Assembly: GCF_000189635.1 (NCBI RefSeq)
Contig: NW_002476571.1
Span: 783,186 to 847,185 of the forward strand
Length of the DNA stretch: 64,000 bases
Direction of reading: 5' to 3'
DNA from: Tetrahymena thermophila SB210
Taxonomy: Eukaryota > Ciliophora > Oligohymenophorea > Hymenostomatida > Tetrahymenidae
The translations under genes and the position numbers were made by a program. Position 1 is the stretch's first letter. Each line of letters begins with the position of its first letter. The notes beneath the pieces were generated by a model, which did not search any database, was not told the DNA's origin, and saw only the letters and a list, made by a program, of their open reading frames with translations. Below are positions 1-64,000 of the stretch, piece after piece.

Positions 1-652
1 TATCAATGAGCTTGCTGTTATCAAATTTGATTCATAACTAAATTACATTTCTACAACCACATTGATTAGTGGAGATGATGCTGCTAGAATAAACAATATC
101 AAAACAGTTCCATATGGTAAAAACATTTTACTAGCTTACACCATGATCCCATCATCTAAGGTTTAAAACTTTAATCGTTAAGATATAAGACCTACTGCAG
201 ATTAGGCTTATATAGCTTTACTCAGCGGAGTTGATGGTTCTATTTTGGTGCAACCAACACAATTATAGAATTACTAAATTAGTGCGTCAGATGATTGGAG
301 AGTTCTTGAAAATGGAAGTATTGCTTACACTTATGTGGATAGTAATAATAATTTAAATATTTACTTAACTCCTGCTTTATCTACACCAAGTTATCCAAAT
401 CTAATTGTTACAACTGATCCTATTTATGGATTTGATAAGTTTACTAATGTGAAAGCCACTGTTCCATTAAATAACTATAATAATATTTGTGTTAGTTAGA
501 ATGATTCTAATTGGGTTAGCCAAAAAGTAACTTCAACAAATGGTAATAATGGTTCTCAAAATTTAGATGCAAATATTCATAGCAACTCCAGTAGTTCAAA
601 AATAATAAAAAGTTTATGGTTAACTTTACTAATAATTGTTTTAAGTATATGA
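1..652 (+). CDS. 3' end of a secreted, probably GPI-anchored protein (partial)
   Basis: Codons run in frame from base 2 to the TGA at 650-652, using TAA/TAG as glutamine throughout; the start lies outside the window. The visible 216 residues are rich in Asn, Ser and Thr, with no cysteine-rich module and no repeat I can name. The C-terminus has a short Ser/Asn spacer followed by a hydrophobic tail (SLWLTLLIIVLSI) that ends at the stop. That is the layout of a GPI-attachment signal, so I infer a cell-surface protein. A C-terminal membrane anchor is the alternative. I do not recognise the family. No intron is needed in the visible part. Confidence 0.75.
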
Positions 653-1482
653 AATGTATATTTTAGTAAATTATTACTATTTTGAATATTTTTAATTTCT
701 TTTTTTTAATTTACAAATTTCACTCTTTCATTTTGTTTTGTTTTTTTAAATAATTTAAATTTTATCAATTAATCGTCTTAAATTCTTATGAGACAATTTT
801 ACTTCATATAATACCAAAATGCCATTATATTTCGCAGTTTGGAAATAAGTAAATAAATAAATGAGTGAATGGCATTTAATTACATATATTTATTTTTAAT
901 TAATTCAAAGTTTAGCTTAGCTAATCTAAGTAGAAATAAGAAAATTCAAAAAAGTAATTGAATAAAATTAAATAATATAAAATGAGAAAAAATCTTGACT
1001 GGGCATAAATAAAATTTTTTAGATTGAGTGTGAAGCTGGCCATTATAAAATTAAAAATAATGTTCGGAATATTATTATATTTAAAGATTACCTACCCTCA
1101 TTCTCTAAATTTTAAAAACTCTAGTCAGTAAAATATATATTTATTTTACTCAATTTACTAAAAAGTTATTTAAGTAAGTATAAATGCATTTATTTTGTTG
1201 ATAAAATATTATAATAATTAATTACTAGCTAAAACAGAAAAATCTACTTATAAAAATTATTTTTATAAAATTTAAGGACATTAATGACTAGAATTTTTTC
1301 AAATTTAGCTAATTGACCATTTTTAATTCCTACTATATTTTTAAGTATATATTTTAAATACAAATATTAAGATTAAATAATGAATGTATTCTTCGTAAAA
1401 GCAAATTTATAAATTAATATTTTATCATAAATTATTAATTAAATTCCATAAATTACTCTTCAATATTTTTGAAAAAAAATAA
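653..1482. other. Intergenic region with block shared with 4823-5498
   Basis: AT-rich and without a gene. The part from about 1084 to 1482 is repeated before gene B (about 4984-5498). Both copies contain the same stretch with GATTACCTACC followed by CTCTAAATTTTAAAAACTCTAGT. This indicates that gene A or B arose by duplication of a unit that included its upstream flank. Confidence 0.6.
1380..1482 (+). promoter_or_regulatory. Conserved 5' flank of LRR gene A
   Basis: About 100 bp directly before the start codon are shared with the LRR genes B, C and D: a run like AAATTCCATAAATTACT, then CAATATTTTTGA, an A-tract and ATAAATG. The same order is seen at 5385-5498 and 45790-45904 (+) and in reverse at 54739-54845. 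It is likely promoter plus 5' UTR carried along with each gene copy. The promoter role is inferred from position and conservation only. Confidence 0.45.
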
Positions 1483-4400
1483 ATGATACAATAGATTAAA
1501 TATTACAAGATATTAGAAGAAGTAATTTTTTATTTTTTTATTAATATCCTTTAAATTTATATATGTTAATAAAAAAAGTTTTTAAACTCTTCACTTTTAT
1601 CTCATTAGGTTCTCCATATTGATCTGAAGTAAATTCTATTTATAAATATTATTTCTATTATTATTACTATTTTTGTATTTTTAGCTTTTAATTTATTTAA
1701 AAAAAATAATTTTGCAAATAAAAAATTATCATAATTATTCATTCATTTTTATTAAAACAAAAAATTTTTAATGATTTTAACTTAATTTTAATTTCAATTA
1801 TTAATTATTTGATATTCATTTTTTATTATTATTTATTTTTTTTATTTTTGCTATTAGCATTATCACTAATTTTATTTGTTTTGGATTGTAAAATTATAAT
1901 AATAAAAATTAATTTAAAATATTAAAGCTCTTTTAATTTATTTCATTTATGTTCTTTTTCTTTTTTTTCGATTTTTTGTTAATTTAACTCATCATTTTAT
2001 TTTCAACTTTTGCTTTTATTATTATTAATTTTATTATTTCATATTTTTTCTTCAATTTTTCCATCTAATTAACTATAAATAATTTTTTTTTCTTAAATAT
2101 TTAAAAAGTAGTTTTTATATTGGTGAAATGGGTGCAAAAGGCTTAGGTTCTGCTTTAGCAAACTGTATTAATCTCTCAAATTTAACACTTAGCCTTATGT
2201 AAAAAATACTTATTTGTTTTGGATTGTAATATTTATTTTTAATTAAAAAAATTAATTTAAAACAAAAAAGCTCTTTTTTTTATTTTATTTTGATTGCTTT
2301 TTTTTGTTCTTTCTTTGATAGTTTAACTCATTATATATATATTTTATTTTCAACTTTTGCTATTATTATTAATTAATCTTATTATTTCTTCATTTTTTCC
2401 TTTTAATTAATTAACTATTAAATTAATTATTTTTTCTTCAATATTTAAAAAGTAACAATTAAATTGGTGATGTAGGTGTATTAGGCTTAGGTTCTGCTTT
2501 AGCAAATTGCATTAATCTCACAAATTTGATACTTGATCTTTCGTAAAAACAGTTTATTTGTTTAGATTGTGATATTTTTAATTATAAAAACCAATTTAAA
2601 ATAGCAAAGCTATTTTTTCTTTTTCTTTTTATTGTGCTAACTTTTCTTCTTCTTTCTTTGATAATTTAACTCATCATTTTATGTTCAATCTTTATTGCTT
2701 TTACTAATTAATAATATTTATTCTTCATTTTTTCCTTCTAATTAACTATTTAATTCTTTATTTTATCTTCAATATTTAAAAAGTAACAATTAAATTGGTA
2801 ATGAAGGTACATTAGGCTTAGGCTCTGGTTTAGCATATTGCATTAATCTCTCAAATTTGACACTTGATCTTTCGTAAAAACAGTTTATTTGTTTTAGTTT
2901 GAGATATTTTTAATTATAAAAACTAATTTCAAACAACAAAGCTCTTTTTTCTTTTTCTTTTTATATAACTGATTTTTTTCTTCTTGTTTAACAATTTATT
3001 TAACTCATCATTTTATTTTCAATTTTTTTTTTATTATATTATTAATTAATCTTATTATTTCATATTTTTTCTTCATTTTTTCCTTCAATTAAATAATTAT
3101 TTATTTATTTATTTTTTAAATATTTAAAAAGTAGCAATTATATTGGTGATGTAGGTACATCAGGCTTAGTTTCTGCTTTAGCAAATTGCATTAATCTCTC
3201 AAATTTGAAACTCAAACTTGAGTAAAAAAAGTTAATTTGTTTTGATTGTGATATTTTTAATTATAAAAAACTAATTTATAACAATAAAGCTATTCTTTTC
3301 CTCATTGTTTATTAATTTAACTCATTAATTTAATTTTAATTTTTACTCTTATTATTGATTAATCTTATTTTTTCATATTTTTTCTTCATTTTTTCCTTAT
3401 AATTAACTATTTAATTATTTATTTTTTCTTCAATATTTTAAAAGGTACAATTAAATTGGTGATGAAGGTGCATTAGACTTAGTTCCTGCTTTAAAAAACT
3501 ACATTAATCTCTCAAATTTGAAACTTTACATTTAGTAAAAGCAGTTTATTTGTTAGATTGTGATATTTTTAATTATATTTTCTTCTTCAAATTTAAAAAG
3601 GTACAATTAAATTGGTGCAATGGGTGTATCAAACTTAGGTTCTGCTTTAGCAAATTGCATTAATCTCTCAAATTTGAAACTTAATCTTCGGTAAAAATAG
3701 TTTATTTGTTTTAGATTGTGATATTTTTAATAATAAAAACTAAATTAAAACATTGTTTCAAATTTTTTCTTCATTTTTTCCTTCTAATTAACAATTTAAT
3801 TATTTATTTTTTCATATATTTAAAAGTAGCAATTCAATTGGTGATGTAGGTACATCAGGCTTAGGTTCAGCTTTAGCAAATTGCATTAATCTATCAAATT
3901 TGAAACTTGATCTTTAGTAAAAACAGTTTATTTGTTTTGGATTGTGATATTATTTTTAATTATTAAAACTAATTTAAAATAATAAAAAAATCTTTTCTTT
4001 TTCTTTTTATTGTGCTTGCTTTTTTTTCTTCTTTTTTATTAGTTTAAATTATTAATTTAAATTTAATTTTTGCTCCTATTATTAATTAATCCTATTGTTT
4101 CATATTTTTTCTTCATTTTTTCCTTCTAATTAACTATTTAATTATTTATTTTTTCTTCAATAATTAAAAAGATATAATTAAATTGGTGATGAAGGTATGT
4201 CATGTTTAGGTTCTGCTTTAGCAAATTGCACTAACCTCTCAAATTTGAAGCTTTATCTTTCGTAAAAACAGTTAATTTGTTTTAGATTGTGATATTTATA
4301 ATTATAAAAAATAATTTAAAACAATAAAGCTCTTTTTTCTTTTTTTTTATTGTGATTGCTTTTTTTTATTCTTTCTTTTTTAACTTAACTCATCGTTTTA

Positions 4401-4822
4401 ATTCAACTTTTGCTTTTATTATTAATTAAATTTATTATCTTTTCCTTATAATTAACTTTTTAATGATATTTTTTCTTCAATATTTAAAAAGCATGAATTA
4501 ATTTGGTGATGAAGGTGCATCAGGCTTAGGTTCTGCTTTAGCAGATTACATTAATCTCTCAAATTTAACACTTTTCTTTGAGTAAAGCCAGTTTATTTGT
4601 TTTGAATTAACATATTTTTAAAAATAAAAATGAATATAAAACAAAAAAGCACTACGAATTTATTTGTTAGCTTTTATTTGATTTTTTTTATTATCTATTT
4701 ATTATTCTACTAATATTTTTTATTATAAAAGTTTTAACTAAATTAATGAATCATAAAAAATCAAGTTAATAAATTAGTGTCTTAAATCAAAAAGATTAGT
4801 TGTCATTAATACATAATTCTGA
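1483..4822 (+). CDS. LRR gene A: tandem-exon leucine-rich-repeat protein, 329 aa
   Basis: Twelve exons: 1483-1521, 1579-1628, 2109-2198, 2453-2542, 2784-2873, 3132-3221, 3445-3534, 3601-3690, 3827-3916, 4172-4261, 4492-4581, 4732-4822. Together they give 330 codons ending in TGA. Exons 3-11 are each exactly 90 nt, phase 2 at both ends, and encode one LRR of the form xNxIGxxGxxxLGSALANC followed by xNLSNLTLxL. Exons 1-2 encode the cap MIQQIKYYKILEE plus FLNSSLLSHQVLHIDLK. The last exon ends CLKSKRLVVINTQF. No signal peptide or membrane segment is visible, so the product is probably a cytosolic LRR solenoid of the ribonuclease-inhibitor type. Intron 7 is only 66 nt where its neighbours are about 240-270, which looks like a deletion. 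Function unknown; the exon model is strong. Confidence 0.85.
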
Positions 4823-5498
4823 TGATAAATAAGTGGCAAAAAAAGGATCAATAAATATTAAATATTTTGTTATATAATATTTTTAAAAAGATTTTTTAAC
4901 CAAAAATATAGATACATATATAGATAAATTTTATTTTTATTTGCAAATATTCCTCTATTTTACTTTTCAGCGTTAAATAAATATTAAAGATTACCTACCT
5001 TCATTCTCTAAATTTTAAAAACTCTAGTGAGTCAAGTATTTTACTCTATTTATTAAAAAGTTATTTAAGTAATTAAAAATGCACTTATTTAGTGGATGCA
5101 ATATATATATACCTAAATAATATGTGCATGTGTTTGCAAAAAAACTAATGGGATTAGAGAAGAATTAGAGATATTATAAATATTCCTATAATTAATTACT
5201 GAGAAAAATCTACTTATAAAAAGTATTTTTATAAAATTTAAGAACATTAATTACTATTATTTTTTCAAATATGTCTAATTGACCATCTCTAATTCCTACC
5301 CTATATTTAAGTTTATATTTTAAATAAAAATATTAAGATAAAATAATGAATGTTAAATTTATTATCTCTTCATAAAAGCAAATTTATAAATTAATATTTG
5401 GTAATTAATTAATTTTTTTTATTTGTTTTTTATATTCATTTATAATTAATTTAATTTCATAAATTACTATTCAATATTTTTGAAGAAAAAAAAAATAA
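4823..5498. other. Spacer between LRR genes A and B
   Basis: No gene. Its first 80 bp follow the gene A stop and resemble the 3' flank of genes C and D (AAATAAGTGGCAAAAAAAGGAT after the stop). The last 500 bp duplicate the region upstream of gene A. The 5' flank of gene B, equivalent to 1380-1482, is at about 5385-5498. Confidence 0.55.
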
Positions 5499-8400
5499 AT
5501 GATATAATAGATTAAATATTATGAAGAATTAGAAGAAGTAATTATTTATTTTTTTATTAATATACTTTAAATATATATTTTTAAATAAAAAAAGTTTTTA
5601 AACTCTTCACTTTTATCTCATTAAGTTCTTCATATTAATCTGACGTATATTTAATTTATAAATATTATTTTTATTATTTTTAATATTTTTTGTTTTTTTA
5701 ACTTTCAATTTATTTAAAAAATAATTTGTAATAGAAATTCTCATCATTTTTTCCATTGATTTTTATTAAAAAAAATTTTTTTTAGCTATTTTAACATTAT
5801 CTTAATTTCAATTTTTAATTATTTAATATTCATTTTTTATTATTATATTTTTTTTCTTCATTTTTTGATATTAATATTTACACTTGATAAAAACAGTTTA
5901 TTTATTTTGGATTGTAATATTTTTAATTAGAAAAATTAATTAAAAACATTAAAGCTCTTTTAATTTATTTTATTTATTTATTTATTTTCTAATCTTTTTC
6001 TTTTGCTTACTGTTTTTTTCAGTTAATTTAACTCAATATTCTATTTTCAAATTTTTGCAATTAATATAATTATTTCATATTTTTTCTTCATTTTTTCCTT
6101 CTATTTAACTATTTAATTAAATGTTTTTTCTTCAATATTTAAAAAGTGGACTTTATATTGATGATGAAGGTGCGTCAGGGTTAGGTTCTGCTTTATCAAA
6201 TTGCATTAATCTCACGAATTTGACACTTGATCTTGAGTAAAAACAGTTTATTTGTTTTGGATTGTGATATTTTTAACAAAAAAAATGAATATAAAACAAA
6301 AAAGCTCTTTTTTCTTTTTGTTTTTATTGTAATTGCTTTTTTCTCTTCTTTATTTGTTAATTTAACTCATCATTTTATTTTCAATTTTTGCTTTATTATT
6401 AATTAATCTTATTATTTCATATTTTTTCTTCATTTTTTCTTTCTAATTACCAATTTAATTATTTATTTTTTCTTCAATATTTAAAAAAGTTTTAGTTAAA
6501 TTGGTGCAATGGGTGCATCATGCTTAGGTTCTGCTCTAGCAAACTGCATTAATCTCTCAAATTTTATGCTTAACCTTTAGTAAAAACAGATTATTTATTT
6601 TGGATTGTGATATTTATTTTTACTTATAAATATTTATTTAAAGCAATAAAGCTCTTTTTTCTATTTCTTTTTATTGTGCTTGCTTTTTTATGTTCTTTTT
6701 TTGTTAATAAAATTTATCATTTTATTTTCAAATTATTATTAATTAATCTTATTATTTCATATTTTTCTTTCTAATTTACTATTAATTACATATTTTTTCT
6801 TCTTCAATATTTAAGAAGTGACATTTATATTGGTGATGAAGGTGCATCAGGTTTAGGTTCTGGTTTAGCAAATTGCATTAATCTCTCTAATTTGACACTT
6901 AATCTTGGGTAAAAACAATTTATTTGCTTTAGATTGTGATATTTTTAATTATAAAAACTAATTTAAAACAACAAGACTCTTTTATCTATTTCTTTTTATT
7001 AGCTTGCCTTTTTTTTATTATATGTTAATTATCTCATCAATTAATTTATATTCAACTCTTGCTTTTATTATTAATAAATTTATCTTATTATTTCATATTA
7101 TTTCTTCATTTTTTCCTTAACTATTTAATTTTATATTTTTTCTTCAATATTTAAAAAGTGAAAATTAAATTAGTGAAATGGGTGCATTAAGCTTAGGCTC
7201 TGCTTTAGCAAATTGCATTAATCTCTCTAATTTGACAATTAATCTTGGGTAAAAACAGTTTATTTGTTTTAAATTATGATATTTTTAATTATAAAACTAA
7301 TATAAAACAACAAATCTTTTTTTCTATTTCTTTTATTTGTACTTGCTTGATTTTTTTTCTTTCTTTATTAATTTAATGATTCAATTTAATTTTAAATATT
7401 TCTTTTATTATTAATTAATCTTATTATTTCATATTTTTTCTTCTTATTAACTATTTAACTATTTACTTATTTTTTCTTCAATATTTAAAAAGTAAGAATA
7501 ATATTGGTGTAAAAGGTGCATCAGGCTTAGTTTCTGCTTTAGCTAATTGCATTCATCTCTCAAATTTGACACTTTGGCTTGAGTAAAAACAATTTATTTG
7601 CTTTAGATTGTGATATTTTTAATTATAAAAACTAATTTAAGACAGTAAAGCTCATTTTTCTTTTTCTTTTTATTGTGCAGCTCATAATTTTAGTTTCAAT
7701 CTTTTGCTTTTATTAATAATTAATCTTATTATTTTATATTTTTTCTTCATTTTTCCACTCTAATTAACTATTTAATTAATATTTTTTCTTCAATATTTAA
7801 AAAGTGGTAATTAAATTGGTGCAATGGGTGCATTAGGCTTAGGTTCTAGTTTAGCAAATTGCATTAATCTATCAAATTTGACACTTAACCTTTAGTAAAA
7901 ACAGTTTATTTGCTTTAGATTGTGATATTTTTAATAATAAAAACTAATTTAAAGCAATAAATGCTATTTTTTCTTTTTCTTTTTATTGTGTTTGCTTTCA
8001 TTTTTTCGTTCTTTCTTTGTTAATTTAGCTCATTATTTTATTTTCAACTTTTGCTTTTACTATTAATTATATATATAGTACCCTAGGGTACTACCTTTTT
8101 CAAGGCTACATACACGAATAATGATAAGATTTGTATTTAATTAAAAACAATAAAGCTCTTTTTTCTTTTTCTTTTTATTGTGTGTTGTATTTTTTTTGTC
8201 CTTTATTTGTTAATTTAAAAACTCATAATTTTATTTTCAACTTTTGCTTTTTTTATTAATTCATATTATTATTTCTTATTTTTCTTCATTTTTTCCTTCT
8301 AATTAACTATTTAATGATATATATTTTCTTCAATATTTTAAAAGTTTTAATTAAATTGATGATGAAGGTGCATCAGGCTTAGGTTCTGGTTTAGCAAAAT

Positions 8401-9502
8401 GCATTAATCTCTCAAATTTGACACTTGATCTTGGGTAAAAACAGTTTATTTGTTTTGGATTGTGATATTTTGAATTATAAAAACTAATTAAAAACAATAA
8501 AGCTCTTTTTTCTTTTTCTTTTTATTGTGTTTGCATTTTTTTTGTCCTTTCTTTGTTAATTTAAAAACTCATCATTTTATTTTCAACTTTTGCATTTTTT
8601 ATTAATTCATATTATTATTTCTTATTTTTTCTTCATTTTTTCCTTCTAATTAACTATTTAATGATATACTTTTTCTTTAATATTTAAAAAGTGACAATAA
8701 AATTGGTAATTAAGGTGCATCAGGCTTAGGTTCTGGTTTAGCAAAATGCATTAATCTCTCAAATTTGACACTTGATCTTGGGTAAAAACAGTTTATTTGT
8801 TTTGGATTGTGATATTTTGAATTATAAAAACTAATTAAAAACAATAAAGCTCTTTTTTCTTTTTCTTTTTATTGTGTTTGCATTTTTTTTGTCCTTTTTT
8901 TGTTAATTTAAAAACTCATCAATTTATTTTCAACTTAGCTTTTATTATTAATTCATATTATTATTTCTTATTTTTCTTCATTTTTTCCTTCTAATTAACT
9001 ATTTAATGATATATATTTTCTTCAATATTTTAAAAGTTTTAATTAAATTGGTGCAATTGGTGCATCAGGCTTAGGTTCTGGTTTAGCAAAATGCATTAAT
9101 CTCTCAAATTTGACACTTCATCTTTAGTAAAAACAGTTTATTTGTTTTGGATTGTGATATTTTGAATTATAAAAACTAATTAAAAACAATAAAGCTCTTT
9201 TTTCTTTTTCTTTTTATTGTGTGTTGTATTTTTTTTGTCCTTTCTTTGTTAATTTAAAAACTCATCATTTTATTTTCAACTTTTGCTTTTTTTATTAATT
9301 CATATTATTATTTCTTATTTTTTCTTCATTTTTTCCTTCTAATTAACTATTTAATGATATATATTTTCTTCAATATTTAAAAAGTAACAATTAAATTGGT
9401 GCAGAATAGAATAGAATAGAAATACTCGCACATATAAATGCACTCAGAATACAACTTAAAATTAATTTTTTAATATGTTTATATATATTTTTATTTATTT
9501 GA
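5499..9502 (+). CDS. LRR gene B: tandem-exon LRR protein, 3'-truncated
   Basis: Exons: 5499-5537, 5595-5644, 6147-6236, 6490-6579, 6819-6908, 7159-7248, 7493-7582, 7805-7894, 8345-8434, 8692-8781, 9037-9126, then a partial exon from 9385. The start cap (MIQQIKYYEELEE, FLNSSLLSHQVLHINLT) matches genes A, C and D, and nine complete 90-nt LRR exons follow. The tenth stops matching the family at about 9404, after the codons for NNQIGA, and runs into GAATA repeats. The frame stays open to a TGA at 9500-9502, giving 338 aa with an unrelated tail. The K-R-L-V terminal exon is absent. One unit near 8070-8128 is missing, replaced by a palindrome-bearing stretch. It is either a truncated but expressed gene or a recent pseudogene. 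Confidence 0.75.
8064..8128. other. Foreign stretch with perfect 18-bp palindrome replacing an LRR unit
   Basis: Between LRR exons 7805-7894 and 8345-8434 the intron is broken by sequence unlike the family. It contains TAGTACCCTAGGGTACTA at 8076-8093, a perfect palindrome, followed by CCTTTTTCAAGGCTACATAC. The exon expected near 8130 is gone. This could be a deletion scar, a chromosome-breakage or repair junction, or the remnant of a small mobile element. Confidence 0.5.
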
Positions 9503-9756
9503 TAATTATTAATGAAAACCATTTAGAAAAATTTATATCTAATTTATGATTATTTTACATATATACCGATTTTCCTCTTTAATAAAAAACCTAAAATTTT
9601 GATAAAAATAAAACGTAAAATCGATAAAAGAAATAAGCATTAAAAATTTATACCGTTTTCAATTTTTTTAGGTCAATATAATTTCGTATATTAACACTTT
9701 TATCTAACATTTTTTCATTAGAGGCATCAAAGCTATACAAATAGATTGGAAACAGA
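9503..9756. other. Spacer after truncated gene B
   Basis: About 250 bp of AT-rich sequence with no similarity to the LRR units and no open frame that I trust. The junction at about 9404 carries three copies of GAATA. Confidence 0.5.
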
Positions 9757-10415
9757 GTGTTTAACATATAAAGATTTAGAGTATTTCCAGAAATTAATTA
9801 ATTTCTAACTCTATTTTTTTACATTCTTTTTTAAACGCTAGGCTAATAAAAATGAACATAAATCGAGAACTTTATTTTGTAGACTTTAAAAAATAAATTT
9901 TGAAAATTTTTATTAAATGAATGAATGAGATAAAAAATAAGGATTGAAATGAAATTTATTAATAAATAAATAAATAAATAAGTAAACTAATTTATCTTTA
10001 TATCAACATTTAAACAAAGATTAGTAAGTATTAAGTAAATATATTAAAGTTGATTTCAATGTAATTATTATAATAAATTAATTAATGTGTTTAACATATA
10101 AAGATTTAGAGTATTTCCAGAAATTAATTAATTTCTAACTCTATTTATTTTTTTACATTCTTTTTTAAACGCTAGGCTAATAAAAATGAACATAAATCGA
10201 GAACTTTATTTTGTAGACTTTAAAAAATAAATTTTGAAAATTTTTATTAAATGAATGAATGAGATAAAAAATAAGGATTGAAATTAAATTTATTAATAAA
10301 TAAATAAATAAGTAAACTAATTTATCTTTATATCAACATTTAAACAAAGATTAGTAAGTATTAAGTAAATATATTAAAGTTGATTTCAATATAATTATTA
10401 TAATAAATTAATTAA
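9757..10415. repeat. Direct tandem duplication, unit about 330 bp
   Basis: Copy 1 is 9757-10086 and copy 2 is 10087 to about 10415. Both begin GTGTTTAACATATAAAGATT. They share the whole sequence apart from a 4-bp TTAT insertion near 10145, a different number of TAAA units near 10300 and a few substitutions. The high identity implies a recent event. Copy 2 ends 34 bp before the stop codon of the kinase gene on the other strand, so the duplicated unit may include the kinase 3' flank. Confidence 0.85.
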
Positions 10416-10448
10416 TTTTTGTTGTCCTTTAGATTTAATTTGTATCAA

Positions 10449-12330
10449 TCAATTAAGTGCTTCTGTTTGCTTTTGCTCAATAATGCTTTAGTATTTTTCT
10501 GGATTTGTGTGAATGATTTCTAATTTATGCTTTTCAAAGTCATATTCAATATTATCAATAATCAATTTATCTATACTGCATGCTTCATACACAAGTATAA
10601 TTTGGTAGAAAAATCCCTTTTATTAAGCAGTGTCATTCAATTTTTATAGTATCTAGTTAAGCCCGTTAGCGTAAGCTATGAGTGATTCGATATAAAACTT
10701 TTTAAAGCAAGGAGTGAGTTGTAATGTTTTAATTTCTTAAATAAGATCTTGATCAGTGATGTTAAGTTTTTAAATACTTTCTATAGCTTCCTATTAAGTA
10801 GGGTGTAATAATTTATCGATTTCAACTGAGTCATCATTTATTTATTTTTGCAGTTTTTCATAAGGCTCAGAGTCTAGAAAGTCGTTAAAATACTTCAAGT
10901 TAAAAATATTAATTCTTTAATTGAGCTCGTTCTGCAATTGTGAATTCAAACTTTTCATTTTTTTTAAGATAAATAATGCAGGAATTTTAGAATCAATTTA
11001 TGGGATATTAAATTTTTTGAAAGATTTAGCAAGCTCCCACATTTGTCCATAAATCTTTTAGATAAATAGAAAAAAATTAGCATTATTTGCAAGATATTGT
11101 AATAAATTAAAAGAAAACTTAAATAAATTATATATTTTTTTACATTTCTTTTTAATAGGTACTATTTTACAGCAAACTATATTTCTTTTTCTTTAGCTTC
11201 CTTTAATTCTGCAAGCATTCTTTTTTTCTCTTCATCTTATTACTAAACATTACTTTTTTACTTGTTTTCTTCTGCTATTCCTGAAGTAGATAAATTGGAT
11301 TAGACTTTGATAGAAGAAAATTTTTTGTTAGTAAACTTTGGATCTTAGTAGAGCTGAACATCAATGAACTATGGTGCAAAGATATTTTCTGCTGAAATAC
11401 TGTCGTTCTTTAAATTTTTAGAAATAACAGGATGTTAGTATACTTATAACCAAGTGATTCTATCATTTCTATCAAATTTAAGTAGACGCTACAAAAAATC
11501 TATCATTTAATTGGAAATAACTACTCCATTTTTCTTAAAGTCAATGCTAACACTTTGCATCTTCTTGTAAATTTCTTAAACAGACTGTCCTTCAAATGGA
11601 TAGCTGTTGAATAGCATTTTATAAAGTAGGACACCTAAACTGTTTTTATTCAAATATTCTAAATAAAAATTAAAAATAATATAAAATTTACCTGAAAATA
11701 TCTACTTCAAAACCATATTCTAGACCCTCAATAATTTCTGGTGCTTTGAAATAAGATGATCCAACAGTGGTTTTACCCACATTCAATGAATCAATAAAGG
11801 CTGTTCTAGCACATCCAAAATCTCCAATTTTTAGCTGATTTCCTTTGATGAAAATATTTTAAGGCTTCAAACTATTTTAGAGGTATTAATGAAATTTGTA
11901 AAAGCGAAATTATTTAATTTTACTCTCTGTGAATAATTGAGTGAGAGTGAATCTCTCTTAATCCAGCAAGAACTTACATCAGAAAACCTATAGCTTTTTA
12001 TTCTGGTATTGGTCCATTTTTCTACAAATACTTCTCAAGATCACCACCTTCACAATACTCCATCATAAGCATGTAATAATTATCAACGCTATATACTTTA
12101 TAAAGCTAAATAATATAAGGCGACTTAAGCTATCTTTGTAATTGTATTTCTTGTGCAAAAAGATTATCTAAAGTAGGGTTTTCTTTTAACTTCTATTTCG
12201 AGACAATCTTGCAAGCAATGTGCTGATTATTTTTCAAATCTAATCCCTTTACAACAGTTGCAAAAGCTCCTTTACCTAGGACTTCCTTATCTATCAAGAA
12301 TTTGTCATCAAAACAAAGATTTCCGTTCAT
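10449..12330 (-). CDS. ULK/ATG1-like serine/threonine protein kinase, 562 aa
   Basis: Exons on the minus strand: 12330-11924, 11871-11692, 11639-11144, 11054-10449 (563 codons, TGA stop). The kinase domain spans residues 13-270. It has the glycine loop GKGAF (19-23), ATP lysine K41 in IACKIV, helix-C glutamate E61, HRDLKPQN with catalytic D136, DFG at 153-155, APE at 179-181 and a DIFSLGVLLYKML segment. All catalytic residues are present, so it should be active. The pattern resembles the large ciliate ULK-like group. The C-terminal 290 residues have no domain I can name. Introns are 52, 52 and 89 nt; the first splits the codon of the catalytic aspartate. Substrate and pathway cannot be told from sequence. 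Confidence 0.9.
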
Positions 12331-13711
12331 CTTTTTATAAAATCTATTTATATTATTCCTTAAAGATCTTAATTTTTGTTAGACTTTTTAATCAAATACT
12401 CTAAATTTAATTAATTAATTTCTTTTTATAAAAATTTATTTTAAAACTTGTTTCTATTGATTTTTATAATATACCTTTCTGATCACAAATTAATTTATAA
12501 ATAAATAAATAAATTCTTTATTGATGAAATAAGACATCTTTCTATCTATATATCAGTCAATAAAATCCTAAAAAAACAATCTTATAACAATTTAAAATCT
12601 GTTTTCTACAAAGATTTTTCTAAAATCTAAATATAAAATCAAACCAATATCAAACAAAAATAGATTATAAAAATTTATCGTGTTAACTAGCTGGATAAAC
12701 ATATAAATGAATGAATCAAAATAAGAGAAAAAAAATACATACAATTAATTTTTTGTTCGATTATGTTTATTTTAAAAAACTACTGATTTATTCATCAATC
12801 ACTGTTTCCAAAATAACTTTACTAAATTATATTTACAGATAAAAAATAAAACAATAGTTATACTCAATTAGTTATTATTATTATTATAATTTTTATTAAT
12901 TATATAAATTATTTTTCTCCCTTACTCACCAAAAAAAATATTTCGAAATACTACTAAAAAATAAAATGAAAATTGATATTCTTTTTAAAATCTTAAAAAT
13001 AATAAATTATTTCATATTCTATTACCAAGAAGACACTATGATAAATTCAATAAAGTTGCTTTGATTTTCTAAACACATTATTGATTAAGTAGACTTTAAA
13101 TATATATTTATAAATTCTTTTAACTTCACATTATAAAATTTAATAATGTAAAGTAAATTAATCAAATCAAATCAATTTGTGTGGTATTTCTTTAAATAAG
13201 TTAACACAATATTAACAATTAAAACTAAATAGCTCCCCGTAATAACAGATTAAAGCTTTCTATCCATAGAATCTTAACGAGCTTGAAATCACTCTGATTC
13301 CAAAAAAGCATTTGAAATTTTTTTAGTTTTTTTGCTTTGATTTGCTTGAATTTTTCTAAAAATCTATTTTATATTTTTTTGATGTATTTATGATTGTTTT
13401 TATTTATTAAATTTTATACTTTTACTGAAAAATATATAAATAAAGCTTTATTATAGAAAATAAATAATATTTATATGACAGTCAGTCAGTGTATTGGTTT
13501 GGAAAAGAAAGAAATAAAATTTCACAACAAATTAGTTTAAAATATAAATATAGATATAAATTGAATAAAATTGAATAGTGAATAAGAAATGAATAAAAAT
13601 AGATAGATATTTATTTATTTATTTTTAATAAATGTTTTAGAATAAATTATATAGTACATTTTATAAAATTAGTTAATTAATTATTTTGATATTTTTTACA
13701 ATCCTTTTCTA
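12331..13711. other. Intergenic region, no gene seen
   Basis: About 1.4 kb of AT-rich DNA between the 5' end of the kinase gene and the 3' end of the EF-hand gene, both on the minus strand. It should hold the kinase promoter. No open frame with a plausible codon pattern, RNA gene or repeat stands out. Confidence 0.6.
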
Positions 13712-16700
13712 TCAATTTTTTATCTTATATATGCTATCATTGCCGAATGCAGGAGACTAACTGTTTTTTTGGTATTTTTATTCGTTTTCTATCAAATTTT
13801 TATACCTAGAACTTATTTAATGTTGATCTTCTCTATTTTCAAAATTTAAATCATAAAAATTACTCTTTTATTGCAATTCTAACAGCTTTTTTTCATATTC
13901 TTAGACATCAAAGTATTCCTTTTTCTTTTCAAAGAAAATATCAGGAGTGATCGACTCATTTGTTAAAAGTGCCCCACTTAGTACTGTATCGTTTTCATGA
14001 CTGTTCTTGCTCAAAAATTCTACAGCTTACTTTTCATATTCATTAAAGTATTCTTACTTCTATTAAATATCTGCACTGTTTATATTGTTGTTGTTGTTAT
14101 TATTATTACTTTATTTTGTAAAATATTTTGAAGTATTTCCTGATAATTATTTTTCTTCGTTGTTAGGTGAATAAGAAAGACTATTATCGCTGAAAACATA
14201 ATCCAACAGCTGTTATTCTACTTTTCTTCTTTTAACGAGACTGCAAAAACAATCTAAATCAACAAATCCACCTAGATTTTCTACATCTATTAAGACATCT
14301 TAAATAATCATTAAAATTGTTGTGTTTAATTTAGATAAATCAATGTTTTCTGTGCTTATTTAGCCATCACTATCACTATCTAAAGCAAAGAATATATATT
14401 CTAACACTTTTTTAAGTTTTTCATCTCCTTACTCTTGCTTTTTAAGTTGAGTAAATGATTAATTTGAATTCAGCTAAATAGGATTTATAATATTGTTTTA
14501 ATCTTAATTTGGGTAGATACTCTCAATAGATTAGTTTTAAGATTTAAACTGATTTTTCATTTCTTCTTAAAGTTAAAGTTATTTTAGCTGATTCTAAAAT
14601 AACTAAGTTTCAAGTCTATTTTAAGCTTAACTTAACTAGCTATCTCTTCTTTAAGAATCTCTACTAAGCTAAGACATTTTTTCTAATTCATCTTCATTAT
14701 CATATGTATGATACCTCTGTTATACTTTAGCATGCTCTTTCTCATGCTCTGTTTAAGTCTTTTTTTAGAATATGAGTCCTTCTTAAATCGATTTAACTGG
14801 ATTTTCTAAATCAGATTAAGACTAAATTTATGTTTCAAGAGTTTGACAAACATTATTTAAAGTTTAATTCTCAGTTTTATTTGATTTTAAATATTTATCA
14901 CTCATATTTTAATAATAGTTAAGCAATTCTTGTTGTTATTAAATAATTTTTTAATCATCCGTTTAGCATTCTTCAACATTTCCCTTGCTTTCAAAATTTA
15001 ATAGTTTTTATTTTTATTTATCATCTAATAATGTACTATCGTTTCTTATAGATTTGTCTTTTATTTATTCTTTTGTATGAAAGAGTAACCCTTATGAACC
15101 GCATTTGTTGTACTTTAGCTATGAAGGTTTACTTTCTTCTCTTTCAGAAGAAATATCTCTCTTTTTTCCTTTGATTAATTCAGGCTCTTTAGGCTTGAAA
15201 GGACTGATGTTATTTTGATATATAACATATTCTTTAGTCTTGGAAGCTACTGCTGCTTTTGAGTTATTGTGAATACTTTTCAGCTGGAAATAAGCTAACT
15301 AATTACTTGCTCCTTCTTTCTTAGAATTTGGAGTTTAGTTTTTGTTCAAAATCTTTTTTAACTGCATATCCCATTGTTCTTTCTTTTTTAGTTCTTTCTT
15401 AGCTTAGTTATATAGTCTTTCATGTATACCTATACCTTTTTGTCTGCTCGCTTCTGCTATTTTTTTTGATTATTCACTGATTTAAGGTTAAAAGTTGTTT
15501 TCATTTTCTTCATTGTGGAGATTAGTGCCTGCAGCATGCTATTTATTTTAGATTATTATTTTTTAATTTTAATCTTTTGTTGGTGTTTTGGAACGAGAAA
15601 TTTTATTCTACGAAAGGGTCTTGGTCATACTTTTGCCTGGTGTAACTGACTTAGCTTCTTTATTTTTTTGTTTTTCATCTTCGTTAGCTGGTTTCTCTTT
15701 ACTTTAGCTGATTAAATTACTAGAATTGCATGCAATTACTTTAGGTTTTGAAATATTTGCATTATTATTTTCTGCTGATTTTTTCCTTGTATTGCTAATA
15801 CTTCTGTTTTGCTTTGTTGTTTAAATGGGAGATCTGCTTCTACTTTGCAATTCTTTAGATTTATCATTGATTTTGTTTTGCTAGGAGACTGTGTTTTTAT
15901 AGTAATTCTTATTACTTATTTATTGGAGATTTGAATTGCTAAATGGTGATATAGATCTCTTTTTTTTAGTTTCTTCAGTAGGTTTTACTTGCTTTGGTAA
16001 TATTTCTTCTATAGGCTAAATATGGCCTTTATTAATAAATAAAGCTGAATTGCTTTTCTTTATACCTTAACTGTTAATAACATGTACAGCAGCAGCAGAA
16101 GCACCCTTACTATTACTGTTTTAATTATGATAAAATTAGTCATTATAACTAGAATTTTAAGAGATTTGATGAGCCAAACTGTTTGATTTATGAAATTTCA
16201 TATTTGAATCATAAATTTAGCTATTCATTTATTTAATAATAGGACTATTAATCAAGTCACTTTTTTGGTTTGTTTCTTTTTAGGTATTTTAAAGCTCATT
16301 TTTTCTCATATTTTGAAGATTATTAGTGTCAATTAAATCTTGTATTTTCGATTCTTGTTATTTATTTAAGTTAGCAGAGCTCTCAGCCTTTTGAAGTTTT
16401 ACTTAATCTCTAAGATTTTTCATTAAATTTTATTAAGAATTCTCCTTTTTAAGTAAATTCCCATGAGCTTTTATTGGGCTTCCTTCCTCAATGTTTTCAT
16501 TTTTGCAAGGATAAGCACAGTTTTTATCCAAAAGAGGAGAGGTACTTCTATATTCTACTTAATTTTCATTTTGTTTATCAGTGTGCTATTAAAAATTTTA
16601 AACTTGGTTAGGACTTATGTCTCTTTTCCATTTTTTAGTAGTTTTTTTAGAACTTTGAGATTAATTGTTCACTTAGCTTTCACTTAAATTGAAGCTCTGG

Positions 16701-17944
16701 TTTGATCCAAGTTCTTAAAGATTATTTTTGTTGCTCTTTTCAATTTTAAAAAGGCTTTTCATTTCTTATTGCTTTCTATTATAAAGCTCACTTAAAGCTT
16801 CTTCATGCGAGTCATAGATATTGTAGAAAGGTTTTTTTTATTCTTCTTTTAGGTCTTGTTGAATATTTCTAATTTCATTAGCTTGTTTTTCTACTTTTTT
16901 CATTTATTAATTTTCCTATAGAAATAGATTCTTCTTACATGAATTTAGCTCGTACCTTTGGTTGTAAATATTTTAATTGAAATCTCTTGGTTATTTATTT
17001 ACTTAATTTTGAGTTGACCTCTCAAAAATACTATCTTAGAATGAAGGGAGTTAATCCATTTTATAGCTGCTATTTTATATATATTGAGAATCTCTCTTAT
17101 TGTTTAATTACGTTTCTTATTAGCTACTATTTTCTTATAACAACCTCTCTATTTGCTGGTTGATTTACACTATCAATTAAGGTACACAATCTAAGCTGTA
17201 ATTATGCTTGATGCAGAAATTTTTTGCTTTTTCTGATACCTCATCTTCATTTTCAATAACCAGCTTGTCTACGCCAGTAGGTACCTCAAGAATAATAGTC
17301 AAAATTTAGTGCTAGTTACCATATCTGCTGTTAAAAATGTTTTTTGCCTTTTAATCTTTATATGTGGTGTAGTTAATTTTCGTGCTGAGTCTTTCACTTT
17401 ATTAACCTACGTTAGTGTTATTCTCCTTATACTAGTCTGACTATTGTTGATAATTATAATTTGTGGTTTAGATTGTCTCTTTCTTGCTTGTTGTTTATGA
17501 TTTCTATGTATTCATAACATTGATTTTACTACTTGGTTTGAGAGGAGAAAATCTTTGATCGCTATTATTTTGGTTGCTTTTAATATACTCTATATGATAA
17601 CAATTGGGCGAAATATCTAACTTTGACAGCTAATCCTTCTAAGTAAAGTCTTTATTTTAATCTTCATTTATTATTTATGAAGAAATGCTTATATCATTTT
17701 AATTTCCTTGTGTTTTTAGATTTTGGTCTTCTTACTATTGCTATGAAAACATTTTGGTTAGGCGCTCATTTAGACTATTTTGTTTCTTTTTTAACAGCTC
17801 TATTGTTTGGAAGCTATTATTTTTTGGCTTCTCAATTTTGTAATCAAAATACTTTTAGACATTTTGAGCTTCCAAATACTGAACTATCTCAATGTTCTCC
17901 ACTGAGTCGTTCTAAACTTCATTGCTTTGAAATTTTGCTGACAT
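13712..17944 (-). CDS. Large Q/N-rich coiled-coil protein with EF-hand and ERLY-type motif, 1410 aa
   Basis: One uninterrupted frame of 1411 codons runs from ATG at 17944 to TGA at 13712, with frequent TAA/TAG glutamines; no intron is needed. Near residues 212-265 is a small domain (LEVPTGVDKLVIENEDEVSE with FCIKHNY downstream) of a kind I recall from other ciliate and apicomplexan proteins. At about 814-850 is the motif FQPQISEQSKKIAEASR with HERLYNQAKKE downstream, common in alveolate ciliary or cytoskeletal proteins. At about 1188-1200 an EF-hand-like loop reads DSDSDGQISTEN; position 12 is Asn instead of Glu, so calcium binding may be weak. Long stretches are Gln-rich and probably coiled coil. 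No signal peptide or membrane segment. A cytoskeletal or ciliary role is inference. Confidence 0.8.
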
Positions 17945-19914
17945 AATCAATATCCTAGTTTAAAAATACTGACCTTAAACAGCTATTTTTGATTTATCTA
18001 TTAATTCTTAAATATTTTCAATGATTTGTGAAATCAATAAGTTAATTTCTTCTTATTATCAATAAATTCTTTAATTAATTAATTAATTAAAAATTGATTA
18101 ATTAATCTCATGCCGCTACAATTTTGTTATTTTTCATAATTGTCTAACAACTTTCTTAAATTTATTAAGTATTAACAAAATCTCTTTGATATAAACTTGA
18201 TATTTAATAATTTATGAATTTAATTCATTTCACTAGTCATGTAAAAGAATATTGTGCCTTATAAGTATTAAAATAAATACTAAATAGCAATAATGATATT
18301 TTAGATTTTATAAAATGATATTTCACTGATAATTTAAAATTAAATTTATTTTCAATTAAATTTTTTAAAAAGAAAACTATATTTATTTAACTAAGTTGAT
18401 CAACAATTTTTACTAATTGCCTTAAAAAAACAAACACCACAAAATTAATTAATTACTTTCAAATTTTCTATTTAATTTAGAAATGAATAAAAAATAATTA
18501 AAGTATGAAATGTTGTTTGATGAAAATATTTTTCAGCTCTGAGATTAATTCTTTTTACTTTTTTATAATCAAAAACAAATAATTATTTTATTTAATTTGA
18601 TGAAAAATGTTTATTTTTATAACAGATTAATAAAACTATTAAAGAAAATACAAAGAAGCTAAACAACAATAAATATTTTATATTTAAAGTTGATTAATAA
18701 AAACAAAAGAATTTTACAGTATATTTGCATAATTTATTAAAACAAATTTATTAATTATAATGAATTACAAAATACAGAATTTAAATTGAATTTTTTTTAT
18801 GATATGTAAATTAATTGATATATTTATTTGTGGTTTTTTTTAATTTGATAAGTAATTATATTTTTTTTAATCGAATCCCAAATTTGATTATTTTAAATTA
18901 ATGAAGCTATATTTTAAAATAATTAAACATTATTCTTAATAAAACCATATTGAGGTGTTTTATAAATAATTTAAAATATCATTAGGAAATTTATTAGAAT
19001 TTATTAAAACTATTAATTACTAATTTATAAAAAAACATAACCACATTTTTCCATTTATTATTGTTTTTGTATTGAGTTTGCTCTAATCAAATAAAATTAA
19101 AAAATAATTTGAAATATTCAAGTTTTTTTTGATAGGAAGATGATTTGTTGAAAATAATTTCTACTGTCCAAATTAAATAGATTCTCAAGAAATGAAAAAC
19201 TGATCACTCAAATGAAATAATCGTAATTTGTATTTTAAAAATTTTAAACAATTTACATTTCTCCATAAAAAAATTAAATTGTAATAATTTATTTTGAGGT
19301 TGAATTTAATAATTGTAAACCCAGTGTTTGTTAGTTTGACTTGAATTGAATTAATTTTGTCACTAATTAATGGGAAAAGTAAACTAAAAAGACAAAAATT
19401 AATTATTCTAGAAGATATTCTTTCATAGTCTATAAATAAATTCATATGTAAAGAGATAAAGATTAAGACTAAATATTACTCTGTTTATTAATCTTTCTAA
19501 ATAACAATACTAATAATTAAAGTTTCATTAGCTAATTAATGAAGCAATTCAATCAGAATACTTAATTAGATTAGAAAATATTTTATAATAGAAGACTATT
19601 CTTATTATAGCGTAAATCACAGTATATTTATGATATTATAAACTGTTTAATTTATCAATTATTTTGAAAGATTATTTCTTTTATTAAATTTGAGGTTTTT
19701 ACATTTTTATAAAATATTTATGGTATTTTTTTTATTCAATCTATTTATTATACATAATTTTTAAAACAAATCAATATCTCGATTTATTTTTCACTTTTGG
19801 GAAACTTACTTTTAAATTTTATGTTTGAAGAGGTTTTTAAGGATAAGTAAATAAATAAATAATTCTTTTTAGTAAACAGTGTTAACATTAAATAAATTAA
19901 TTAAAAAACTAAAA
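17945..19914. other. Intergenic region between divergent genes
   Basis: Nearly 2 kb, extremely AT-rich, between divergently transcribed genes; both promoters should lie here. A hydrophobic 86-codon open frame at 19185-19445 (-) has no supporting feature and was not called. It contains TTAATTAA-type runs near 18070 and no recognisable RNA gene. Confidence 0.6.
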
Positions 19915-20964
19915 ATGAAGTTTGTCTTCTTTTTATCAGCTTTCTTGGTTTTAGGAAGTTCTATTATGATACCTCATATAGGACCTGCAACTGGAAAACC
20001 ATTACCTATTTACAACGTTGACATTGATGCACCTTTAAGAGATTAGTGGGCTCCTATTTTGAAAGATTTTAAAGCCCCTTTTGCTAAGTTCATACATGAT
20101 TTCCGTGCTATTCTTCCTTTACCTGACTCATTTTATTCATTCGTTGGAAAGTATGCTAAGCATGGATTTAAATTCTAACGTTATGTAGAAGAAATTGAAA
20201 TTTTCAGTGAACTTCTTGAAGCTGACTTTAATATTCTATTCACATTAAATTTACTCTATGAAATTTAGAGTGGAAAGGCTTGCACTTCAATTGTATTTAG
20301 AGATGAAAATGGCAGAATTATTCACGGTCGTAACTGGGACTTTGAATTCTGGTCTGAATTAGCTCACATTTCATTCTAAATTAATTACCACAAGAATGGA
20401 CAATTATTCTATCAGGCTTAGGCTATTGCTGGAGCAGTATTTTTCTTTACTGCCTAAAAACCTGGAAAATTTGCTGTTTCTATAAATGCAAGACATACAA
20501 AAACATTCTTGACTAACATCTATGAGTTGCTTTTCACAAATAATGTCCCAGCCCTTTACTTAGTTAGAGAATTCATGGAAACTGTTGATACCTATGACGA
20601 AGTTGTATTAAAATTCAAAACTACTCCAACAGTCGATCCTGTTTACTATATTGTTAGCGGTCCAGGACTTTACGATGGTACAATTATTGAAAAAGACAGA
20701 GACTTTGTTAAATAATCTTTTATTTTGACTGATGAAACATGGTTTTTAGTTCAAACTAACTACGATAGAGATATCCCTGATCCTAAGCATGATGAAAGAA
20801 GAACTCCTGCAGAGTAAAGAATGACATAATATGGTTAAAGTTTGACTGAACAAGGTCTTCTCGACGATGTGCTCTCTATATTCCCTAATTTTAATATTGC
20901 TACTATTTCATCTACTTTAATGTCTACCTAAACTGGATACTTCAATAATACAGTATGGTATTGA
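19915..20964 (+). CDS. Acid ceramidase / N-acylethanolamine acid amidase family hydrolase, 349 aa
   Basis: Single exon of 350 codons, ATG 19915 to TGA 20962-20964. An N-terminal signal peptide (MKFVFFLSAFLVLGSS) sends it to the secretory or lysosomal route. The family is an N-terminal-nucleophile hydrolase that self-cleaves to expose a cysteine and cuts amide bonds of N-acylethanolamines or ceramide. The nucleophile is C123 in KACTSIVF. The partner residues R139 and D142 in HGRNWDF lie at the spacing known for this family (+16 and +19). The pro-segment before C123 has the expected length, and total length fits the 350-400 residues usual in the family. Whether it prefers ceramide or ethanolamides cannot be told from sequence. 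Confidence 0.92.
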
Positions 20965-22009
20965 ATAAAAACAAAACAAACATATATTAATATAAAAATT
21001 ACTTGTTATTTTGTTAAAAAACAATATAAAAATGTCGATTAAATTTCATATAAACATCAAAAACAAACTTTATATTTTATAATCATTTTTAAATTTAAAA
21101 TTATCAACATTTTTATTAAAAATTTTTGTTGATTAGATTAAATTTCTTTACTCTATAAAGACTTAAGTTAGTATGTGATAAAGCAGGTAGAATATGGTAA
21201 ACAGTTAATGTACGTATATATAGAATTAGTCTAGAAACCTAATTTTGGAGAATAACTACTAAAATTTAAATTAAACTGATTTTTAACAAAAAATAAACCG
21301 TTTTATTATTTTTGAAATCCAAATTACAAAAAATATCATCAATAAGCAAGCATATTAATATCAAAATATCAAAAAATATAAATACTTTTAAATTACTTAA
21401 AACTAACTTTCCTGATTCATTATTTCATATATTTCATCAACTAATAATTTAATTAATTTGATAAAAAATAGAGACTTATAAAGAAAAAGATTTGAATAAA
21501 AAACAATTATATCAACTAAGAAAGAAAAAAAATATTTTATATTTCTTTTGTTTGGTTTTTGTAAAATAAATTAGTTATTTATTTATTTCACAAGTCTTTA
21601 TGAATACAAAAAATGAATTTTACTTGTTACTCAATAAGCCCTTAAATATACAATAATGTATGAATGAATGTTAATATATTAAAATCTTTGTTTTTGCATT
21701 ATATTTAAATATTAGATAGACTCTATATTTAGATTAATAAAGAATTTCGTCTATTATATATAGACATACCTTTTAACTGCTTAAGCTTTCTTTTGTCTAA
21801 TGAGAGGAACATTATATATTTATCAATCAATTAGTAATCTTTTTGATTATACTGCTTTCTTTTGAAAGCAGGGCACAAAAAAGAAAATTGATTAATTGTT
21901 ATCAAATTATCAAAAGTTTGATATTAAAGAAAAATTAATATAAATAATCTGATTATTTTTGCAATATTGATTTAAAAACAATACATAAATAAATAAATAC
22001 ATACATAAA
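20965..22009. other. Intergenic region, no gene seen
   Basis: About 1 kb between two genes on the same strand, AT-rich and without coding signal. A slightly more GC-rich patch at about 21775-21895 contains the inverted arms CTGCTTTCTTTTGAAAGCAG at 21860-21879, which could form a hairpin. I cannot assign it to an RNA family. Confidence 0.5.
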
Positions 22010-22654
22010 ATGAGTCATGTAATTTAAGGAAAGTTAAAACTTAAGGGTAGCTTTTAGAAAGTGCTAGATAAGAAGGAAGAAAAAGTGAAGAAATAAATTG
22101 AGGAAGAATAAATTAAGAAAGCAGAAGAAATATTTAAGAAGGAACAAAAATCTTAAGGGAAAGATGATTAGCCTAAAATAATAACATTTGAACCTGAAGA
22201 TGGATAAGGTAGAATTTTGACAAGTTCCACAACTATTTAAGGAGATGGTACAAAATTCCTTTCATAAGTCAAGAAAGATGATTTTTTAGTTGTGTAAAAT
22301 CCTTAATCTCTTGTAAAGGAAGAGAGAAAGATTGCTTGTGTTATGAGCGATAAAAGTTTATTGCTATACAAAGCATTCAGCTCAGATATAATGAGCTTCA
22401 CATAATATTAGTTTAGAAAATAAGATGAAATAGAGAAAAAGGAAGAAGATATTGAAGATGTTTACAAGAATAAATTTTTAGGTTTAACTAAAAAAATTAA
22501 TAAGGAAAAAGATTCCTAAATTTTGGAGTATCGCGAGAAAAAGGGAATGTGGGGCTATAATACTGTCAAAAAAGAAGTCAGCAAGGATTAGTCAAGAGAA
22601 TAACTTCTTGATTAAAGAATCAAAAAAGGTAGAGATAAATTTTGTTGGTTCTGA
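22010..22654 (+). CDS. Conserved protein with GKLKLKG N-terminus and GRILTSSTTIQG domain, 214 aa
   Basis: Single frame of 215 codons from ATG 22010 to TGA 22652-22654. Residues 6-13 (QGKLKLKG) resemble the start of the nuclear protein FAM32A, followed by a charged Lys/Glu stretch. Residues 66-138 form a separate block starting GQGRILTSSTTIQGDGTKFL, probably a small beta-rich domain; similar blocks occur in plants, algae and protists to my recollection. The C-terminus is basic and helical (residues 140-214). No signal peptide or membrane segment, so it is likely intracellular. Function unknown. The lack of introns and an even codon pattern support a real gene. Confidence 0.8.
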
Positions 22655-23490
22655 GTAAAACTACTTAATCCTAAATAAATAAAAAAGATATTAAAACAAT
22701 CAATATAATTAATAATTTATTAACATTAGTAAAAAATCATTTTTTCAGTTTATATTTTTGTATTTTAATTTAACTCTTAATTAATTAGTTAGTAGTAAGT
22801 AAGTTAATAAGCATGCAATAAAGTTAATAAGTAATTAAGTGTCTATCAAAATTATATAAATAATTTGTAATCCTTCAACTTTAAATTACTAATTTTATAT
22901 TTTGTAATAAAAAATATTTTACTTTTTTTCAATTATTGCATTTTTATTGTGTTAAATATGAAGGAAACATTCAATTAAAATATTTATTTTTGAATTCAAA
23001 ATAGCTGGCTGCTTCAATATTATTATCTCAGCGCATTAATTTTATTTACAATAGAAGAAGCTCTTTAGTTTTTACTATCAATTTAGATATTCATTCCAAT
23101 TGAGCATAAAATAATTTTTTTTCAATATTATAGCTAAAAATAAAAATACGATAGATAGATTTGCTACCTCAAAGAATAATTAATATTTGAAATTATTTAT
23201 TTATTGATCTAAAATATATTCAAATGAAATTACTTTTTTTTAGGCAATTAAGTTGAAAATAGTTTTTTCTAAAAATAATAATTGATTATATTAAATGCAA
23301 TTTAAAGAGAAGAAATAGATTAACATAAAATATAAATAAAATAGATAGATGTATGTATGTATTGAGAGTAAATATTAATATTAAAATTGTAGTTGACTTT
23401 TGATTTTTAATTTTTATTTTTTTGAAATCTGTTTTTTTATTAGTCCGTCCAATACTAAACAAAATTAAAATCTAAGAGTATTTGTTTGCA
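22655..23490. other. Convergent intergenic region
   Basis: About 840 bp between the 3' ends of two converging genes. It is AT-rich with repeats of TTAGTTAGTAGTAAGTAAG near 22790. No gene seen. Confidence 0.55.
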
Positions 23491-25099
23491 TCAAGGTCTT
23501 CTTAAAAGCTAACGAACTTCTGTGAAGGCACTTATTAATGATAATGTTTAAACTTTTTCATCACAGTTAATTGACATTCTATATTCAAGATCTGCCAATC
23601 TTTTAACTAAAAATTCAAGTGCTAAGCTAGGATATGAGGTATTCATCAAAAAAAGACTTATTTCTTTCAACATAACTTATAAGGAGATACCTTTTTCTAC
23701 CTAGTAACTCTATATTACTAATAAATAATTCGATTTTTTATAAAATTTATTTTAAAGCAGATTTAATTAATTAATTTACTTTCATATGATTCTGAAATGG
23801 ATTTATTATTCATGGTGTTAATAATATTTTCAATGTCTTTTGGTGTTGCATTACCTGTAAATTTATAAACTAATTCATCAGTTATTTCTACTTATTCATC
23901 ACTTCCATATCCTTATAAAGAAAGAGACTATTTTTGTTTTTAAAAAAATAAATAAGTAAATTATTTCCATTAACATATTTTAATATTTTATTTACTTGAA
24001 GCATATTTACAACTCTTCTCATATCTCCATCGCAAAGCTTGAATACTGCTTCAATACCAGAATTTTTATATTTTAAATTTTCAGCATTGCAAATTTATGC
24101 AATTCTAAGTTTAGCATCTTAATAAGGAATATGCTTGAACTTAAATCTTGTGCATCTTGATTGGAGAGCAGGAATAATTTTTGAGACGTAATTACATATC
24201 ATGCAAAATCTAGCATTGCTGCTGTATTTTTCAATAACTAATAAATTAATTGAAAATAATTATTTTTTCCTATAAACTAGTTTTTTATTTCATTTTACTT
24301 CTTCTCAAAGCAAACTGAGCTTGATTTGTCATAGAGTCTGCTTCATCCAAAATAATTAATTTAGTTCCTTTTCTTTTAATTTTTATTATTATTATCAAAT
24401 TTTAAATTTATTTCAAAATATTTTAATATTCTTGCAAGTACTTCTTGAAGGCTACATGTATGCCTTTCTGCTATTTATTTTTCAATGAAATCTATATAAA
24501 ATTTTAATATTTATTTACCCAACCATACCGAAATTGGCAGTACTTGCAAAAGTTTTGATTTGTTCTCTAACAACGTCAATACCTCTATCATCAGAAGCGT
24601 TAAGCTTTTTTTAATAAAACCTTATCACTAATTAAAATAAATTGAGCTAAATTACTTCTAAAACAAGCTATTTATAATTCTTTCCATACAACTATTTGGC
24701 TAAAGCTACTATTAATGAGGTCTTACCTGTTTTATATAATAATAATTTATATATATTGTACAAAAAAAGTTGATATGAATGAATCACCTGTTCCTGGAGG
24801 TCCATAAAACAATAAATTAGGAAGCTTCTTATCTTCTTCAATAAATTTCTTAACTATTAAAAAATGTAATAAAAAAGTTGTTTGCTTATTTATTCTGATT
24901 AGCTTTCAAATTTTATTTACTTGTTGCAACAATATACTCATGTGAAATGACATTATCTAAGTTCTCAGGTCTGTATTTTTCAACCCAAGGAATATTCTAT
25001 TACTTCTATTTGGTTTCCTAATAAAAAACAAACGAATTACAATTTTGTAAAAATGCTTTAGCTTTATTTTACAACTGTAATGGGTATTTCCTCTTCCAT
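23491..25099 (-). CDS. RFC5: Replication factor C subunit 5 (clamp-loader small subunit), 345 aa
   Basis: Nine exons on the minus strand: 25099-25073, 25017-24921, 24853-24788, 24726-24656, 24604-24519, 24372-24299, 24237-23996, 23927-23780, 23717-23491; 346 codons. RFC loads the PCNA sliding clamp onto primed DNA in the nucleus. The N-terminus has [20 protein letters not shown]; Walker A is GPPGTGKTS (59-67), split by an intron inside the second glycine codon of GTG. Walker B is [10 protein letters not shown] and the arginine-finger SRC motif is [12 protein letters not shown]. The C-terminus ([20 protein letters not shown]) matches human RFC5 rather than RFC2 or RFC4, and length is close to human RFC5 (340). 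One donor is GTGATT. The intron after exon 5 (146 nt) is longer than its neighbours. Confidence 0.93.
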
Positions 25100-26368
25100 T
25101 TTTACTGAAATCTAATTTGCTTTCTTTTTAATAATCTTAAAAACTATCTATCTATTTATCAATATTTTATGTGTATGTATTTATTTTAATCTTCTTATTC
25201 AGATTAAAAATTTAATAGAATTTATATTAATGCAAGCGCCAAATATTTTATAACAATTAAAATTATGATATACTGATTTCAGTATCATTAACAAAGAGCG
25301 CGAAAACAAAACAAAACTATTCTAACAACTTTATACTAAATTCAAAATAATCAAATGAATAAATAAATAATAGATATCTTTTATCTATCTTTCTGATACA
25401 ATAATATATATTATCTGAAAAATGCTAATTTAATAAAATTAATCTAAAATCTTAAAAGTAAATAATTAATTTACTCTAAATATTATTTTATTAATAATTT
25501 ATTTTTTAAATATAGCTCAAATAAATATGAAAGATAATAAAATCCCCAATCATTAATTTTATACTGTTTTTTTAATTATTTTATTCTAGATAAAACTTTT
25601 TAGTTTATTTAGATTTAAATGAGTATTTATTGAATTAATATTAATATATTTTAGTAAAATATTAATAGAATAAACAAAAAACAAATTAAAGTTATTTAAT
25701 TTACTCAATAAAAAAAGTATTTAACATACTAGGAATCTCAAATAACTTTGACACTATACTTACTATGTTTACATAAAAACTCTTAAAGGCATATATATTC
25801 AAGTGTTCTGATAGTTTAATATTTAGGCATAACTTTTAAGTCATATGATTTTTTATTATTTATTAGTACTAATCCTCTATAATTTTTATGAATAATTCTA
25901 TGTCAAACTATAACTATTTTATATATACCGTATATTTATTTGATTTTTGATAATATCTTATTGTATTTATTTTTGCTCTAAGCAGTAATTAATTTTTAAA
26001 ATATTGGCAAAAATATATAAATAAATATATAATATAAGTTGTGTTTGTTACAATAACCTAATTCAATTTTGTTACAAAGGTGGGGAATATAATACGTAAG
26101 CTTTCAATTTAGATATATAAATAGGCATACGATAAATTAGCTATTTAAAAGTAGAAAATTTGAAAAAAGATAGATAATTTGCAAATTTAATTATATTTTA
26201 AAGAATTGAATGTATTTAATAATTTATTTATTATGTTAATACTAAATTACAAGAATTAAAAAATAATCAATCCTATTTTCCAGCAAAATTAATTAATTAA
26301 TTAATTAATTAATTAGTAAGTAAGTAACTGAGTAGTGAGATAGTAAATAAGTAAAGATATATTAATAA
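25100..26368. other. Divergent intergenic region, no gene seen
   Basis: About 1.3 kb between the divergent RFC5 and UNC-50 genes; both promoters should be here. It includes an (AATT)n microsatellite at about 26290-26316 followed by AGTAAGTAAGTAAC. No open frame or RNA gene seen. Confidence 0.55.
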
Positions 26369-27620
26369 ATGGATTAAGAATAGTAGTTATAGAATGATGT
26401 AAATGAAAATAGCATAGAATTATAGTACTAAGAATAGAAGGCGCAGAAATTTGAAGATAAAAGTCTGAATGAAGTGAAAAATGAAGCACAACATAAAAAG
26501 AAAAAAGTTTAATTTAGATACAAAGAAGTGCAATAGGAGAATTTGAAAGATTTAAAAGATCATTTTAGCAAGTTTTTTTAAATGTCTGTGGAAGAAATAA
26601 AGAGTTCATTTGAGGAGATGAGTCTTCTATTATTTAATATTAAGAGAATAGTTTAGTTATTTTAATGGAATTAGCGTAAGATTTTAATTTGAGTATTTCA
26701 CTTTTGGATAATTAATTACTTTACTCTATCTAATAAAAGAAATTAGGCACAAATGGGGTAGAAATAACCCTTCTTTTCTCTTTCTTTTGGTCATCTTGCA
26801 AATTAATATAGCTGTTTGCTACAGTCTTTTTATTAAGTAAGCATTCTTAAGTAAAATTAAATGAAATGGTTTTTTATTTATTGAAACAGGTAGAGTCTTT
26901 CAGAGTATTTAACATGCATATATAAACTTCTTGCTTAGTTTCTTATTTATGGGCTTATCTTCACTATATTACCAAGGTAATTACTATTTTTAATTAATTA
27001 ATAACAGAAAAAAAAAAAATTCATAAATTATTAAGAAAATCAACTTATGTTTATTTATTATTAATAAATAAATAAATCTTCTAAAATCTATTGTTTAAAT
27101 TTAGGTTGATTGTAACTAGGTTTTTGATGAAAAGTGAAGTAGAAAATCATATATCATACATATACTCCTTAGATGTCTTTTTAAACGCATATTTTGTCTT
27201 CCTAGTTTTTAACTACATATGTTTAGTAATTTGTTTATCTAATTAATTGTTTATTATGAAAATTATGCAGATTAACTTACTATTATCTAATTCAAATTAT
27301 AGCTTATCTTGACTCCTTTCTGGAAAAATAGTAATTCTTTCTTGATTGTCATAATTAGTTCTACTCTTAACTTATTCGCAAATTACAGATTTTACTACAT
27401 TTTCTTTAAATTTTATTCAAGTAACTTACTAAATTGAATTTATTTATTTATTTTTAAATTTCTACTTAAATATTTTCCTAATTAATAAATAAAAGTTTTA
27501 CCCGATGTTAAAAAAATAGAGTCTTTTTTAATTCCTATTGGATTGCAAGTTGCTATAAACATAATTATGGTTATATCTAACCACAACTATTATTTATTTA
27601 TGATTAATTATTTTTTATGA
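26369..27620 (+). CDS. UNC50: UNC-50 family Golgi membrane protein, 293 aa
   Basis: Six exons: 26369-26675, 26740-26836, 26890-26976, 27105-27220, 27271-27420, 27496-27620; 294 codons. UNC-50 (yeast Gmh1) is a multi-span inner nuclear/Golgi membrane protein linked to Arf-GEF function and, in animals, receptor trafficking. The charged N-terminus (about 85 residues) is followed by the family signature RHKWGRNNPSFLFLL, then hydrophobic helices including DVFLNAYFVFLVFNYI and FLIVIISSTLNLFANYRFYY, ending in LPDVKKIESFLIPIGLQ. This follows the order of the human protein. Intron 4 uses an unusual donor, GTTTAG, chosen because only this keeps the frame and the alignment. Confidence in the family is high; the exact exon 4/5 junction is less sure. 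Confidence 0.88.
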
Positions 27621-28090
27621 AGCTAACTTTAAATTTAAACATTTATTTAAAAGTTTTAAATAATATATAAATAAATATTTCAATCAAATTCTTTAATTTT
27701 CATCAATAAATAAATAGATTTATTTAAAGTAAAAATTAAAATTTAATAAACTTTTAATAAAATTCATTAAAAAATCAATCAGCATTTCATTTTCTATTTA
27801 AAGTATTTAAACTTAATTTTATCAATTAAAAGAGAAAATAATATTTTATAAAATTTGTTTAATTTATTTTCTATTTTTTTATAATTTTAATCATTAATAA
27901 ATTTAAAAAAATGTTTTAAATTTAAATGATTAAACATTTTTTTAAGATATTTAATTAATTTCCAATTAACAGAGGAGGGAGATAATTAAATTTTTGTTTT
28001 CAATTTGATTATTTTTTTAGATAAAATATTAATTTACAAATTATGATTTTGTAATTTGAAAATTTAATGAAATAAATTTGAAAAAAAAAG
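27621..28090. other. Spacer before LRR gene F
   Basis: About 470 bp, more than 85% AT, with no clear coding signal. The first exon of gene F should lie here or within 28020-28090, but I could not place its start codon. Confidence 0.4.
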
Positions 28091-31000
28091 CTGAATTTAA
28101 AAAAACTATGCTATTCAAAAATAAATTTAATACATTTTTTGAGGTAAAATTATAAATAATTAAAGAGCATGATATAGTTAAACTTATTCTATTAATAAAA
28201 GATAGTAAGATCTCATGCATACTACGCTTAAGGAATAGGTTTGATAATGTATGTTTATTTAATTTTATTCATTCATACATACATACATACATACATATAT
28301 AGATTAATAAATTTGATGTTATAAATTATAAAGTACAAAAAAGCTGAATGATAAAGAAACTGATAAATTATGTTAAGATTTACTTACATTTCAAAATAAC
28401 TAAAAACTAATTCTAGAATTGATGTAATATTTCATTTTTCATTACTTAATTTTATAAATCTTATTATAAATCTTCAAATAAATAATTTTAATTAATTTAA
28501 TAAAATAAATTAATTTTAAGAGGATGTGGTCTTAAAAACTAAATTTTGGCTTCTATAAGTACAGTCTTGTTAAAATTTTAGAATCTAGAATACCTCTTTA
28601 TTGATATTTCGTAATAAAATTTACATTTATTAGCTAATAAGTTATAATAACAATCAACACTAACTACTTACTTAAACAAATACTTTTATATTTATTTCAC
28701 ATAAAAGACACAACGAAATAGATTCATAAGGATTATCTGCTTTTACTTCTAGTCTACAAAATTTATCTAATTTAAAATCTTTAAAAATTATATCAAGGTA
28801 AATTTTCTTAAACATTTATTTATTTATTCTTTCTATTTAATTTAAAATATTTAAATCTTTTTTTTGATGAGCTTAAATCCTCATAAATTAGCAACAATTT
28901 AAGCAAAATTTAAATAAAAATAAAACCAATACTCATACATATATAATAGGAAAAGCTTTTATTTTGGAACTATTTTAATTCAGGATTTAAAAAATAAATA
29001 AAACTTTTAAAATAATTTAAGTTTTTGATTTTTTTTTGTTTTATTTAAATAATGAGAAATACCTACAATATAAATCATTTATTTATTTATAAATATATAT
29101 TAGGCATAATAAGCTAAGCTTAACTTGCATGATTTTGCAATTATAAAAATTGAAGTAGCTTACAATTCTAGATATAGATTTATAGTAAATTTGATTTAAA
29201 ATGGTTTATAATAAATAAATGTATTATTTAAATTTTTGAATTATTTTACCTTAAATTGTAAAATTAAAGACACAGTTAAGCTAAAGATCATGGAAATAGT
29301 CTTTAAGGCTAATCTTTTTAGAATTTGAACAATTTAAACACTTTGATTCTTAAATTTGGGTAAAGGAAATAAATATTTTTTTATTTTTAAAGTTACGTAA
29401 ATATAAAAAAGTATTAATTAGAATATTTTATGTGAATGAATGAATGAATAATTAATTCCCTTTTCTTAAAAAATAAAAATATTATTCATCTCTCATGTAA
29501 ATAGATTTAAAGAATATTTTTTAGATAAGTGTAGATAGATTCTAAGCTTTTTAATTAAAATAAGATAAATACAAAAAGCTTTAACAATTACTTATTTATT
29601 TTTATTCAGAGTATTAGAATGCTTTTAAATAATCTAATGAATAATTAATTTATTAATTGACCATTCAATATAAATTTATCATTAATGTTAATCAAATTAT
29701 TTTAAATTCTAGTTAGTTTGATGAATAGTTTCTTGTAAAATTTGGCTCTACTATATCATAACAGTCAAATCTTCAAAATTTATCACTTTTTTTAAGGTAA
29801 TAATTAATTAATTATTTATTTTTGTGATCAAAAGATAAAATTAATTTTATTAATTCAAGTTCTTTATTTTTTAAATCAATTCTTTTCATTTTTGTTGCAC
29901 CCAATTAATCTATATATTTAATTTTAAAAGCAATCAACGCATAGGTAACTAGACTGCACAAAAACTTTGCTCTGCTTTAGTAAAATGCAAAAGTTTATAA
30001 TATATTTGCTTAGAATTTGAGTAAAATAAATAAATAAATACTCTTTTTTTATTGTCTTCGACACTTTTAACATTTAAATTAATGATATTATTTTAATTGC
30101 TACTATGAATCAATTTACTTAAAACATTTTATTAAAGATCCAATTAAATAGGAATAAGTGGTGCACCTTAATTAGGATCAAATCTATCAAAATGCGCCAA
30201 CCTTACAAAAATAATTCTTGGTTTAAAGTAAAATTAACAAACTAACTAAACTAAAATTTCACCAAAAATAAATAAATAAATAACAAATATTTTGTTTGTT
30301 ATATCTATTACAATAATACTTTAAAATTAAAATTAAAAAAATTATTATTATTATAATTTTAAAAATAACAAGAAAAGTAATTAATCCTTTTTTAACTATT
30401 TAAATTTATTAGAAACAATAAAATACGAGATAAAGGTCCTTTAGGTTTAGGTATATAATTATCAAATATAAGGAATCTTTAAACCTTACAGCTTGACATA
30501 AGGTAAAAAAATATATTAATATTCAAAGAAAAATAAATTTACTATTTATACCATGTTTGTTTTTTACTCAAAATTTATTAAAAAGCAAAAATAAGATGAA
30601 GGATTTTGGTCTACTTGGATTAGTTTAAAGCTTATCAATATGTGAAAATCTAGTTGATTTGTCTCTTAATTTGGAGTATATTATCTAAATAAAAACATTT
30701 CAATTAACTTATGATATTAGAGATTACTTAAATTTTACAAAATTATTCAATTACATTTTTTTGCTTAACATTTGAAATTAGTATTTAAATATTTTCTTAT
30801 CAATTTCGATCATTAAAAGACATAATAAAATCACTATAAATGGAATTGTCAGCTTATGTTAAGCTCTATCAAATTATAAGAAATTGCAAAATCTCTGCCT
30901 TTGTATGAAGTAAAATGATTTAAATACCAATTTATTTTGAAGATTTAATTAAACAATAAAATTACTATTTATAAAAGTTTTTACAAAATTAATGATGATT

Positions 31001-31721
31001 GCATTTCTGATATGAGTTTAGCTTTTGCTAATTATAAAGCTCTCAAAAATTTAACACTAGAATTAAAGTAATTATTTATTTATTTACCTAAAAAACTCCA
31101 TTTTTATTTTAAAAAAATAATTTTTCATTATATTGAAATTATATTCATTTTTTTTTTTTAATTTACTAAATTAAAAATATAATTTAAAAGGTATAATTAA
31201 ATAGGAATTTAAGGTTTATATAATTTAGGTACCTCTTTATCAAACTGCTAACATCTTTCAACCCTTAATCTTAATCTTTTGTAATTAATTATTGTTAAAA
31301 TATTTAAACAAAACTATAATTTATAATTGAATTAAAACATTAAACAATTTATTTAATTACATTTTTAATTTAGTTTGTTTTTAAGTTTTTTGTTTGTTTT
31401 TTTATAAACCAAAAGCAATAGCAAAATAAAATTTACAGGAATTTAGAAGTTTTTTAATATTTTGAAGATTTTTAAGAGTATTAATGTGATTGAAATAGAT
31501 TTTAGGTATTATTTTAATTTAAACTTAGTTAATATTGAATATTTAATAAATTTTATTAAGTGCTTTTATTATTTTAAAAATATTTATTATTTTTTTATAA
31601 AAGAAAATACTAAGCAGACTACACGTTTTTAGAAATATAAATCTAAAAAAATTTATTCTAAAAATCAAAGAAAAAACTATAAAAGTGTTTAAGACTTGTA
31701 TAATATTCAATACTTTCTTGA
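28091..31721 (+). CDS. LRR gene F: divergent tandem-exon LRR protein (5' end unresolved)
   Basis: LRR exons: 28334-28423, 28521-28610, 28708-28797, 29104-29184 (81 nt), 29270-29359, 29713-29796 (84 nt), 29931-30020, 30138-30227, 30413-30502, 30586-30675, 30820-30909, 30978-31067, 31191-31280, 31416-31505. The terminal exon is 31604-31721. All others are 90 nt and every junction is phase 2. Units keep the pattern NxIxxxGxxxL followed by LxxLxLxL but differ strongly from one another (for example NQIGISGAPQLGSNLSKCAN and NKITINGIVSLCQALSNYKK). The end, KCLRLVQYSILS, corresponds to CLKSKRLV in gene A. A possible second exon is 28091-28143 (LNLKKLCYSKINLIHFLR). The start codon was not found. An older member of the same family, probably intracellular. 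Confidence 0.78.
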
Positions 31722-32405
31722 TAAAAAATTTTTTAAAATTATAAAAGATATTATTTTGTTAATTAAACTGAGTATCTAAATTTAAATGGTAATATTTTTG
31801 TTTTATGTAACTAATAAAAAAACTATTTATTTATTTGTTATTAATCTAAAATTATTTTTGGAGAAATTTAAAATAAAAATATTGTTATTTATTTATCTTC
31901 CATAAAATCTAAAAAAAATTAAGTTTGGTGAAGTTTAAACTAGAAATATTTAATACTATCAATCAATCTCGTTTATAAAATAATGAGATAGATTTTACTT
32001 TAAAAGGTGAGTTTTCAGTTAAACTGGATATAATAGAATATTTTGAAACATAGTTTAATATTTTTTTGCTTTTATATTATTATAGATTTTATTATTAAAA
32101 TTAAAAAAAATTAAATTCTCTTCATTTGTTTTAATAAAAAAGTAAGTAAGTTAGTAAGTTGTTTTAATATGATCAATCAATCAATTATAGTAATTACTCA
32201 AAAGAAATTAGATGATCTAATGATAATAAATATGGTAATAAGTCTCTTTAATTATTGATATAAAATTGAAGAAAACTTTAAAATAAAAAATTATCAAAAT
32301 GAATAAATAATATATATATTTTCATAAAAAATTCAATAAACAAGCTGTCTTGTATTATTTTATAAAAATAACATTTAATTATTTGAATAAATTTATTATA
32401 ATCCC
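31722..32405. other. Convergent intergenic region
   Basis: About 680 bp between the 3' ends of gene F and a cysteine-rich gene. AT-rich with short runs such as AAGTAAGTAAGTTAGTAAG near 32140. No gene seen. Confidence 0.5.
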
Positions 32406-33769
32406 TCATTAAGAGTTAATTTCTTCGATTTCCTTAACTAATGGATCAATGCAATGAACCAAGAAAGGATTAGTGTGTTATAAGAGCTGATAGGCTAACT
32501 TTAAAGTTTTCCATTTTTCATCGTCATTTTAAGGTTTTAAAGAGGAGATTAAATCTTAAATGTCTTAAGCAATTTATTTGGCTTGATCTATGCATTTTCC
32601 AAATTTCTCAATTGGAGTATAATTGTTCCAATTCTCTTCAATGCATCTTCCATTTACATATCCGACTCCTCTTCCATACGATAGTTTTTAGCAAGATACA
32701 CCAATATCAGTCATTTCAGATGGGCAATTAGGGGAGCAAACACCTACAATTAATTATTTTTTATAAAAATCAATAAAAATCTTAATTAATTAATTCTTAG
32801 TTTACAGCACCCAACACTGTGGAAGTTCTGAGCACATTTAGGATAAATTATTGCTCCTGACTAAAAAATATATAAAACAAATATTTTAATTAATATAAAA
32901 TAGAGTTTTTTATTTGGTTAAATATTAATTTTTAATCAGAAATATCCTTTAGTGATTAATTTATTATCTAATTAATAAATATTGGATTTGCTTTATTAAG
33001 ATTAAAGGTTGAAATGATGGAAATTAATTAAAGTTTTTTAATACTTGTTCACAACCTGATGGATGATCATGTAAGCATCTAGAATTGGCCTAATTATTTT
33101 AATTAATTTATTATTGATTAAACTTTCTTAAATTAATTAATTACATTGTTAAGATTGAATCCATCTCCAAATTTCCAAGGGTAACCAACACCTCTGCCAT
33201 ATGCTTCAGGCTTTGCACAATAAAGACCATCATCTCTAAAACCAGAAGGACAATCTTAAGCACAAACTTTGTGGTGAAATTAATAATGAAATGAATATAT
33301 AATATTATTAATCAAAATTTCAGGCAAAAGAAAGAAGATAAGAATATATATTAACAAAGAAAAGAGTAATAGAGAAATTTAATCAATAAATTATTTTTTT
33401 ACTGCAACAGCCAAAAGGATGATATCCTTATTTACATTTAGGATACCAAATAAGACCCCATTTTTCGCATTGGCTAGAGTTATCATTCTAGCATCTCTTT
33501 TCGCCAGTCATCCAGCATGTGGCATCAGCGCATTTTTCAATAGCTTTGTCTAGAACTTTCACCAAATCTCCAAGCTATTAGAATGCTTTCTTAAAATCTA
33601 ATTCTTTGATATCCTTGATTATATTTTCCAAATCTTAGAAAGTATTCTTCACGTTATTGAAGCATTGATCCAAATCAGAAAGTCTACTATCTCTTAAATT
33701 GAATGCCCAAACTCCTTAAGTGCTAAGAACGGCTATGCTTATTAAAATAATAGCTAGATATTTATTCAT
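32406..33769 (-). CDS. Cysteine-rich secreted protein G1, 308 aa
   Basis: Five exons on the minus strand: 33769-33403, 33266-33145, 33089-33045, 32860-32806, 32743-32406; 309 codons. A signal peptide (MNKYLAIILISIAVLSTQG) precedes a helical segment. A cysteine-rich region follows with CADATCWM, WYPKCKQGYHPFGCC, CPSGFRDDGLYCAKP, AYGRGVGYPWKFGD, IIYPKCAQNFHSVGCC and SYGRGVGY. The YPKC..GYH..GCC and C.KP.YGRG.GY units are frequent in secreted ciliate proteins to my recollection, but I know no function. The two repeats plus paired cysteines suggest a disulphide-rich extracellular fold. It lies 1 kb from its close paralogue G2, with identical exon layout, so this is a tandem duplication. Confidence 0.85.
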
Positions 33770-34847
33770 TTATTTCTATTTATTAAAGTCTAATCTTTCG
33801 TTAATATATTTATTAGAAATTAATTATTTATTAGAAATTAATTATCTATTAATAATAAATAATCAATACATACTCAAGTACACAATTACATTTAAGAGAA
33901 AGATATATCTTAGTGATATTCCTCATTTTATAAACAATAATATTAATTACCATAAGGGAGTAAAAATAATAACACTTAACCTTATTAAATACTATTAATA
34001 GTATTCCTTTCAAAAATATGTAAGAATATCTTTAAATTCTAATCAAATTACCAAATAATAATTAAATTAAAACCTAACAAGTAATTGTTATAAAATATAA
34101 TAGACATAATAATCGAATAATTTATTCAAAATTAATTAATTATGCTAAAAACTTTTCTATTAATCAAGCAGACATTTGAAATAATTGATGAAATTTTTAG
34201 GCAACCTTAAATAAAATACAAAAAAGCTTTTTTTTGTTACAAACATATAATTTTCTTGAATAAAAATATAAATTGGATTAAAAAAAAGCCATAATCTATT
34301 TTAAACATTTTAATTTAAAGATAAGTCTAAAATAAATAAAGATTTTAAAATAAAATTGGTATGGCCAATCTTTCATACAAAATATTGAGTCTTAAACTTT
34401 TCATATTTGGAAATAAATTCAGAATATTTCAATAAAAATAATATCATCGTTTCCTAAAACTAGTACACTTATTAATAAATAAAAATGTAAGCTTAAAATT
34501 TCTTAGTGCTATTGTAACAGACTATTTTACAACTTGATAATCTTATCACAATTATTATTTTGTATTTTTATGTGATATTAATTAATTTATTTTGTATTTT
34601 TTAAATGATTTTTTGCTACTTTTTCAGCCAAATAATTTTATTTTCTGTACTAAAAACACTAGGATTCTATATTGTGTAAGAAAAACTAGCATTAAAAAAA
34701 CTATTTTGAGTTTTATTTGATTTTCAATAAAGATAAAGATTAATTGAATTAGTTTTTTAAGATATTTAATTACCACAAAAAACAAATAACTAACTTATTT
34801 AAAATAATATAATTTAATATTTTTTCAGTCATAAAATAGATTTTTGT
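33770..34847. other. Spacer between cysteine-rich paralogues G1 and G2
   Basis: About 1.1 kb, AT-rich, holding the promoter of G1 and the 3' flank of G2. The sequence just before the G1 start contains a tandem TTATTAGAAATTAATTA duplication (about 33808-33845). No gene seen. Confidence 0.5.
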
Positions 34848-36222
34848 TCAATTTGAACTGGTTTTTGGTACTAAGGGATCAACACAGTGTTCCAAGAAAG
34901 GATTAGTATGTTAAAGTAAAACATAAGCTAATTTAAGTGTATTCCACATATCTGATTTGTCTTCAACAGATTTAACTAAATCTTCAATATCCTTAACAAT
35001 TTATTCTGCTTATTAAACACACTTTCCAAACTTTTCAATTGGAGTAAAATTGTTCCAATTTTCTTCAATGCATTTTCCATCAACAAAACCTACACCTCTT
35101 CCATAAGTCTCTTTTTGGCAAGAGACTCCAATATCGGTCATACCAGCAGGGCAGTTTGGAGAGCAAATACCTATTATTATTTTAATTAAATAAACACTTT
35201 ATAGTATTTTTTGTTTATTATAATATTATCTTACAACAATCGAAGTTATGGAAGTTAGGTTAGCATTTTGGGTAAATAACAAGTCCCCACTTTTTAAATT
35301 AATAAATAAAAAAAGATGCAATGTAATTTAATTATTAAATTTTGAGCCACACAATTTTTTAAATCCTAGTAAATTATTAAAATTCACCAAAAAACATCAA
35401 TTAATGGCTGATTCTTTTATTTATTTATTAAAAATGTTTTTACTTATTCGCAGCCAAGTTATGGATTGTCATGTTCACATCTTTTCATGGCCTTTTTTAT
35501 TTTAAATAATCACTTTAACTTTGTTTTATTTTAAAAAATTGTTTTACTTCATTGAGTGAGAGGTCATCACCAAATTCCCAAGGATATCCTGCTCCTCTGC
35601 CATAAGCAGAAGGCTTAGCACATTCAAATCCTTAATCAGCAAAACCTGAGGGGCAATCTTAGACACAAACTATTTTAGATTGAATTGTAAGAAAAAGATT
35701 TTCAATTTGTTATAAATTAATCTAACAAAAAGTAATTAAATTAATAGGGAAGTATGTTAATAAAAGAGCCTATTTATTGAATTATTTTTTTATTCAACAA
35801 TTAGTTCAATCACTCACTCACTCTCTTATTTTTTGATAGTTAATTTATTTATTATTACCACAACATCCATCAGCATGGTATCCTTTTTTGCACTTAGGGT
35901 ACCAGATTAAACCTGATTCTTCACAAGCTCCTTCAGTTTCATTTTCGCATCTTTGTTATGCCTTCATCCAGCAAGTGGCATCAGCGCATTTCTCAATAAC
36001 CTTATCTAAAACTTTCATAAGATCACCAAGCTCTTAAAGTGCCTTCTTAAATTCTAACTTTTTAAGTTCGTCAGCAATTTGTTTCAAGTCTCCAACAGAT
36101 TTTTCAATATCTCCAAAGCATTAAGCTATATCAGACTCTCCTTTCAAATAATTCTTAGGAAGAAGTGCTTGAGCAGAGCATAACAATATGCAGATAACCA
36201 AAATTAAAGAAGCGTTTTTCAT
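34848..36222 (-). CDS. Cysteine-rich secreted protein G2, 303 aa
   Basis: Five exons on the minus strand: 36222-35859, 35669-35548, 35491-35444, 35289-35235, 35170-34848; 304 codons. Exon sizes (364/122/48/55/323) nearly equal those of G1 (367/122/45/55/338), as do intron phases. A signal peptide (MKNASLILVICILLCSAQA) is followed by the same module order: CADATCWM, WYPKCKKGYHADGCC, CPSGFADQGFECAKP, AYGRGAGYPWEFGD, IYPKCQPNFHNFDCC, TYGRGVGF. It differs from G1 mainly in the helical N-terminal segment and C-terminus. Extracellular; function unknown. Intron 1 (about 190 nt) carries a run of ACTCACTCACTCTCTT. Confidence 0.86.
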
Positions 36223-37044
36223 TGAGCAAAATCAGTATTTATCTCTATTAATAATTATTTAATTATAAATAATTTGTTTTTACGATTATCTCTTCTTTTA
36301 TAAAGTAATCTGTTTCCTACTTAATTTGTAATTTACAACTTTTTCAATAAATAATGATGATATTTAGTGCAAAAATGACGTCTCAATCAAAAAGCTTCAA
36401 TTTTTTTTCTTTTATTAAACTGAACACTATACTTTTTATTAAATTTATTTATTTATTAACATATTAAAAAACTAAAATAATGAAGTGAGTAGTTAGTCAG
36501 TCAGTCAGTCAGTCAGTCATTCATTTATAATTTATTTTGGATTATAAATAGAAAATTAAAATATTTACTTCTAATTTATTAAAAATCTATTCTAAAAAAA
36601 AAATCATAAATTAAATTTGATTAAACTAATAAAATTAGATTAGTTAGAAATTGATTTTTATAAGAAATATTAATCAAGTATAATTTTGTATAATGTAATT
36701 AACTATTATAAAACAATTAAAAAATTTTAAATAAATTCGTTACAAATATCTATCAAATTTTAGGTAACTTTATTTTATTTATTTTTAAAATTTAAAGTCA
36801 ATTTATTAGATTTAACCCTATTTATTATTGTTTATTTTATATATAAATTTGGATAATTATTTAACAACATAAATATATAAAATTTAAGCTTGATAGTCGC
36901 TATTAATATTTGTAAAAAAATAGTTGTATTAGAAACCACAAAAATATCCTAATCAAAATTTGTTAATAAACTTAATTCAATTCAAATAAACAAAAGGAAT
37001 TCTTAAAATAGTATTTATTTTTATTTATTAAATTTGATTCAAAG
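36223..37044. other. Intergenic region with (CAGT)n microsatellite
   Basis: About 820 bp upstream of G2 and downstream of LRR gene E. A (CAGT)n run lies at about 36495-36519. No gene seen. Confidence 0.5.
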
Positions 37045-40000
37045 TCAATATTCCTCTATTATTCTATTTACTAATCTTTTCATTTTGAGGGTATTTTACT
37101 TTATAGCTATTTCACCATATTCATGATTATTCTCACTATTTATTAATAAAAATTAGTATAAATTAAAATATAAAAAACAGTATCTTCTTTCAGCAAATTA
37201 AAAATAAATTAATGTTAAAAATATAAAATAAATTACTTAATGTCTATATACAGATCAATAAGAGTTTAATTTTCTTGTAATGCTTGACTGAGATGCACCG
37301 CGCCCTTTTCACCAATTTAGTTATGGCTGTTAAAAAATTATATAATTAATTTTGTTCAGAATTAATTAAAAAAAATACCAAAGAATGAGAGATAAACTGA
37401 TCAGATTTTTGAATTTATTTAAAGAAGAAGCTATGTGCGACAATCCTTATGAACCAATTTTATTGAGGCTTTTTAATAAATTAAGAGTTTATAAAAATAA
37501 ATTATTTGATTTTCAAGTATCTTTACGTTAAATTAATTTTTAATGATACTAAATTAGGGCATTTAGCTAAATCATTACATAAATTTTGTGTTGCTACTTG
37601 CATCAAATTGTTTTCACTTTTAAATTAAAAAAAGTTATTTTAAACATTTCTTAAAGTAAATATTTTATATTATCAAAATTTCTAAAATATAAATGAGTTT
37701 CATTTTTATACTTTCAAAGCAAATGTTATTTAGAAGGGAGGTAATTAATTTTTATGCTAATTTTAAATTTTAATGGGTTTTTAAAATTATAATTCTTTTA
37801 AAAGCCCTTTTTAAAATTAAATTAAAATTTAATCCCACTAAAATTTTTTACATAAAATAGCGTTTGCAAAATTTTATAATGGTTTTATTTATATTTATTC
37901 TTAATGTAAATTAAAAGTAATTAAATAAAAATAATTTTATAAAATTTATATTATGATTTATTTTTATTTAACCTTATATCAAGAATTAAATTTCTGAGGT
38001 TCTAAAAGCTAGCCAAGGCTTAAGCTAACTCATTTACTCCTTTTTATCTGATATTATTGAAGCTTTTATGATAGAAAAAGTTAAAATTGAAAATTAATAT
38101 AAATTTTAAAAATAATTAATTAATGTTATGTATATTTATGATGCATAAGTTATTTATAAAATCAATATATCTATTTTTAATTAATTATTTTACTTGAAAT
38201 TTACATTTAAACTCGATAAACTCAAACAGCTTCTCAATCCAACAGCTAAATCTTTAACTCCTTCAGCTCTTATTTCATTTGATCTTTAATTAATAATTTT
38301 ATTTTCAAAATACTTTAAATAAACTAATTAAATTATTTTATTCATAATTTTTTTAAAATTTAAGGAAAATAATTAGCAAAAACTTTAATAGTTTGAATCT
38401 ATTTCTAAGTAATAATTGGAAATTTTTTTATCAATAGATAACTTTACAAATTTAGTAACAATTTTTTGAAGAATAGAATAAAGATTCTTTTGTATTTAAA
38501 TTGGAAATGCTGTTTAAATTTATTTTCCTTCTGTTTTTTTAGGATAACATTAAAATTTAAAAATATTTTTCCATATTTATTTTTATTTACCCCAAATCAA
38601 TAAAGAGATTTTAAATAGAAGAACTTTTCCCTAAAGCAGACCCTAAAAATGAAGCTCCTTCTTCTCCAATGTTGTTTGAGCTAATTTTATAAAGAATATT
38701 TAATACGATATCAAAAAGTTACTGATATTAAAAATATGCTTATAATGTTAAAAATTTTTTACGAGAGAGACAATTTGAGGTTTTTTAAATTTAGACAATT
38801 TGCTAAAGAGTTTCCAAGACTTTAGGCACCTTGTTCATTGATTTCATTTTATCTTTTTAATTTTAATTTTCATATAAAATCTAAGAAATTAAAAGATTAA
38901 TTTAAAATTTAACTTGAAATCTAAATCAATATTCTCCAATTTTGGTAGCTATTAAAGAGAGTAAGCTAAGCAAGCAACATCTGTACAATTAAGTTAGCTC
39001 TCACTATAAAATTAAATTTTATAATTAATAATAAAATAAAAGGCACATTTAATGATAAATAATTAGTTTTTTTATTCAATTTATAAAAATTAAAAATTTG
39101 TAATAACCTTAAATTAAGTGTAAGATTGTTAATATTTTAGCAATTTCTTAATCCTATAGCTATATTAGATACTCCTTATTCTCCAATAATACTCTTCCTT
39201 TATATAAATTTATAATAATTTAAAATGATATTTAAGTTTAAATAAAAAATTTACTTAACATCCAGGTTTAAAATTTAGATATTAGAACAGCTTTTAAGTA
39301 AAGTACCTAATTTAGAGCTATTTTTTTCATCAATCTTGTTATTGCTAAATAATAAAAAATAATTAAAAATGTTTTCCTTTAGTAAATTAAACTAGAGTGT
39401 TCCCTCTAATTCCTAGTCTTTTTGTGGAAACGAGAGAGGTTTAAATAATAAATAAAATTTTTCAAAAAAATACTACCCTTCTCAAACAGTAGCTTTTTTA
39501 GTAAGGAAATATGGTAATTAAAAGAAAGGGGGGGGGGGGGGGGGNNNNNNNNNNNNNNNNNNNNNNNNNNNNNNNNNNNNNNNNNNNNNNNNNNNNNNNN
39601 NNNNNNNNNNNNNNNNNNNNNNNNNNNNNNNNNNNNNNNNNNNNCCCCCCCCCCCCCCAAAAGAAATAAGTGATAAATATCTTAAATACTTTAAGCTGAT
39701 TGAAAGACTATTCAAGTTTGTTAATTGATCTACAATCGATGTTATAAAGACAATCCCTTCAGAGTTTACTTTGTTATAGCTTGTATGTAATATAAGGAAA
39801 TTACGAATTAAGCAAATATAGATTTGATTATACTTCAAATAAAGTGAAAAAGATTAGAGATTTTTGCAATCAGTCTAAGCAAAGGTAGAAACAGGATCCT
39901 GATCAAATTATAGTTAATTTTATCTTTTGATAAAAAATATTTCAACATTAGTTTGATAGTACTGAATAAATAATTTTTTTTTTTAAGTATCTTAAGATTT

Positions 40001-41332
40001 ATGTTCATAAATTCTTTATATTTTATTAAAAGTAATTAAATACAATAATCTTACACCAATTTTAATTAGAGATTTAAAAGACTTTGAATATTTAATAGGC
40101 TAGGAAACAAACCAGCAGAACCCTACGAATCAATGTTATTTTGACTTTCAAATTTATATTTATAAAAAGGTTATTTAATTTATTTTTTTGCTTTTAAATC
40201 AATATTTGCATTAAAGTTTGTTTTAGACCAATAGTATTTACCTGAGATTTAAAGTTAAAGATTTTAAGATTACACATTTTGATATATTAGAACTTAAAGT
40301 TATCACAGTTTATTCATTTATTCCAGTTTTTCTTTATTTTTATAAAAAAAATGTAATCTATCTACAATGCCTAATTCATAAACTTCTCAAAAATCTCGAA
40401 AAATTTTTACCTAATTTTACATTATAAAAGTAAGTAACTTTGATTAAATAAAAACTTAAAGCTAATTTACCTCAGATTAAGATTTAATTCTTCTAGATTT
40501 TTGCAATCTTATAAGAATTAACTCATTGAAACCACACCTTCATTTCCAATTTCATTTTTGCTTAGAATTTGAAGGTTTAAAAATAATTTTAAAATAAAAA
40601 AATTAATTTTACGACAAGTTGAGATTTAAAGATTTCAAATTAAAGCATTTAACTAGACAAGAGCTCAAATTTATCAATCCTTTTGCTTTTATTTGATTGG
40701 CCCTTCAACAAAAATGTGAATTATTAAATATTGGTTGAATATCAAAACATAAAATAGATTTTAATTTTTTATTGATTTTTATCTTATTTAAATTAATACT
40801 TTAAATAGAGAGTCAAAGATTGTAATTGACTGCAATTTGGCAATTCAGAAGCTAAATTAGATATCATATCATCATTTAATTTTTTACTTCTTTTATTATA
40901 TAGGAATAATAAATATCTTTTAAAAATAATTAAATTAGAGGGTAAAAAAAACTCTTGTTTTGATTTTATTTTCAAAATCTAAGCTGATTACCTTATCAAC
41001 AAAGTTAGTTTTCTAAGATGAATGCATTATGTTAAGCTTGATGCTAAGGAAGCCATATTATTTTATGAAAGCGAGCCCTATCTAAATAAAAAGCAATTTG
41101 AATATTTAGTAAATAAAATAAATAAGTATTGTAGCAAGAAAAATCTTCATATCAAACATACAAAAGAAAGTTTGAAAAATAAATATACTATAAGTCTAGC
41201 TCTAAAACATGGTAAGAAGAAAAGTCTTGATCTAAAAACTTTTTTTAATTAAATAAAACATCTTTTAGGAGTATTTAAAGACTTTATTACTCTATTTAAT
41301 GCTATATTGTGATAATACCTTCCATACATCAT
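37045..41332 (-). CDS. LRR gene E: divergent tandem-exon LRR protein, at least 600 aa
   Basis: Minus-strand exons: 41332-41291 (start), 41238-41189, then eighteen 90-nt LRR exons beginning at 41081, 40889, 40702, 40560, 40331, 40144, 39923, 39779, 39344, 39197, 39003, 38852, 38680, 38283, 38062, 37616, 37468 and 37326, and a terminal exon 37135-37045. Total 601 codons in one frame. The start cap (MMYGRYYHNIALNR, FLDQDFSSYHVLELDL) and end (LKMKRLVNRIIEEY) correspond to those of genes A-D, so this is a complete diverged relative. Units vary widely, for example NNIGEEGASFLGSALGKSSS. Three introns use GTTAAA or GTTATT donors. The 100-N gap lies in the intron between exons 39779-39690 and 39344-39255, so a further exon may be hidden. 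A decayed exon lies at about 38459-38530. Confidence 0.82.
38425..38530 (-). pseudogene. Decayed LRR exon inside an intron of gene E
   Basis: Between LRR exons 38680-38591 and 38283-38194 the minus strand carries a recognisable but damaged unit with residues like FYSSKNCYQICKVIY at the place of the L..C..L..L core. It meets an in-frame TGA and has no GT donor at the expected place. Because introns here are phase 2, skipping it leaves the reading frame intact. Confidence 0.45.
39396..39492. other. Intron segment resembling the 48077-48197 insertion
   Basis: TTCCCTCTAATTCCTAG at 39400-39416 is close to the left end of the inverted-repeat insertion at 48077. TACTACCCTTCTCAAAC at 39471-39487 recalls its right end read in reverse. 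It abuts the assembly gap. The similarity is short, so this is a tentative second copy. Confidence 0.3.
39528..39658. other. Assembly gap (100 N) flanked by poly-G and poly-C
   Basis: A run of 17 G at 39528-39544, 100 N at 39545-39644 and 14 C at 39645-39658 lie inside an LRR gene E intron. A G run on the left edge and a C run on the right edge are what false poly-G read ends give when both contigs are extended inward, as with two-colour Illumina chemistry. They are probably not real sequence. True intron length and content are unknown. Confidence 0.8.
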
Positions 41333-43270
41333 TTTTCTTTTTCTAATTTCTATAAAATGAGTCAATCAATCAATCAATCAATTTATTTTACTTTTACTTT
41401 AATTTTTTCGTCTACTTATTTTTGTTATTTTAAATAATTTGTATTTCAAATATTTAGATAGGAAATGATGCAAAAAAAAGGATATCCAATACAAATTAAT
41501 CTGAATTTAGTTCTATTACTTACTTACAGATATTTTAATTTTTAATTTATTTAATCATTATATAAATCTAAAACAGAAGTTCCTTCTTTTCTCATAATTT
41601 AATTAATCATAAAAAAATATTAAAAAACATGTTTAATTCACTTTACTTGAGTATATTTACATAAAACTTTGATTCGAATTTAAATAATAAATTTTTAATT
41701 ATTTTTTAGATAATTCTATTAGGCGAAAACTATTTTAAGATTTTAAAATATTAATTTAATCCCATTTTTTTTAAAGCCATCTATCATAAACTTATAATAC
41801 ATTTTTAGAAATTGAGATTGCAGCAAGAGCATAATCATCCCTTTTCAGAGTTATTATTTGATAGAATTTAAAATTAAAAATGGATAATTAACAAAGAAAT
41901 CCAAATAGTTAGAAAGATATTAATAACTAACAATGTATGAAATTTAATTATTTAAAAGGTACTCAAAAATAAATTTTAAAGTATCAAATTTATCTAAGAT
42001 ATTTATGCTTTAGCGTCTATCTATTATTAAATTAATATTAATAAGTTAATAATTCGCATAAATTCTTTTGTTAGTAAGGACTTAATTCTAATTAAAGGTT
42101 TATAGATATAAATCTAATAAATAATTTTGAGTAATTGAGAATTAAAAGACCTTCTTTCATTCATTAGTTATATGAGTTTAATAAAATGATTCTAAATTTA
42201 AAGATTTGTTTTTATTCGTTAGTTAGTTATATTATTTTGTTAAATATATTAGAACTTAACTTAAATTTAAACTATAAAAAATATAAAATATAAAAAATAC
42301 CTTAAACTTTAGAATATTTAAAAAGGATATAGCTGATTATTAAAAATAAATGCTAAAATCTATATATATATATATATATATATATTCAGAAAATATGGTG
42401 AAAATTTATGAGGATTTAAAGTAATTAGAATTTAATTTTTTATAAATTTATTAAAAGATACTCAGTAGTTTAGACCAAAAAAGCCATACTTTTATTAGTT
42501 AAATACAACATTTAAAATAAAAATAAAAGTAAATTTTAATTAACTTATGCCAATATATTGAATTAATTTCTATAATATCTGAGCCTATATTTAATTATTG
42601 AAAACAACAATAATTGAATATAAATTAAATTAGTGATATTTTTATTAAGTTTGAAAAATAATATCATTTTTTTTAAATTTAATTCAAATTATAAATCAAA
42701 TAAATTAATAGAACAATCAGGAGAGTAAATTTTTAAAAATCAAATCTAAATTATCTAAATGTAATTACTCTATTCGATAATTCGATTGCTGAATTTTATA
42801 TTAATTTTTCAAAAGGATAACAAAAATATTTCCTTTTTTAAATCATGTTATTAAAAATTATTTTCTTTGCAATTAGTATGATATAATTTAGAAAAGATTT
42901 TTGAATTGACAATTATCGATGGATGACTTTAAATTAAGTGGCAGAAAAATATTTATGGTGCGCAATTATTTATTAATTAATGTAATTATACAATTAATTG
43001 AAATTGCAGATTTTGTAGAAGTCTTAAGGCTTAGATTTTCTATTAAAACCTGATAATTTTTTGAATATAAATTTAAATTGTAAAAGAATTACATAACCAA
43101 TTAAAATAGATAGATAATTTAGATGATCAGCAAACAACTTAAATTAAATAAGGTTATTATTAATTAATCAATCTAAGGTTATAAAAAGAGCAATTACATT
43201 TATGAGATAAATATATTAAATTTTAAAACAATTAAAAGCAAAAAGAAACATTTAAGTAATAAAATAAAAC
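41333..43270. other. Long intergenic region with possible LRR relics
   Basis: About 1.9 kb without an intact gene. It has a (CAAT)n run at 41362-41381 and an (AT)n run at about 42359-42385. A few short stretches, such as one starting at 41959 after TTAAAAG, read like worn LRR units (YSKINFKVSNLSKIF) but lack donor sites. It holds the promoters of gene E (-) and of the pseudokinase (+). Confidence 0.4.
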
Positions 43271-45097
43271 ATGGATTACGTAAAACAAGATTTACAAAAT
43301 TGGAAGTCTTTAGTGAATAGTTTTCCTAGTGTCATTATTGATTTGATTTCACAAAAACTAAATTAAAATGGCTATACAAATATTTCATATTTATAAAAGG
43401 GAGTTTAAGGAGAAATTTTAAAAGCTTATTCTAATAATGATTCTAAATTCGTATAAATCAATATCTAATAATAGAATAAAAATGAATACTAGTCTATAAA
43501 AGATCAATATGATAGCTTGATTGCCTTGAAGGATACTTAATACATAGTGAAGTACTTAAGAATGATTTACTTTGAAGACATTTTTATAGCTGCTATTGTT
43601 TCTGAGTGTTATTCAACAACTCTGAAAGACGAAATGTAAAGTTTGAGAGAAAAAGGAAGCTGGTTTTAAGATGAAGCAATCAGCTTAAGCATAATTAATC
43701 TATGCTTAATAGTTTAAGAACTTCATTTAAACCAAATTACTCATTATAATTTAGAACCTTCTAAGATTGTTAAATAAGATGATGGTCTTTATAAAATTAA
43801 TGACTTAAGTCTATATGTTTCTTTAAAAATTGATAAATAGGCAGCTATTTCTTATTTAAAGTCTAGCTCTAGATATGGCTCTCCTGAATTAGATTAAATG
43901 ATTGAAAAAGGTAATGTATAGGCTGTGAATGAAAAATCTGATGTATTTTCTATGGCTCTAATTATTTTTGAAGTGCTTGGATATCCTATTGATGATATAA
44001 TAATTAAATAAATATAGAATGGTCATTTTACTGATCAATAAATCGTTGATGGATTTAGATTCAAGTAACTTTAAAAGCTTCTTATAGACAGTTTTTTCTC
44101 ATTAGCTCAAGAAAAAAGAATTGAATCTTATGAAATAGTTCATGCTTTATTACCTTTGCTTCCTTTAACTTAGTAAGGATTGAATAAAGTATATAATCAA
44201 TTGGAATTTATAGTAAAAAAAGATCCTTACTCCTTTATTTAGAATGTACCCTTTATTTAAAAAGCAAGAGCTTTCAATAAACTCGCATAAATAATAGTAT
44301 TAAATAATCTTCCAAATAGTCAAAAACAAGATGTTGTGAATTCTGAATTGGAAGCTTCAGATATATTTTTTGAGCTAGGTGATGCTTTCAAATCTTTAGA
44401 GTTGAGATTAAAAGCCCTTTCATATTATTAACAAACTCAACCAAATAATAATTTGAAATTAGCTTAAATAAATACTAAAATTGCTTCAAGTTATATGAAA
44501 TCTCAGGATTATAATAACACATTAAAGTATGCAGAAACAGGATTTTTATAATCCATAGAAGCACACAAAGGAGATTCTATAAACGGAGCATCTTGTTTAT
44601 ATATGCTTAGTTGGTGCTATTTTGGTCTAAATGATTTATAAAAAGCTCTAGACTATGGCTAAAGGTCTCTTGAAATGAAGAAAAAAGTCTATCCTTAAAA
44701 TGATTTATAAATTGCAGTATCTTTAAGCTTCATAGGAAGTATTTATGACAAACTCAATCAAATAGATGTCGGGCTATAATATAAGCTAGAAGCATTAGAT
44801 ATTAGATAATATTAGTTCAATTAAGGAAACAAAAGTGCTTATGTACATTTAATATATTCAAATATAGCTCTCGGATCTGCTTATATTTAAATGAAGGAAT
44901 ACTAAACTGCTCTTAATTATCATATGTAAGCTTATGAGCTGAGAAAAATGATATATGGACTCTATCATTAAGACACTGTTGAGTCTTTATAAAGAATCAA
45001 ATATATTTACACTTAAATTAACAAAGATGAGGTTAAAAGAGTTTAATAAGAAATAGATAATATATTATCAAATCCAAAGTATCGTAAAACACATTGA
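43271..45097 (+). CDS. Pseudokinase-like domain with C-terminal TPR repeats, 608 aa
   Basis: Single exon, 609 codons, ATG 43271 to TGA 45095-45097. Residues about 45-300 have the order of a protein kinase: a helical middle (AISLSIINLCLIVQELHL), a catalytic-loop equivalent reading THYNLEPSKIV (157-167), DLSL where DFG should be (178-181), RYGSPELD where APE should be, and EKSDVFSMALIIFEVL as subdomain IX. The catalytic HRD aspartate is Asn, the DFG is changed and no VAIK lysine is seen, so it should be catalytically dead. Residues about 330-600 contain repeated helical pairs like AQINTKIASSYMKSQDYNNT and AVSLSFIGSIYDKLNQID, typical of kinesin-light-chain-type TPRs. A scaffold role is inference. 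No signal peptide. Confidence 0.82.
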
Positions 45098-45904
45098 CAT
45101 TTTTAAAATTGCCATAATAAGATGATTTTTTTCTAAAATTATCATGTAAAAATTAGATCTTCGTTATACAAATAATTAATTAATTAATTTACAATAAATT
45201 ATAAAATAGAAGAAAAATTAAATATATGTAATTTATTTGCTATTATTTTAGTTTAAAATTTATTTTTTTTAATCTAAAAATGATATTATTTAAAATGAAG
45301 TTAAAGCCAATATTTATTAAAAATAAATAAGTCAATTTTCTTTATCATTTACATGAAATAAAATTCTGTTATTTAGGTTGAACTAAATAGCGGGAATAAG
45401 AATTTATCATACAATTAAGTTTTTATATTTTATTGGCAAAATTATCATTTTGTTATTAAAAACAAAATTTTAATTAGATTTTTCATATTAAATAAAAATA
45501 ATAAATTAGAAAGAAAATATTAATTTTTCATCTAAAATAAATGGAGTCTAAAATATTCTAAATTTTGTAATAATAAAAAATTTAAGAAAAAAATGCCTTA
45601 ATTAAAATAGGCCTTAATTAATGAGCATTTACAGTATATAAATATTTAAGAAATACTATTTTAAATTTATTTAATATAATATTAATTTCTATTAGAGAGA
45701 TAAAAAGTTAGAGGTGTAACCTATCACTATTTATCTCCCTATACAAAGAAAATAACTGCACTTAGCAATACTAAATTTTTTGTGATATAAAGTAAATTTA
45801 TAAATTAATATCTGATAATTATTATATTTTATTTGTTCTTTTTATCAATTTATAATTAATTAAATTTCCATATATTGCTATTCAATATTTTTGAAAAAAA
45901 ATAA
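45098..45904 (+). promoter_or_regulatory. 5' flank of LRR gene C
   Basis: No gene in 800 bp. The last 115 bp (about 45790-45904) match the 5' flanks of LRR genes A, B and D: AATTTATAAATTAATAT, a TTTATTTGTT stretch, TTTATAATTAATTAAATTTC, CAATATTTTTGA, an A-tract and ATAAATG. The promoter role is inferred. Confidence 0.4.
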
Positions 45905-48900
45905 ATGATTCAGTAGATTAAATATTATGAAAAATTAGAAGAAGTAATTATTTATTTTTTTATAAATATAGTTTAAATTTATTTATTTTAACAAAAAAAG
46001 TTTTTAAACTCTTCACTTTAATCTCATTAGGTTCTCCATATTAATCTGAGGTATATTTAATTTTATAAATATTATTATCATAATTTTTTATTTATTTAAC
46101 TTACATTTTATTAATAATATAATTTTTCTAATAGAGATTCTCATCTATTCATTGATTTTATTTATACAAATATTTTTTTAGCTATTTTAACTGAATTTTC
46201 ACTTTAAATTGTAAATTATTTGTTATCTATTTTATTATTGGATATTTTTTATTTATTTTATTATTTTTAGCACTTATATTTGATAAAAACAGCTTATTTG
46301 TATTGGATTGTGATATTTTTAATTATAAAAAATAATTTAAAATATTAAAACTATTTTAATTCTTATAATTACATTTTTTCCTTCTAATTAATTAAATAAT
46401 TTTTCTTAAATATTTAAAAGTTACAATTAAATTGATGATAAAGCTGCATCAAGTTTAGGTTCTGCATTAGTAAATTGCACTAATCTCTCAAATTTGACAC
46501 TAAACCTTGGGTAAAAAATAATTTATTTGTTTTGGATTGTGAAATTTTTTATTATAAAAATTAATTTAAAAAGATAAAGCTATTTAATTTCATTTGATAG
46601 CTTTTTATTTTTCATTTTATGGTACTACTTTTTTTCTTCTTTGCTTGCTAATTTAACTCATTTTTTTATTTTCACCTTTTTCTTTTATTATTAATTAATT
46701 AATTTCTTATTATTTCATATTTTTTCCTTCTAATTTACTCATTATTTTTATACTTTTTTTCTTTAATTTTTAAAAAGTGCCAATAAAATTGGTGAAATGG
46801 GTGCATCAAGCTTAAGTTCTGCTTTATCAAATTGCATTAATCTCTCAAATTTGACACTTTAAATTTAGTAAAAACAGTTTATTTGTTTTAAATTTGTGAT
46901 CTATAAAAATTAATTAAAAATAATAAAGCTCTTTAATTTATTTGATAGCCTTTTTTTAATTTATTTTTCTTTTTATTTTATTTTGCTTATTATTTTTTCT
47001 TCTTTCTTTGTTAATTTAATCATTTATTCCTTCTAATTAATTAAATATTTTATCTACAATATTTAAAAAGTTGCAATAAAATTGGTGCTATGGGAGCATC
47101 AGCCTTAGGTTCTGCTTTAGCAAATTGCACTAATATCTCAAATTTGTCACTTAACCTTGGGTAAAATCAGTTTATTTTTTTGGATTGTGGTATTTTTAAA
47201 TAATTAATTTAAGACAATAAGCTCTTCAATTTATTTTATAGTTGGATTTATTTTTCTTTATCTTTTTATTATTCTTGCTATTTTTTCTTCTATTTTTATT
47301 AATTTAACTCATTTTTTATTTCACCTTTTATTTTATTATTAATTAATCTTATTATATCATATTTTTCTTCATTTTTTCTTTCAAATTTACTAATTATTTA
47401 AATATTTTTTACTTCAATATTGAAAAAGTGGCAATAAAATTGGTGGAAAAGGTGCATCAGACTTAGGTTCTGCTTTAGCAAACTGCACTAAACTCTAAAA
47501 TTTGGCACTTTCACTTTAGTAACAACAGTTTATTTGTTTTTAATAATGATGCTTTTAATTATAAAAACTAATTTAAGACAATTAAGCTCTTTAATTTATT
47601 AGATTTATTTTTCTTTTTGTTTTTATTGTGTTTATTATTTTTAATTCTTTCTTTATTAATTTGACTAATTTTTTTATTTTCACCATTTGATTTTATTATT
47701 AATTGATTTATTATTATTTCATATTTTTTCTTCATTTTTTCCTTATAGTTAGCTAATTATTTTTTTATTCATTATTTAAAAAGTATAAATTAAATTGATG
47801 CAATGGGAGCATAAGGCTTAGGTTCTGCTTTAGCAAATTGCACTAATCTCTCAACTTTGAGACTTGAACTTGAGTAAAAACAATTTATTTGTTTTGGATT
47901 GTGATATTTTTAATTATAAAAATCAATTTAAGACAATAAAGCTCTTTTATTTACTTGATAACTTTTTATTTAATATATTTTTCTTTTTCTTTTTATTGCG
48001 CTTGTTATTTATTTTTCTTTCTTTGTTAATTTAAATCATTTTTTTATTTTCACCTTTTACTTTTATTGTAAATTATCATATTCCCTCTAAATCTTGGTAA
48101 AATTTGTACTGAGGAAGGGTTTTTTAACCATAATTAATTGATTTTTGTTAAAGTGATTTTGTTCAGACTACTAGGTACAAGGTTTAGAGGTAGTATGGTA
48201 ATTCATTTCTTATTATTTTATATTTTTCTTTGTTTATTTTACAAAGTGACAATTAAATTGGGGCTGTGGGTGCATCAGGTTTAGGTTCTGCTTTAGCAAA
48301 TTGTACTAATCTCTCAAATTTGACACTTTCAATTTTGTAAAAATAGTTTATTTGTTTTGGATTGTGATATTTTTAATTATAAAAATAAATATAAAGCAAT
48401 AAAGCTCTTTGTATTTATTTTTCTTTTTCTTTTTATTGTGCTTTTTTTTTCTTCTTTTTTTTATTTAACTCATTTTTTTATTTTCACAATTTGGTTTTAT
48501 TATTAATTAATTATTATTTCATATTTTTTCTTCATGTTTCCTTCTAATTAACTAATTAATTAAATATTTTATCTACAATATTTAAAAAGTGGTAATTAAA
48601 TTGGTGCAACAGGAGCATCTGGCTTAGGTTCTGCTTTAGCAAATTGCCCTAAAATCTCTAATTTGTCACTTAATCTTATGTAAATTTAGTTTATTTATTT
48701 TTGATTGTGATATTTTTAATTTTAAAAATTAATATAAGACAATAAAGCTCTTTTATTTACTTGATAGCTTTTTATTTGATTAATTTTTCTTTTTATTGTG
48801 CTTGTTATTTCTTCTTTTTTTTGTTAATTTAACTCATTTTTTTATTTTACCTTTTACTCATTATTAATTCATCATTATTTCATATTATTTCTTCATTTTT

Positions 48901-50336
48901 TAATCCTAATTTACTAATTAATAATATATTTTTCCTATAATATTTTAAAAGCGACAATTAAATTGGTTCAATGGGAACATCAGGCTTAGGTTCTGCTTTA
49001 GTAAATTGCCCTAATATATCAAATTTATCACTTAACCTTCGGTAAAAACAATTTAATTATTTTAGATAGTGATATTCTTAATTATAAAAATAAATTAAAA
49101 ACAATAAATATCTTTAATTTATTTGATAGCTTTTTATTTGATTTATTTTTCTTTTTATTGTTCTTGCTTTTTCTTTTTTATTTTTTTATTTTCACCTTTT
49201 GCTTTCTTTCTTTATTAATATAATTCTTATTATTTCATATTTTTTCCTTCTAATCCACTAATTTATTTATTATATATTTTTTCTACAATATTTAAAAAGT
49301 AACAATTTTATTGGTGAAATGGGTGCATCAGACTTAGGTTCTGCTTTAGCAAAATGCCCTAATATCTCAAATTTGTCACTGTACTTTAGGTAAAAAGTGT
49401 TTATTTATTTTTGATTGTGATAATTTTAATTATAAAAATTAATTTAAGAAAATAAATTATTCCTTTATTCATTTCTTATTATTTTATATTTTTTCTTCAT
49501 TTTTTTCTTCTAATTAACAAATTATTTATTTATTTTTTTTACAATATTTAAATAGTGGTAATTAAATTGGTGATAAAGGTTCATCAGGCTTAGGTTCTGG
49601 TTTAGCAAATTGCATTAATCTCTCAAATTTGATCCTTGAACTTGAGTAAAAACAGTTTATTTGTTTTGGATTGTGATATTTTTTAATTATAAAAATTAAT
49701 TTTGGCAATAAACTTCTTAATTTATTTGATAGCCTTTTATTTAATTTATTTTTCTTTTTTTATTTTACTTATTATTTTTTGTTCTTTCTTTCATTCTTTC
49801 TTTGTTAATTTAACTCATTTTTTTATTTTCAATTTTTGCTTTTGTTCTTAATTAATTAATTGATTTATTTCTTATTATTTAATATTTTTTCTTCATTTTT
49901 TCCTCTAATTTACTAATTTATTTCTTCACTATTTAAAAAGTTACAATTAAATTGGCGCAACGGGTGCATCAGACTTAGGTTCTGCTATAGCAAATTGCAC
50001 TCATCTTTCAAATTTGATACTTAGTCTTCTGTAAAAACAAATTAGTTGTTTTTGATTGTGATATCTTTAATTATAAAAGTGAACATAGAACAATAAAGTT
50101 CTTTGAATTTATTTGATAGATTATTATTTGATTTATTTTTCTTTATCTTTTTTATTTTATTAATTTAAGATATACTTTTTAATTTAAAAATTTATTTTAT
50201 TTAAATTTTTGAGAAATTTAAACTAATTTATAATAAAAGTTATAACGGAATGAATGAATCTTTCATTAAATTGAAAGTAAAAAGATAGTGTTTTAAATCA
50301 AAGAGATTAGTTTTCTTTGAAATTAATTTCTAATGA
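45905..50336 (+). CDS. LRR gene C: tandem-exon LRR protein, 391 aa
   Basis: Fourteen exons: 45905-45943, 46001-46050, then eleven 90-nt LRR exons starting at 46421, 46778, 47071, 47429, 47784, 48247, 48590, 48952, 49300, 49556 and 49941, and the terminal exon 50240-50336. Total 392 codons with TGA stop. The start is MIQQIKYYEKLEE plus FLNSSLQSHQVLHINLR, and the end is CFKSKRLVFFEINFQ. Units read like NKIGEMGASSLSSALSNCIN. Many carry Pro or Thr after the ANC cysteine (NCPN, NCTN) where genes A, B and D have Ile. All introns are phase 2. One intron (after exon 47784-47873) carries a 121-bp inverted-repeat insertion. Probably a cytosolic LRR solenoid; ligand unknown. Confidence 0.85.
48077..48197. 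mobile_element. 121-bp insertion with terminal inverted repeats in an LRR intron
   Basis: The left end CATATTCCCTCTAAATCTTG (48077-) and the reverse complement of the right end, CATACTACCTCTAAACCTTG (from 48197), match at most positions over about 22 bp. The sequence between is unlike any LRR intron and has no coding capacity. Its absence from every other intron of genes A-D shows it is an insertion. The structure fits a miniature inverted-repeat element, but no clear target-site duplication is visible. Confidence 0.5.
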
Positions 50337-51048
50337 GGATAAACGAGTGGTAAAATAAGGATGAAGAAATATTAAATATTTGAATAATAAAATATAATTT
50401 GTGTTTTATTATATAATATTTTAAAAAAGTTTTTATACATAGATAGATAAATTTTATTATTGTTTTTATTTTTATGAATATCTTACTTTTGTAAATTAAT
50501 AAATATAAAAATAAAAAAATTTAAAAATTAAATTTACTTAAATAAATTAATTCCTTTAAAGTAAGAACTTCATTCTTCAATAAGTACATAATGATCCAGA
50601 TATGTAAACTATTACATATATTAACCAATATGCCTCCTATAATTTTATAGAAGATGAAAGCTATATCCATTATTAGATTAATCACTAAAGAGGATTTAGA
50701 TAAGGTAAAGACACAACTAACCATATTGAGTCAGTATGGTCATAATTAAAAAATAATTCAAATTTTAACAAAGAAATGAATACAAAAGAATTAAATAAAA
50801 TTTAAATACACACAAATGAAGCAATGTGAGAATTGAAAAAAAGTAAAATGATTTAGCTTTTTAATTAACTTAAATATTATATGATATTTATGAATATAAA
50901 AATAATAATAAAATCTATCTATATCTATCTATTTATCTATTTTAGGTTAAAAATACTTTTTCAAAAAATATTAAATAATAAAACATATAATATTCAGTTA
51001 TTCAAACATTTAATATGTATTCATCCTTTTTTTGCCACTTTTTTATCA
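50337..51048. other. Spacer between the convergent LRR genes C and D
   Basis: About 710 bp. Both ends carry the shared 3' flank (AGTGGYAAAAWAAGGATGAA after each stop, in opposite orientation). The middle (50591-50779, +) has a short open frame ending in TGA with a balanced composition (IIRLITKEDLDKVKTQLTIL), perhaps a relic exon of another gene. I do not call it as a gene. Confidence 0.4.
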
Positions 51049-54000
51049 TCAGAATTCTTTTTTAAAGACAACTAATCTTTTTGATTTAAGACACTTGTTT
51101 ATTACTTTGAAGTTTTAAGATTAATTAATTTAGTTTGAACTTTTATAATAAATTTGTGTTAATCTTAAATAAATATTAAATAAAATAAACTTTTAAATTA
51201 AAAATTATTTATTAAATTCATAAATTAAATAATATTAGTGGAAAAAAAAGAAAAAATCAAATAAAAACTAACAAATAAATTCAACGTGCTTTTTTGTTTT
51301 AAATTCATTTTAATAGTTAAAAATATCACAATCCAAAACAAATAAACTGCTTATACATCAGACGAAGTGTCAAATTTGAGAGATTAATGCAATCTGCTAA
51401 AGCAGAACCTAAAACTAATGCACCTTCATCATTAATTTAATTTTCTCTTTTTAAATATTAAAGAAAAAATAATTAATTAAATAGTTAATTATAAGGAAAA
51501 AATGAAGAAAAAATATGAAATAATAAGATTAATTAATAGTAAAAGAAAAAGTTGAAAATAATTAACAAAGAAAGAAAAAGAAAAAAGCAACAAACCAAGC
51601 ACAATAAAAAAAAAGAAAAAAGAGATTTATTGTTATAAATTAGTTTTTATAATTAAAAATATCATAATCCAAAACAAATAAACTGTTTTTACCCCAAGTC
51701 AAGTGTCAAATTTAAGAGATTAATGCAATTTGCTAAAGCAGAACCTAAGCCTGATGCGCCCATTGCACCAAATTTATTGTAACTTTTTAAATTTGAAAAA
51801 AAAATATATTATTAGATATTTAATTAGAAGGAAAAAATGAAGAAATATTATGAAATAATATGTTTAATGAATGATAAAAGCAAAATTTTTAAATAATTAA
51901 CAAAGAAAGAAGAAAAAAAGGAATCAATCAAGCACAATAAAAAGAAAAAGAAAATAAAGCTTTATTGTTATAAATTAGTTTCATAATTAAAAGTATCACA
52001 ATCCAAAACAAATAAACTATTTTTACCCCAAGTCAAGTGTCAAATTTGAGAGATCAATGAAATTTGCTAAAGCAGAACCTAAGCCTGATAAACCTTTATC
52101 ACCAATATAATTGTAACTTTTTAAATTTTGAAGAAAAAATATATAATTAGATTGTTAATTAGAAGGAAAAAATGAAGAAAAAATATGAAATAATAAGATT
52201 AATGAATAATAAAAGCAAAAGTTGAAAATAATTAACAAAGAAAGAAGAAAAAAAAGCAATCAAGCAAGCACAATAAAAAGAAAAAGAAAATAGAGCTTTA
52301 TTGTTTTCAATTAGTTAATTTAATTAAAAATATCAAAATTTCTTAAATAAACTGTTTTTACACCAAGTAAAGAGCCAAATTTGAGATATTAATGCAATTC
52401 GCTAAAGCAGAACCTAATCCTTATGCCCCTACATCACCAATATAATTATCACTTTTTAAATATTGAAGAAAAAATATATTATTAAATTGTTAATTAGAAG
52501 AAAAAAATGAAGAAAAAATATAAAATAATAAGATTAATGAATAATAAAAGCAAAAGTTGAAAATAGTTAACAAAGAAAGAAGGTAAAAAAGCAATCAGAC
52601 AAACAAAATAAAAAGAAAAAGGAAAAAAAAAAGAGCTTTATTGTTTTAAATTAGTTTTTATAATTAAAAATATCACAATCCAAAACAAATAAGCTATTTT
52701 TACTAAAGGTTAAGTGTCAAATTTGAAAGATTAATGCAATTTGCTAAAGCAGAACCTAAGTCGGATGCACCCATTGCACCAATTGAATTGTTACTTTTTA
52801 AATATTGAAGGAAAAAATATATAATTAAATAGTTAATTAAAAGGAAAAAATTAAGAAAAAATATGAAATAATAAGATTTATGAAGAATAAAAGGAAAAGT
52901 TGAAAATAATTAACAAAGATAGAAGAAAAAAATGGAATCATTCAAACACAATAAAAAGAAGAAAAAAAAAGATATTTATTGTTTTAAATTAGTTTTTATA
53001 ATTAAAAATATCACAAGCCAAAACAAATAAACTTTTTTTACCTCAAGTCAAGTGTTAAATTTGAGAGATTAATGCAATTTACTAAAGCAGAACCTAAGCT
53101 TGATGTACCAATTGCACCAAATGAATTGTTACTTTTTAAATATTGAAGGAAACAATAAAATAGTTAATTAGAAGGAAAAAATTAAAAAATATATGAAATA
53201 ACAAGATTTATAAATAATAAAAGGAAAATTTGAAAATAATTAACAAAGAAAGAAGAAAAAAAAGCAATCAAGCAACATAATAAAAAGAAAAAGAAAATTG
53301 AGTTTTATTGTTTTTAATTAGTTTTTATAGTTAAAATATCACAATTCAAAACAAATTAATTGTTTTTACCTCAAGTCAAGTGTTAAATTTGAGAGATTAG
53401 TGCAATTTGCTAAAGCAGAACCTAAGCCTGATGTACCTTCATTACCAATTTTATTGTAACTTTTTAAATATTGAAGAAAAAATATATAATTAAATAGTTA
53501 ATTAGAAGGAAAAAATAAAGAAAAAATATGAAATAAAAGATTTATGAATATTAATAGGAAAAGTAGAAAATAATTAACAAAGAAAGATGGAAAAACAAGC
53601 ACAATAAAAAGAAAAAGAAAAAAGAGCAATATTGTTTTTCATTAGTTTTTATAATTAAAAGTATGACAATCCAAAACAAATAAATTGTTTTTACCTCAAA
53701 TCAAGTGTCAAATTTGAGAGATTAATGCAATTTGCTAAAGCAGAACTTAAGCCTAATGTAACTTCATCACCAATTTTATTTTAACTTTTTAAATATTAAA
53801 GAAAAAAATATAATTAGATAGTAAATTAGAAGGAAAAAATATGAAATAAAATGATTAATGAATGATAAAAGGAAAATTTGAAAATAATTAAAAAAGAAAG
53901 AAGAAAAAAAAGCAATCAAGCAAACACAATAAAAAGAAAAAGAAAAAAGGGCTTTATTGTTTTACATCAGTTTTTATAATTAAAAATATCACAATCCAAA

Positions 54001-54738
54001 ACAAATAAACTATTTTTACAAAAGATTAAGAGTCAAATTTGAGAGATTAATGCAATTTGCTAAAGCTGAAGCTAAGCCTGATGCACCCATTGTACCAATT
54101 GAATTTTTCCTTTTAAATATTGAATAAAAAATATAATTTAATAGTTAATTAGAAGGAAAAAATGAAGAAAAAATATGAAATAATAAGATTAATTAATTAA
54201 TAATAAAAGCAAAAGTTGAAAATAATTAACAAAGAAAGAAGAAGAAAAAGCAATCAAGAAAACAATAAAAAGAAAAAAGAGCTTTTTGCTTTAAATTAGG
54301 TTTTAAAAATATTATAATCTAAAATAAATAAACTGTTTTTAGCAAGTGTAAATGTTAACAGCAAAAAATGAAGTAAAATATATATAAAATAATAAAAAAT
54401 GAATTATAAATAATTAAAAATTGAAATTAAAATTAAACTTAAGTTAAAATAGCTAAAAAATTTTTGTTTGAATAAAAATCAATGAATTATGATGATAATT
54501 TCTATTAGAAATATTATTTTTTTAATAAAAATTGAAAGTTAAAAAACAAAAAAATTAATAATAAAAAAATAATATTTATAATTTGAATATACTTCAGATT
54601 AATATGGAGGACCTAATGAGATAATAGTGAAGAGTTTAAAAACTTTTTTTATTAATATATATAAATTTAAAGGATATCAATAAAAAAATAGATAATTACT
54701 TCTTCTAATTTATCGTAATATTTAATCTATTATATCAT
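51049..54738 (-). CDS. LRR gene D: tandem-exon LRR protein, 329 aa
   Basis: Twelve minus-strand exons: 54738-54700, 54642-54593, then nine 90-nt LRR exons starting at 54109, 53784, 53459, 53131, 52793, 52451, 52116, 51782 and 51446, and a terminal exon 51139-51049. Total 330 codons with TGA stop, the same length as gene A. The start is MIQQIKYYDKLEE plus FLNSSLLSHQVLHINLK, and the end is CLKSKRLVVFKKEF. Units are very alike, for example DNYIGDVGAQGLGSALANCI and NNSIGAMGASDLGSALANCI. Introns of about 240-270 nt are conserved across units. It faces gene C tail to tail with a shared 3' flank. Function unknown. Confidence 0.86.
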
Positions 54739-54845
54739 TTATTTTTTTTTTCAAAAATATTTAATATCAATTTATGGAATTTAATGAATTATAAATGGAT
54801 AGAAAAAACAAATAAAATATAACTAATTATCAAATACTGTAAGTT
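54739..54845 (-). promoter_or_regulatory. Conserved 5' flank of LRR gene D
   Basis: Reverse-strand copy of the block found before genes A, B and C: TAGTTATATTTTATTTGTT, TTTATAATTCATTAAATTCC, then AATATTTTTGA, an A-tract and ATAAATG. Similarity stops at about 54845, where a GC-rich hairpin stretch begins. Confidence 0.45.
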
Positions 54846-54855
54846 CTTAAATATT

Positions 54856-54930
54856 AACACCCCCCCCATAAATTTTTGAAAATTTTTTGGGTGTAAATAT
54901 AAAATGTATCTTTATTAGACGGGGTCTAAT
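54856..54930. other. Two GC-rich hairpins in an AT-rich flank
   Basis: ACACCC at 54858-54863 (inside a run of eight C) can pair with GGGTGT about 25 bases downstream, with AAATTTTT/AAAATTTTT arms between. A second perfect arm pair TTAGAC GGG GTCTAA lies at 54915-54929. Such C and G runs are rare in this window. It could be a small structured RNA, a terminator or the end of a mobile element. I cannot decide which. Confidence 0.4.
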
Positions 54931-55216
54931 TTAAGAGAAAGTACTTACTTACTTATTTACTTATTTTGCTTTTCTTAATTCTTAAATTAGGAATTTATAA
55001 TATTAATTAACTAAATAGAAAAATATCTTTTAATTATTCGCAAAACTATATGATTATATCTTAAATAGATAAATATAAATAAGAAGTATATTTTAATAAT
55101 AAGTATTTTTTTAAGTAGAAATAAACTACTTACTATCTTTTTCTCATAATAATATTTCAATAATTTGTAATATATATACATACATATGTAAGTCTTCTTT
55201 AAAATACAAATAGATT

Positions 55217-56489
55217 TCATTAGTTCTTTTAGAATAAATTAACAATCCATTATAAAACTTTGAAAAATATTTCAAAGAAAAGAGTCCAGCCATTGCCAAT
55301 GGAATCGCTAGTATTATCATCAGTATTATCGGAATTACTAGGTAAAGCATTAATTTCTTAGGTGCATTTTTAGCTGAAAACAGAAGATTATTAAACAATA
55401 ACGTAAGCCTATTTAAGAGTATCCCACATAGTCTTATCAGAGTCTAAATTCAACTTTTCCTAAATTTGGTTTAACTCAACTTCTAATTGATTTAATTAGT
55501 CAACACAGCCTCCAAAAGATTCTAAAGGAGAATATTCCTTCCATTAATCAGCAACACATTAGCCATTAGTATGACCAAAGCCTCTAGCGTATTGTTTTCT
55601 CATGCATGTGACTCCATTGTCTTTCATGTCGTTAGGACAATTTGGTACACATTAACCTTTTTTAAAATAAAATATTTAAAATTGATTAAAATGATTAATA
55701 TAATTAATTACAGCATCCAGAAATATGGTAATTTTCTTTGCAATTAGGATAAATGATAGCTCCAGCCTATTTAATTAAATAAAATATTAATGTTATCTTG
55801 ATCAAAAAAAATTTAATAGAACATTTACTTTTTCACAACCTTGGGGATTTTCATGAGCACATCTTTATCTTGCCTAAATTTTGTAGATTAAAAATAATTT
55901 AGTAAGATAGAAAAAAATTAAGCAAAATATTTATTACTCCTTCAAGACTACCCAATTTATCACCAAACTTCCATGGGTAACCAAGACCTCTAAAGTAAGA
56001 TTCGGGCTTCTCACAATAGAGCAAGCCACTTTCTTTGAAATTTTAAGGACATTCTTGGACGCAAACTTTTTTATAATACAAAAACACTTTTAATAAAGAC
56101 TGCTAACTGACTTATTAAAATTTACTGCTTTGCTCTTTGACCTTGTATCCAGTTTTGCATTTAGGGTACCACATATTGTTGACAAGCTCACAAGACTATT
56201 CAAAAGTGTATTCACATCTTTATTAGCCATCCATCCAACAAAATTGATCGGCGCACTTAGATACTGTTGTATTGAAGTAGCTGTTAAGGTCATTAATTTT
56301 ATCCATGACTCTCAAGTAGTTTTTCTTCTAGAGATCATTTAAGAGAGATTATAAGAGGTTGTGTTTTGATTTCAAGTCATTAACACATACTTAGGCATCT
56401 GTAGATTTGATACTAGCTTCTAAAACAGTTGAGCCAGCAACTAAGGAAATGAAAAAGAGACAGTTTAAGAAGATATAAACTTACTTCAT
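55217..56489 (-). CDS. Cysteine-rich secreted protein G3 with hydrophobic C-terminus, 343 aa
   Basis: Five minus-strand exons: 56489-56126, 56065-55938, 55873-55829, 55766-55712, 55656-55217; 344 codons. Exon sizes (364/128/45/55/440) and phases match G1 and G2 about 20 kb away. The signal peptide region is VYIFLNCLFFISLVAG. Modules: CADQFCWM, WYPKCKTGYKVKEQS, YCEKPESYFRGLGYPWKFGD, IIYPNCKENYHISGCC, QYARGFGH. Two differences stand out. The first YPKC unit ends in KVKEQS and lacks the CC pair. The C-terminus is about 40 residues longer and contains a hydrophobic stretch (WTLFFEIFFKVLQWIVNLF) that could be a membrane anchor. Probably a surface-attached relative of two secreted proteins. Function unknown. 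Confidence 0.83.
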
Positions 56490-57639
56490 TTTATTAAGCT
56501 TCTTTTGAATAAAATTTGTTTTTAATTTTTTTTTGTGAAAATAAATAATATTCTTAATCTAAAAAGAAATCATATATTTCTATCAATTTTTTAATTAATT
56601 TGATGTTGATATCAATGTAATTAAGCAGTAAATAAGTAAATTAATTATTATTGTCACCTAAAATAATTAATATATGAATTTATAAAATTGTATTCTATGT
56701 GTATGGGGTACAATAATTAGTGTTAATAATAAATTCCTTCAAATTAATCTAGTTTCTAGAACCAAGTAAGTTATCTGTCTAATCAATAAAATTAGTACTA
56801 ATATAAATTTATTTATTATCTTCAATTTCTCTTCATAAGATATTAATTCTTTAATTAGTTTTTTTAGCATCCATATTATTACAATCTTTAATCACGTATT
56901 TGTTTAGGATATTTATTTTTTCTTTTTTAAGTTCAAAGATATTTTTAAAAGAGGGTTTATTTTTTAAAATTTTATAACAACATTTATAAAATTCAAGGTT
57001 AAATCAAGAATTTATTAAAAAATTCTTTATGAGGTTTTTAAATTATGTACCTAGCTATAAATTAGTTTTAGATTTATAATTTTAATTCTATTTAGTAAAA
57101 TTTTTTTTTAGGCTTAAAACATAAAATTAAAATATTTTGAAATTATAAACTGAGTTTTTAAGCATTTTATTTTTTAAGATTACTATTTTTTTTCATTACC
57201 TATTGAAGAATTAGCTCATGATTTTTAACTAGATAAATAATATTTTTTAAAAAATATATTTTTAAATAAAATTAATTTATTAATCATGTATTAAATCTTG
57301 GAGAAAATTTTATAATTAATTACTAAATGGCTTTCAGCACGAAATAATTCAAAGGCAAAATGTATCTTCTACTTATGAATAATTAATTATTTGTAAATAT
57401 AATAGATAATTTGATAAATTATGGTATCAATATTTTAGTTTGAATAATAATATTGTGTTCCAATACTGATTTTAAATGAAGATAATCATTAATCGTTTTA
57501 CTTTGTATTGATTCTAATTAATATTTAAAGATAATTGAATTCTGACTATTTATTTATTGACTTTATCATTTCAAACAATTTTAAGTAATATATTTATTAA
57601 TACTTAATTAATTTTTACTTCATTCAAGATTTAAAAATT
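56490..57639. other. Divergent intergenic region, no gene seen
   Basis: About 1.15 kb between the G3 and CFAP57 genes, more than 80% AT. It should contain both promoters. No open frame, RNA gene or repeat stands out. Confidence 0.55.
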
Positions 57640-60600
57640 ATGGCAGAGAAAGAAAAAGAATAATCAGCCTTTGAAGACGAGGCAGAAAAATAAAAGTTCA
57701 GATAGTATTTAGAGAAAAGAAATGAGGTAGATAATATTAAAAAATTTATTATAGGATTAGATTGTCCAAGGAGTTTAATAAATTATTCTATCATTAAAAT
57801 AATAGAGTTAAGTTAGAAAGGTCTTTTAAAATGGTAAGATGATGAATGGTTGTACATTAGAATTTGATACAGCATTCGGAATCAATTGTAGATAAATTTA
57901 AGGATAGCTTTCTATAATAGGAGATGGTAAAGATATTCTCAAATTATAGTTTTATTTATTTTTGCAGTTTTCATACTGATTATCAGTTTAAATTGAATTT
58001 TATCATTAGAAATGCAGTTTGAATAAATAAGAAGCTAATTAACCATTTAAATTCAATAAATTTTAAATTTAATAGGTTAGATCGTATTTAATGCTGCTAA
58101 TATGATTGTCATTAAGGATTTAACATCGAAATAGTATCAATTTATTCAAAAGGAAAACAGATTTAAAAACATTACTTGCATGACGGCTCAATAGCTTAAA
58201 AATAAAAGCATTATTATCGCGGTCGGAGAATCATCTATGAACGATGACAAACCTGCAATGGTGATAAATTTATTTACATTTTTTTTTATAAATTAATAAT
58301 GCAAATGATGTAATTTATTGCTATAAACTTGGAAAAGTGAAGAAAATATTTTAGTTTCATAGAATCAGTATTTTATTTTATAAGCTGTTTCTAGCAAGAG
58401 TGAATTGATTAATTGAATTTTTGCAAGCAAGAGTTAAGAAAGAAATAAACAAATAAAGAAAGAAAGAAAGAACTGTTGCATTAAAAGATTTATCAGGAGA
58501 AATATTAATTATTTTTTAAAATATACATTAGATAGTTGTTACATATTAGAATAAATGGCATGTTTTAAATTAAGGATAAAAAGGTGTAGTGAAATAGGTT
58601 AGCATCAATACTGAAAAATCTTATTGCTGTGGTTTAATTTTACCATAGGGATCTAACCAGCCAATTCTTAATTTTTGGAGCTATAAAAAAGATAAACTGC
58701 TAGCTACTATGCCAGTTAAAGCAAATCTAGCTAAATTCTCATTGCATCCTTCTAAGTCGTCAAATGTAATTTCATAGAAGGTTATTTACTTTTGAAAAAA
58801 TGGTTTTTTAAATGAAAAAAGATTGTCTTGACAGGATAAAATTATTTTAGAATGTGGGAAGTATTCTTTTAAGAGAAGCAATTAAAAGAATCGCACAACC
58901 CTTTAGTGCCACTAAAGATTGAAAAGGAAAATCGTTTTTTAGATCATGTGTGGATAACAAATACTTCAGTGCCAACTCTTGTAGTATTAGCGGCAGGGAA
59001 TTTAATTCTAATTCTATAAAATGACTAATTAAAAAGAACTGTAGAAATTGATGTTGCAAATTTAAATATTGTTGATGCACCAGTAAATCAAGTAAATTTA
59101 GGAGAAAACGATATTGAAGATGTATATGGATTACACAACGTTTTAGATGATATTATTAGGGATAAGGGAAACAAAGAAGGAACTAATGAGAAGGTTAATT
59201 ATAATTTTAGTTTGAATAATTTTTAATAAAGATTTTACATAAAGGCTATAAAATAAGTATAAAATAATACTTAACTGGAATTTATAAGCATAACATCAAC
59301 TAGAAGAGGATTCATTTTAGGAGGAAATAGAGGATGTGTCTGTATTTATGATATTGAAAAGAATTATTAAATAGTAAACATAATGAGTTTTGAAATGAAG
59401 TTTTAGAATAATGATGACCATAAGATTTTCTTCTTATCAAGCTCCAGCAATGATAGTATTATTTCGATAGCTTCTTATGAGCCCGCTGGTAGTATAACTT
59501 ACCATTTACTAAATACATATTAGCTTGATACAGAAGTATCTCCAATCCAACCATTTTTCACTGCTGGTTTCCATACAAAAAAAATAAACGGAATTACAAC
59601 CTCAATTACTAAAAACATATTCGCGACATGCTCTGAAGATAACACAGTAAAAATATGGAATTATTATGAAAGTGAAAGTTAAGAAAAGAGAGGTATTATA
59701 AGTCAATATTTCAAAGAAGAACCATTAAGTGTTAGTTTGCATCCTTTTGGCATGTTTATTGCTGTAGGATTTACAAATGGATTTAAAGTAAATAATATTT
59801 AAAAAAAATTAACTTGCTAATTAACTAATTTAATTTTAGATTTTTGCTATTTTAAATGACCAACTTTATCCTTTGAAAGAAGTCAACCTCACTAATTGCA
59901 AACTTGTAAAATACTCTCATGGTGGTCATTATTTGTTAACAAATGAAAAAAATACAATTCTTATTTACGACACTATTTACTATGAAGCTTAATAAGTAAT
60001 TTATTTACAAAGATTTATCAATTAATAACTTATTATTTTACTTAATGAAGATTCTAGAAGGTCATCCTGCTTTAATTAGGGATGTCTGTATTACATCTAA
60101 TGATATTTACATTGTTTCTACTTGCATGAATGGGTATGTTTTTTGCTGGAATATTTTAGAGTCTACTTAAAATATACAAAAAACCTTTGAGCACCAAGAA
60201 AATTCAATTTATAATTGCATTTACTATGACTTGGATGTCTTAAAAAAAGAAGGAGAGCAATCTGATGAATCAAATTTGTTCGTTGGCTGCTCAAACGAGA
60301 AATATCTTAGTATTTATAAAGAAAGATGGAAAAAAATTGTAGCTGAATTCCCAGTTACAGATTGCTATGTCACTAGTCTAGTGGTTTCAACATAGCTAAA
60401 ATGCATATTTTTAGGTATATTTTTATCAAATTTATTTAGCATTAAATAAAAGCTGAAAGCAAAAACAATAAAATAAATATTATGAAGGTACTAATAAGGG
60501 TAGAGTCAGAGTCAGTGTTTGGCCGTTAGATGATGACGCTATGGAATATGAATAGTATAACCCTAATACTGTCTAGGTTATGTAAAAGATTCCAGATTTC

Positions 60601-63586
60601 TTTGAAATCGCAGTACACTCATCAGCCATTACTCAAATGGTTCTTTCTTATGATAATCAATACTTATTCACAGGAGATGAAGATGGGTAAGTTTTCATGC
60701 TAAAAATAGCTGACGTATTTGAAAATGGAGAACTCATCGATTTTAAGAAAAACTCAGCAACAAATTCTAAAAATGAGGATAAACTCAGAATAGAATAAAC
60801 TTCTAATGACTTATTCCTTGCCAAAATTTCCAAAATCATGGAAAAGAATGAGCTTAAAAAGAAACTTTAATTCGAAGTTGTAAAATTAGAGTAAACCAAG
60901 AAAATAGAAACTCAAAAGCTTGACAATATGTACAAGTAAAAAATGGATGCAATCAATAAAGTAAAAATTTTATTTTTTGATTAAATAATTTAAATAATTT
61001 TGACTATTTTTTTTAAATTGAAATGAATTTGATTAAAATTTTAAACAAAAATATAAAAGGACTTTTAAATCACGATGGAAAGTGACATGAAAATGAAAGA
61101 TACATTTGTGTCGAAATCGAATGACGAATATAATAAATTGTATGAGCAGTTTGTTACAGAATAAAAAAAATACAAATAAGATATTGAATAATTGGAATAA
61201 TTGCATAAATAGAAAATTGGTATTTAACTTTAAATTAAAAGACTCTTATTTAACAAGAATTCTTTAAACTAAAGAGTATGAAAACTAAAGAAACAAAGAC
61301 TTAGAAGATGAAATTGAAAAAATTAAGCAGAAACATAAAGATGACTTATAAAATTTGCTTAATTAGCACAAAGAAGACTTAAAAAAGTTAAAAGTAATTA
61401 ATTTCAATTTTTTCTTGGCAAAATTAAAAATTTTTTTTTTATAGATGAATTTCTATGAGAAATGCCAAAAAATATAAGTAAAATACTCAAATGTCGTTGA
61501 TAATACTAAAAATTTTGGTAACGCATTTATCACTCGTTTAGAGAACTAAGATGTAGAATATGAGAAAGAAATAGATGAAAAGATAAAAGAATTAAAGGAA
61601 GAAATATCTAAGATAAAGAGGGTTAATGAAGATCTTGAAAAGAAGAATCAAGATCTTATAAAGCAGTATGAAAAGTTAAAACGTGAGGATGAAGATTTAC
61701 AAAAAAAAATTGATGAATAATTGAAACGCCACAATGAAATTAGAATGGAAAATTTAAAGAATGACCAAGATATTCTTAAAATGTAGCATTAATTATTAGA
61801 AAGATTATAAGTTATTGATAGCAAGGAAGAAACATGTAAATAAGCTAAAGATGAACAAATTAATCTTGAAAACTTTAGATACATGTTAAACTAGAAAAAG
61901 AAGAGCTTGCAAAACGAAAAAGGAAATCTCTTAGATAAAATAACAAACAAAGAAAAAAATCTAAAAAATATGTTTAATGAATTGATTAAAGAATCTAATT
62001 AAAATGAACAAAAGTATTAAGATCTTAAAAAATTGAACGCAGAAATTAAAGTCTTAGAAAACTCTATTAAAAAGTGCGAAGTCGAGATATTCTTTAACAC
62101 AAATAAACTTACCTCATTCTAAAATGTAATTTTTATTTTAACAATTATTGAAATTAATTTTTAGTTTAATTAATTGATAATTTTATGAAAATAATTTAGT
62201 AACTACAAACAATTATGAAGAGCTAAGAAAGTGTCACAGTAGTAGGTAAGAAACTTTATGACATGCTAGAGAAATCTAAGAACAACGAGGAGTTTAATAA
62301 GTATTCATCTAAAAAGGTTATTTCTAGTAAATTATCAAATTCTGTTAATTATTTAATTTTTAATTTATTAGTAACAATATTTAACTAAATAATATGGCTT
62401 TATTTAAAATGAGATATTTACAGTTTTTTAGCAAGATCTCAAAATATTTATTTGAAAATTTTTAATATAACAAATTAATATTATAATTTTAACTCTAAGC
62501 AACTTAAAAGAAATTAATTTTATTTAAAGATTTCTTCTTTTCATTGTATTTAAGTATAATATTTAAAGCTTTTTTAATTCATACAGTAAATATGCAAACA
62601 TTGAATGTTTTTTTAAAAGAAGTTTAATAAATATTTTAATTAATCAAATAAATATTTATTAATAATAAAAAAACCTTTTTTCATCAAATTTTTTTATTTT
62701 TATTCAAATTATTCTCTAAATTAACTTAGATGAAGATATTAAGGAAATCATTAAGATGAAACAAGAAAAACCTAACGAGGTCAATGATGAACTTTTAAGA
62801 TAAGGAAGATGGATGACTAAAAAGCTTCATTTAATTAAAATTACATCTGATAAATTAAAATAAATTCGTGGAGATAATATCAACACAATTTTGAATTAGA
62901 ATACTAAACTCATCGAAGAGTGCAATTTGTTGAGAGGTGAAAATGAAAGATATAGAAAAGAAATGAAAAAAATTGAGAAATTACTTGCAGAAGCTATTAG
63001 AAAGAGGCAAAAACTTAGAAACTAATCATCTTAAAACCCAGCTTAAATGAAGAAATTGATAGAGAAATATGATGAAAATGAAGAAAAGCTACAGAGTCAA
63101 AAAGAAAGAATTTCAAATATTAAAGTAAATACAAATCAATAAAAATAACATAGAAATAATTGGTTTTTATTAATTATTATTAGCAATCAATAGAAGAAAT
63201 TGTAAGCAAGGTTGATGAGTCATCTAGTCGCTTACCAGCTATAAATAATAAAAAGTAATCAGATTTTTTTTTTTAAGTTTTTTATGTCATATCTAATTTA
63301 ATTATCTAGGGGAGCAGGTATGTCGATTACTGTTAATTAGAGTGGCCTTTCCACAGATATAAGTTAAAGTAGAATAGGAAAATAAGGTATTTAGGCCTCC
63401 TCTACAAAAGATAAATCAGTTCTCTCTTAATAAAATAACTAATCTATTATAGGAACTAACAACCCTCAAGGGCAAGTTCAGTATCCAGAAACTGTGGTTG
63501 AAAATCCTTTAGAGCATGATAGACCAACAACTTCCGAAATGGGAAGAAAGAAAAAATTAAATAACATTATTACTAATAATAATTGA
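57640..63586 (+). CDS. CFAP57: CFAP57 (WDR65) ciliary WD40/coiled-coil protein, about 1489 aa
   Basis: Seventeen exons: 57640-57726, 57755-57833, 57861-57926, 58076-58260, 58301-58367, 58584-58780, 58822-59787, 59840-59995, 60051-60414, 60488-60960, 61060-61219, 61275-61393, 61445-62125, 62200-62326, 62730-63124, 63184-63254, 63310-63586; 1490 codons. CFAP57 is an axonemal protein linked to inner-arm dynein positioning in cilia. The first 950 or so residues are WD40 propellers, with family segments IVLTGQNYFRMWE, IFATCSEDNTVKIWNYYE, PLSVSLHPFGMFIAVGF and ITQMVLSYDNQYLFTGDEDG. A long coiled coil follows, with a Gln/Ser-rich tail. The N-terminal extension is Q-rich. The intron at 58261-58300 has no AG at its 3' end, so that junction is doubtful; all others are GT..AG. 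Confidence 0.9.
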
Positions 63587-64000
63587 TTAAAAATTATTTT
63601 GTTTTTTTACTTCTTAATTTATATAAAATAATCATAAAAATAAGATTTCAATTGATATAAAATAAAAAATCTTGTGATTTTAGTTAAAAATGAAAAACAA
63701 ACTAAATAATTTTAGTTCAAAAAAAAAATTGAATTTGTTCATTCATTTTTCTGAAAAATCATTTTGATGATAAATTTTTAAAAAAATATTGTCAAGGTTT
63801 TATATGAATGAATATTCTAAAATAAATATCTAGATTTAACTAAAATTTGTGATTCTTATTTATATTTTATAAATTATTATTAAATATTTAACTTTGATAA
63901 AGTTTTTGTTTTTTAATCGAATTTTTTTGAATTTTATAAAATTAATTTGGGAGATATGATTAAAAGGGCTTTAAAAGATATTGAAATCAGATAAATTTAA
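63587..64000. other. 3' flank of CFAP57, no gene seen
   Basis: About 410 bp of AT-rich sequence to the window edge. A short open stretch at the very end (from about 63957) could belong to a following gene but is too short to judge. Confidence 0.45.

What the first reader, a model, noticed from the sequence alone, without database searches (positions are those of the whole stretch)
1483..54738. Six LRR genes built from interchangeable 90-nt phase-2 exons
Genes A, B, C, D, E and F all consist of exons of exactly 90 nt (once 84, once 81), each encoding one 30-residue LRR and each starting after base 2 of a codon and ending at base 2. In total about 70 such exons lie within 64 kb. This makes each exon a free module: duplication, deletion or swapping never breaks the frame. 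Such 84/90-bp exon LRR families have, as I recall, been reported as fast-evolving in Tetrahymena. The cluster here shows young (A-D) and old (E, F) members side by side. The system is reminiscent of modular recognition repertoires such as lamprey VLRs, but that comparison is inference.
Basis: partly seen in the sequence, partly recalled or inferred. Interest (0 to 1): 0.82.

Follow-up and report, generated by a model that had tools for sequence, protein, structure and literature searches.

The report
Retrotransposon-targeted modular Tetrahymena repeat genes
A Tetrahymena chromosome carries protein genes assembled from interchangeable 90-letter building blocks, a family already known; here the blocks turn out to be a precise landing site for a jumping element and to vary fastest at the residues expected to touch other molecules.

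Summary
The window (Tetrahymena thermophila SB210 macronucleus) has 61 LRR exons of exactly 90 nt, phase 2 at both ends, in six genes; 20 simulated windows gave none. Genes A, C and D are complete: two cap exons (39 and 50 nt), 9-11 LRR exons, one C-cap exon. Gene B is truncated. The architecture is published (Xiong et al. 2019, PMC6564038), so the arrays are not new.

Two things I did not find in print. (1) Gene B stops at a retrotransposon tail, probably Tt.REP. Of 131 tail matches in the genome I examined 96 copies; 91 join an LRR exon at nt 18-21 (I-G-D codons). Eleven show 12-13-nt target duplications, and hit exons are scattered among intact ones. This is recurrent site-specific insertion into a protein-coding exon; the paper speaks of introns. 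A 90-nt phase-2 exon can be lost without breaking the frame. (2) Among recently duplicated exons, predicted concave-face residues have pN/pS 2.45 (1.90-3.21), core 0.39; held-out exons 2.26 (1.38-4.12). This supports a diversifying binding surface.

VLR-like somatic assembly is not supported. Exon skipping, ligand recognition and the element's identity remain inferred.

The parts
1483..4822 (+). Gene A, complete model, 329 aa: exons 1483-1521 and 1579-1628 (N-cap); nine 90-nt LRR exons 2109-2198, 2453-2542, 2784-2873, 3132-3221, 3445-3534, 3601-3690, 3827-3916, 4172-4261, 4492-4581; C-cap exon 4732-4822
   Evidence: no transcript evidence
5499..9502 (+). Gene B, truncated: N-cap exons 5499-5537 and 5595-5644; nine 90-nt LRR exons 6147-6236, 6490-6579, 6819-6908, 7159-7248, 7493-7582, 7805-7894, 8345-8434, 8692-8781, 9037-9126; tenth exon broken at 9403; no C-cap found. 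Read on through the remnant, the frame ends at 9502
9385..9403 (+). Nt 1-19 of the broken tenth LRR exon of gene B, the retrotransposon insertion point (last two nt differ from the usual GAT)
9404..9451 (-). Retrotransposon 3' tail, antisense to gene B: GAATA microsatellite plus the conserved 27-mer at 9425-9451; probably Tt.REP
28708..31280 (+). Gene E, old array: eight 90-nt LRR exons 28708-28797, 29931-30020, 30138-30227, 30413-30502, 30586-30675, 30820-30909, 30978-31067, 31191-31280; gene ends and irregular exons not resolved
37237..41081 (-). Gene F, old array: fifteen 90-nt LRR exons 40992-41081, 40800-40889, 40613-40702, 40471-40560, 40242-40331, 40055-40144, 39255-39344, 39108-39197, 38763-38852, 38591-38680, 38194-38283, 37973-38062, 37527-37616, 37379-37468, 37237-37326; assembly gap inside; ends not resolved. 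Two of the fifteen (40242-40331, 40992-41081) score below 15 bits
45905..50336 (+). Gene C, complete model, 391 aa: N-cap exons 45905-45943 and 46001-46050; eleven 90-nt LRR exons 46421-46510, 46778-46867, 47071-47160, 47429-47518, 47784-47873, 48247-48336, 48590-48679, 48952-49041, 49300-49389, 49556-49645, 49941-50030; C-cap exon 50240-50336
   Evidence: (C-cap start corrected)
51049..54738 (-). Gene D, complete model, 329 aa: N-cap exons 54700-54738 and 54593-54642; nine 90-nt LRR exons 54020-54109, 53695-53784, 53370-53459, 53042-53131, 52704-52793, 52362-52451, 52027-52116, 51693-51782, 51357-51446; C-cap exon 51049-51139

Best explanation
These are germline-encoded RI/NLR-like LRR solenoids assembled from 90-nt, phase-2 exon cassettes between an N-cap (exons 1-2) and a C-cap. 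Cassette number and order change by recombination between exon-plus-intron units of about 347 nt. Selection keeps the frame and the hydrophobic core but speeds change at residues lining the concave face, as expected of a binding repertoire (inferred: intracellular recognition of microbial or other foreign molecules). The cassette is also the landing site of a site-specific non-LTR retrotransposon, most likely Tt.REP. It would nick the sense strand after exon nt 18/19 (AAATTGGTGAT, the I-G-D codons), insert antisense with a 12-13-bp duplication and so split one exon; the element body is not seen in the somatic genome, in line with the published excision of REP as IES, and tail and scar remain. 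Because each cassette is 90 nt and phase 2, dropping a broken exon (presumably by skipping) leaves the rest in frame, so arrays can absorb hits. Shown from sequence: cassettes, caps, fixed junction, duplications, recurrence, rate pattern, absence of in-frame stops in neighbouring exons. Inferred: nicking order, skipping, ligand binding, identity with Tt.REP, co-evolution of element and array.
For: 61 exact 90-nt exons against none in 20 simulated windows; complete models of A, C, D. Tail joined to an LRR exon in 91 of 96 copies, after nt 18 in 85, 19 in 4, 21 in 2. Broken exons lie in register: 347 nt (median, n=74) from the previous intact exon, as intact ones do (347, n=97). 11 of 29 downstream units without acceptor repeat the last 12-13 nt of their own left half; paired matching 162 against permuted mean 84.6, maximum 136 in 5000. 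Nearest relative of hit flanks is an intact unit in 71 of 91. Predicted horseshoe, closest solved structures NLRP1 and NOD2 LRRs. Concave pN/pS 2.45 (1.90-3.21), core 0.39, other 1.21; held-out 2.26 (1.38-4.12), 0.55, 0.86. No in-frame TGA in 250 exons of hit loci, about 11 expected over 625 differences. Published legend: REP remnants in what gene models call introns of LRR genes, with RNA-seq (passage).
Against: No transcript, germline or biochemical data here. The tail's identity with Tt.REP is inferred from its published description. Only some right-hand junctions are clean: 36 of 96 copies have no downstream unit within the fetched stretch, 31 of 60 have an intact-looking first downstream unit, and 8 of the 29 others share no base at the junction; at least one of the 29 (L029) looks like an intact exon with a changed acceptor. 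52 tail-tail flank pairs are 90% or more identical, so some copies may share an insertion, though all 21 flanks concerned also have an intact partner that close. The concave group was named after the per-residue rates were seen; residues 15 and 18, outside it, are as fast. Overall pN/pS is near 1, and Xiong et al. report purifying selection on most genes.
Confidence: 0.72

Rival explanations
1. The element inserted once or a few times into an LRR exon, and the joined unit was then multiplied by the same unequal crossing-over that multiplies cassettes; the fixed junction is common descent, not site specificity.
For: Units do multiply clonally (Xiong et al., section 11), and their S30 legend speaks of a clade of LRR introns carrying the remnant (passage). 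52 pairs of hit flanks are 90% or more identical.
Against: Hit units do not form their own group: nearest relative intact in 71 of 91, hit in 20, 26.5% hit expected by chance; all 21 flanks with a close hit partner also have an equally close intact partner. Duplications carry private variants of their own exon (L018, L036, L077, L081, L093). Divergent, older-looking exons are hit at the same site (L024, L062, L068).
Confidence: 0.12
2. The element carries LRR sequence as part of its own 3' end (co-retrotransposition, as Xiong et al. consider), so the constant junction is inside the element.
For: REP and LRR units are strongly associated, and the paper raises co-retrotransposition.
Against: The broken exon lies at the normal 347-nt spacing in its array, 36 of 91 hit flanks have their closest relative in the same locus, and 11 right halves repeat the left half's last 12-13 nt.
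Confidence: 0.08
3. The concave-face signal reflects gene conversion, relaxed constraint or mutation bias rather than selection for new binding; the proteins are scaffolds, or the arrays are largely selfish.
For: Overall pN/pS near 1; residues 15 and 18 are fast without being concave; pairs come mainly from loci with retrotransposon tails; low expression of species-specific genes in axenic culture is reported (heading and passage).
Against: Ratio well above 1 only in the concave group with interval 1.90-3.21, 1.75-3.04 with composition-weighted sites, and repeated in held-out exons; core strongly conserved; no in-frame stops.
Confidence: 0.25
4. Somatic assembly of a diverse receptor from cassettes, as in lamprey VLRs, during macronuclear development.
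For: Modular LRR cassettes in a genome that is rearranged at every sexual generation.
Against: Complete capped genes in the assembled somatic genome; RI/NLR-like repeats; Xiong et al. map these LRR genes to germline chromosomes (section 15).
Confidence: 0.03

Closest known systems
90-bp-exon LRR genes of Tetrahymena, groups II and III (Xiong et al. 2019, PMC6564038)
   Same: Exact 90-bp exons, phase-2 introns, young genes with introns around 257 bp, older genes with shorter introns, RI-like LRR, REP association. A-F are members.
   Different: Not found in the parts I read: that the REP tail sits in the exon at one fixed nucleotide, the target duplications, the cap exon anatomy and the concave-face rate pattern. 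The paper calls introns the favoured targets.
Site-specific non-LTR retrotransposons (R1, R2, SLACS/CZAR, Utopia; names other than R2 and Utopia recalled)
   Same: Fixed target in a multicopy sequence, one orientation, short duplications: a multicopy target is less harmful, as Kojima and Jurka 2015 argue (passages).
   Different: [quoted passage not shown] here it is a protein-coding exon family in a genome that removes the element from the soma.
Vertebrate NLR and ribonuclease-inhibitor LRRs
   Same: Horseshoe with RI-type repeats; in NOD2, CIITA and relatives each LRR is likewise encoded by one frame-neutral exon of 84 nt (recalled).
   Different: 30- instead of 28/29-residue repeats; no NACHT domain in A, B or D; 90-nt exons, phase 2; far more copies.
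Lamprey VLRs
   Same: Modular LRR cassettes and a variable concave face.
   Different: No sign of incomplete germline genes or somatic assembly; different repeat class and caps; no secretion signal evident by eye.

Membership tests
Tetrahymena 90-bp-exon LRR genes | Arrays of at least 3 consecutive exons of exactly 90 bp | tested here: met
   A-D: 9-11 each; E and F carry 8 and 15 such exons, with longer gaps in places
Tetrahymena 90-bp-exon LRR genes | Phase-2 introns on both sides | tested here: met
   Scan read all candidates in phase 2 without a stop; spliced A, C, D are open from ATG to TGA
Tetrahymena 90-bp-exon LRR genes | Six highly conserved leucines | tested here: met
   Leu at residues 12, 16, 22, 25, 27, 29 in 92-99% of 285 exons
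Tetrahymena 90-bp-exon LRR genes | Expression, RNA-seq junctions | not testable with these tools
   No reads available; the paper reports RNA-seq support for other members
Site-specific non-LTR retrotransposon | Insertion at one fixed target position | tested here: met
   91 of 96 copies, exon nt 18-21
Site-specific non-LTR retrotransposon | Target-site duplication with private variants | tested here: met
   11 of 29 downstream units without acceptor, permutation 0 of 5000
Site-specific non-LTR retrotransposon | Constant orientation | tested here: inconclusive
   91 of 96 have the exon's 5' part on the tail's 3' side; the opposite orientation was not searched for
Site-specific non-LTR retrotransposon | Reverse transcriptase and endonuclease ORF | not testable with these tools
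   The body is absent from this somatic genome; the one RVT_1 match was not linked to a tail
Tt.REP | Sequence identity of the conserved 54-bp tail | tested here: inconclusive
   131 copies here, 169 reported, same LRR association; the REP sequence itself was not at hand
Lamprey VLR | Incomplete germline gene completed from flanking cassettes in somatic cells | tested here: not met
   A, C, D complete with caps in the somatic assembly; germline not examined directly
NLR receptors | NACHT or NB-ARC domain with LRRs | tested here: not met
   Pfam scan of A, B and D found LRR families and one sub-threshold DUF only; C was not scanned

The most novel reading that the evidence does not exclude
Tt.REP is a sequence-specific LINE whose home is a fixed codon site (I-G-D) inside a protein-coding exon family, the first such target known to me. 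The element and the 90-nt phase-2 LRR arrays are a co-evolved pair: frame-neutral cassettes plus somatic DNA elimination make insertions survivable, while splits and element-driven recombination keep an intracellular recognition repertoire, under diversifying selection on its concave face, turning over.
Probability: 0.5. Interest if true: 0.82.

Novelty: new variant of a known kind. Interest (0 to 1): 0.62.

Why it matters
The arrays themselves are published. What would be new is why REP and these genes travel together: the element treats the repeat's conserved I-G-D codons as its address, much as R2 uses 28S rDNA, but in protein-coding genes. That gives a direct mechanism for exon loss, intron growth and gene truncation in a very fast-evolving gene family of a model organism, and suggests how exon symmetry and somatic DNA elimination let a genome host a gene-targeting LINE. 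[quoted passage not shown]

Tried and rejected
Rejected: gene B as a splice-site mutant. I first read exon 2 as 20 nt, which made B look frameshifted; annotated proteins showed that exon 2 is 50 nt, and B's TAA where the others have TAG is synonymous (both Q).

Set aside: the short read-through tail (QKQFICFGL or alike, then TGA) that would follow most young exons if the next intron were kept. It ends several annotated proteins, but A, C and D have a C-cap exon, and shared intron motifs such as AATAAA are expected by descent in such AT-rich DNA.

Led nowhere: a homologue search with a chimeric exon-tail region returned only the query protein, so other species were not tested for the junction; the RVT_1 search gave one match, not linked to any tail. 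The strain paper PMC10868616 does not mention LRR or leucine (passages). Literature searches for a site-specific element in Tetrahymena or a protein-coding LINE target (listings) showed none; in the main text of Xiong et al. 'target site', 'site-specific' and 'insertion site', 'interrupt' and 'disrupt', 'positive selection', 'concave' and 'stop codon' do not occur. Passages of PMC5182062 name REP without a target. Fillingham et al. 2004, the original REP paper, is not held: nothing of it was seen, and it may describe the flanks. Supplements were not open to me.

Left out of counts: of 131 tail matches only 100 places are listed and 5 of those were not fetched; 96 distinct copies were examined. 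The rate test used only exons scoring above 60, so the old exons of E and F are not in it.
Full report
Where it is. The window is G000:C9:783186-847185 of a 101-Mb, 445-contig assembly. Contig lengths of that assembly (1,233,536; 1,599,410; 52,933; 268,780) equal those listed for Tetrahymena thermophila SB210 macronuclear proteins, so I take it to be that genome. GC is 21% and the genes read in the ciliate code.

Observation. Scanning all AG-[90]-GT stretches on both strands gave 61 phase-2 LRR exons of exactly 90 nt, none in 20 simulated windows. They fall into six arrays: A 9, B 9, C 11, D 9, E 8, F 15. With annotated relatives as guide, A, C and D are complete: a 39-nt exon (MIQQIKYY..LEE), a 50-nt exon (such as FLNSSLLSHQVLHINL, which looks like half a repeat) ending in phase 2, the 90-nt exons, and a C-cap exon that starts in phase 2 and runs into a basic tail (..KSKRLV..).

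What is known. Xiong et al. 2019 (abstract; sections 9, 10, 11, 19, 24, 25, 27; part 1 of section 15; passages elsewhere; [quoted passage not shown] thermophila, exon shuffling and a close association with the LINE Tt.REP. A-D look like group III. E and F are older (exon identity 47-48% against 77-82%; median gaps 123 and 99.5 nt against 235.5-266).

What stopped gene B. Its array ends at 9403 inside a tenth exon, followed by a GAATA microsatellite and a conserved tail. A 27-mer of that tail has 131 matches in the genome with up to 3 mismatches; the reversed control has 0. I fetched stretches around 95 of the 100 listed places and found 96 distinct copies. In 91 of 96 the left flank is the 5' part of an LRR exon (score above the 99% point of shuffled flanks), with the junction after nt 18 in 85, nt 19 in 4 and nt 21 in 2. 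Of the other five, three end in GGAGAT, a near match to the usual GGTGAT (by eye). I looked for the exon in one orientation only. The broken exon lies 347 nt (median, n=74) from the previous intact exon, just as intact exons do (347, n=97).

The other side. Of 60 anchored tails with a downstream unit in the fetched stretch, 29 have a first unit without acceptor in place and 31 have an intact-looking one; 36 of 96 tails had no unit in reach. Of the 29, 11 repeat the last 12-13 nt of their own left half, including private variants (L018, L036, L077, L081, L093); matching within loci sums to 162 against a permuted mean of 84.6 and maximum of 136 in 5000. Eight share no base at the junction; several of these resume a few bases further on, as after a small target deletion (by eye). 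At least one of the 29 (L029) is rather an intact exon with a changed acceptor.

Recurrent or copied? In 200-nt flanks the nearest relative of a hit unit is an intact unit in 71 of 91 cases and another hit unit in 20, where 26.5% would be expected if hit units were scattered among the 250 intact ones. There are 52 hit-hit pairs at 90% identity or more, but all 21 flanks involved also have an intact partner at that level. So insertions recurred at one site, though some copies may share an event. The 11-mer AAATTGGTGAT occurs 1,917 times in the genome (reversed control 123), 1,565 of them in the LRR exon context (control 3); recognition of about this sequence would by itself direct most insertions to LRR exons.

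What the element is. A fixed site, a microsatellite 3' tail and 12-13-bp duplications are what target-primed reverse transcription by a site-specific LINE would leave, with the first nick on the LRR sense strand after GAT (inference). The published description of Tt.REP (conserved 54-bp 3' tail, 169 macronuclear copies, LRR units at its ends) makes it the likely element; I had no REP sequence to compare. Xiong et al. call LRR introns the favoured targets. The somatic junctions here place them in the exon. A split exon that is skipped would appear as intron in a gene model, which may reconcile the two; a legend in that paper shows REP remnants inside long introns of LRR genes with RNA-seq (passage). 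Kojima and Jurka 2015 (passages) list LINE targets without a protein-coding exon family.

Do hit genes still work? Of 250 exons from tail-bearing loci none has an in-frame TGA, while 204 and 193 have one in the other two frames; 625 differences in 89 disjoint pairs predict about 11. This fits genes that tolerate the loss of one cassette. Skipping itself is inferred. In gene B itself no right half or C-cap was found in the window, and reading on through the remnant would end the protein at 9502.

The surface. A model of an annotated relative (P0005; whole-chain mean pLDDT 69.8, repeats about 93-98 over residues 1-150) shows a horseshoe with strands at exon residues 24-28 and helices at about 6-17; the closest solved structures are NLRP1 and NOD2 LRRs. 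Among pairs at most 10% apart the fastest residues are 28, 15, 1, 18 and 3. Taking strand and loop residues 1, 3, 26 and 28 as concave, a grouping made after seeing those rates, 83 disjoint pairs give pN/pS 2.45 (1.90-3.21), core 0.39 (0.26-0.56), other 1.21 (0.97-1.57); composition-weighted sites give 2.23 (1.75-3.04) for the concave group. In 60 exons not used before (26 pairs) the values are 2.26 (1.38-4.12), 0.55 (0.30-1.02) and 0.86 (0.58-1.39). Residues 15 and 18 are fast too and are not explained by this grouping. The pattern favours a binding surface under diversifying selection; the ligand is unknown. I saw no signal peptide or membrane segment by eye in A-D, so a cytosolic role is likely (not tested).

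Verdict. The VLR analogy is not supported as a mechanism. Site-specific exon targeting and the concave-face signal appear new within the searches named and carry the score.

Noticed in passing
9757-10416: Two head-to-tail copies of a roughly 330-bp sequence, 97% matching, just beyond the retrotransposon tail that ends gene B.
   Followed up: no
43127-45094 (+): 656-residue open frame between F and C with protein kinase and TPR domains, lying about 0.8 kb upstream of gene C.
   Followed up: partly
19543-20961 (+): 473-residue open frame resembling N-acylethanolamine acid amidase / choloylglycine hydrolase family.
   Followed up: partly
13712-18055 (-): Open frame of 1,447 residues in the ciliate code with no Pfam match.
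   Followed up: partly
39545-39644: Gap of 100 N flanked by G and C runs inside old gene F; the array there may be incomplete or mis-joined.
   Followed up: no
L010 (G000:C9:748569-748595): A second copy of the retrotransposon tail on the same contig, about 35 kb before the window, also at an LRR exon.
   Followed up: partly
P0002, P0003, P0007, P0016, P0018: Annotated Tetrahymena proteins with foreign stretches fused right at ..QIGD/QFGD.. (P0002, P0003, P0007, P0018) or a transposase-like end after an LRR (P0016, by eye); possibly the other end of insertions at the same site.
   Followed up: no
Introns of A-D: In most young units a retained intron would add about 8-10 residues ending in TGA (..QKQFICFGL), so intron retention would end the protein in a standard way.
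   Followed up: partly
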